Positions 1-42,925 of a DNA stretch of 42,925 bases are shown piece by piece. This DNA is from Aliiroseovarius sp. PrR006 (GTDB lineage: Bacteria > Pseudomonadota > Alphaproteobacteria > Rhodobacterales > Rhodobacteraceae). The notes under the pieces are model-generated. The model was not told the DNA's origin. It ran no database searches and saw only the letters and a program-made list of their open reading frames with translations. Every line of letters begins with the position of its first letter. Positions within the stretch are counted from its first letter, which is position 1. The DNA is taken from positions 1-42,925 of the forward strand of contig NZ_JAAGOY010000011.1 in the NCBI RefSeq assembly GCF_010500215.1. The letters are read 5' to 3'. Made by a program: the position numbers and the translations under genes.

Positions 1-2
1 TC

Positions 3-1178
3 ATGGCTAAGGAAAAGTTTGAACGCGGTAAACCGCACGTTAACATCGGCACGATTGGTCACGTTGACCACGGCAAGACGACGCTGACGGCAGCTATCAC
101 CAAATTCTTTGGTGACTTCAAAGCATACGACGAGATCGACGGTGCACCGGAAGAAAAAGCCCGCGGCATCACCATCTCGACTGCTCACGTTGAGTACGAG
201 ACCGAGAACCGCCACTATGCGCACGTTGACTGCCCCGGCCACGCCGACTACGTCAAAAACATGATCACCGGTGCGGCCCAGATGGACGGCGGCATTCTGG
301 TTGTGAACGCAGCTGACGGCCCCATGCCGCAGACCCGCGAGCACATCCTGCTGGCGCGTCAGGTTGGTGTACCTGCGCTGGTAGTCTTCATGAACAAAGT
401 TGACCAGGTAGACGACGAAGAGCTGCTCGAGCTGGTTGAGATGGAAGTTCGTGAACTGATGAACGAATACGACTTCCCGGGCGACGACATGCCGATCATT
501 GCTGGTTCGGCTCTGGCCGCTATGGAAGGCAAGAACCCGGAAATCGGTGAAGAGAAAATCCGCGAGCTGATGGCTGCTGTGGACGAGTACATCCCGACCC
601 CGGATCGTCCGGTTGACGGCGACTTCCTGCTGCCGATCGAAGACGTGTTCTCGATCTCGGGCCGTGGTACTGTTGTAACCGGTCGTGTTGAGCGTGGTGT
701 TGTGAATGTTGGCGACGAGATCGAAATCGTTGGCATCAAAGACACTCAGAAAACCACCTGTACCGGTGTTGAAATGTTCCGCAAGCTGCTGGATCGCGGT
801 GAAGCAGGCGACAACGTTGGCGTTCTGCTGCGCGGCATCGACCGTGAAGCTGTTGAGCGTGGCCAGGTTCTGTGTAAGCCGGGTTCGGTTAACCCGCACA
901 CCAAGTTCGAAGCCGAGGTCTACATCCTGACCAAGGAAGAAGGCGGCCGTCACACCCCGTTCTTCGCGAACTACCGTCCGCAGTTCTACTTCCGTACCAC
1001 CGACGTGACCGGTACTGTTGAGCTGCCTGCTGGCACCGAAATGGTTATGCCGGGCGACAACCTGAAGTTCAACGTCGAGCTGATCGCTCCGATCGCCATG
1101 GAAGAGAAGCTGCGCTTCGCGATCCGTGAAGGCGGCCGCACCGTTGGTTCGGGCGTTGTCTCGAAGATCATCGACTAA
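3..1178 (+). CDS. tuf: Translation elongation factor Tu, copy 1
   Basis: EF-Tu is the cytoplasmic GTPase that carries aminoacyl-tRNA to the ribosomal A site. The 391-residue protein has the full GTPase set: GHVDHGKT (residues 19-26), DCPGH (76-80), NKVD (131-134) and the SAL motif near 169-171, followed by domains 2 and 3; the length is normal for the family. The protein is identical to that of copy 2 at 22207-23382. The DNA differs at eight synonymous positions, all between 698 and 1034. Only two bases precede the start codon in this window, so the upstream context and Shine-Dalgarno sequence cannot be seen. It is followed by a structured 3' UTR and a terminator, so it probably ends its operon. 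Identification is certain. Confidence 0.99.
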
Positions 1179-1229
1179 GAACGCCCAGCGTTCTTAGGGC
1201 GACAGGTGAATTGGCGTAGCCAGTTCACC
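1176..1229 (+). other. Two tandem hairpins in the tuf1 3' UTR
   Basis: The stop codon itself opens a 9-bp perfect stem (1176-1184 with 1188-1196). It is followed by an 11-bp stem with one G-U pair (1205-1215 with 1219-1229). Together with the terminator at 1252-1273 they form three consecutive hairpins. Both stems are preserved after tuf copy 2 (23380-23400 and 23409-23433), where two loop bases of the second hairpin differ but the stem does not. Neither has a T-run, so they are not terminators; RNA stability or a 3'-UTR-derived small RNA are possible roles. Confidence 0.75.
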
Positions 1230-1249
1230 AAGAGCCTGAGAAGATAAGA

Positions 1250-1278
1250 AAAGGGCTGCCACCAGGCGGCCCTTTTTG
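1250..1278 (+). terminator. Rho-independent terminator of tuf1
   Basis: A 9-bp stem (1252-1260 with 1265-1273, one G-U pair) with an ACCA loop is followed by five T. The identical structure follows tuf copy 2 at 23454-23482. Confidence 0.92.
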
Positions 1279-1365
1279 CGTTGGGGTGAAGGGCGATGCC
1301 GCCTGAGGTGGGTGCTTTTTCGGCACCAGCACCAACCTTAGAAGAAAAGTGGGGATAGATATAGT

Positions 1366-1395
1366 TTGTTGGTTGCCTCCTGGGCTGGCTATAAC
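1366..1395 (+). promoter_or_regulatory. Possible promoter of the outer-membrane beta-barrel gene
   Basis: TTGTTG at 1366-1371 is separated by 18 bp from TATAAC at 1390-1395, about 57 bp before the start codon. The spacing is slightly long and the -35 match is partial, so this is only a candidate. Confidence 0.35.
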
Positions 1396-1452
1396 TTTAA
1401 AAGTGTAGGGAGTGCGGCAGCTAAGTCTGCTAATTGAAAAAAAGGGGGATTA

Positions 1453-2040
1453 ATGATGGGATTTAAGTCAAAGGCTATCGCCGCCGCAATTGGCGTTGCT
1501 TGTGCGTCAAGCGCAGCTCAGGCTGAAGGCTATTTTGGTGTGGCGTTGGACGGAGGCAAGGCCACGTCTTCGACCGGCTATTCGCATGATAAGTTCATGC
1601 CTGGCGTCGCGGTCGTTTTGGGGAACCGTATCAACAACGGTAATTTCTTCTACGGCTATGAAGCTAGTGCATCACTTACGCTTAATGGAGCCTTTGAAGA
1701 ATGTGACGGTTTCAACCCGGCACCGGTATTGTGTAAACAGACCGCCAATCTGCGCCTGATGGGTGTCGTTGGCCAGCAAGTGGGCGACTATGATCTTTAT
1801 GGTAAGTTGGGCTACGGCGCTGTGTTTGGAGATTTCGCGGATTCGCCGTTTAGCGTCGCCAGTGGGCACGTCAAAGGTCTTTCGGTCGGTGTGGGCGCAA
1901 GCCGCCAGTTGAACGACACAACCAAGCTGTTTGGCGAAGTCCTGTATGATGCCTATCACAACAGTAGCGGCCAGCCGGGTGGATATAGCAGCGAATACAC
2001 CAACGTGAACCTGCGTCTGGGCGTGATGCGCTCGTTCTGA
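1453..2040 (+). CDS. Small outer-membrane beta-barrel protein
   Basis: This 195-residue protein begins with a clear signal peptide, with probable cleavage after AQA near residue 24. Alternating hydrophobic and polar strands follow, and it ends in Phe, the usual signal for the BAM machinery in outer-membrane barrels. The size suits an eight-stranded OmpA/OmpW-like or opacity-like barrel. Two cysteines in one predicted loop (EEC and VLC, about ten residues apart) could form a disulfide. A purine-rich Shine-Dalgarno sequence lies at 1440-1448; ATG at 1453 is followed directly by a second ATG at 1456, and either may start. It sits between the terminator of tuf1 and the NYN gene, and has no counterpart at the tuf2 locus. 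Its exact role is unknown. Confidence 0.8.
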   Translation: MMGFKSKAIAAAIGVACASSAAQAEGYFGVALDGGKATSSTGYSHDKFMPGVAVVLGNRINNGNFFYGYEASASLTLNGAFEECDGFNPAPVLCKQTANLRLMGVVGQQVGDYDLYGKLGYGAVFGDFADSPFSVASGHVKGLSVGVGASRQLNDTTKLFGEVLYDAYHNSSGQPGGYSSEYTNVNLRLGVMRSF

Positions 2041-2112
2041 TCCTTCAGGCAGCGTCGGCAGGGGCAGAGCTTAATCTGCACCGCGTGACCTTCTTAGTTG
2101 ATTATCAATGCA

Positions 2113-2140
2113 AGGGGCTGCTGTTTGGTGGCCCTTTTTG
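2113..2140 (+). terminator. Terminator after the beta-barrel gene, resembling the tuf terminator
   Basis: A 7-bp stem (2115-2121 with 2128-2134, two wobble pairs) is followed by five T. The sequence around it is a recognisable diverged relative of the tuf terminator at 1250-1278, including the GGCTGC and GGCCCTTTTTGC parts. Confidence 0.75.
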
Positions 2141-2201
2141 CTTTGTCCAAACGCATCGAATGGGGGCAGAATGTGGCGTAGAATTGACTGATGCAAAGAT
2201 G

Positions 2202-2222
2202 TTGAAAGTCAGAGGTCTTCAA
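2202..2222 (+). promoter_or_regulatory. Inverted repeat TTGAA-N11-TTCAA before NYN gene 1
   Basis: A 5-bp inverted repeat spans 21 bp, 36 bp before the start codon. The same element with the same spacing precedes the paralogue at 23508-23528, and most of the surrounding 65 bp is conserved between the two. Because neighbouring sequence upstream has diverged, the conservation suggests a regulatory site such as an operator or promoter, but no regulator is known. Confidence 0.45.
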
Positions 2223-2257
2223 TTTAAGCGTGTTGTAAGTTTTGAGCGGACACAGGT

Positions 2258-2896
2258 ATGCGCATATTATTATTGCTCCTTTTTTATAGCCTGACGGTTT
2301 TCTCGGGCCTATTCACTATAGCGGCGTTCTATTTCCCGGATTGGTCTGAATATCGGATTCCTTTGGCTTCGGTGTTTGTGGCCAGTCTGCTTTTGCTAAT
2401 TATGCTGCTAAAGCCGAATGAGCGGCGTGAAACGCCTACGAAAAAACGGCGAGGATCACTATCGCAAGCGCGGATTGTTGTCGACGGTTCAAATGTCATG
2501 CACTGGCAAAACGGAGAGCCAAGCTTCGCGCCTTTGCACGATGTGGTGGGAGAGCTTAAGCGACTTGGGTTTATGCCGGGTGTCATCTTCGACGCAAATG
2601 CAGGATACCTGCTGGTTGGAAAATATCAGGACGATGACAAGCTAGCCAAGCGCTTGAAACTGCCCGAGAACGCGGTTGTCGTGGTTGCAAAAGGAACCCC
2701 TGCAGATCAGATTATTCTTGATGCCGCAAGGAATCTAAACGCCATTGTCGTGACGAATGATCGCTTCCGAGACTGGGGCGAGGATTATCCTGAGATCCAT
2801 AAACGTGGCTTTCTCATTCGTGGTGGATACAAATCTGGAAAGCTATGGCTGGATGGGAAAGTCAAGATGGCACAGAAGACGCAGTCGCGACAGTAG
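2258..2896 (+). CDS. Membrane-anchored NYN/Zc3h12a-like ribonuclease, copy 1
   Basis: The 212-residue protein has two predicted membrane helices (about 2-24 and 34-51), a short basic linker rich in Lys and Arg (about 52-68), and then a PIN/NYN-type domain of the Zc3h12a (Regnase-1) ribonuclease family from about 73 to 200. The expected acidic residues are present: D76 in VDGSNV, D112 in FDAN, D150, and D168 in TND. This implies a metal-dependent RNase on the cytoplasmic face of the inner membrane. The 201-residue paralogue follows tuf copy 2 at 23566-24171, and the catalytic domains are about 80 percent identical by eye. The start is supported by the matching N-terminus and upstream sequence of the paralogue. 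It is convergent with the methyltransferase, 14 bp away. RNA target unknown. Confidence 0.85.
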   Translation: MRILLLLLFYSLTVFSGLFTIAAFYFPDWSEYRIPLASVFVASLLLLIMLLKPNERRETPTKKRRGSLSQARIVVDGSNVMHWQNGEPSFAPLHDVVGELKRLGFMPGVIFDANAGYLLVGKYQDDDKLAKRLKLPENAVVVVAKGTPADQIILDAARNLNAIVVTNDRFRDWGEDYPEIHKRGFLIRGGYKSGKLWLDGKVKMAQKTQSRQ

Positions 2897-2910
2897 CGGC
2901 GAACGCGGTT

Positions 2911-3750
2911 TCAGGTCTTCAATGGGATGTGCCGCGCGCGTTCTGCGTGGGGGTGTTTTACCTGCGTTTCGATCAACTCGTTCATGGGCTGTTCGACATC
3001 AAAGCCCGCGGCGATCAGGCGCTGTTTGGCGCGTTCAAGCAGGTCCAGACGCTGCTCGTGGGAAAGCGGCGTGACCATACCGACTTTCAGCGCGTCGGCG
3101 TCGATCGGCTTGGTGTTCAGAAAGACAATCGTGTGCTCTGGTACGAAGGCCACCGGGGTGAAATAGTCGGCCAGAAGCTCCATCTGGATCGCGATCCAGG
3201 GAAGGCGCCAGAACAGATAGTCCTGCTGCACGACCAGCGCACGGCCGGGGATCAGCGACAGAAAGAAGGTGCGCATCATCGCGTCCATCGTCCGCGTGGA
3301 TTTCGAGGCATCCATGACCAGGATCTCAATCGGGCCGTCTTCCCAGATCTGATCCTCGATCTGGCCCGGGTGGAGCGAGATGCGCTCGGTCCAGGGGGTC
3401 AGAAGGTCGATTGCCAGGTCCAGTGTTTCGGTACCCTCAAACGGCGCAATGCCCCGCGGGTACAAGAAGTGTTCTTTTGCGGCTTCATTGATGCCGAAAC
3501 GGTCAAATGCATGGATCAGCCCAGTGTGGCCCGCATATTGGTGGCCAGCGGCCAGCCGGGCGGTGGACCCGCCGACATAACAGCCCAGATCAACCACGGC
3601 CCCTTCGTCCTGCATCCATTCTGACGTGGCCCAGAAATAGAAACGCTGCTCTGCCGGGGCCAACATGGTCGGCACCTTTGCCGCTTGCGCCAGCAGGGTT
3701 GGATCTAGCGCGTCCCATGGGTGGTCTTTGAATATGGCGGGATCGGTCAT
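2911..3750 (-). CDS. Class I SAM-dependent methyltransferase-like protein
   Basis: This 279-residue protein has the SAM-binding motif I in VVDLGCYVGGS (about residues 52-62) and an acidic end of beta-2 in FDRFG. The motif ILVMDASKSTRTMDAM with a following LIPG and VVQQDY segment resembles the Methyltransf_24/TylF-like group, whose substrates are often sugars or small metabolites. No signal peptide or membrane segment is seen, so it is probably cytoplasmic. It is the only gene on the minus strand in the first 28 kb and is convergent with the NYN ribonuclease; its start lies about 100 bp from tRNA-Trp. The substrate cannot be told from the sequence. Confidence 0.75.
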   Translation of the reverse strand: MTDPAIFKDHPWDALDPTLLAQAAKVPTMLAPAEQRFYFWATSEWMQDEGAVVDLGCYVGGSTARLAAGHQYAGHTGLIHAFDRFGINEAAKEHFLYPRGIAPFEGTETLDLAIDLLTPWTERISLHPGQIEDQIWEDGPIEILVMDASKSTRTMDAMMRTFFLSLIPGRALVVQQDYLFWRLPWIAIQMELLADYFTPVAFVPEHTIVFLNTKPIDADALKVGMVTPLSHEQRLDLLERAKQRLIAAGFDVEQPMNELIETQVKHPHAERARHIPLKT

Positions 3751-3810
3751 TAAGAATGCCTGTTTTTAGGGGTAGGTGAAAGATAGCACCAAAAATGTCA
3801 ATGAAAGCTC

Positions 3811-3837
3811 TTGATAATCCCGGCGTGCTGGCATAAT
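3811..3837 (+). promoter_or_regulatory. Candidate promoter of tRNA-Trp
   Basis: TTGATA at 3811-3816 and CATAAT at 3832-3837 lie just upstream of the tRNA, which begins at 3853. The spacer is short (15 bp, or 16 if the -35 is read as CTTGAT). Confidence 0.45.
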
Positions 3838-3852
3838 CGCTGTCTCGGTCAT

Positions 3853-3928
3853 AGGGGTATAGCTCAGTTGGTAGAGCGACGGTCTCCAAAACCGTAGGTC
3901 CCGGGTTCGAGCCCTGGTGCCCCTGCCA
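3853..3928 (+). tRNA. trpT: tRNA-Trp (anticodon CCA)
   Basis: A complete 76-nt cloverleaf is visible. The acceptor stem AGGGGTA pairs with TGCCCCT with one G-U pair. The anticodon stem ACGGT/ACCGT encloses the loop CTCCAAA with anticodon CCA, the TTCGAGC T-loop is present, and the 3' CCA is encoded. In many Alphaproteobacteria tRNA-Trp directly precedes secE; here the DUF1007-NicO pair separates them. Confidence 0.98.
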
Positions 3929-4020
3929 CCACCTTCACCAACATCAAAGATCAAGCGATGCCTCGCTTAGCGGTCCTGTGACTGTTGTCGTGCTGCATGG
4001 TCCACGCTACATCCTAGAGC

Positions 4021-4680
4021 ATGAGTTTCTTGCGTTCGACCATTCTGTCCCTTCCGGTGATTGCGGCCTCGGCTTTGCCTTTGGCCAGCCATCCGCACGT
4101 CTTTATTGATGCTGGTGCGAATCTGTTGTTCGACGATGCGGGACAACTGGCTGGGGTGCGGGTGTTCTGGGCCTATGACGAGTTCTATTCCCTTCTGCTG
4201 GTCGAAGATAACGGTCTGGATGCGGACGGGGATGGCGTGCCGGAACAGGCCGCGCTGGACGCTTATGCAGGTAAGGACGTGGACTGGGCGGCGGGCTTTC
4301 CCGGCGACCTGTATCTGAAGAATGCAGGTGCCGATGTGCCGCTGTCCGGGCCGGTCGAACACGGCATGCGGTTTGAGGACGGGCGCGTGATCAGTTGGCA
4401 CATCCGCCCGCTGGAAACGCGTCTGACGGTTGGGGCCGAGCCGCTTCTGGTACAGATCTACGATCCCACCTTTTTCGTCGCCTACGATGTGCGCCTGCCG
4501 GTCACCGTCCAAGGCCGAGACGATTGCGCGGTCGAGCAGGTGCCTGCAGATCTGAATGCCGCTTACGACAAGGTTGAGAGCTTGCTGTATGGTCCCGACA
4601 GTGTCGAGTATTCCGAAGATAGCTATCCCGAAGTGGGCGACCTGTTTGCTGATCAGTTGTTGCTGACATGCTCCGAGTAA
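4021..4680 (+). CDS. DUF1007 family periplasmic protein, partner of the NicO transporter
   Basis: The 219-residue protein has an N-terminal signal peptide ending around the ASALPLA region. The mature protein opens with the family-typical SHPHVFID segment, which offers two histidines for metal binding. DUF1007 proteins are periplasmic and are usually encoded beside NicO-type nickel/cobalt transporters; the Haemophilus ZevAB pair, with the same composition, handles zinc. The downstream NicO gene overlaps it by 13 bp, so the two are translationally coupled and probably act as one export system. The start at 4021 fits the signal peptide, although no strong Shine-Dalgarno sequence precedes it. Metal specificity cannot be decided from the sequence. 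Confidence 0.85.
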   Translation: MSFLRSTILSLPVIAASALPLASHPHVFIDAGANLLFDDAGQLAGVRVFWAYDEFYSLLLVEDNGLDADGDGVPEQAALDAYAGKDVDWAAGFPGDLYLKNAGADVPLSGPVEHGMRFEDGRVISWHIRPLETRLTVGAEPLLVQIYDPTFFVAYDVRLPVTVQGRDDCAVEQVPADLNAAYDKVESLLYGPDSVEYSEDSYPEVGDLFADQLLLTCSE

Positions 4681-5582
4681 TTTCGATTCTGTCACTTGCC
4701 GTTTTGGTGACCGGTGTCGCTCTGTGGGCGACGGGCGCGCTGGAGGGTGTGTCGGTTTGGGCGGCAGATTGGCAGCGGCAGGTGCAGACCTCGATGGCGC
4801 GGGGATTGCGAGCACTCAGGGCAGGGGAGCCGGGCGCGTTGTTCGCGCTGCTGTCGATCTGCTTTTCCTACGGGTTTTTTCACGCGGTCGGGCCGGGGCA
4901 CGGTAAGGTGTTGATCGGGGGCTATTCTCTGGCCTCGCGCTCGACCATGTGGCGGATGTCGTCGGTGGCGCTGCTGTCGTCCCTTGCGCAGGGGCTGAGC
5001 GCCATCGTGCTGGTGTTCGCCGGGGTGCTGCTTTTGAACCTGACGCGGCAGCAGATGGTCGGGTTGGCTGAGGAGTGGTTCGCGGATGCGAGCTATGCCG
5101 CCATTGCGTTGATCGGTCTCTATCTGTTGGTGCGGGGGGCGCGAAAGCTGTTGCGGGTGGCGCGCAGAAAGGCGCATGCGCACGACCACGATCACCACGA
5201 CGGGCACACCCATTGCCACGACTGCGGCCATGCCCATGCGCTGGGCCTGCATGATGTGGAGACCGCAGGAAGCTGGCGCGAGCTTGCCGTCCTGATCGCG
5301 GGTGTCGCCATTCGTCCCTGTACAGGTGCGCTGTTCCTTTTGGTGCTGACATGGCAGATGGGTCTAGTCTGGCAGGGCATTTTGGGTGTCGTCGCGATGG
5401 CGCTGGGAACTGCCAGTGTGACCATTGTGACGGCCTTGGTCGCGGTCGGTCTGCGTGGCGGGGTGTTGGCGGGGCTTCTTCAGGGCGGAGGCAGCATGGC
5501 CGCACGCGCCGTCCCTTTGCTGGAAATCGCCGCTGGCGCTCTGGTTTTGGTCGTCGCTTTGGGCCTTTTAGGTGTGGTTTGA
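4668..5582 (+). CDS. NicO/RcnA-type nickel/cobalt (or zinc) transporter
   Basis: This 304-residue inner-membrane protein has about six to seven hydrophobic helices. It carries the NicO signature HAVGPGHGK (72-80) and a second conserved RPCTGA (216-221). Between them lies a histidine- and aspartate-rich loop (about 170-195) with eleven His and two Cys, a likely metal-sensing or metal-delivery segment. It overlaps the DUF1007 gene by 13 bp. Known relatives export Ni/Co or transport Zn; the direction here is inferred. It sits between tRNA-Trp and secE with no visible terminator, so read-through into secE is possible. Confidence 0.88.
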   Translation: MLRVISILSLAVLVTGVALWATGALEGVSVWAADWQRQVQTSMARGLRALRAGEPGALFALLSICFSYGFFHAVGPGHGKVLIGGYSLASRSTMWRMSSVALLSSLAQGLSAIVLVFAGVLLLNLTRQQMVGLAEEWFADASYAAIALIGLYLLVRGARKLLRVARRKAHAHDHDHHDGHTHCHDCGHAHALGLHDVETAGSWRELAVLIAGVAIRPCTGALFLLVLTWQMGLVWQGILGVVAMALGTASVTIVTALVAVGLRGGVLAGLLQGGGSMAARAVPLLEIAAGALVLVVALGLLGVV

Positions 5583-5592
5583 CGGTGAAGGC

Positions 5593-5621
5593 TTGAAAAC
5601 CCCGTGCGCATTGCGTAATTG
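5593..5621 (+). promoter_or_regulatory. Candidate promoter of secE-nusG
   Basis: TTGAAA at 5593-5598, a 17-bp spacer and TAATTG at 5616-5621 would start a leader of about 24 nt before secE. The -10 match is partial but lacks the final T, like the other promoters in this window. Confidence 0.4.
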
Positions 5622-5651
5622 ACCGCCTATCATATGAAAGGCCGAAAACAG

Positions 5652-5843
5652 ATGACCAATCCGTTGCAATTCATCCAGCAAGTGCGCGCCGAGGTGTCCA
5701 AAGTCACCTGGCCGACCCGCCGTGAGGTTCTTTTGACCACCGGCATGGTGTTCGTGCTGGCTGCTCTTACGGCATTGTTCTTTTCGCTTGTGGATCTTGG
5801 CATCCGCAGCGGTCTGTCCGCCGTGCTGGGCTACTTCGGCTAA
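5652..5843 (+). CDS. secE: Preprotein translocase subunit SecE
   Basis: SecE clamps SecY in the inner-membrane SecYEG channel. With the ATG at 5652 the protein has 63 residues, the normal size for the single-helix SecE of this group. It shows the amphipathic segment with EVSKVTWPTRREV followed by one membrane helix. GAAAGG at 5636-5641 lies 10 bp before this ATG. Upstream in-frame starts (ATG at 5634, TTG at 5619) would add residues not expected in the family. It is followed by nusG, as in most bacteria. Confidence 0.95.
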   Translation: MTNPLQFIQQVRAEVSKVTWPTRREVLLTTGMVFVLAALTALFFSLVDLGIRSGLSAVLGYFG

Positions 5844-5904
5844 CACACCGTCTTTGCCCTTGAAATGAGCGTGTTTCGGGGGTAGTTCGGGCATCACTTC
5901 GGGA

Positions 5905-5942
5905 AGGGCGTGTGGCGAATCAAGTTGCACGCCGATTTTTTG
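5905..5942 (+). terminator. Terminator-like hairpin between secE and nusG
   Basis: A 6-bp GC-rich perfect stem (5907-5912 with 5928-5933) and a 15-nt loop are followed two bases later by six T. It lies between two genes usually co-transcribed, so it would act as a partial terminator or attenuator. Confidence 0.5.
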
Positions 5943-5998
5943 TTCCCGAAAACGAAATTGAAAATGTCCCTTCGGGGCGCAGGAATGCAGAGGCTGAC

Positions 5999-6532
5999 AT
6001 GGCGAAACGGTGGTATTCGGTAAGCGTGCTGTCGAACTTCGAAAAGAAGATCGCAGAGGCAATCCGTGCTTCGGTCGAAGAAAAAGGTCTTGAGGACCAA
6101 ATCGACGAAGTGCTGGTGCCGACCGAAGAGGTCATCGAGGTGCGCCGCGGTAAGAAGGTCACGACCGAGCGTCGCTTCATGCCGGGTTACGTTCTGGTCC
6201 ACATGGAAATGTCGGACGAGGGCTATCACCTGATCATGTCGATCAACCGCGTCACCGGCTTCCTGGGTCCGCAGGGCCGTCCGATGCCGATGCGCGATGC
6301 CGAAGTGCAGGGCATCCTGGGTCGCGTCGAAGAGGGTGCGGAAGCGCCGAAGCTGATGATCAGCTTCGAAATCGGCGAGAAAGTCGCCGTGACCGATGGC
6401 GCGTTCGAAGGCTTCGACGGTCTGGTCGAAGAAGTGGACGAAGAAGGCCAGCGCCTGAAGGTTGCTGTGTCGATCTTTGGCCGGGAAACCCCGGTCGAAC
6501 TGGATTACACGCAGGTCTCGAAGCAGGGCTGA
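5999..6532 (+). CDS. nusG: Transcription termination/antitermination factor NusG
   Basis: NusG binds elongating RNA polymerase and couples it to Rho or the ribosome. The 177-residue protein begins with RWYSVSVLSNFEKKIAEAI, has the PGYVLVHM strand of the NGN domain, and ends with a KOW domain containing EKVAVTDGAFEGFDG. The ATG at 5999, with AGAGG six bases upstream, matches the family start. A longer in-frame reading from 5912 would overlap the upstream hairpin and add an unconserved extension. The leader to rplK holds two palindromes. Confidence 0.97.
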   Translation: MAKRWYSVSVLSNFEKKIAEAIRASVEEKGLEDQIDEVLVPTEEVIEVRRGKKVTTERRFMPGYVLVHMEMSDEGYHLIMSINRVTGFLGPQGRPMPMRDAEVQGILGRVEEGAEAPKLMISFEIGEKVAVTDGAFEGFDGLVEEVDEEGQRLKVAVSIFGRETPVELDYTQVSKQG

Positions 6533-6555
6533 CGTGTTGAAGACGTGGGAGGGGC

Positions 6556-6611
6556 GGTGATCGCGATCACCAATCCAGACCGCGGCAATGAGAGGCAAAG
6601 GGACGCGTCCC
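6556..6611 (+). repeat. Two perfect palindromes in the nusG-rplK leader
   Basis: A 16-bp perfect palindrome (6556-6571, centre TCGCGA) and a 12-bp perfect palindrome (6600-6611, centre ACGCGT) lie in the 105-bp gap before rplK. As RNA they could fold only with small loops. As DNA they could be protein sites. L1 autoregulates this operon in other bacteria by binding the leader mRNA, but I cannot identify an L1 site with confidence. Confidence 0.6.
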
Positions 6612-6637
6612 CGAGCTGTTGTTAAAGGAGAAGCCAA

Positions 6638-7063
6638 ATGGCTAAGAAACTCGCTGGCACGATGAAACTGCAGGTTCCTGCAGGTCAAGCCAACCCCAGC
6701 CCGCCCGTCGGCCCCGCACTGGGTCAGCGCGGCATCAACATCATGGAATTCTGCAAGGCGTTCAACGCCAAGACGCAGGATCTGGAGCCCGGCGCGCCGT
6801 GCCCGACCGTGATCACCTACTACCAGGATAAGTCCTTCTCGATGGACATCAAGACGCCCCCCGCGTCGTACTTCCTGATCAAAGCTGCAGGCCTGAAGTC
6901 GGGTGCAAACAACCCCGGCCGTGAAACCGTTGGTTCGGTTACTGCTGCTCAGGTGAAAGAGATCGCCGAAGCAAAAATGAAAGATCTGAACGCAAACGAC
7001 ATCGACGCTGCGATGCAGATCATCCTGGGCTCGGCCCGCTCCATGGGCATTGAGGTAAAGTAA
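6638..7063 (+). CDS. rplK: 50S ribosomal protein L11
   Basis: L11 shapes the GTPase-associated centre of the large subunit and is needed for RelA activation. The 141-residue protein shows the N-terminal [23 protein letters not shown] segment with its proline-rich hinge, and the C-terminal RNA-binding domain ending in [16 protein letters not shown] at 6624-6630 supports the start. It is separated by one base from rplA, forming the L11 operon. Confidence 0.98.
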
Positions 7064-7064
7064 G

Positions 7065-7763
7065 ATGGCAAAACTGGGTAAACGTACCGCTGCCGCTCGC
7101 GAAGCCTTCGCCGGCAAAGAAAACCTGAGCGTTGAAGAAGCTGTTGCACTGGTTAAGGGCAACGCAAACGCCAAGTTCGACGAAACCATCGAAATCGCAA
7201 TGGCTCTGGGTGTTGACACCCGTCACGCTGACCAGATGGTCCGCGGCGTTATCGGCCTGCCGAACGGCACCGGTAAAACCATGCGCGTTGCTGTTTTCGC
7301 TCGCGGCCCGAAAGCTGAAGAAGCTCAGGCTGCTGGCGCAGACATCGTTGGCGCAGAGGACCTGATGGAAACCATTCAGGGCGGCACCATCGAATTCGAT
7401 CGCTGCATTGCCACTCCTGACATGATGCCCATCGTTGGTCGTCTGGGTAAAGTTCTGGGTCCGCGCAACCTGATGCCGAACCCGAAAGTTGGCACCGTGA
7501 CGATGGACGTCAAAGCGGCTGTTGAAGCTGCCAAGGGCGGCGAAGTTCAGTTCAAGGCTGAAAAAGGTGGCGTGGTTCACGCTGGCCTGGGCAAAGCCTC
7601 GTTCGACGACGCCAAGCTGGTTGAAAACGTGCGCGCCTTCGTGGAAGCCGTTCAGAAAGCCAAGCCCTCGGGCGCCAAAGGCACCTACATGAAGAAAATC
7701 TCGCTGAGCTCGACCATGGGCCCGGGCGTGACGCTGGACGTGGACAACGCCACCGGCAACTGA
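7065..7763 (+). CDS. rplA: 50S ribosomal protein L1
   Basis: L1 forms the mobile stalk near the E site and in many bacteria represses translation of its own operon through the leader mRNA. The 232-residue protein has normal length and the family motif [20 protein letters not shown] in its RNA-binding region. It begins one base after the rplK stop codon and is probably translated by coupling. A strong terminator follows. Confidence 0.98.
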
Positions 7764-7784
7764 TTTTCTTCAGTTTGAATATAG

Positions 7785-7815
7785 AAAAGGGCGTCCAGAT
7801 TGGGCGCCCTTTTTG
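7785..7815 (+). terminator. Rho-independent terminator of rplKA
   Basis: An 8-bp stem (7789-7796 with 7802-7809, one G-U pair), a five-base loop and five T follow the rplA stop codon by 25 bp. Confidence 0.92.
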
Positions 7816-7836
7816 CGTGTAGCTCATGAGAACATT

Positions 7837-7864
7837 TTGAGAAGTCTGAATTCTGTGCTAGGGT
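7837..7864 (+). promoter_or_regulatory. Candidate promoter of rplJL-rpoBC
   Basis: TTGAGA at 7837-7842, a 16-bp spacer and TAGGGT at 7859-7864 lie directly after the rplKA terminator. This would give a leader of about 345 nt before rplJ. Confidence 0.45.
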
Positions 7865-7869
7865 CGCTT

Positions 7870-8216
7870 TGTTAGGGCTGCCGGACTTTCTTGATCGGGC
7901 GCCCTGTTAGGGGTTGGAAAACCCCTCGAAACGTCCTAAACAGACCGAGCATTCCAGCGTGCGATTCGTCGTGCGCTGTTTTGCGTTTCGTCCGAGACGG
8001 TGGGTGACGCCGGTGGGCCAAGCTGAGAAGCGACCGCGCACAAGTGTCATAATTCCTGCCTGAGATGGGAAATGAACAAAAGAATTCTCTCGGCCGCTTG
8101 GCCTTGGGGCGATTTTGCGAAGGACCCTTATCGCGGACCCGATTGCCGGGTTTTCCCTGAAAACTCGGTAAAATATGAGCCGGAGGGGTCAAACCCTCCA
8201 TACTTGGAGTGAAACT
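7870..8216 (+). promoter_or_regulatory. Long structured leader of rplJ (candidate L10-L12 binding leader)
   Basis: The 400-bp gap before rplJ has no credible gene. It holds three clear hairpins: 7909-7926 (7-bp perfect stem, GGAA loop), 8146-8168 (10-bp stem with one G-U pair, three-base loop), and 8182-8199 (6-bp GC stem) ending seven bases before the Shine-Dalgarno GGAG at 8206-8209. In other bacteria the L10-(L12)4 complex represses this operon by binding such a leader. The assignment rests on position and structure, not on a matched motif. Confidence 0.6.
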
Positions 8217-8729
8217 GTGGATAGAGCACAAAAAGAAAAAGTGGTCGAGGAACTCGGCCAGATCTTTGAAAGCTCTGGCGTCGTTGTGGTTGCCCACTAC
8301 GCCGGTCTCACGGTTGCTGAAATGCAGGACCTGCGTTCGCAAATGCGCGAAGCTGGTGGGTCTGTACGCGTTGCCAAGAACAAGCTCGCCAAAATCGCCC
8401 TTGAAGGTAAGCCGGCCGCTTCGATCGCCGACTATCTGACGGGTATGACCGTTCTTGCCTATTCCGAAGATCCTGTGGCTGCTGCCAAGGTGATGGATGC
8501 ATATGCCAAGACCAACGACAAGTTGGACATTCTTGGTGGTGCAATGGGCGAGGATGCTCTGGACAAGGCTGGTGTTAAAGCCGTTGCCGCTATGCCGTCG
8601 CGTGAAGAGCTTATTGCTTCGATCGCTGGCTGTATTGGCGCACCTGCTTCGAACATCGCTGGAGCCATTGGCGCGCCTGCTTCGAACATCGCATCGATCT
8701 TGTCTACTGTTGAAGACAAGGCTGCTTAA
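8217..8729 (+). CDS. rplJ: 50S ribosomal protein L10
   Basis: L10 anchors the L7/L12 dimers to the stalk base. Reading from the GTG at 8217 gives 170 residues beginning (M)[12 protein letters not shown], the N-terminus usual in Rhodobacterales. GGAG lies seven bases upstream. The in-frame ATG at 8175 would add 14 unconserved residues and sits in the leader hairpin region. The C-terminal L12-binding helix contains a tandem duplication of IGAPASNIA (DNA units 8634-8666 and 8667-8699). A rare GTG start with a structured leader fits translational control of stalk synthesis. Confidence 0.96.
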
Positions 8730-8798
8730 GCAATCTGAGACCAGCGGAGCGGATAATCGCCTCACGTTGGAACACATCTAAATACGGAAAGAAGTCAA

Positions 8799-9173
8799 AT
8801 GGCTGATCTGAAGAAACTTGCAGAAGAGATCGTGGGTCTGACCCTTCTCGAAGCACAAGAACTGAAAACCATCCTCAAAGACGAGTATGGCATCGAGCCC
8901 GCAGCTGGCGGCGCAGTTGTTATGGCTGGCGGCGGCGACGCCGGTGGCGCAGCTGAAGAAGAAAAAACCGAATTCGACGTCGTTCTGAAGAACGCCGGCG
9001 CTTCGAAAATCAACGTGATCAAAGAAGTTCGCGGCATCACCGGTCTTGGCCTGAAAGAAGCCAAGGAACTGGTTGAAGCCGGCGGCAAGATCAAAGAAGG
9101 CGTTGACAAAGCAGAAGCAGAAGACGTGAAAGCCAAGCTGGAAGCAGCTGGCGCAGAAGTCGAACTGGCTTAA
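8799..9173 (+). CDS. rplL: 50S ribosomal protein L7/L12
   Basis: L7/L12 is the multi-copy stalk protein that recruits translational GTPases. The 124-residue protein has the helical N-terminal dimerisation domain, a flexible Ala/Gly-rich hinge (about residues 33-50), and a C-terminal domain with the factor-binding segment [21 protein letters not shown]. It lies 69 bp after rplJ. No terminator follows, only a strong hairpin in the gap to rpoB. Confidence 0.98.
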
Positions 9174-9214
9174 GCTTTACGCTTTTGGGCCCTCGGTGGC
9201 CTGCAAAATCAAGG

Positions 9215-9240
9215 CTGGGCCCGGAGAAATCCGGGTCCAG
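9215..9240 (+). promoter_or_regulatory. 11-bp hairpin with GAAA tetraloop between rplL and rpoB
   Basis: Bases 9215-9225 pair with 9230-9240 (one G-U pair) around a GAAA loop. There is no T-run, so it is not an intrinsic terminator. In Escherichia coli this gap holds an attenuator and an RNase III site that set stalk to polymerase ratios; the present hairpin occupies the same place and could do likewise. Confidence 0.7.
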
Positions 9241-9417
9241 CCGAACCTGTCTTGAAGAGGGCCTGAATGCAGGCGTTGTTCTGGGAAAGGTTCAATGGAT
9301 CGGGAGGGAACCCTTGGGCGGGTTTCCATGAATTGGTTCGAACCCCCGTCTCGGACGAGGTGTCGCCGGCGACCCAACGGTTGGCGCCTCAGTTGAGAAA
9401 TGAAAGGTAAATACCTT

Positions 9418-12400
9418 ATGGCGCAGACCTATCTTGGCCAGAAACGCTTGCGTAAGTATTACGGCAAAATCCGTGAAGTTCTGGAAATGCCGAACCTGAT
9501 CGAGGTTCAGAAAAGCTCGTATGATCTTTTCCTGAACTCTGGCGATCAGCTGGAGCCGATGGACGGAGAAGGCATCAATGCTGTTTTCCAGTCGGTTTTC
9601 CCGATTAAAGATTTTAACGAGACCTCGATCCTTGAGTTCGTAAAGTACGAGCTGGAAGAGCCGAAGTTCGACGTTGAGGAATGCCAACAGCGCGACCTGA
9701 CCTATTCGGCGCCGCTGAAAGTCACCTTGCGTCTGATCGTGTTTGATGTGGACGAAGATACTGGCGCGAAGTCGGTAAAAGACATCAAGGAACAAGACGT
9801 GTTCATGGGCGACATGCCCCTGATGACGCCGAACGGCACCTTCGTCGTGAACGGCACCGAGCGCGTAATCGTATCCCAGATGCACCGTTCGCCGGGCGTA
9901 TTCTTTGACCACGACAAGGGCAAGACGCACTCGTCGGGCAAACTGCTGTTCGCCTGCCGCATCATTCCCTACCGTGGCTCATGGCTGGACTTTGAATTCG
10001 ACGCTAAAGACATCGTCTTTGCCCGTATCGACCGTCGCCGTAAGCTGCCTGTGACCACCCTGCTGTATGCGCTGGGTCTGGACCAGGAAGGCATCTGTGA
10101 CGCGTATTACGACACCGTTCAGTTCAAGCTGAAGAAGAACAAAGGTTGGGTCACCAAGTTCTTCCCCGAGCGTGTTGCCGGCACCCGTCCGGTGCAGGAT
10201 CTGATCGACGCCAAAACCGGTGAAGTGATTGCCGAAGCTGGCAAGAAGGTCACTCCGCGCGCCGTCAAGAAGCTGATGGAAACGGGCGAAGTCACCGATC
10301 TGCTGGTGCCGTTTGACAGCATCGTTGGTCGCTTTGTCTCGAAGGACATCATCAACGAAGACACTGGTGCGATTTACGTCGAAGCCGGTGACGAGCTGAC
10401 GCTTGAGCACGACAAAGATGGCGAGCTGATCGGCGGTTCGCTGAAAGAGCTGATGGATGCGGGCATCACCGACATTCCGGTTCTGGACATCGACAACGTC
10501 AACTACGGTCCCTACATCCGCAACACGATGGCGGCTGACAAGAACATGGGCCGTGACACCGCGCTTATGGACATCTATCGCGTCATGCGTCCGGGCGAGC
10601 CGCCCACGGTTGAAGCTGCGTCGGCTCTGTTCGACACGCTGTTCTTCGACAGCGAGCGTTATGACCTGTCGGCTGTTGGTCGCGTGAAGATGAACATGCG
10701 TCTGGCTCTGGACGCCGAGGATACTCAGCGGACCCTGCGTCGCGAAGACATCATCGCCTGTATCAAGGCGCTGGTTGATCTGCGCGATGGCCGTGGCGAC
10801 GTCGACGACATCGACCACCTGGGTAACCGTCGTGTGCGCTCGGTCGGCGAGCTGATGGAAAACCAGTATCGCGTTGGCCTGCTGCGCATGGAGCGCGCGA
10901 TCAAGGAACGTATGTCCTCGGTCGAGATCGACACCGTGATGCCGCAAGACCTGATCAACGCGAAACCGGCTGCTGCCGCTGTTCGCGAATTCTTCGGCTC
11001 GTCGCAGCTGTCGCAGTTCATGGACCAAACGAACCCGCTGTCGGAAGTCACCCACAAACGCCGCCTGTCGGCGCTTGGGCCGGGTGGTCTGACCCGCGAA
11101 CGTGCTGGCTTCGAGGTGCGTGACGTTCACGCAACTCACTATGGCCGTATGTGTCCGATTGAAACGCCGGAAGGGCCGAACATTGGTCTGATCAACTCGC
11201 TGGCCACCTTTGCCCGCGTGAACAAGTACGGCTTCATCGAAACGCCTTATCGTAAGGTTGTGGATGGCAAGGTCACCGACGAGGTGAACTATATGTCCGC
11301 CACCGAAGAGATGCGTCACACGGTGGCTCAGGCCAACGCGCATCTGGATGCGGATGGTCGCTTCGAGAACGATCTGGTGAACACCCGTCAGTCGGGCGAA
11401 TACACCATGGCGCCGCGCGACAACGTTGACCTGATCGACGTATCGCCGAAGCAGCTGGTTTCGGTTGCTGCTTCGCTGATCCCGTTCCTTGAAAACGACG
11501 ATGCTAACCGCGCTCTGATGGGCTCGAACATGCAACGTCAGGCTGTGCCGCTTCTGCGTGCCGAAGCTCCGTTCGTAGGCACCGGCATCGAAGGTAAGGT
11601 TGCCATCGACTCGGGTGCGGCCATTCAGGCCAAACGCGGCGGTGTGATCGACCAAGTGGACGCAACACGTATCGTTGTACGTGCCACCGAAGACCTTGGT
11701 CTGGGTGATGCGGGCGTAGACATCTACCGTCTGCGCAAGTTCCAGCGTTCGAACCAGAACACCTGCATCAACCAGCGTCCGCTGGTGAAAGTTGGTCAGA
11801 AGGTCTCGAAAGGCGAAGTTGTTGCCGATGGTCCGTCCACCGATATGGGCGAACTGGCTCTGGGTAAGAACGTGGTCGTCGCGTTCATGCCTTGGAACGG
11901 CTACAACTACGAAGACTCGATCCTGATTTCGGAACGTATCGCACGTGATGACGTCTTCACTTCGGTTCACATTGAAGAGTTTGAAGTCGCTGCCCGTGAC
12001 ACCAAGCTTGGGCCGGAAGAAATCACTCGCGACATCCCGAACGTCGGTGAAGAAGCGCTGCGCAACCTCGATGAGGCTGGCGTTGTGTACATCGGTGCGG
12101 ATGTAGAACCGGGCGATATTCTGGTCGGTAAGATCACTCCGAAAGGCGAAAGCCCGATGACGCCGGAAGAAAAGCTTCTGCGCGCCATCTTCGGTGAAAA
12201 AGCTTCGGACGTGCGCGATACCTCGCTGCGTGTGAAGCCGGGTGATTTCGGTACCGTTGTTGAGGTTCGCGTATTCAACCGCCACGGCGTTGAGAAAGAC
12301 GAACGTGCCCTTCAGATCGAGCGCGAAGAGGTCGAAAGCCTTGCCCGCGACCGTGACGACGAGCTGCACATTCTGGAGCGCAACACCTATGCCCGTCTGA

Positions 12401-13554
12401 AGGACATGATCCTGGGCAAAGCTGCTGTAAAAGGCCCGAAAGGCGTGAAAGCCGGTTCGACCATCTCGGAAGAGCTGCTGGAAGGTCTGTCGCGCGGTCA
12501 GTGGTGGCAACTGGCGCTTGAGGACGAAGACGATGCAAAAATCGTTGAAGCCCTGAACGAACAGTTCGAAGCTCAGAAACGTGCCTTGGATGCGCGCTTT
12601 GAAGACAAGGTCGAAAAAGTCCGTCGTGGCGACGACCTGCCGCCGGGTGTGATGAAGATGGTTAAAGTCTTCGTTGCTGTGAAGCGTAAGCTTCAGCCGG
12701 GCGATAAGATGGCCGGTCGTCACGGGAACAAAGGTGTTATTTCCAAGGTTGTACCGATGGAAGACATGCCGTTCCTGGCCGATGGTACGCCGGTTGACTT
12801 CTGTCTGAACCCGCTGGGCGTGCCGTCGCGTATGAACGTTGGTCAGATCCTTGAAACCCACATGGGTTGGGCCGCACGCGGTCTGGGTCTGAACATCGAC
12901 GAAGCACTGGGTGAATACCGCCGTTCCGGCGATCTGACCCCGGTTCGCGAAGCCATGCGCATCGCCTATGGCGACGATGTCTACGAAGAGGGCATCTCGG
13001 GCATGGACGAGGACGAACTGGTGGATGCAGCGGGCAATGTGACCCGCGGTGTTCCGATCGCGACCCCGGTCTTTGACGGCGCCAAAGAGGCTGACGTGAA
13101 CGACGCGCTGACGCGTGCCGGTTTCGACACCTCGGGTCAGTCGGTTCTGTTCGACGGTCGTACCGGTGAACAGTTCTCGCGCGAAGTTACCGTTGGCGTG
13201 AAGTACCTGCTGAAACTGCACCACCTTGTGGACGACAAAATCCACGCGCGTTCGACAGGTCCGTACTCGCTTGTTACCCAGCAGCCGCTGGGTGGTAAGG
13301 CGCAGTTCGGTGGTCAGCGCTTCGGTGAGATGGAAGTCTGGGCTCTGGAAGCATATGGCGCGGCTTACACGCTGCAAGAGATGCTTACCGTCAAGTCGGA
13401 TGACGTTGCTGGCCGTACCAAAGTGTACGAGAGCATCGTCAAAGGCGAGGACAACTTCGAAGCCGGTGTACCGGAATCGTTCAACGTTCTTGTCAAAGAA
13501 GTCCGCGGCCTCGGCCTCAACATGGAACTCCTGGATGCGGAGGGCGAGGAGTAA
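9418..13554 (+). CDS. rpoB: RNA polymerase beta subunit
   Basis: The 1378-residue beta subunit forms half of the RNA polymerase active-site cleft. The ATG at 9418, with AAAGG ten bases upstream, gives [21 protein letters not shown], the usual start in this group; the in-frame ATG at 9400 is less likely. The rifampicin-binding cluster lies near residues 523-560 ([19 protein letters not shown] and [12 protein letters not shown]), with the wild-type residues as far as I can tell. The C-terminal [19 protein letters not shown] segment is intact. It is 50 bp upstream of rpoC. Confidence 0.99.
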
Positions 13555-13604
13555 GGCGCCCGCCTTACCCCTCCCACCCTTCCCCTGATTAAAGGAAACG
13601 CAAA

Positions 13605-17861
<4,257 letters not shown>

Positions 17862-17884
17862 TTAGTGCTGACATAAGATTTGGA

Positions 17885-17915
17885 AGGCCCCGCATTTTGC
17901 GGGGCTTTTCTTTTT
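17885..17915 (+). terminator. Rho-independent terminator of rpoBC
   Basis: A 7-bp perfect GC stem (17887-17893 with 17899-17905), an ATTTT loop and a T-rich tail follow the rpoC stop codon by 25 bp. Confidence 0.94.
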
Positions 17916-17979
17916 GGGCTTGGCGTGTTCGGGAAACGCTGATTAGGTGGCCGAACGCATTCAAGGAAATTACTCCACC

Positions 17980-18846
17980 ATGCCCTCGGACAATTTCAAA
18001 GCCGCCGCGCTGATGACCGGTTCCATGGCCGGCTACACGTTTAACGACGCCTGCATGAAGGTGTTGTCGGTGACGATGCCGCTGGAACAGGCAGTGTTCT
18101 TGCGCGGTGTGGTGACCTGTGTGCTGCTATACATACTGGGACGATATCTGGGCACGATGCGGTTCAACTTATCGGCGCGGGAATGGAAGTTGATCGGTCT
18201 GCGCTGTGTCGGGGAAATGGGGGCAACCTATTGCTTTCTGACCGCGCTGTTTCATATGCCAATCGCCAATGTCACGGCGATCCTGCAGGTGTTGCCTTTG
18301 GTGATCGCTTTGGCCGCGTGGGCATTTCTGTCCGAGCCCCTAGGGTGGCGGAGACTTGCGGCCATTGGCGTGGGGTTCGTCGGCGTGCTTCTGATTATCC
18401 AACCCGGCGCGGGGTTCTCGGTCTGGTCGCTCTATGCGCTGGCCGCGGTCGGCTTCATCACTTTCCGCGATTTGGTGGTGCGCAAACTGTCGCCCGAGAC
18501 ACCGTCGATGACCGTGGCGATCATGGCGGCGATCTCGATTACCATTGGGTTTGGCGTCGCATCAATCGGGGTCGAGTGGGCGCCGCTTGACGGATTGGGC
18601 GCGTCGATGTTGGGTTTGGCGGCCTTCTTCATTTTCCTGGGTTACCTTTTCTCGGTCATGGTGATGCGGGTGGGCGACATCGCTTTCGCAGCGCCCTTCC
18701 GCTATACTGGTCTGATCTGGGCGCTGATCCTTGGCTTGGTTCTGTTCAACGAGTGGCCGAACCAGCTGACCCTGATCGGTGCTGCGATTGTTGTCGGCAC
18801 CGGTCTGTTCACCTTGTTCCGTGAACGCAAGGCTGCGCAACGCTGA
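17980..18846 (+). CDS. DMT-superfamily (EamA) transporter
   Basis: The 288-residue protein is almost entirely hydrophobic, with about ten predicted membrane helices in two EamA repeats. The first repeat ends near FLSEPLGWRRLAAIGVGFVGVLLI and the second near LFNEWPNQLTLIGAAIVVGTGLF, both typical signatures. EamA proteins export or exchange small metabolites across the inner membrane; the substrate cannot be inferred here. The ATG at 17980 has AAGGA 12 bases upstream; a GTG at 17947 in frame is a weaker alternative. It is an insertion between the rpoC terminator and the str operon promoter. Confidence 0.85.
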   Translation: MPSDNFKAAALMTGSMAGYTFNDACMKVLSVTMPLEQAVFLRGVVTCVLLYILGRYLGTMRFNLSAREWKLIGLRCVGEMGATYCFLTALFHMPIANVTAILQVLPLVIALAAWAFLSEPLGWRRLAAIGVGFVGVLLIIQPGAGFSVWSLYALAAVGFITFRDLVVRKLSPETPSMTVAIMAAISITIGFGVASIGVEWAPLDGLGASMLGLAAFFIFLGYLFSVMVMRVGDIAFAAPFRYTGLIWALILGLVLFNEWPNQLTLIGAAIVVGTGLFTLFRERKAAQR

Positions 18847-18896
18847 CCGGGCAGGGGTTGCTGGCTTGGGAAAGCCTTGTAATTCAGGGCGTGCTG

Positions 18897-18925
18897 TTGA
18901 CAGTACCATCGCAACCCCTTATACG
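18897..18925 (+). promoter_or_regulatory. Promoter of the str operon (rpsL-rpsG-fusA-tuf2)
   Basis: A consensus TTGACA at 18897-18902, a 17-bp spacer and TATACG at 18920-18925 are followed by a CGCG-rich start region. The -10 lacks the final T. This leaves a leader of about 220 nt. Confidence 0.8.
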
Positions 18926-19015
18926 CGCGAGCATCCAGCTGGGTGTAACCCGGCTATCCAAGTATTGAGGGATCAAGTTCGGGCTACTTTGAAGCGCCGA
19001 TCCTCTGTGAACCAA

Positions 19016-19061
19016 CCGCGACGTTTGCCTCGGAATGGAAACGCTCGCGGGTTTTCGTTTT
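19016..19061 (+). terminator. Attenuator-like terminator in the rpsL leader
   Basis: An 11-bp stem (19016-19026 with 19039-19050, one bulged C at 19044) and a 12-nt loop are followed by GTTTTCGTTTT. It lies between the str promoter and rpsL, 92 bp before the start codon, so it would act as a leader attenuator. S7 controls this operon in Escherichia coli at a different site. Confidence 0.7.
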
Positions 19062-19152
19062 GTGGGTTGTCATAATCCTGAAACGCGAAACAGATTTAAC
19101 CGCGTGGGGGCGTCCCTGCGTAGACTGAGTTGAGAAACGGGAAAAGAGCCCT

Positions 19153-19524
19153 ATGCCAACGATCCAACAGCTGATCCGCAAGCCGCGTCAGCCCAAAGTC
19201 AAGCGTTCCAAGTCGCAGCACCTGGAATCTTGCCCCCAGAAGCGCGGTGTATGTACCCGCGTTTACACCACGACCCCGAAAAAGCCGAACTCGGCTATGC
19301 GTAAAGTTGCGAAGGTTCGCCTGACCAACGGTTTCGAGGTTATCTCCTACATCCCCGGTGAAAGCCACAACCTTCAGGAGCACTCGGTGGTTCTGATCCG
19401 TGGTGGTCGTGTGAAAGACCTTCCGGGTGTCCGCTACCACATCCTGCGTGGTGTTCTGGATACCCAGGGCGTCAAAGACCGTAAGCAACGTCGTTCGAAA
19501 TACGGCGCCAAGCGTCCGAAGTAA
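19153..19524 (+). CDS. rpsL: 30S ribosomal protein S12
   Basis: S12 lies at the decoding centre and affects fidelity. The 123-residue protein contains the conserved [19 protein letters not shown] loop and [20 protein letters not shown], the regions where streptomycin-resistance changes occur elsewhere; the lysines there are the wild-type residues. First gene of the str operon, with rpsG 12 bp downstream. The Shine-Dalgarno sequence is weak (GGGAAAAGAG). Confidence 0.98.
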
Positions 19525-20007
<483 letters not shown>

Positions 20008-20028
20008 CGCCAAGGAAGGACGAACACC

Positions 20029-22146
20029 ATGGCACGCGAATATCCGCTCGAGCTGTACCGCAACTTCGGTATTATGGCTCACATCGATGCAGGTAAAACC
20101 ACCTGCTCCGAGCGTATCCTGTACTACACCGGCAAATCCCACAACATCGGTGAGGTGCACGATGGTGCAGCCACCATGGACTGGATGGAGCAGGAGCAGG
20201 AACGCGGGATCACCATCACCTCGGCTGCGACGACCACTTTCTGGGAACGCACCGAAGACGGTGAAACTGCTCAGACGCCCAAGCACCGCATGAACATCAT
20301 CGACACCCCCGGCCACGTTGACTTCACCATTGAAGTTGAGCGTTCGCTGGCGGTTCTCGATGGCGCTGTCTGTGTTCTGGACGCCAACGCTGGTGTTGAG
20401 CCCCAGACCGAAACCGTGTGGCGTCAGGCTGACCGCTACAAGGTTCCGCGTATGGTGTTCGTCAACAAGATGGACAAGATCGGCGCTGACTTCTTCAACT
20501 GTGTTGAGATGATCGAAGACCGCACCGGCGCCCGCGCCGTACCGGTTGGCATTCCGATCGGTGCAGAAACCGAGCTGGAAGGTCTGATCGACCTGGTAAA
20601 CATGGAAGAATGGCTGTGGCAGGGTGAAGACCTTGGCGCATCGTGGGTTCGTGTTCCGATCCGCGACGAGCTGTCGGACATGGCCAACGAGTGGCGCGAG
20701 AAGATGATCGAAGCCGCCGTCGAGCAAGACGACGACGCGATGGAAGCCTATCTGGAAGGCAACGAACCTGACGTACCGACCCTGCGCGCTCTGCTGCGCA
20801 AAGGTACTCTGGCACTGGACTTCGTTCCGGTTCTGGGTGGTTCGGCTTTCAAAAACAAAGGTGTCCAGCCGCTGCTGAACGCTGTAATCGACTATCTGCC
20901 CAGCCCGCTGGACGTTGTTGATTACATGGGCTTTAAACCCGGTGACGAAACTGAAACCCGTGACATCGCCCGCCGTGCGGACGACGACATGGCTTTCTCG
21001 GCGCTGGCGTTCAAAATCATGAACGACCCCTTCGTTGGCTCGCTGACCTTTACCCGCATCTACTCGGGTGTCCTGAACAAAGGCGACACGCTTTTGAACT
21101 CGACCAAAGGTAAGAAAGAGCGCGTTGGTCGTATGATGATGATGCACTCGAACGATCGTGAAGAAATCACGGAAGCGTTCGCAGGTGACATTATCGCACT
21201 GGCCGGTCTGAAAGACACCACCACAGGTGACACGCTTTGCGCCGTCAACGATCCGGTGGTTCTGGAAACCATGACCTTCCCCGACCCCGTTATCGAGATC
21301 GCGGTTGAGCCTAAAACCAAGGCTGACCAAGAGAAGATGTCGCAAGGTCTGGGCCGTCTGGCTGCTGAAGACCCCTCGTTCCGTGTGGAAACTGACATCG
21401 AAAGCGGTCAGACCATCATGAAGGGCATGGGCGAACTTCACCTGGACATCCTGGTGGACCGTCTGAAGCGCGAGTTCAAAGTGGAAGCCAACATTGGTGC
21501 CCCGCAGGTTGCTTACCGCGAGACCATCTCGAAAGCGATCGAGCACACCTACACCCACAAGAAACAGTCGGGTGGTTCGGGTCAGTACGCTGAAGTCAAA
21601 ATGGAAATCATGCCGACTGAAGCGGGCGAAGGCTATTCGTTCGAAAGCCGCATCGTTGGTGGTGCAGTTCCGAAGGAATACATCCCCGGTGTTGAAAAAG
21701 GCATCAACTCGGTTATGGATAGCGGCCCCCTGGCTGGCTTCCCCGTAATCGACTTCAAGGTTGCCTTGAACGACGGTAAGTTCCACGACGTTGACTCGTC
21801 GGTTCTGGCCTTCGAAATCGCTGCACGTATGTGTATGCGCGAAGGTATGCGTTTGGCTGGCGCCAAGCTGCTGGAACCGATCATGAAAGTGGAAGTGATC
21901 ACGCCCGAGGAATACACCGGTGGTATCATCGGTGACCTGACCTCGCGTCGTGGTCAAGTGTCTGGCCAAGAGCCGCGCGGCAACGCCGTAGCGATCGACG
22001 CCAACGTTCCGCTGGCAAACATGTTCGGCTACATCAACACGCTGCGCTCGATGTCTTCGGGCCGTGCGCAGTTCACGATGCAGTTCTCGCATTACGACCC
22101 GGTTCCGCAGAACATCTCGGACGAAATTCAGGCGAAATACGCCTAA
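20029..22146 (+). CDS. fusA: Translation elongation factor G
   Basis: EF-G is the GTPase that drives ribosomal translocation. The 705-residue protein has the P-loop AHIDAGKT (17-24), [13 protein letters not shown], and the domain IV segment [14 protein letters not shown], and ends normally. AAGGAAGGA provides the ribosome binding site. It is followed by a 60-bp gap with a strong hairpin and then tuf copy 2. Confidence 0.99.
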
Positions 22147-22154
22147 TCGAAATA

Positions 22155-22182
22155 GCCGGGCAGTGACCCATTACTGCCCGGC
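22155..22182 (+). promoter_or_regulatory. 10-bp perfect hairpin between fusA and tuf2
   Basis: Bases 22155-22164 pair perfectly with 22173-22182 around an eight-base loop. There is no T-run, so it does not terminate. It could be an mRNA processing or stability element that allows higher tuf expression than fusA. Confidence 0.7.
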
Positions 22183-22206
22183 CCCTCAGATTAACAGGAG
22201 GCCATC

Positions 22207-23382
22207 ATGGCTAAGGAAAAGTTTGAACGCGGTAAACCGCACGTTAACATCGGCACGATTGGTCACGTTGACCACGGCAAGACGACGCTGACGGCAGCTA
22301 TCACCAAATTCTTTGGTGACTTCAAAGCATACGACGAGATCGACGGTGCACCGGAAGAAAAAGCCCGCGGCATCACCATCTCGACTGCTCACGTTGAGTA
22401 CGAGACCGAGAACCGCCACTATGCGCACGTTGACTGCCCCGGCCACGCCGACTACGTCAAAAACATGATCACCGGTGCGGCCCAGATGGACGGCGGCATT
22501 CTGGTTGTGAACGCAGCTGACGGCCCCATGCCGCAGACCCGCGAGCACATCCTGCTGGCGCGTCAGGTTGGTGTACCTGCGCTGGTAGTCTTCATGAACA
22601 AAGTTGACCAGGTAGACGACGAAGAGCTGCTCGAGCTGGTTGAGATGGAAGTTCGTGAACTGATGAACGAATACGACTTCCCGGGCGACGACATGCCGAT
22701 CATTGCTGGTTCGGCTCTGGCCGCTATGGAAGGCAAGAACCCGGAAATCGGTGAAGAGAAAATCCGCGAGCTGATGGCTGCTGTGGACGAGTACATCCCG
22801 ACCCCGGATCGTCCGGTTGACGGCGACTTCCTGCTGCCGATCGAAGACGTGTTCTCGATCTCGGGCCGTGGTACTGTTGTAACCGGTCGTGTTGAGCGTG
22901 GCGTTGTTAACGTTGGCGACGAAATCGAAATCGTTGGCATCAAAGACACTCAGAAAACCACCTGTACCGGTGTTGAAATGTTCCGCAAGCTGCTGGATCG
23001 CGGTGAAGCAGGCGACAACGTTGGTGTTCTGCTGCGCGGTATCGACCGTGAAGCTGTTGAGCGTGGCCAGGTTCTGTGTAAGCCGGGTTCGGTTAACCCG
23101 CACACCAAGTTCGAAGCCGAGGTCTACATCCTGACCAAGGAAGAAGGCGGCCGTCACACGCCGTTCTTCGCGAACTACCGTCCGCAGTTCTACTTCCGTA
23201 CCACCGACGTGACCGGTACTGTTGAGCTGCCTGCTGGTACCGAAATGGTTATGCCGGGCGACAACCTGAAGTTCAACGTCGAGCTGATCGCTCCGATCGC
23301 CATGGAAGAGAAGCTGCGCTTCGCGATCCGTGAAGGCGGCCGCACCGTTGGTTCGGGCGTTGTCTCGAAGATCATCGACTAA
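22207..23382 (+). CDS. tuf: Translation elongation factor Tu, copy 2
   Basis: This is the str-operon copy of EF-Tu, 391 residues and identical in protein sequence to copy 1 at 3-1178. The first 695 bp of the two genes and the last 144 bp are identical; the eight silent differences fall between positions corresponding to 698 and 1034 of copy 1. ACAGGAGG seven bases upstream is a near-perfect Shine-Dalgarno sequence. The near identity extends through the 3' UTR and terminator up to 23490, after which the two loci diverge until the NYN gene. Confidence 0.99.
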
Positions 23383-23482
23383 GAACGCCCAGCGTTCTTA
23401 GGGCGACCGGTGAATTGGCCCAGCCAGTTCACCAAGAGCCTGAGAAGATAAGAAAAGGGCTGCCACCAGGCGGCCCTTTTTG
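23380..23482 (+). terminator. Three-hairpin 3' UTR and terminator of tuf2
   Basis: Hairpins at 23380-23400 and 23409-23433 are followed by the Rho-independent terminator (stem 23456-23464 with 23469-23477, then five T). This copies the arrangement after tuf1. Confidence 0.9.
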
Positions 23483-23507
23483 CGTTGGGGGGGCATATTA
23501 TGAGATG

Positions 23508-23528
23508 TTGAAACTCGGAGATTTTCAA
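23508..23528 (+). promoter_or_regulatory. Inverted repeat TTGAA-N11-TTCAA before NYN gene 2
   Basis: The same element and spacing occur before the paralogue at 2202-2222. Here the arms extend to TTGAAA and TTTCAA. Confidence 0.45.
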
Positions 23529-23565
23529 TTTAGGCGTGTCGAGGGAATTTTGAACGGACACAAAT

Positions 23566-24171
23566 ATGCGCAAACTTTTGGTAGCACTTTTCTATAGCGC
23601 GACGGTTTTTTCAGGCCTCTTCACTGGCGCTGCGTTTCTTCACGCGGATTGGTCTGTGTACTTGATGCCTTCGATTTTGGTATTTGCCACAAGTTTGATC
23701 TCGCTGCTCAGGCTTCTGAAGCCAAAAGAACGGCGTGTAACGCGTGCGAAAAGGCGGGCGGTTGTAGACGGCTCGAATGTCATGCACTGGCAAAATGGAG
23801 AGCCATGTTTCGAACCGCTGCACGATGTCGTGGGTGAGCTTAAGAAGCGTGGGTTTGCTCCGGGCGTTATATTTGACGCCAACGCGGGATACTTGCTGGT
23901 GGGCAAGTATCAGGATGATGACAAGCTGGCACAGCGGTTGAAGCTGCCCGAAGATTCGGTTGTTGTGGTATCGAAGGGAAGTTCGGCGGATCCGATCATT
24001 CTTGAGGCCGCGCGGGATATGAAGGCCATCATTGTAACCAACGATCGATATCGCGACTGGGCTGAAGATTTTTCAGAACTTCACGAACCGGGTTTCCTCA
24101 TTCGGGGCGGATACAAATCTGGAAAACTGTGGCTGGATGGCAAGATTGATGCGGCGCAGAAGCCAGACTAA
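23566..24171 (+). CDS. Membrane-anchored NYN/Zc3h12a-like ribonuclease, copy 2
   Basis: This 201-residue paralogue of the protein at 2258-2896 has the same plan: two N-terminal membrane helices (about 2-25 and 33-51), a basic linker, and the Zc3h12a-type RNase domain from about 65. Its acidic residues are D68 (VDGSNV), D104 (FDAN), D142 and D160 (TND). The linker is about ten residues shorter than in copy 1. Identity is highest in the catalytic segments (DGSNVMHWQNGEP, DANAGYLLVGKYQDDDKLA, IRGGYKSGKLWLDGK) and low in the membrane part. It lies about 80 bp behind the tuf2 terminator and has its own upstream element. The target RNA is not known. Confidence 0.85.
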   Translation: MRKLLVALFYSATVFSGLFTGAAFLHADWSVYLMPSILVFATSLISLLRLLKPKERRVTRAKRRAVVDGSNVMHWQNGEPCFEPLHDVVGELKKRGFAPGVIFDANAGYLLVGKYQDDDKLAQRLKLPEDSVVVVSKGSSADPIILEAARDMKAIIVTNDRYRDWAEDFSELHEPGFLIRGGYKSGKLWLDGKIDAAQKPD

Positions 24172-24372
24172 GCCGCCTGATCGGGCGTGTTTCAGTCGAT
24201 GGGGGCTGGTCACGTCACGAAATCAGAGCATGTCTCTTGCTGGTTTGCATCGAACTTTGGCCGAACATCCGCAAACACACGCTTAAGATCCCCATTTTCA
24301 AAGAAACGTATTGCAATTTCCCCTCCAGCCCCCCATTTGCACAGTGCTAACGTTTTTCTTTTTCGACCAACT

Positions 24373-24459
24373 GTCTCCTACCTTGGCGCTCAGTCTTTCG
24401 ATCCAGACCGACCTCGCCAGGCCGCTGCACTTCCGCGAGCGGCAACTCAAATAGGAGAC
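24373..24459 (+). promoter_or_regulatory. Branched leader sequestering the csp Shine-Dalgarno sequence
   Basis: GTCTCCTA at 24373-24380 is exactly complementary to TAGGAGAC at 24452-24459, which contains the csp ribosome binding site. Two further helices lie inside this closing stem: 24383-24388 with 24415-24420, and 24421-24426 with 24438-24443. The result would be a three-way junction that hides the Shine-Dalgarno sequence. This resembles the principle of cold-shock thermosensor leaders, although the sequence is not that of the Escherichia coli cspA leader. Confidence 0.6.
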
Positions 24460-24466
24460 TACGGAT

Positions 24467-24673
24467 ATGGCCAATGGCACCGTAAAATGGTTCAACGCAA
24501 CTAAAGGCTTCGGCTTCATCGCACCGGAAACCGGCGGCAAAGACGTGTTTGTACACATCTCGGCTGTTGAGCGTTCGGGCCTGACCGGCCTGGCTGATGA
24601 CCAGAAAGTAACATTCGACGTTGAAGCAGGCCGTGACGGTCGCGAGTCGGCTGTGAACATCGAACTGGCATAA
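24467..24673 (+). CDS. Cold-shock-domain protein
   Basis: The 68-residue protein is a single cold-shock domain that binds single-stranded RNA and DNA and acts as an RNA chaperone. It starts with NGTVKWFNATKGFGFI, which includes RNP1 (KGFGFI), followed by RNP2 (VFVHI). AGGAG nine bases before the ATG is the ribosome binding site and is paired in the predicted leader fold. An extended -10-like TGCTAACGT lies near 24345. The 295-bp gap upstream holds no other gene. It is monocistronic, ended by a strong terminator just before the rpsJ promoter. Confidence 0.95.
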   Translation: MANGTVKWFNATKGFGFIAPETGGKDVFVHISAVERSGLTGLADDQKVTFDVEAGRDGRESAVNIELA

Positions 24674-24694
24674 GCTTTTCGAATACAGTTTTGA

Positions 24695-24730
24695 AACGCG
24701 GCTCTCACCCGAGGGCCGCGTTTTGCGTTT
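24695..24730 (+). terminator. Rho-independent terminator of csp
   Basis: An 11-bp stem (24695-24705 with 24712-24722, one G-U pair) with a CACCCG loop ends in a run of four T. Confidence 0.88.
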
Positions 24731-24753
24731 CAGGGTGAATGTGGGTTTACCCC

Positions 24754-24782
24754 TTGCCACACCCCCAAATCCCCTCTATTAC
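24754..24782 (+). promoter_or_regulatory. Promoter of rpsJ-rplC-rplD-rplW
   Basis: TTGCCA at 24754-24759, a C-rich 17-bp spacer and TATTAC at 24777-24782 are followed by GCGCGAG. The -35 core, spacer length and downstream GCGC match the promoters before rplB and rpmC. Confidence 0.8.
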
Positions 24783-24811
24783 GCGCGAGTTCGCTGGGGA
24801 AAGCGGCTGTG

Positions 24812-24838
24812 GCGGGATTCGGTCCCGCTTTTCGTTTT
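24812..24838 (+). terminator. Attenuator-like terminator in the rpsJ leader
   Basis: A 6-bp perfect stem (24812-24817 with 24823-24828) with loop TTCGG is followed by TTTTCGTTTT, the same T-tract as in the rpsL leader. It lies about 25 nt after the predicted start site. In Escherichia coli L4 attenuates the S10 operon in its leader; whether L4 acts here is an inference. Confidence 0.65.
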
Positions 24839-24913
24839 CCTTGGGTTCGACGAGGGCAGTTGGAATGAGCCAGCTGTCGTCCTATCAACTCTCTGCCTGA
24901 AAGGGCGAATGCT

Positions 24914-25222
24914 ATGACAAGTCAAAACATTCGTATCCGTCTGAAGGCGTTTGACTATCGTGTGCTGGATGCGTCCACACAAGAAATCGTCAACACCGCC
25001 AAACGCACGGGTGCACAGGTGCGCGGTCCCATTCCGCTGCCGAACAAGATTGAGAAGTTCACGGTTCTTCGTGGTCCTCACATCGACAAGAAATCCCGCG
25101 ACCAGTTCGAGATCCGCACGCACAAGCGTCTGCTCGACATCGTTGACCCGACCCCGCAGACTGTGGACGCGCTGATGAAGCTCGACCTGGCTGCCGGCGT
25201 TGACGTCCAGATCTCGGTCTAA
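24914..25222 (+). CDS. rpsJ: 30S ribosomal protein S10 (NusE)
   Basis: S10 is part of the 30S head and, as NusE, of antitermination complexes and NusG-ribosome coupling. The 102-residue protein has the conserved [14 protein letters not shown] start and [29 protein letters not shown] loop region. GAAAGGG upstream serves as ribosome binding site. First gene of the first S10 segment; rplC follows after 14 bp. Confidence 0.98.
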
Positions 25223-25236
25223 GGAGGGTATCACAG

Positions 25237-25962
25237 ATGCGCTCTGGTATTATCGCGAAAAAAGTGGGCATGACCCGCTTGTTCATGGAAGACGGCAAGC
25301 AGATCCCTGTGACCGTTCTTCAACTGGAAAACCTGCAGGTTGTTGCCAACCGCACCGACGAGACCGACGGTTACACCGCCGTTCAGCTGGGTGCTGGTGA
25401 AGCAAAAGCCAAACGCACCTCGAAGCCGATGCGCGGCTACTTCGCCAAAGCTGGCGTTGCCCCCAAGCGCAAACTGGTCGAGTTCCGCGTTCCGGCTGAA
25501 AACCTGATCGCCGTTGGCGAAGAGATCTCGGCCGAGCACTATGTTGAAGGTCAGAAGGTCGACGTTGCAGGCACTTCGATTGGTAAAGGCTTTGCCGGTG
25601 CCATGAAGCGTCACAACTTCGGCGGTCTGCGCGCGACACACGGTGTTTCGATCAGCCACCGTTCGCACGGTTCGACTGGTCAGTGTCAGGATCCCGGTAA
25701 GGTTTTCAAAGGCAAGAAAATGGCCGGCCACATGGGTTCGGTTCGTGTGACCACTCAAAACCTGGAAGTCGTGAAGACCGATGCCGATCGTGGCCTGGTG
25801 TTCATCAAGGGCGCTGTCCCCGGCTCGAAAGGTGGATGGGTCACCGTTAAGGATGCCGTGAAAAAGAAGCTGCCCGAGAACGTACCGTTCCCGGCTGCTC
25901 TGAAATCGGCTGCAACCGAAGCACCGGCTGAAGAAGCCCCTGCGGAAGGTGGTGAAGCATGA
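25237..25962 (+). CDS. rplC: 50S ribosomal protein L3
   Basis: L3 is an early assembly protein near the peptidyl-transferase centre. The 241-residue protein has the loop with [13 protein letters not shown] and the conserved [23 protein letters not shown], whose Gln is the site of PrmB methylation elsewhere. It ends in an Ala/Glu/Pro-rich tail of about 20 residues, common in this group. AAGGAGG precedes the start. It overlaps rplD by four bases. Confidence 0.98.
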
Positions 25963-26576
25963 AACTTGATGTAATCAAACTTGACGGCGGCAAAGCCGGT
26001 TCGGTTGATCTGGACGAGGCCCTGTTCGGCCTTGAGCCGCGCGCAGACATTCTGCACCGTGTGGTTCGTTGGCAGCGTAACAACGCACAAGCCGGCACCC
26101 ACAAGGTGAAGACGCGTTCGGAAACTTCCTACTCGACCAAGAAGATCTATCGCCAGAAGGGCACCGGCGGCGCACGTCACGGTGACCGTAACGCACCGAT
26201 CTTCCGTAAAGGTGGTATCTACAAAGGTCCGACCCCGCGTTCGCACGGCCACGACCTGACCAAGAAATTCCGTAAGCTGGGTCTGAAGCACGCCCTGTCC
26301 GCCAAAGCGCAAGCTGGCGAACTGGTTGTGATCGAGGACGCTGCCTCGGAAGGTAAAACCGCCGCCCTGGCCAAACAGGTCAAAGACCTGGGCTGGAAAC
26401 GTGCTCTGGTTATCGACGGTGCCGAGGTAAACGAGAACTTTGCACGCGCTGCAAAGAACATCGAAGGCCTGGACATCCTGCCGACCATGGGCGCCAACGT
26501 CTATGACATCCTGAAGCGTGACACTCTGGTGCTCACCAAAGCAGGTGTCGAAGCTCTGGAGGCTCGCCTGAAATGA
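25959..26576 (+). CDS. rplD: 50S ribosomal protein L4
   Basis: L4 lines the peptide exit tunnel and in Escherichia coli represses the S10 operon. The 205-residue protein has the tunnel-loop region with [20 protein letters not shown]. The ATGA overlaps at both ends (four bases with rplC and four with rplW) point to tight translational coupling. Confidence 0.98.
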
Positions 26577-26869
26577 CCGATAAAGCTGCACTCTATGACG
26601 TGATCCGCAAGCCGATCATCACCGAAAAAGCCACTATGGCTTCGGAGAACGGCGCCGTGGTTTTCGAAGTCGCTATCGACTCGAACAAGCCGCAGATCAA
26701 AGAAGCTGTTGAAGCCCTGTTTGGTGTGAAGGTGAAAGCCGTCAACACCACCATCACCAAGGGTAAAGTCAAACGCTTCCGTGGTCAGATCGGTAAGCGT
26801 AAAGACGTCAAAAAAGCCTATGTTACCCTGGAAGAGGGCAACACGATCGACGTGTCCACCGGACTGTGA
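26573..26869 (+). CDS. rplW: 50S ribosomal protein L23
   Basis: L23 sits at the tunnel exit and docks trigger factor and SRP. The 98-residue protein has [14 protein letters not shown] at the N-terminus and [24 protein letters not shown] in the RNA-binding part. It is the last gene of this segment: a terminator follows and rplB, its usual neighbour, is 3.6 kb away. Confidence 0.98.
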
Positions 26870-26891
26870 TCGTCGGCTTGATCCGATAAAG

Positions 26892-26923
26892 AAAGCCCCT
26901 GCCGCAAGGTGGGGGCTTTTTTC
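26892..26923 (+). terminator. Rho-independent terminator after rplW
   Basis: A 9-bp stem (26895-26903 with 26908-26916, two wobble pairs) with a GCAA loop is followed by six T. It ends the first S10 segment. Confidence 0.92.
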
Positions 26924-27204
26924 GTTTCTAGGTCTGGTCAGATTTGGGTAGATGTATCCACCAGAGAAAGAAATTTTGAAAGTACGCTGAGCGGATGTGC
27001 CAGTATGTCTGCCGCTGATTTCTGGGACGAGATTGCCAAGGGCGACGGGATCGACAGTTTCTCGGTCACGCTTGGGGCGTCGCGTGTTGCGCAGTTGCAA
27101 GCGAGGCGGCGCGCCTTTTAAAAAGGACATCTCAGCGCCTGTTTCGCCGGTACTACAGTTTGAGCGCTTCAGGTTCCTGAATTCCATTTTAGAGTACGCA
27201 CTGC
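26924..27204 (+). other. Gap after rplW with one short open frame, no recognised gene
   Basis: A frame from the ATG at 27005 to 27121 could encode 38 residues (starting MSAADFWDEIAKGDG). It has no clear ribosome binding site and resembles no family I know. It could be a remnant of a larger gene or simply chance. I see no promoter or RNA structure of note. Confidence 0.25.
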
Positions 27205-27998
27205 ATGCAGGCCCCTCGTTCAATGCCTCATAACGCCAGAACACCACGTGGCAGCTTTGCGGTGTGTAGTTTGGTGCGCGAAACGCTGCCAGATATGTGT
27301 CGCTTTGTTACGCACTATCTGCGCGCCGGTGCCGAGCATATCTACATCAATTTTGATGGCTCGCAGGCAGAGGCGAGCGAGCATATCGCGGCCTTTGCAG
27401 ATGTGGAAGCTGTGACCATCGCGGTGTGCGATGCGGAATTTTGGCAAAAGACCTATCCAAAAGAAAGCGTTCCCAAACTGGTGCCGAAGCAGATCGCGGT
27501 TCGGAAGATTGCGATCGGTTTGAACCAATCGGATTGGCTGTTGTTTTGTGACGCGGGTGAGTTCGTTGTGGGCGACGAAATGCTGGGCACTGTTCTGTCG
27601 CGTCTACCCAATGACTGCCCCGGGGTTGTCATCAGGAATAGCGAGGCCGTTTGGGGGGGGGCGTGGTTCCGGACGCGCTTAGATGCCACGTCTCGATCGT
27701 TGGGGGCCGCAAGGTGGATCGTCTGGACGACCTCCTTCCAGCCGGGAATGCGAATATCAGGATCGTGCATTTCGACGCCATTGGCTATGACCGCTGGCGT
27801 GCGAAGTGGGAAGGCCGCATTTCTGGCCGCGCAATTCCAAGCTCTGGAGTGCCTGCGCGTCTCAGGCAATGGGCGATGATAGCGGATGCATTTGAAGCAG
27901 ACAGAGGAGAGCAGCTATTCAGGCGTTTTAACTCTCTGAACCGATGGCAGCAGTTTATCCTGACGCGGCTGGGGCTTTTGACACGCATTTGGAGCTAG
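27205..27998 (+). pseudogene. Family 2-like glycosyltransferase, frame broken at a run of nine G
   Basis: The first part (27205 to about 27651) reads like the Glyco_tranf_2_4 / GT92-like family: a start such as AVCSLVRETLPDMCRFVTHY, then IYINFDGS, then WLLFCDAGEFVV (116-122), where the Asp and Glu of the metal-binding motif are kept. After the nine G at 27653-27661 this frame goes on to an unrelated tail ending at 27879. The next frame (27651-27998) instead gives the expected family C-terminus with HFDAIGYDRWRAKWEG and a terminal segment ending RIWS. One extra G or two fewer would restore a protein of about 264 residues. It may be phase-variable, a pseudogene, or a sequencing error. The start could also be ATG 27223. 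Confidence 0.75.
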
Positions 27999-28096
27999 AG
28001 CGTTTCCAGATTCGAATCAGGCTGCATTCTCCGTCTCTTGCCTCCGGTTCGAACGCGATTGCGTCCCCATACGATTCAGGAATTCCTGAAAACGCT
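27999..28096 (+). repeat. Palindromic repeat element with GANTC sites
   Basis: AGCGTTT at 27999-28005 and AAACGCT at 28090-28096 are inverted ends. The inner flanks also resemble each other in inverted orientation (CAGATTCGAATCAG against GATTCAGGAATTCCTG). One arm includes a 16-bp perfect palindrome at 28075-28090. Three GANTC methylation sites lie at 28009, 28014 and 28073. The element begins right at the end of the glycosyltransferase stop codon. It looks like a short dispersed palindromic element; I cannot test copy number. Confidence 0.55.
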
Positions 28097-28194
28097 TTAA
28101 TCCCGCACACACGCGCTTTTGACTCGTTTTGCCCGAAACCCTAGGTAGTGTGGAAGAGTTCGACGAGTGATTCATTCTGATACGAGGACTGCTA

Positions 28195-28905
28195 ATGTTA
28201 ACCCGCCGCCACTTTGTCATTACGACGGCCACGATGTTTTCCGGCCCCATCGCGTCGCCCCTGCTGGCGCAAGAGACAGCGACGCCCGAGGTTGCGCCCG
28301 AGCCCGCTGCACCAGCGGCCCCGGTCGAGGTCAAGCGCCGTCCGGTGTCCAACTCGGCCATGTGGAACAGCTATGATGCGCGTGTGACGCCTGCCAATTA
28401 CGATCCCATGACCTCGAACCCGTGGGGGCTGAAGCCGCGGTTGCTGCCGCAGATCGTGCAAGCCAATGATGGGTTGACGCCCGGCGATATCCATGTGGAT
28501 GCGGTGGCGCGATACCTCTATCACATCCGCGACGACGGCACCGCGATGCGCTATGGCGTCGCGATTGGTCGCAGCGGTCTGTACGAACCCGGCGTCTTTA
28601 CCGTCGGCCGCAAGACCAAATGGCCGACTTGGATCCCGACCAAGGACATGATCGAGCGCGAGCCGCACAAGTATAAGAAATACGAAGATGGCATGGACGG
28701 AGGCCCGTCGAACCCGCTCGGATCGCGCGCGCTTTACCTGTACGAAGGCCGCCGTGATACCTATCTGCGCATCCACGGCTCGCCGCAGCCGCGCTCGATT
28801 GGTTCGCGCGCCAGCTCGGGCTGCGTGCGGATGGTGATGGCGCATATTATCGGTCTGTATGATCAGGTCGAAACCGGCGTGACCGCGCATCTGTATCCGG
28901 CGTGA
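28195..28905 (+). CDS. L,D-transpeptidase (YkuD family)
   Basis: The 236-residue protein starts with TRRHFVITTATMF, a twin-arginine-like signal, and a hydrophobic stretch ending near LLAQ; an Ala/Pro/Glu-rich linker follows. The YkuD domain ends with the catalytic motif: His194 (IHGSPQP) and Cys210 (SSGCVRM). Such periplasmic enzymes form 3-3 peptidoglycan cross-links or attach proteins to the wall. Length and motifs are complete, so it should be active. It has its own terminator and stands alone between the repeat element and the lipoprotein. Confidence 0.92.
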   Translation: MLTRRHFVITTATMFSGPIASPLLAQETATPEVAPEPAAPAAPVEVKRRPVSNSAMWNSYDARVTPANYDPMTSNPWGLKPRLLPQIVQANDGLTPGDIHVDAVARYLYHIRDDGTAMRYGVAIGRSGLYEPGVFTVGRKTKWPTWIPTKDMIEREPHKYKKYEDGMDGGPSNPLGSRALYLYEGRRDTYLRIHGSPQPRSIGSRASSGCVRMVMAHIIGLYDQVETGVTAHLYPA

Positions 28906-28922
28906 TCCAGACCCCATAAACG

Positions 28923-28960
28923 AAATCGGGCGGCCCCATCTGGCCGCCCGTTTCTGTTCT
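28923..28960 (+). terminator. Terminator after the L,D-transpeptidase gene
   Basis: A 9-bp perfect GC stem (28927-28935 with 28942-28950) is followed by TTTCTGTTCT. It lies between convergent genes and may serve both, though the minus-strand T-run is weak. Confidence 0.8.
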
Positions 28961-28970
28961 GAGGCAGGCC

Positions 28971-29249
28971 TTATGCGTCCTGCTTAATGCAGATCGGGCG
29001 TCCCTTCTTGGTGCGTAGCGGGATGTAGGTCGTCTCGACCGGGCCAACGTGCCGGTACATCAGACAGCCATCACGAGCATCTACGCGAAGGTCACTGGTG
29101 TCCTGCCCCGGTGCCACGGTCTCGGCCACATCGGCTGGCAGCGTCACACGTTTCTTCAGGTTCGGATCCATGTTCACCACGCCCGAGGGCGTCACACAGC
29201 CCGACAGCCCAAACGCGGCAACCCCCGCTAAAATAACTAGGTTCTTCAT
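28971..29249 (-). CDS. Small predicted lipoprotein
   Basis: The start at 29249 gives 92 residues: MKNLVILAGVAAFGLSGC with a good lipobox (LSGC, Cys18), then a short mature domain with two more cysteines (DGC and ICI). A longer in-frame reading from 29411 places the signal peptide internally and is rejected. I recognise no family. It lies 100 bp behind the DUF2189 gene on the same strand and may share its transcript. Confidence 0.7.
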   Translation of the reverse strand: MKNLVILAGVAAFGLSGCVTPSGVVNMDPNLKKRVTLPADVAETVAPGQDTSDLRVDARDGCLMYRHVGPVETTYIPLRTKKGRPICIKQDA

Positions 29250-29349
29250 TACGCTCTTCCAAAAGTTCTGTTGGCGAGAGGATGGGGGATTTTGGGGGCG
29301 AAGGGAAGGGGCCTCGTTTGCGTCATGGGGCTGGGGAAGGGTCGAACGG

Positions 29350-30165
29350 TCAAGATGATGCCTCCACTGGCGATACGGCCCGCTGATAAAGGTGCCATGT
29401 CGTGTGGCCAAGGATGGGTAGCGTGAAGATCAGGCCAAAGAACGCGGACGCCAGTGACAGCAGGATGGTGACCGAGATGATCGCCGCCCATGTCAGCATG
29501 GTCACCGGGTTTTCGGTGACGACGCGGACGGATGTCAGCATGGCGGTCACGAAATCGACCTCGCGGTCCAGAAGCAGGGGCATGGCGACCACGGTGACCG
29601 AGAAGAGGACCGCTGACAGGATCGCGCCCGCACCTGTGCCGATGGCAAGGAAGGTCCAGCCCTCGGGTGTGAAGAACACGGCGGTCAGGAACCCATCCAT
29701 GCTGGAAAACGAGGCGTCCTGCAGGATGATCGCTAGCCAGAGGCGGATTTGGTACATCCACACCCAGAAGACGAAGAGGGTGACGAAGGCCATCCAGCCC
29801 ATCTCGCGTTTGCTTTGACGGGCCATGACGGTCAGGATCTCGGACCAGCCGAAGCTTTCGCCTTTCTGACGCCGGCGCGACATTTCATAAAGCCCGGCGG
29901 CGGCGAAGGGGGCGACCAGAGGGAAGCCGACCATGGCCGGGATGATCATCCAGATATAACCCAGCCAGACCAGGCACCAGACGAACAGAATGCCGAAGAC
30001 CGCGTAGAACAGACCGAAAAAGCCGCTCATGATCGGGCGGGCCAGAAAGTCCGAGAAGCCAGCCCTAAGCGACGCCGAGATATCCGCAGCGGTCACAATG
30101 TTGACCTCGATCTCGGTTTGTGGATGCGGGCTTGGCGGTGTGGTGTCTGTGGTCTTGGATGTCAA
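29350..30165 (-). CDS. DUF2189 integral membrane protein
   Basis: This 271-residue protein has about six predicted membrane helices and the DUF2189 features, including an N-terminal segment VNIVTAADISASLRAGFSDFLARP and the FGLFYAVFGI helix. The only start that includes the conserved N-terminal segment is TTG at 30165, preceded by AGGGAG nine bases upstream. The next ATG (residue 46) would remove that segment. DUF2189 proteins have no established function. It is divergent from the rplB promoter. Confidence 0.82.
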   Translation of the reverse strand: MTSKTTDTTPPSPHPQTEIEVNIVTAADISASLRAGFSDFLARPIMSGFFGLFYAVFGILFVWCLVWLGYIWMIIPAMVGFPLVAPFAAAGLYEMSRRRQKGESFGWSEILTVMARQSKREMGWMAFVTLFVFWVWMYQIRLWLAIILQDASFSSMDGFLTAVFFTPEGWTFLAIGTGAGAILSAVLFSVTVVAMPLLLDREVDFVTAMLTSVRVVTENPVTMLTWAAIISVTILLSLASAFFGLIFTLPILGHTTWHLYQRAVSPVEASS

Positions 30166-30361
30166 AGCGAAGTTCTCCCTTTAAGGGTTCCGCGCTGACC
30201 GCCTGTTGGTAGGTCCGGCTGCGAAACGGAACCCCCTCGTTTGTATACATGTTTGCATAGCCCGCGGTTTCGGGGCAAGAGAGGGTGAAGGTCGCGCAAA
30301 GGGCACGGCGCAGAGCCTTACGATAAAGGGCGAACGGTTCGAAATGAATCCGCGTTGGCCC

Positions 30362-30390
30362 TTGCCACGTCCCCCCAACCCTGATAGATC
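30362..30390 (+). promoter_or_regulatory. Promoter of rplB-rpsS-rplV-rpsC-rplP
   Basis: TTGCCA at 30362-30367, a C-rich 17-bp spacer and TAGATC at 30385-30390 are followed by GCGCAAG. It closely matches the promoter before rpsJ. The 196 bp between this site and the DUF2189 start (30166-30361) contains no convincing gene. Confidence 0.78.
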
Positions 30391-30403
30391 GCGCAAGTCG
30401 TGT

Positions 30404-30488
30404 GGCCTCGGATTCGTTCCGGGGCCCGTGACATTTTGAACTTGGGGACCTTCGGGGCCCTATAACATCCGGGCAAACCATTTGCCCG
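30404..30488 (+). promoter_or_regulatory. Structured leader of rplB
   Basis: An 8-bp stem (30404-30411 with 30419-30426, one G-U pair) is followed by a weak T-run. A second hairpin has 8 bp (30470-30477 with 30481-30488) and a CCA loop, 25 bp before rplB. GGGGCCC occurs at 30421-30427 and again at 30454-30460, and because it contains the self-complementary GGGCCC the two copies could pair with each other, giving an alternative to the first stem. A TATAAC at 30461-30466 might be a second -10 element. Confidence 0.5.
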
Positions 30489-30513
30489 CACATGCAAACG
30501 GAAGACAGTAAAC

Positions 30514-31356
<843 letters not shown>

Positions 31357-31359
31357 GAT

Positions 31360-31638
31360 ATGGCACGTTCTGTCTGGAAAGGCCCTTTTGTCGACGCTTA
31401 CGTCCTCAAAAAAGCCGAAAAGACCCGCGAGTCGGGCAAAAACGAGGTCATCAAGATCTGGTCGCGTCGTTCGACCATCTTGCCCCAGTTCGTGGGTTTG
31501 ACCTTTGGCGTCTATAACGGCCAAAAGCACGTTCCCGTGCTGGTGACCGAAGACATGATCGGCCAGAAGTTCGGTGAATATTCGCCGACCCGTACCTACT
31601 ACGGTCACGCCGCCGACAAAAAAGCGAAGAGGAAATAA
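31360..31638 (+). CDS. rpsS: 30S ribosomal protein S19
   Basis: S19 sits in the 30S head near the A-site tRNA and the B1a bridge. The 92-residue protein shows the typical [20 protein letters not shown] start and the [25 protein letters not shown] core. It lies three bases after rplB and three before rplV, so the segment is tightly packed. Confidence 0.98.
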
Positions 31639-31641
31639 GCC

Positions 31642-32022
31642 ATGGGTAAGGATAAGAATCCCCGCCGCGTGGCCGAGAACGAAGCAATGGCGAAAACCCG
31701 CATGCTTCGTACGTCCCCGCAGAAACTGAACCTGGTCGCGCAAATGATCCGTGGCAAGAAAGTTGATCGTGCTCTGACCGATCTGACTTTCTCGAACAAG
31801 CGGATCGCTCAGGACGTGAAGAAATGCCTTCAGTCCGCGATTGCGAACGCCGAGAACAACCACAACCTGGACATCGACGAACTGATCGTTGCCGAGGCCT
31901 ATGTGGGCAAAAACCTGACCATGAAACGCGGTCGTCCGCGCGCCCGTGGTCGTTTCGGCAAGATCATGAAGCCGTTCTCGGAGCTCACCATCAAGGTGCG
32001 TCAAATTGAGGAGCAAGCCTAA
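31642..32022 (+). CDS. rplV: 50S ribosomal protein L22
   Basis: L22 lines the exit tunnel with an extended beta hairpin. The 126-residue protein includes [21 protein letters not shown] and the hairpin part [14 protein letters not shown]. Its stop codon overlaps the rpsC start by one base. Confidence 0.98.
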
Positions 32023-32729
32023 TGGGTCATAAGGTAAATCCGATCGGCATGCGTCTTCAGGTCAACCGCACCTGGGATAGCCGCTGGTACGCAGACACGA
32101 AAGACTACGGTGATCTTCTTCTGGAAGACCTGAAAATTCGTGACTTCATCAAGACCGAATGCAAGCAGGCTGGTATCAGCCGTGTGATCATCGAACGCCC
32201 GCACAAGAAGTGCCGCGTTACGATCCACACTGCTCGTCCCGGTGTGATCATTGGCAAGAAAGGTGCGGACATTGAAGGTCTGCGCAAGAAAATCGCCAAC
32301 ATCACCGACTCGGAACTGCACCTGAACATCGTCGAAGTTCGTAAGCCCGAACTGGACGCTGCCCTGGTTGCAGAATCGATCGCTCAGCAGCTGGAACGTC
32401 GTGTGTCCTTCCGTCGTGCCATGAAGCGCGGTGTGCAGAACGCAATGCGTATGGGCGCCCTGGGCATCCGTATCAACGTTGCTGGCCGTCTTGGCGGTGC
32501 TGAAATCGCGCGTACCGAATGGTACCGCGAAGGTCGTGTGCCGCTGCACACCCTGCGCGCTGACATCGACTATGCACATGCAGAAGCTATGACGCCTTAC
32601 GGCATCATCGGTATCAAAACCTGGATCTTCAAAGGCGAAATCATGGAGCACGATCCTGCTGCTCGTGATCGTCGTCAAGCTGAACTCCAGGAAGGTCCCG
32701 CGCCCCGTGGCGCCGGCGGCCGTCGCTAA
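32022..32729 (+). CDS. rpsC: 30S ribosomal protein S3
   Basis: S3 forms the mRNA entry tunnel. The 235-residue protein has [24 protein letters not shown] at the N-terminus, the KH motif [17 protein letters not shown], and a C-terminal Gly/Arg-rich tail. It overlaps rplV by one base; rplP starts 13 bp after it behind AAGGAGA. Confidence 0.99.
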
Positions 32730-32742
32730 GGAGATATGATCA

Positions 32743-33156
32743 ATGCTTCAGCCTAAGCGTACAAAATTCCGCAAGATGCACAAAGGTCGGATCAAAGGTC
32801 TGGCCAAGGGTGGTTCGGATCTGAACTTCGGTTCGTATGGTCTGAAAGCTCTCGAGCCTGAGCGTGTAACCGCACGTCAGATCGAAGCTGCCCGTCGTGC
32901 CATGACGCGTCACATGAAGCGTCAGGGTCGTGTATGGATCCGCATCTTCCCGGACACCCCGGTAACCGCCAAGCCCATCGAAGTTCGTATGGGTAAAGGT
33001 AAAGGTTCCGTGGACCGTTGGACCTGCAAAGTTAAGCCGGGCCGCGTTATGTTCGAGATCGACGGCGTCAATGACGACGTTGCTCGCGAAGCTCTGCGCC
33101 TTGCTGCCATGAAACTGCCGATCAAATCGCGCGTCGTGGTTCGTGAGGACTGGTAA
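32743..33156 (+). CDS. rplP: 50S ribosomal protein L16
   Basis: L16 contacts A-site tRNA. The 137-residue protein starts [19 protein letters not shown] and has the conserved [23 protein letters not shown]. It ends the second S10 segment, because rpmC, its usual neighbour, is 4.2 kb away behind a cargo block. Confidence 0.99.
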
Positions 33157-33190
33157 GTTTCGCTAACGCGAAATTGCTAGTGTTAAGAAT

Positions 33191-33229
33191 AAAAACCCCC
33201 GTCGAGAAATCGGCGGGGGTTTTTGTTTT
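33191..33229 (+). terminator. Strong terminator after rplP
   Basis: A 10-bp stem with a GAAA loop (33196-33205 with 33210-33219, one G-U pair) is flanked by five A and five T. A small 6-bp hairpin precedes it at 33158-33173. Confidence 0.94.
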
Positions 33230-33323
33230 GGTAGTGCGATTTCCAGTCCAGCAATTCAGAGTTGTAAATTTTTCATCGCGAGGATACTTGAGGTGGCAAG
33301 CATTTGAAGTGGATGGGTTCCTC

Positions 33324-33752
33324 ATGAAGCACAGTATTCTTTTCCTAGCAGTCGCGTGCATGTCCGTAGCGCTATCTGGATGTAATACGACTGAGCAGGC
33401 GAACGCTGTTCTGGAACAAAAATATCAGGGAACGCAGGTAGACGCATTCTTTCTGCAATACGGCCCACCGGTTCGCTCGTTCAGAACCAAGTCCGGAGAA
33501 AGCATCTATATCTGGGCAGAAGAGGCGAAGAACTACTATATTCCACCAACTGCCAGCACTTCTATAAACACCTATGGGACGACTTCTTATGCGACCACCA
33601 ATTTCTACGGAGGTGGATCAATCAATGTGCAGTGTCAGCTGAAAGTTATCGCCGACCGTCGTGGGGTGATTAAAGAGATTATCGCACACAAAGATACGAT
33701 CGGTGATTGGGATCTAAGCCGTTGTCATGAGGTGTTTGGGAAAGAGAAGTGA
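33324..33752 (+). CDS. Predicted lipoprotein, possibly BamE-like fold
   Basis: From the ATG at 33324 the protein has 142 residues: a signal peptide ending in LSGC (lipobox), then segments such as FFLQYGPPVRSFRTKSGESIYIW, which resembles the strand-turn pattern of SmpA/OmlA (BamE)-type lipoproteins. A Ser/Thr/Tyr-rich stretch and a final CHEVFG follow. Three cysteines besides the lipid-bearing one are absent from the first half, and two lie near the C-terminus (VQC, SRC), so a disulfide is possible. The longer frame from 33174 would run through the rplP terminator and is rejected. Function unknown. Confidence 0.7.
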   Translation: MKHSILFLAVACMSVALSGCNTTEQANAVLEQKYQGTQVDAFFLQYGPPVRSFRTKSGESIYIWAEEAKNYYIPPTASTSINTYGTTSYATTNFYGGGSINVQCQLKVIADRRGVIKEIIAHKDTIGDWDLSRCHEVFGKEK

Positions 33753-33920
33753 TAGTTCTTTGGCCCGGCGCTGTCGTGCCGGACCCTTTCTTTGAGAACG
33801 CCTGCCCTACTACCCGCCACATCGGGGCTTTCTGCCTGCCTCCTATTTCCTGATTGCACTTTGCCCCAAAACCACTGATCTCAGGGGGGAAGGACATGCA
33901 TGCGAATGGAAGGACAGGGC

Positions 33921-34265
33921 ATGATTGAACGTATTGAAACCGGGGTGCGCTCCTCGAAAATCGTGAAGTACAAGGGCATCGCCTATATCACCGGTCAGGT
34001 GGGCGAGGGCGAAACCATTCAAGAGCAGACCGCAGAATGCTTGCGTCGTCTGGATGCCCTGCTGGAAAAAGCCGGATCGTCGCGCGAACACATGCTGCGC
34101 GCCACCATTTGGCTGGCAGATATGAGCGACTTTGCAGGACTGAACGAGGTCTGGAACGCGTGGGTTCCCGAGGGGCACGCGCCTGCGCGCGCCTGCGGTG
34201 AAGCCAAGTTGGCCCGGCCCGAGTTGAAGGTCGAAATCATCGTAGACGCGGCGTACGAAGAGTAA
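33921..34265 (+). CDS. RidA/YjgF family protein
   Basis: RidA-family proteins hydrolyse reactive enamine/imine intermediates formed by PLP enzymes. From ATG 33921, with AAGGA six bases upstream, the protein has 114 residues, the usual family size. It shows ITGQVGEGETIQEQTAECLRRLD and ends ARPELKVEIIVDAAY, in which the Arg aligns with the substrate-carboxylate-binding Arg of active RidA. An in-frame ATG at 33900 would add seven unconserved residues. It is convergent with the hemerythrin gene. Whether it is a true deaminase or a divergent subgroup member cannot be said. Confidence 0.88.
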   Translation: MIERIETGVRSSKIVKYKGIAYITGQVGEGETIQEQTAECLRRLDALLEKAGSSREHMLRATIWLADMSDFAGLNEVWNAWVPEGHAPARACGEAKLARPELKVEIIVDAAYEE

Positions 34266-34287
34266 TCTCGTGTCTGCGCGATCTTAA

Positions 34288-34325
34288 AGAAGGGCAGCCG
34301 GTATCCGCCGTTTGCCCTTTTCTTT
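34288..34325 (+). terminator. Terminator after the RidA gene
   Basis: A 7-bp stem (34290-34296 with 34313-34319) is followed by TTTTCTTT. It lies between two convergent genes. Confidence 0.75.
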
Positions 34326-34368
34326 CGAAGCCGTCTACGCCCTGATGAAATTGCGCCGAGTGGGTAGG

Positions 34369-34950
34369 CTAAACGCCGACCCTGAACACCCCAATGGCCT
34401 CTTCCAGCTGGGTCTCTTCATAACCGAAATGCGAGTGCACCACGGTTTCCAATTGCCGAAACACCGCGCGGGCTTCGTCGAACTTCTCGGTGTCCACCTC
34501 GAACATCAGCGCCATGGCGGCGCGTTCCAGTCGGACCAGAAGTTCATGCACGACCTTGTGCTCTTCCTTCAGCCGGTCGACGACCGCACGTAGGGCATCG
34601 TTGCCTTGCCCGGCCAGTTGCGGGAACAGGCTGTATTCCTCGGCGTCGTGGTGAAAGTTCAGCACTTTGCATTCCCGCCCACAGAGCGAGCCGAACTGCC
34701 GGACGTTTTGTGCGAACTCGGCCGATGTCACCGCGTCTGATAGGTCGCGCCCCGAGGCCTCACCCGCCTCGATCCGATCCAGCACGATGCCGATCCGGCC
34801 TACATCATTCAGATGCATCCTATGGATGGCCGCCAACCGCCGCCCCATGTGCCGATCCGTGTCCGTCGCGTCGGGCAGGGCGGGCATGGTCGGGCGGGTG
34901 CCGTAGTCGACCGTCAGGTCGGCAAGGGGTGTGGTGCTGAGTGTGCTCAT
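34369..34950 (-). CDS. Hemerythrin-like domain protein
   Basis: The 193-residue protein, mainly helical, has the metal-ligand pattern of hemerythrin cation-binding domains: H46, H100/H101 with E104 (FHHDAEEYSLFP), H131 and H135 (EEHKVVHELL), and H172/H174 with E178 (HSHFGYEE). Such proteins bind a diiron centre and sense or store O2 or NO, or protect Fe-S clusters. The start at 34950 has GAGGA nine bases upstream; an upstream ATG at 35007 is unlikely. Specific role unknown. Confidence 0.88.
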   Translation of the reverse strand: MSTLSTTPLADLTVDYGTRPTMPALPDATDTDRHMGRRLAAIHRMHLNDVGRIGIVLDRIEAGEASGRDLSDAVTSAEFAQNVRQFGSLCGRECKVLNFHHDAEEYSLFPQLAGQGNDALRAVVDRLKEEHKVVHELLVRLERAAMALMFEVDTEKFDEARAVFRQLETVVHSHFGYEETQLEEAIGVFRVGV

Positions 34951-35016
34951 GATGTCCTCGGTCGCGGCGCAATGCAGAGCAGATAGGTGCCGCGCCGAGG
35001 ATTGCAACTTCGCGGG

Positions 35017-35355
35017 TTAGCGCAGCAGCTCGTCCATCAGGCCGATGATCTCGAGAATTTGGAACGTGGTGGGATCCGCGCGATAGATCATCTCGCCCAC
35101 GCGATAGTAGCTGTACTCGGGATCAAGGCGGTAGCGGTCATAATCCGTGATGGGACGATAGTCATAATCATGAACGTAATCCCCCTCTTTCGGTTTCGCC
35201 AATCCGGGCGGGACGCAGGGCGGGTTCTTCTTGGCGAGCCCCGGAGGGCAGCCACCGTTTCCGACGCCGTTGCCTTTTCCATTCCCTGCGAAAGAGGCGC
35301 CCGCCATCATGGGCAATAGGGCGAGGATCAGGGCGGCTTTAAGGGGTGTTTTCAT
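35017..35355 (-). CDS. RcnB-like periplasmic protein
   Basis: With the start at 35355 the protein has 112 residues: a signal peptide ending ASFAG, a Gly/Asn-rich stretch, two copies of PPGLAK (CPPGLAKKNPP and CVPPGLAKPK), and a C-terminal part with the YYRVGEMIYRAD...ILEII pattern seen in the RcnB family. RcnB takes part in nickel and cobalt homeostasis in Escherichia coli, but many relatives are uncharacterised. An ATG two codons upstream (35361) is also possible. It is on the same strand as the oxygenase gene. Confidence 0.65.
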   Translation of the reverse strand: MKTPLKAALILALLPMMAGASFAGNGKGNGVGNGGCPPGLAKKNPPCVPPGLAKPKEGDYVHDYDYRPITDYDRYRLDPEYSYYRVGEMIYRADPTTFQILEIIGLMDELLR

Positions 35356-35469
35356 GGTCATTCCCGTGTTGCAGAGTGTGTCGCGTGTTGAGCATGATGC
35401 TATCCGCACCGCCAGTGTTATCCAATATCAGTGGGATCTGGCGCGGGGATTTGCCGATCTTGGCAGGTC

Positions 35470-35501
35470 AAAAGCAAAACCGCGCCGGGTGGGCGCGGTT
35501 T
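35470..35501 (-). terminator. Terminator of the 2OG-Fe(II) oxygenase gene
   Basis: A 10-bp perfect stem (35477-35486 with 35492-35501) reads on the minus strand into TTTTGCTTTTG, 31 bp after the oxygenase stop codon. Confidence 0.85.
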
Positions 35502-35531
35502 GGTGTCGTTCGATGGGAGAGGCGCGGGCCG

Positions 35532-36155
35532 TTACTCGCCCCACTTGTAATTAAAGCTCACCGACAGGCGCTCTTCCTCGCCGGTGTTCTGCATCACCTC
35601 GTGGCGCAGCCAGCTTTCCCACAGCAGCACGTCACCCTCGGACGGACGCTTGGTGATGAAGCTCTGCAGCTCTTCGCGCGCGTTTTTGTGGCGGGGCGGG
35701 GCGGCCATCATGCGGGCGTGGCGCGGGTCTTCGTACCGCAGGGCACCGGCACCTTCGGGCAGGGCCAGATAAGTGGTGCCGGAAATGACCGAATGCGGAT
35801 GGATATGCGCCGAGTGATAGCCGCCGGGCGGCAGGATGTTGATCCAGATATCCTCGAGCACCAATTCACGCCCATCCAGATTGAATTCCAGATCCTCGGC
35901 AAAGGCGGCGACGTGCTTGTCCAGGCTGTCGACCAGATCCTTGAAGATCGGGAAGCGCCAGGGCAGGTCGGTCAGGGAGGCGTAAGAGGTGTAACCGGGA
36001 TAACCCTCGGCCTCGCACCATTCCTGCCCCGCCTCGTCATCCTCGGCGATGGAATAGCAGCTGTCATAAAGCTCGTCTTGGCTGACCTTGGGGTCAAACT
36101 CGGACAGTTGAGCATGGTAAAGGCGGGTCACGAAGAGGGAAGAGATATTGGCCAT
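35532..36155 (-). CDS. 2OG-Fe(II) oxygenase-like protein (TIGR02466 type)
   Basis: The 207-residue protein from the ATG at 36155 has the double-stranded beta-helix pattern of TIGR02466. The segment SAHIHPHSVISGTTYL (H117, H119, H121) and the later LRHEVMQNTGEEERLSVSFNYKW (H185, R196) supply Fe(II) and 2-oxoglutarate ligands. Proteins of this type are widespread in marine bacteria and phages, with no proven substrate. A longer frame from 36413 is not supported. It is divergent from the methyltransferase at 36276 across 120 bp. Confidence 0.85.
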   Translation of the reverse strand: MANISSLFVTRLYHAQLSEFDPKVSQDELYDSCYSIAEDDEAGQEWCEAEGYPGYTSYASLTDLPWRFPIFKDLVDSLDKHVAAFAEDLEFNLDGRELVLEDIWINILPPGGYHSAHIHPHSVISGTTYLALPEGAGALRYEDPRHARMMAAPPRHKNAREELQSFITKRPSEGDVLLWESWLRHEVMQNTGEEERLSVSFNYKWGE

Positions 36156-36275
36156 GAGGCAGGGATAGCGGATTCGGGACTGAAGCGCGAGCTTGAGTTT
36201 GGTGAAAGGGGCAGCGATATTGACGCAGCCAATCTGCTCGCGCAACCTTGGTATAAATAAGGTAGGGGGGAGCCG

Positions 36276-37160
36276 ATGGCATACGCTGACGCGCTGAAAG
36301 AAATTCAGGCATTGATCCGATCGACGGAAACACTGGCCGCACTTGGAGCATTGGCCAAGATCAAGTCCGGAGCGATTGTCGCTGATCCCAATACGCATAC
36401 CGCTTTGGAACAAGTCGTCGATGCTGTTGATCCTGCTTTTTTCGATGACCTTTCAGCGGAAGAGTTGTCGTTCCTTTGGGCGACGGCTTACGGCAATCTC
36501 AGTCGGGTTTTTGACCTTGTTGCGCACCCGGACAAGCCTGGCAATTGGGACTATTCCGATCCGACGGTTCTTGAGGCCCAAGGAAAGTCATCCAGAGCCG
36601 TAACGCGCTTCCTCAATGCTCACGCACAGGAAGATACTGAATTCCGGGCCCTACTTGAAGGTGGAGCCAGGATTTTGGACGTCGGCAGCGGGGTTGGCTG
36701 GATTTCAATCACGCTGGCTGAAAGTTGGCCGCATATTCATGTCGATGGCCTCGAGATCTTACCTCCTGCTCTGGAGCGCGCTCAGATCAATCTGGCCAAT
36801 AGCGAGGTCTCCGACCGGGTCAGGTTTCTCGACAAGAATGTCACTGAGCTTGATGAAGAGGAGCGTTATGACGTCATATTTGTCCCGATGATGTTCATTC
36901 CCGAGAGCGCCCTGCGTGCAGCAATGCCTCGCCTGTGTCGCGCCCTTCGCCCAGGTGGGTTCCTTATCGTCGGCAATTATCGTCTTTCCGATGACCCTTT
37001 GATGCGCGCGCTTAACGGTCTCCAGACCTGCATATCCGGTGGCCGGGTTTGGGACGAAGAAGAGATTGGTGAACTTCTCTTGGAATACGGGTTCAAGCTG
37101 GAGTTGGATGTGGCGCCTGGAATGCCCATCTCTTTGCATCCGGGGCGAAGGATCAGGTAG
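36276..37160 (+). CDS. SAM-dependent methyltransferase
   Basis: The 294-residue protein has an all-helical N-terminal part of about 130 residues and then a class I fold: motif I ILDVGSGVGWISITLAE, the acidic DGLEI, and the post-motif LRPGGFLIVGNYR. The N-terminal part resembles the cap of small-molecule or O-methyltransferase families, but I cannot name the substrate. GGGGGAG precedes the ATG and a TATAAA at about 36251-36256 could be its -10. It is the last gene of the second cargo block, directly before the rpmC promoter. Confidence 0.82.
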   Translation: MAYADALKEIQALIRSTETLAALGALAKIKSGAIVADPNTHTALEQVVDAVDPAFFDDLSAEELSFLWATAYGNLSRVFDLVAHPDKPGNWDYSDPTVLEAQGKSSRAVTRFLNAHAQEDTEFRALLEGGARILDVGSGVGWISITLAESWPHIHVDGLEILPPALERAQINLANSEVSDRVRFLDKNVTELDEEERYDVIFVPMMFIPESALRAAMPRLCRALRPGGFLIVGNYRLSDDPLMRALNGLQTCISGGRVWDEEEIGELLLEYGFKLELDVAPGMPISLHPGRRIR

Positions 37161-37193
37161 GAATTTCATCTTGCGGGAAATGCAAACTTTCCC

Positions 37194-37222
37194 TTGCCCC
37201 CAAGGCCTAACCACCCTATAGA
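37194..37222 (+). promoter_or_regulatory. Promoter of rpmC and the following spc genes
   Basis: TTGCCC at 37194-37199, a 17-bp C-rich spacer and TATAGA at 37217-37222 are followed by CGCAC and GCGCGG. The leader of about 115 nt contains a 5-bp stem with a GTAA loop at 37239-37252 and the GGATTC element also found in the rpsJ and rplB leaders. Confidence 0.78.
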
Positions 37223-37342
37223 CGCACATCGCGCGGATTCCCGGTAACGGGATTCGTGTGTATTGCATATAACCCACCAGACATAGGGTGACCTTCCGCT
37301 AAGACGGGAAGAGCTCTCTGGTGCAAGGAAAGGAAAAGGCGA

Positions 37343-37543
37343 ATGAACGCCAAGGAACTGCGTGATCAGTCTCCTGACCAGCTGCGCGAAAAGCTGGCAG
37401 AGCTGAAAAAGGAAAGCTTCAACCTGCGTTTTCAGCAGGCCACCGGCGCCCTCGAAAACACTTCTCAGATGCGTAAAGTACGCCGCGACGCTGCGCGCGT
37501 GAAAACCATCCTGAGCGAACAAGCCAAAGCTGCGGCTGAGTAA
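37343..37543 (+). CDS. rpmC: 50S ribosomal protein L29
   Basis: L29 lies at the tunnel exit next to L23. The 66-residue helical protein has [30 protein letters not shown], the usual start. AAGGAAAGG provides the ribosome binding site. First gene of the third S10-spc segment; rpsQ follows after 14 bp. Confidence 0.98.
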
Positions 37544-37557
37544 GAGGAGCTGAGAGT

Positions 37558-37788
37558 ATGCCCAAACGTATCCTGAATGGTGTTGTAACCAGCGCCGCAA
37601 ACGAGCAAACCGTGACTGTTTCGGTTGAACGCCGCTTCAAGCACCCGCTGCTTCAGAAAACCGTTCGTAAGTCGAAGAAATATCGCGCTCACGACGAACA
37701 GAATGCCTATAAGGCAGGCGATAAGGTTCGCATCATCGAATGTGCACCGAAGTCGAAAACCAAGCGTTGGGAAGTTCTGGAAGGCTAA
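37558..37788 (+). CDS. rpsQ: 30S ribosomal protein S17
   Basis: S17 binds the lower 30S body early in assembly. The 76-residue protein has [41 protein letters not shown] and the usual length. GAGGAG upstream serves as Shine-Dalgarno. An 88-bp gap with a small 6-bp hairpin (37809-37823) separates it from rplN. Confidence 0.98.
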
Positions 37789-37876
37789 GTTTAACTTACC
37801 TTCCCGGACGACTTAACAAGTCGAAACCCTGGGGGTTCCGCCATGCATCGGCGCCCCAAAGGTCGGGAGAAACCAC

Positions 37877-38245
37877 ATGATCCAGATGCAAACCAATCTG
37901 GATGTAGCTGACAACAGCGGCGCTCGCCGTGTTCAGTGCATCAAGGTTCTGGGTGGTTCCAAGCGTAAATACGCATCCGTTGGCGACATCATTGTTGTCT
38001 CGGTTAAGGAAGCCATCCCGCGCGGTCGCGTAAAGAAAGGTGACGTCCGTAAGGCCGTCGTCGTTCGCACCGCCAAAGAGGTCCGTCGTGACGACGGTAC
38101 CGCAATCCGTTTTGACCGCAACGCTGCTGTCATCCTGAACAACAACAACGAGCCCGTGGGCACCCGTATCTTCGGACCGGTTGTTCGCGAACTGCGCGCG
38201 AAGAACTTCATGAAGATCATCTCGCTGGCTCCGGAGGTGCTGTAA
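37877..38245 (+). CDS. rplN: 50S ribosomal protein L14
   Basis: L14 is at the subunit interface. The 122-residue protein, of fixed family length, reads [30 protein letters not shown] at the start and ends [15 protein letters not shown]. It begins the spc part of the cluster; rplX follows after one base. Confidence 0.99.
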
Positions 38246-38246
38246 G

Positions 38247-38552
38247 ATGGCTGCTAAGTTGAGAAAAGGCGACAAGGTTGTCGTTCTGGCCGGCAAAGAC
38301 AAAGGTAAACAGGGCGAGATTTCGTCGGTTGACCCGAAAGCTGGCAAAGCCATCGTTGATGGTGTGAACATCGCAATCCGCCACACCCGTCAGAGCCAGA
38401 ACGCACAAGGTGGCCGCATCCCGCAAGCGATGCCGATCCAGCTGTCGAACCTGGCCCTTCTGGACAAGAACGGCAAAGCAACGCGCGTTGGCTTCCGCGA
38501 GGAAGACGGCAAGAAAGTGCGTTTCGCCAAAACCACTGGGGAGACTGTCTGA
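38247..38552 (+). CDS. rplX: 50S ribosomal protein L24
   Basis: L24 is an assembly initiator near the tunnel exit. The 101-residue protein has a KOW motif ([22 protein letters not shown]) at the start. Its stop codon overlaps the rplE start by one base. In Escherichia coli S8 represses this operon at the rplX-rplE junction; I could not identify such a site here. Confidence 0.98.
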
Positions 38553-39115
38553 TGCTGGATACCGCAAACTACACCCCCCGCCTGAAGACCGTTTATCAGG
38601 ACAGCATCCGTGCCGCCCTGAAAGAGGAATTCGGCTACAAGAACGACATGCAGATCCCGCGTCTGGACAAAATCGTTCTGAATATTGGTTGTGGCGCTGA
38701 GGCCGTTAAGGACTCGAAAAAAGCCAAGTCAGCAATCGAAGATCTGACCAAAATCGCCGGCCAGCAGGCCGTTGGTACGAAAGCGCGCAAGTCGCACGCT
38801 CCGTTCCGTCTGCGTGAAGGTATGATCATCGGTGCAAAGGTGACCCTGCGCGGCGAACGGATGTATGAATTCCTGGACCGCCTGATCACCATCGCGATGC
38901 CCCGTATCCGCGACTTCCGCGGCGTATCGGGAACCTCGTTTGACGGTCGTGGCAACTATGCCACCGGCCTGAAAGAGCACATCGTGTTCCCAGAAATCGA
39001 CTTTGATAAAGTTGATGAGACCTGGGGCATGGACATCGTGATTGCCACCACCGCTGCAACCGACGCGGAAGCAAAGAGCCTGTTGAAGCACTTCAACATG
39101 CCCTTCAACAGCTGA
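38552..39115 (+). CDS. rplE: 50S ribosomal protein L5
   Basis: L5 binds 5S rRNA in the central protuberance. The 187-residue protein contains the family regions [19 protein letters not shown] and [26 protein letters not shown]. It overlaps rplX by one base and lies 19 bp before rpsN. Confidence 0.99.
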
Positions 39116-39134
39116 TCCGCGGGAAGGAAAAGAC

Positions 39135-39440
39135 ATGGCTAAAAAAGCAATGATCGAACGCGAGAAGAAGCGCGAAAAGCTGGTGGCAAAATATGCTGCT
39201 AAGCGTGCTGCGCTGAAAGAGATCGCAAACGACGAAAGCAAGTCGATGGAAGAGCGTTTCACCGCCCGCCTGAAACTTGCAAAACTGCCGCGTAACTCGT
39301 CGGCCACCCGCTTGCACAACCGCTGCCAGCTGACCGGTCGTCCTCACGCTTACTATCGTAAGTTGAAAGTTTCGCGTATCGCGCTGCGGGAACTTGGCTC
39401 TGCTGGCCAGATCCCCGGCATGGTGAAATCGAGCTGGTAA
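39135..39440 (+). CDS. rpsN: 30S ribosomal protein S14 (zinc-free type)
   Basis: S14 is in the 30S head. The 101-residue protein is the long C-minus form: the positions that are zinc cysteines in the short form are replaced, with only one Cys ([25 protein letters not shown]). GGGAAGGAAA precedes the start. Confidence 0.98.
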
Positions 39441-39452
39441 GGGAGAGAAGAT

Positions 39453-39845
39453 ATGAACGATCCTATCGGCGATATGCTCACCCGTATCCGCAACGCTCAC
39501 ATGCGTGGCAAGTCCACCGTTTCGACCCCAGCGTCGAAACTGCGCGGCTGGGTTCTGGATGTACTGGCTGACGAAGGCTACATCCGCGGCTACGAAAATG
39601 GCACTGACGAGCGTGGGCTTCCCACTCTTGAAATCAGCCTCAAATACTACGACGGCACGCCCGTTATTCGCGAATTGAAGCGAGTATCGAAGCCTGGTCG
39701 TCGCGTCTATATGGGTTCGAAAGACATCCCGCAGGTCCGTCAGGGTCTGGGTGTGTCGATCGTTTCGACCCCGAAAGGCGTCATGTCCGATGCAAACGCT
39801 CGCAACCAGAATGTTGGTGGCGAAGTGCTTTGCACCGTCTTCTAA
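39453..39845 (+). CDS. rpsH: 30S ribosomal protein S8
   Basis: S8 is a primary 16S-binding protein and in Escherichia coli the translational repressor of the spc operon. The 130-residue protein has [21 protein letters not shown] and ends [29 protein letters not shown] precedes the start. The Shine-Dalgarno of rplF overlaps its stop region. Confidence 0.98.
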
Positions 39846-39855
39846 GGAGGTCTCT

Positions 39856-40389
39856 ATGTCTCGTATTGGTAAAAAACCGGTCGAGCTGCCCTCTGGCGTA
39901 ACTGCCAGCTTGTCGGGCCAGACCGTAGAAGTGAAGGGCCCCAAGGGAACCCTCACTTTCACCGCCACAGATGATGTGACCATCGCGATTGAAGACAACA
40001 GCGTGTCGGTTGAACCGCGCGGCAAGTCGAAGCGTGCACGTCAGCAGTGGGGCATGAGCCGCACGATGGTTGCCAACTTGGTGACCGGCGTAAGCGAAGG
40101 CTTCAAGAAAGAGCTGGAAATCAACGGTGTTGGTTATCGTGCTCAGATGCAGGGCAACACCCTGAAGCTGAACCTTGGCTACTCGCACGATGTTGATTTC
40201 GTTGCTCCGGAAGGTGTCACTGTCACCGCTCCGAAGCCGACGATCATCATCGTAGAAGGCATCGACCAACAACTCGTCGGCCAGACCGCGGCCAACATCC
40301 GCGAATGGCGTAAGCCCGAGCCCTACAAGGGCAAAGGTATCAAATACAAAGACGAGTATATCTTCCGCAAGGAAGGTAAGAAGAAGTAA
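39856..40389 (+). CDS. rplF: 50S ribosomal protein L6
   Basis: L6 lies near the sarcin-ricin loop. From ATG 39856, behind AAGGAGG, it has 177 residues starting [14 protein letters not shown] and contains the [23 protein letters not shown] region. An upstream in-frame start inside rpsH is rejected. Confidence 0.98.
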
Positions 40390-40401
40390 AGGACCAGACA
40401 G

Positions 40402-40761
40402 ATGGCAAACAGCAAACGGACCCTGTTCCTCAAGCGCCGCCTGCGCGTCCGGAACAAACTTCGCAAGCACAATGTCGGCAAGCTGCGCCTTTCGGTGCAC
40501 CGCTCGTCGAAAAACATCAGTGTTCAGATCATCGACGACGTTCAGGGGACTACCCTTGCTTCGGCTTCGTCGCTGGAAAAAGCACTTGGTGTTGTTGGCA
40601 AGAACAACGTGGAGGCCGCTTCCAAAGTGGGCGCCGCGATTGCCGAACGTGCGAAAAAAGCTGGCGTCGAAGAATGCTACTTCGACCGCGGCGGCTTCCT
40701 GTTCCACGGCAAAGTGAAGGCTCTGGCCGACGCTGCTCGTGAAGGTGGCCTGAAGTTCTAA
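40402..40761 (+). CDS. rplR: 50S ribosomal protein L18
   Basis: L18 binds 5S rRNA. The 119-residue protein has [25 protein letters not shown] and ends [21 protein letters not shown]. It starts 12 bp after rplF. A 129-bp gap with a 7-bp hairpin (40774-40780 with 40789-40795) and a 5-bp hairpin (40857-40871) separates it from rpsE, an unusually long gap inside the spc series. Confidence 0.98.
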
Positions 40762-40890
40762 GAACTTTGAGAGGGGCAGTGGTGATCCGCTGCCCTTCCG
40801 ATGATCCGGGGACACGCGTTGAATATTCGGGGCGCGTTCACTGGGATTGAGTTACACGGCGCAAGACGCCGCCTATGAAAGGATGTTCTC

Positions 40891-41454
40891 ATGGCAGAAC
40901 GTGAAAACCGCCGGAACCGCCGCGAACGCGACGAAGCTCCGGAATTTGCAGATCGCCTGGTAGCGATCAACCGCGTGTCGAAAACCACCAAGGGTGGTAA
41001 AAACTTCGGCTTCGCAGCTCTGGTCGTTGTTGGCGACCAAAAAGGCCGCGTCGGCTTTGGTAAAGGTAAAGCGAAAGAAGTGCCCGAGGCCATTCGCAAA
41101 GCCACCGAACAAGCCAAGCGCCAGATGATCCGCGTACCTCTGAAAGAGGGCCGCACCCTGCACCACGACGCCGAAGGTCGTCACGGCGCTGGTAAAGTGA
41201 TCATGCGTACTGCACCTGAAGGTACCGGAATCATCGCCGGTGGTCCGATGCGTGCCGTATTCGAGATGCTGGGCATCAAGGACGTTGTGTCGAAGTCGAT
41301 CGGCTCGCAGAACCCCTATAACATGATCCGCGCCACCATCGACGGTCTGAAAAAAGAAGCCAGCCCCCGCCAGGTCGCTCAGCGTCGTGGCAAAAAGGTT
41401 GCTGACATTCTGGGTGCTAAGTCGGACGCTCCGGCTGAAGCCGCAGACGCGTAA
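40891..41454 (+). CDS. rpsE: 30S ribosomal protein S5
   Basis: S5 takes part in mRNA entry, decoding fidelity and helicase activity. The 187-residue protein has [43 protein letters not shown] and the later [15 protein letters not shown] region. GAAAGGA lies nine bases before the start. rpmD begins 13 bp after its stop. Confidence 0.99.
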
Positions 41455-41467
41455 GGAGATCTGACCA

Positions 41468-41656
41468 ATGGCTAAAACCATCGTTGTAAAGCAGGTCGGT
41501 TCGCCGATCCGTCGCCCCCAAGACCAGCGCGCTACGCTGATCGGTCTGGGCCTGAACAAGATGCACAAAACCCGTGAGCTTGAAGATACCCCCGCAGTGC
41601 GCGGCATGATCTCCAAGATCTCGCACATGGTTGAGATCATCGAGGAAAAAGGCTGA
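41468..41656 (+). CDS. rpmD: 50S ribosomal protein L30
   Basis: The 62-residue protein has [39 protein letters not shown], the L30 fold. AAGGAG precedes the start. Normally rplO and secY would follow; here a terminator and unrelated genes follow, so the spc series is broken again. Confidence 0.98.
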
Positions 41657-41687
41657 GCCTCGGCTTAGACTTTCTTCTGAAGAATTC

Positions 41688-41722
41688 GAGCACCCCGATC
41701 AGAAATGGCCGGGGTGTTTTTG
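41688..41722 (+). terminator. Terminator after rpmD
   Basis: A 7-bp stem (41691-41697 with 41710-41716) is followed by five T. It closes the third ribosomal segment. Confidence 0.88.
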
Positions 41723-41782
41723 TATCTTCTGTTCCGGCGTCCATGGGGCTACCTTTGGGCTATCAGATGTTTGGGATGCGCT

Positions 41783-42094
41783 ATGAGTGGTGAGAAAAAC
41801 TGGAAGATTGAGGGCGAAACTCTTCCACCGGAACTGTTGGCGATGCTCAAGGAGAAGTCGCAGGCCATGCAAAAGGCGCTTGATGCTTTACCACGACCGC
41901 TCGCACCTCCATGGCAGGAGTTTCCCAACTATTCGCGCGTGAGTATGGGATGGCGCATGGGGGCAGGTGAATCGTATCTGGACTATTTCCGGGAATGGTT
42001 TCTCTCATTGCCTAAAGAAGATAGGCAAGCGTACCTCATGGCAACTGCCATTCCAGATGGGTGGGCTGGTTGGTTGGAGACAATTCAGCCCTAA
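41783..42094 (+). CDS. Hypothetical protein, 103 residues
   Basis: From the ATG at 41783 the protein is soluble and rich in Trp, Pro and Leu, with a segment of the form PPWQEFPNYSRVSMGWRMG followed by ESYLDYFREWFLSLPKEDR. No signal peptide, membrane helix or known domain is seen. An upstream start at 41705 would lie in the rpmD terminator and is less likely. Codon use looks ordinary. I do not recognise the family. Confidence 0.55.
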   Translation: MSGEKNWKIEGETLPPELLAMLKEKSQAMQKALDALPRPLAPPWQEFPNYSRVSMGWRMGAGESYLDYFREWFLSLPKEDRQAYLMATAIPDGWAGWLETIQP

Positions 42095-42210
42095 ACATCA
42101 CCACCCATGCATCCCCTGCAACTCAGGCTTTCCGATTCAGCGGTGGTTGTTTGGCCTGCCCCCTTCTATCACGGCGGCAACTCTACATTACCCTGTTAAG
42201 GACCGCCAAG

Positions 42211-42357
42211 ATGAACGCTCTGATCAATCCCGTGACCCCGCTGGCTTCCGCCATTGCTGACCTTTTCGTTGCTGTGCAGACCGCTGTTCGTCGTTTCATG
42301 AACTCGGATTGCACCCCGACTTGGACCGAGTTCATGAAGGACTGCAACAAAAGCTAA
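42211..42357 (+). CDS. Small hypothetical protein, 48 residues
   Basis: This short gene has a good ribosome binding site (AAGGA at 42198-42202, eight bases before ATG) and a strong terminator 23 bp after its stop. That makes it more credible than its length alone would. The sequence starts MNALINPVTPLASAIADLF, has an amphipathic helix with AVRRFM, then a short Cys- and Trp-containing tail. No family is recognised; it may be a small regulatory or membrane-associated protein. Confidence 0.6.
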   Translation: MNALINPVTPLASAIADLFVAVQTAVRRFMNSDCTPTWTEFMKDCNKS

Positions 42358-42379
42358 GCGCTTTAGACATTCTCCCGGA

Positions 42380-42420
42380 CAAACCCTCGGTGGCATCTGC
42401 CCCCGGGGGTTTTTCTTTTT
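42380..42420 (+). terminator. Terminator after the 48-residue gene
   Basis: A 10-bp stem (42381-42390 with 42403-42412, one G-U pair) is followed by a T-rich tail. Confidence 0.85.
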
Positions 42421-42925
42421 GGGATTGGAGCTGGTCGATAATGCGCGTCATTCGCTTGTGACTGGCGAGGCTCCTGATCCTTGCTGATCTGCAGGTGGCA
42501 GAATTCGACACGCGACTTCGACTCTTCTGATGTGAAGCCAGCCCTCATCGTAGCGCCCGAGTGGATTGAGAACAGGCTCGCGGCAGGGGAGCGGCAGGTT
42601 ACATTTGGCGGGCGACTCGGCGAGTCGCCAGACGAGTCGCGCGATTCCGTCCCGATTCAGAGGAATTGCAGGCCGAGTCTCGCCAAAAATCGGTTCCACA
42701 CCCTGCTTCGCCCCTGTTTGCTCCTGTGATTCCGGCTCTGAGCGCGGGTTTAGCCCTCAAGATCGAAGATGAGTAAAAGAAAGTTAGCTTCGTAAACCCC
42801 TTATTTATAAGGGTCATACGAGAAAAATCGCTCAATATGACATTTTTCTGAAAAAAGCGCTTGCGGGTCCGGTCCAGTAACCTTAGAACCCACTTCACCG
42901 GCGGCGCTGAGGCGCACAACGGGAC
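42421..42925 (+). other. Gene-free region leading to a probable rRNA operon
   Basis: I find no credible gene here. It contains a perfect inverted repeat (42611-42629, with the arm 8-mer CGAGTCGC repeated at 42633), a 7-bp hairpin (42798-42804 with 42807-42813), and an 8-bp A/T-rich inverted repeat (42821-42828 with 42842-42849). The candidate rrn promoter follows. Confidence 0.6.
42850..42889 (+). promoter_or_regulatory. Candidate rRNA operon promoter with A-tract UP-like element
   Basis: An A-rich GAAAAAA at 42850-42856 precedes TTGCGG at 42861-42866. A 17-bp spacer leads to TAGAAC at 42884-42889, followed by CCCACTTCACCGG. The pattern resembles Rhodobacterales rrn upstream regions as I remember them. 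The 16S gene itself would lie beyond the window edge. Confidence 0.5.

Follow-up and report, generated by a model that had tools for sequence, protein, structure and literature searches.

The window analysed here is one entire contig of Aliiroseovarius sp. PrR006 (42,925 nucleotides). It starts 2 bases 5' of the first of two tuf genes, so the sequence upstream of that copy is unreadable. tuf copy 1 (3–1178) lies at what we call site T, the tRNA-Trp site, and tuf copy 2 (22207–23382) at site S, the str operon; both are on the forward strand and form a direct repeat 21 kb apart. They differ at 8 of 1176 bases and encode identical EF-Tu proteins, and the first 108 bases after their stop codons differ at three. 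Full-length EF-Tu of relatives is 90–99% identical, and tuf identity is higher within this genome than between species, the pattern of a concertedly evolving pair.

Each tuf 3' UTR, as read from the sequence, holds three forward-strand hairpins: one overlapping the stop codon (1176–1196 in copy 1, 23380–23400 in copy 2), a middle one (1194–1239, 23398–23443) and a terminator-like one with T5 (1249–1277, 23453–23481). Free folding keeps the middle and last hairpins; in that fold the stop-codon region pairs with sequence further away. Simple terminator scans gave no hit at either tuf terminator. An earlier note on this DNA had correctly described the near-identical genes and their three-hairpin UTRs. 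It also placed a gene for a NYN ribonuclease directly after each UTR, which holds for copy 2 but not for copy 1. There the cassette is non-contiguous: an outer-membrane beta-barrel gene (OMP, 195 aa; 1453–2040, forward strand; OMP_b-brl, PF13505, E 1.4e-7) and a terminator-like hairpin flagged by the terminator scan (2112–2137, forward strand) separate the UTR from the NYN gene.

Site T continues with the NYN1 upstream region (2197–2257) and NYN1 (2258–2896), both on the forward strand, a methyltransferase-like gene on the reverse strand (2911–3750; Pfam match below cut-off) and, as the anchor of the site, tRNA-Trp(CCA) (3853–3928, forward strand). The methyltransferase-like gene borders site T in 12 of the 17 relatives read there. 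At site S, all on the forward strand, follow the NYN2 upstream region (23503–23565), NYN2 (23566–24171), the cold-shock protein gene csp (24467–24673; PF00313, E 6.1e-24) and rpsJ, which anchors this site (24914–25222). The two upstream regions are homologous, and by BLASTN that of NYN1 resembles both its NYN2 counterpart and the region preceding NYN at site T of G265 (G numbers denote genomes, L numbers loci). At both sites tuf is separated from NYN by terminator-like hairpins, and the stretch just upstream of NYN is similar. Candidate promoters can be read upstream of NYN1 (TTGAAA-N17-TAAGCG) and NYN2 (TTGAAA-N17-TAGGCG); promoter scans of both regions left them unflagged.

Predicted membrane-anchored ribonucleases

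NYN1 and NYN2 are the only matches in the genome to RNase_Zc3h12a (PF11977; gathering score 23): NYN1 at residues 70–180 (E 7.1e-12, 45.8 bits) and NYN2 at residues 62–171 (E 9.4e-14, 51.9 bits). An AlphaFold model of NYN2 (pLDDT 93) has N-terminal helices at residues 2–25 and 27–51, then the NYN fold. Sequence and model both bear out the earlier description of a membrane-anchored ribonuclease with two helices and a Zc3h12a domain. The protein is most likely an inner-membrane, metal-dependent endoribonuclease; its catalytic domain is predicted to face the cytoplasm because the two helices are followed by a Lys/Arg-rich linker.

The closest folds to the model are ZC3H12/Regnase (MCPIP1) and KHNYN (E down to 3e-7), which share the PF11977 domain. 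All 32 aligned sequences have D68, D142, D160 and D164, and these residues align with the catalytic aspartates of ZC3H12C. Unlike these proteins, NYN1 and NYN2 have no CCCH zinc finger (they contain zero and one cysteine, respectively) and carry a two-helix membrane anchor instead. Rae1 of Bacillus belongs to another Pfam family than PF11977, and the NYN_YacP profile appears for neither NYN protein at E up to 1. Rae1/YacP is likewise a bacterial NYN/PIN-like RNase, acting on mRNA in a ribosome-dependent manner (PMC11346440, accessible part). The CRISPR-associated NYN of Bacteroides fragilis shares the NYN fold, conserved active-site aspartates and endoribonuclease activity, the last being predicted for our proteins; it lies in a CRISPR locus, and the accessible part of the source mentions no membrane anchor (PMC11346440), whereas NYN1 and NYN2 are predicted to be anchored and lie behind tuf. 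No VapBC-type antitoxin gene is found directly upstream of either NYN gene, the upstream genes being OMP for NYN1 and tuf for NYN2. Literature searches found no description of the NYN group present in Aliiroseovarius.

The two copies have diverged most in the membrane part, as the earlier note held: protein identity is 61% there and 78% in the RNase domain, and DNA identity is 72%. A dN/dS of 0.06 between the RNase domains indicates purifying selection, and the catalytic aspartates are intact in both copies. RNase-domain dS is 2.2 (saturated) between NYN1 and NYN2, and 1.63 and 1.64 between each and its G259 relative. NYN1 and NYN2 are therefore as far apart as each is from G259, and not the product of a simple recent duplication.

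An RNA element behind tuf and groEL

Covariation supports the middle UTR hairpin as an RNA motif, and its internal loop is conserved. Covariance model R2 recovers copy 1 (E 1.3e-11, copy 1 itself being among the model rows) and copy 2 (E 2.2e-9); copy 1 is also covered by model R1 and alignments A2 and A3. In copy 1 an outer stem is followed by the internal loop GACA/AAGA and an inner hairpin; the common form of the loop is G(A/G)CA / GA(G/A)A. Across 15 hand-picked rows, eight of nine pairs change on both sides, against 0 of 500 shuffles; covariation within the genus alone is weaker (4 of 11 pairs). After removal of identical rows, alignment A2 left out six regex matches judged false (three in G254, two in G258, one in G267) and two near-duplicates (G250_T, G254_T). 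Alignment A3 includes one row without a readable upstream gene (G127). The G.A pairs in the element led us to consider a kink-turn.

Within the genus the element lies behind tuf in 17 of the 19 genomes read; two contig-end copies in G255 (L055, L056) were left out, and the tuf 3' ends of G256 and G264 were not among the data. It lies behind groEL in 16 of 21 genus genomes, once weakly, a second groEL piece in G263 (L310) being left out. Among other genera, it was found behind tuf in 4 of 19 sampled, none of them NYN-bearing genomes; two G197 regions of 52–53 bases ending at a contig edge were left out. Four other genera have it behind groEL, two with NYN (G043, G052) and two without (G003, G075). 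The element stands behind tuf in four genus genomes with no NYN match (G248, G251, G253, G266) and in those four other genera, and we reject functional co-occurrence of NYN and the UTR element.

In 12 of 21 genus genomes all R2 matches at E up to 0.05 are behind tuf or groEL. The other nine have 1 to 18 further matches, and in G248 18 of 21 lie away from both genes. The five of these stray matches that we inspected (L279–L282, L287) resemble the dispersed palindrome, a sequence very similar to the element that is scattered through other Rhodobacteraceae and some genomes of the genus. In several loci the palindrome lies within a reading frame that, judged by eye rather than by profile, encodes an IS3-type transposase. 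Multi-copy short matches had suggested an rRNA mimic; they are palindromes, and the idea was dropped. In the present genome no genome-wide repeat was seen: R2 finds only the two tuf copies and one degenerate groEL copy, and the exact element pattern occurs at one place outside the tuf UTRs. REP and other palindromic 3' UTR elements, as presented in the accessible part of PMC5082802, are similar in being hairpins behind genes, and the dispersed palindrome adds to the likeness. The element differs in its confinement to tuf and groEL in 12 of 21 genus genomes, its conserved internal loop and its covarying stems.

Rfam 15 gave no gathering-level match to the element in the window or at 12 loci, only sub-threshold ones, and literature searches found no description of a tuf/groEL motif. 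The RNA motif is the more novel part of the finding. Most likely it would stabilise the 3' ends of very highly expressed mRNAs or bind a protein there. A binder of the motif, once found, would make control of both mRNAs directly testable.

Differing sites and mosaic genes

The genes behind tuf differ in site between genomes. OMP is at site T here and behind the str-operon tuf (site S) in G251, G252 and G257. csp occupies site S in this and four other genomes, and site T in G259. The post-tuf sequences of the two sites are identical over all 260 bases compared in G259 and G262 (the G259 contigs end in the repeat), and nearly identical for 232 bases in G254.

BLASTN against relatives divides each site into blocks. 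At site T, 1190–2044 is most like site S of G257 (83%), 2197–2358 like site T of G265 (71%), 2481–2873 like site T of G259 (77%) and 2896–4000 like site T of G257 (89%). At site S, 23523–23656 is like site T of G257 (75%), 23746–24737 like site T of G259 (80%) and 24296–25300 like site S of G257 (97%), the last two blocks overlapping within csp. The earlier note had called for a tree of both NYN copies; their two halves give conflicting ones. In the anchor half (78 columns) the NYN genes of this genome group with G252, G257 and G265 (support 98/100), and in the RNase half with G259, G250, G258, G260 and G263 (100/99). The swapped groupings fail AU tests (p 0.0065 and 0.0087; the groups were named after the identities had been seen). 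The RNase-half tree splits NYN1 from NYN2, with a NYN1+NYN2 pair not rejected (AU p 0.38). Both NYN genes are mosaics, with an anchor half like that of close relatives and an RNase half like that of a more distant species. The locus lends itself to following, in nature, how the domains of a membrane-anchored RNase are swapped.

Probable exchange between sites, and other explanations

NYN, tuf and the UTR look like one cassette, and the analysis separates two things. We consider it probable that the near-identical tuf copies serve as homology arms, and that the accessory genes which follow them change places between sites and are passed among strains rather than held in a selected NYN–tuf partnership. 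The differing sites of NYN, OMP and csp, the near-identity of tuf and its UTRs, the mosaic NYN genes, the intact catalytic residues and the purifying selection are observed; the arms, the recombination mechanism and the order of events are our reconstruction. Recombination would keep the two tuf genes almost identical, and their 3' ends would act as arms through which NYN, OMP and csp could move from one site to the other and from strain to strain. NYN-bearing relatives have one NYN behind one tuf, and this genome carries NYN at both. Counted against the exchange reading are the position of NYN downstream of tuf in all 13 NYN-bearing relatives and the S10-cluster loci described below. Also counted against it are the dS of 2.2, the 78-column anchor tree, the contig start at tuf copy 1 and the invisibility of recombination endpoints inside tuf, the arms being identical.

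Related events are known elsewhere. Gene conversion between tufA and tufB is documented in Salmonella, where two near-identical tuf genes are homogenised by recombination (PMC5485169, accessible part), as we infer here. In Salmonella 762 kb separate the copies, which are inverted; in this genome they form a direct repeat at a distance of 21 kb, and the genes behind tuf vary among genomes. In Gammaproteobacteria and Bacilli the secE-rpoBC-str-S10 cluster has been rearranged, and there too accessory genes have entered at its operon junctions (PMC8046335, accessible part). That source considers duplication, transposons or horizontal transfer, whereas we propose tuf copies as arms and find the cargo at one or the other of two sites in a single genus. 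A bolder joint proposal is tentative, and we regard it as rather doubtful. The hairpin with its G(A/G)CA / GA(G/A)A loop, which closely follows the stop codons of both tuf and groEL and precedes a terminator, may be what a single RNA-binding factor recognises on both of these abundant mRNAs. That factor would set their stability or fate in Rhodobacteraceae, and the two genes would form a post-transcriptional regulon not described before. The tuf copies carrying the hairpin would at the same time be recombination arms that ferry the NYN RNase between sites, letting anchor and nuclease halves swap.

The earlier note proposed that the pairing of an RNase with each tuf is selected, the enzyme being tied to translation, for example acting on RNA of membrane-bound ribosomes. 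On this account NYN would work with EF-Tu or with such ribosomes, and Rae1/YacP would be a functional analogue. The linkage does extend beyond this genome: NYN matches 14 of 21 genus genomes including this one, and in all 13 relatives it lies downstream of a tuf (about 2 kb in G267; the tuf 3' end was read in 12, and G257 by its UTR only). The purifying selection on NYN also fits. However, each of the 13 has a single copy (11 at site T, two at site S), NYN stands behind both tuf genes in this genome only, and 7 of 21 genomes, two of them incomplete, have no match. The genus linkage amounts to one shared history rather than 13 independent events, and OMP and csp vary in site just as NYN does. 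Outside the genus, tuf is within 1.5 kb of NYN in 0 of 29 fetched loci (drawn from 67 other-genus genomes with a NYN match) and in the flanks, up to 6 kb, of 0 of 74 named loci. Some outside loci do place NYN within the S10 ribosomal cluster: those of G141 and G237 and, among the six named Sulfitobacter loci, four. This location, at 2 of the 29 fetched loci, argues mildly for a translation link (post hoc binomial P about 0.028–0.044, or 0.22–0.28 if both loci share descent). Overall we find a selected pairing unlikely; cargo is the better reading, and NYN is most likely an optional enzyme of RNA turnover, not a partner of EF-Tu. The proposed shuffling is a caution that a neighbourhood beside repeated genes is poor ground for inferring function.

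NYN could instead be a conflict gene, a diversifying RNase directed at phages or rivals, which would explain why it is patchy, why its domains are swapped and why two divergent RNase types exist. It is present in 68 of 248 genera sampled, the distribution of the two types conflicts with the core-gene tree (AU p 9.8e-8), and relatives occur on three plasmid records, one predicted mobilizable. However, the low dN/dS is not positive selection, and no neighbour is common to most genera (neighbours were clustered, not defence-annotated; the widest cluster covers 10 of 80 named loci). PADLOC models (best E 0.026), PHROG (best E 0.0094) and phage records (no match) lend defence, phage or toxin readings no support. 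We judge this account as improbable as the selected pairing.

Regnase-1 acts on stem-loops of 3' UTRs, and NYN has ZC3H12/Regnase and KHNYN as its closest folds and hairpins adjoining its gene, so it might recognise the tuf and groEL hairpins. This is very unlikely given the genus genomes without a NYN match and the four other genera sampled in which the element stands behind tuf, and the even split of the other genera with a groEL element. Mis-joining of short reads at the tuf repeat is hardly credible: the contig begins at tuf and several relatives' contigs end there, but a 21-kb unique stretch between the copies fixes their order, NYN1 and NYN2 are too different as DNA to be confused, and the OMP–NYN1 and NYN2–csp junctions lie outside the repeat.

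The tuf sites and the distribution of NYN genes

The window, a whole contig of 42925 bases, carries, in order, tuf (3-1178), an OMP gene, NYN1 (2258-2896, + strand), a methyltransferase-like gene and tRNA-Trp and, further on, fusA, a second tuf (22207-23382), NYN2 (23566-24171, + strand), csp and rpsJ. We call the place behind tuf on the tRNA-Trp side site T and that in the str operon site S. The two tuf genes are identical at all but 8 of 1176 bases, and 3 differences fall in the first 108 UTR bases. The earlier note described a duplicated cassette of tuf, 3' UTR and NYN RNase, and its sequence observation is right with one correction: at copy 1 the OMP gene, absent from that account, separates the UTR from NYN1. 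Two known cis-regulatory RNAs lie elsewhere in the window, Rhodo-rpoB (9297-9387) and the alphaproteobacterial L2 leader (30444-30511).

NYN is present in 14 of 21 Aliiroseovarius genomes (relatives are given as G-numbers, fetched loci as L-numbers). Where tuf 3' sites were read, it occupies site T in G250, G252, G254, G257, G258, G259, G260, G261, G262, G263 and G265 and site S in G255 and G267; both sites are occupied in the window's genome only. A tuf 3' end is visible upstream of NYN in 12 of 13 single-copy relatives, about 2 kb upstream in G267; the exception is G257, whose contig ends inside the UTR. Among the seven genus genomes without an NYN match, both sites were read in G248, G251, G253 and G266, one in G249 and none in G256 and G264, which are incomplete. 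In G250, three tRNA-Trp genes lie within a 6.5-kb stretch behind NYN (L073, G250:C3).

In the wider family, sampled at one genome per genus, 68 of 248 genomes have an NYN match; class-wide, 4 of 385 reach E 1e-8 or better, and these all belong to the same family, one being the window's genome. The strong form of the proposal that the tuf–NYN pairing is selected is not supported: 13 of the 14 NYN-bearing genus genomes have exactly one NYN match, and tuf was within 1.5 kb in none of the 29 loci fetched from other genera, out of 67 further genomes with a match. For 20 of these 29 loci about 6 kb was read on each side, and the neighbours vary by genus. Among the best 80 of 454 NYN loci, 6 show the Aliiroseovarius arrangement. 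No tuf is seen in the other 74, whose flanks extend to at most 6 kb depending on the contig, and the broadest cluster of neighbours is found in 10 of the 80. The literature found, mostly outside subscription journals, holds no description of this NYN group beside tuf.

In G141, G237 and 4 of 6 Sulfitobacter loci, NYN lies antisense within the S10 ribosomal cluster (L093, L101, L114, L117, L119, L129), adjoining a gene read as rplP. Two of the 29 other-genus loci have this location (binomial P about 0.028–0.044, or 0.22–0.28 if both share descent). A mild attraction of NYN to this translation gene cluster is conceivable and would count against the favoured reading by shuffling. The open frame at 35532-36413 and its neighbours, in the ribosomal cluster region of the window, are common to G141, G237 and the NYN-carrying Sulfitobacter loci, suggesting that the S10 cluster holds other accessory genes.

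Probable exchange of genes between tuf sites

In the most likely reading, one of shuffling, the tuf copies act as arms and the genes behind them are accessory cargo. NYN is not alone in occupying different sites. G251, G252 and G257 have OMP at site S, the window's genome at site T; csp is at site T in G259 and at site S in the window's genome, G249, G251, G252 and G257. Sequence blocks have different nearest relatives. At site T, 1190-2044 (UTR and OMP) resembles G257 site S (83%), 2197-2358 (NYN upstream region and anchor) G265 site T (71%), 2481-2873 (RNase domain) G259 site T (77%) and 2896-4000 (methyltransferase-like gene and tRNA) G257 site T (89%). At site S, the tuf end and UTR resemble G265 site S (94%), 23523-23656 (NYN upstream region and anchor) G257 site T (75%) and 23746-24737 G259 site T (80%); from 24296 onward the sequence resembles G257 site S (97%), overlapping the G259-like block in csp.

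Judged by conflicting trees of their halves, the NYN genes are chimeric. The anchor half places both with G252, G257 and G265 (98/100), the RNase half with G259, G250, G258, G260 and G263 (100/99), and the core-gene tree places the window's genome with G257, G251 and G265 (84/97). The AU test, with groups chosen after pairwise identities were known, rejects four alternatives: joining the RNase half to the G257 group (p 0.0065), joining the anchor half to G259 (p 0.0087), uniting all of the window's RNase type in the anchor half (p 0.0007), and monophyly of that type in the core-gene tree (p 9.8e-8). It does not reject NYN1 and NYN2 as mutual nearest in the RNase half (p 0.38).

Within single genomes, post-tuf sharing between sites ranges from none recognisable (G260, G263, G266) to all 260 compared bases (G259, G262), as expected if conversion tracts starting in tuf end at different places. 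Conversion between tuf copies is established for Salmonella (PMC5485169), and the same operon cluster is known to undergo rearrangement (PMC8046335).

The NYN proteins

NYN1 and NYN2 score above gathering for PF11977 and are its sole matches in this genome. A high-confidence predicted structure of NYN2, from an alignment of 32 relatives, has a two-helix N-terminal hairpin and an NYN domain; among solved structures this domain comes closest to ZC3H12B, ZC3H12C, MCPIP1 and KHNYN, and protein-only RNase P ranks lower. D68, D142, D160 and D164 are invariant in all 32 aligned sequences, and the aspartate-bearing motifs align with ZC3H12C. Because a Lys/Arg-rich linker follows helix 2, the positive-inside rule would place the nuclease domain in the cytoplasm. 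The protein probably acts as an endoribonuclease of the inner membrane, expressed from a putative promoter of its own, with terminators between NYN and tuf. PMC11346440 describes both Rae1, which depends on the ribosome, and NYN RNases whose aspartates are conserved.

Both genes look functional at the sequence level. The NG86 estimate of dN/dS between NYN1 and NYN2 is 0.06 for the RNase domain against 0.33 for the anchor. Across 15 pairs, anchor values span 0.10–0.52; domain values span 0.06–0.24 in the 11 pairs with finite domain dS, which is saturated in the other four (both window copies against G257, and G261 against G254 and G262). The RNase-domain dS of NYN1 and NYN2 is 2.2, near saturation and not below the distance to G259 (1.6); the pair is therefore old, or a part of it was imported, and recent copying is unlikely.

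A structured element behind tuf and groEL

Of all that was observed, the UTR motif deserves most attention. Behind tuf come a hairpin overlapping the stop codon, a middle element (1194-1239 and 23398-23443) and a terminator-like hairpin. In the middle element, an outer stem and an inner hairpin enclose a symmetric internal loop, usually G(A/G)CA / GA(G/A)A; the window's copies deviate, with AAGA on the 3' side and GACC in copy 2. In 15 diverse copies picked by hand (12 from tuf, one from groEL, one from G127 with its context unread, and one dispersed palindrome), 8 of the 9 pairs tested show changes on both sides. Paired cells reach 88.9% vs 71.0% in shuffles and the covariation score was reached by 0 of 500 shuffles, with a structure that was derived from the tested sequences and is thus favoured in the slid control. 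The genus alone (22 copies) is weaker, with 4 of 11 pairs, matched by 168 of 500 shuffles, and a covariation score reached by none of 500. Besides the window's copies, the loci listed for this covariation-supported motif, which also follows groEL, are L289-L309, L313, L323, L328 and L336; some supplied model rows, and their own scores are partly by construction. No Rfam family matches the element at gathering level, and no description of a tuf/groEL motif was found in literature mostly outside subscription journals.

At E < 0.01, R2, a covariance model of the element, detects it after 29 of the 37 tuf 3' ends; 17 of the 19 genus genomes read have it, the exceptions being G257, cut by contig ends, and G267, where it is absent. 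Some tuf ends carry two or three copies. In G252 (L049, L050), the inner hairpin of the tuf UTR seems to have been lost, and the outer stem and GAGA remain; a weak second copy follows at site S. Behind groEL the element is present in 16 of 21 genus genomes, at E < 0.01 in 15 of them; the five without it there are G248, G253, G255, G256 and G261. It lies 21–25 bases past the stop codon in seven measured cases, is in tandem in G251, G254, G257, G263 and G267, and repeats the tuf order of stop-codon hairpin, element and terminator. In 205732 bases searched, all 21 groEL-region matches lie at most 160 bases behind groEL on the same strand. In other genera, the element follows tuf at 7 of 37 ends, spread over 4 of the 19 genera, and groEL at 4 of 29 ends; the four genera in which it follows tuf are all outside the 68 with NYN. 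The element is probably a 3'-end stabiliser or protein site of abundant messages.

The element is not confined purely to tuf and groEL, and may be related to a mobile palindrome. Nine of 21 genus genomes have 1 to 18 further R2 matches (E up to 0.05), and a very similar palindrome is dispersed across other genera. With the same internal loop, it reads CCC-GGCA-GGCGATTTGC..GCAAATCTGCC-GAGA-GGG in other Rhodobacteraceae and in G248 and G249 (L192, L194, L201, L206, L208 and others; L279-L282, L287). It resembles the Rickettsia palindromic elements. In L205 (1317-1982), the palindrome lies in frame within an IS3-type transposase frame, recognised by eye, between CYDNA and VETFF.
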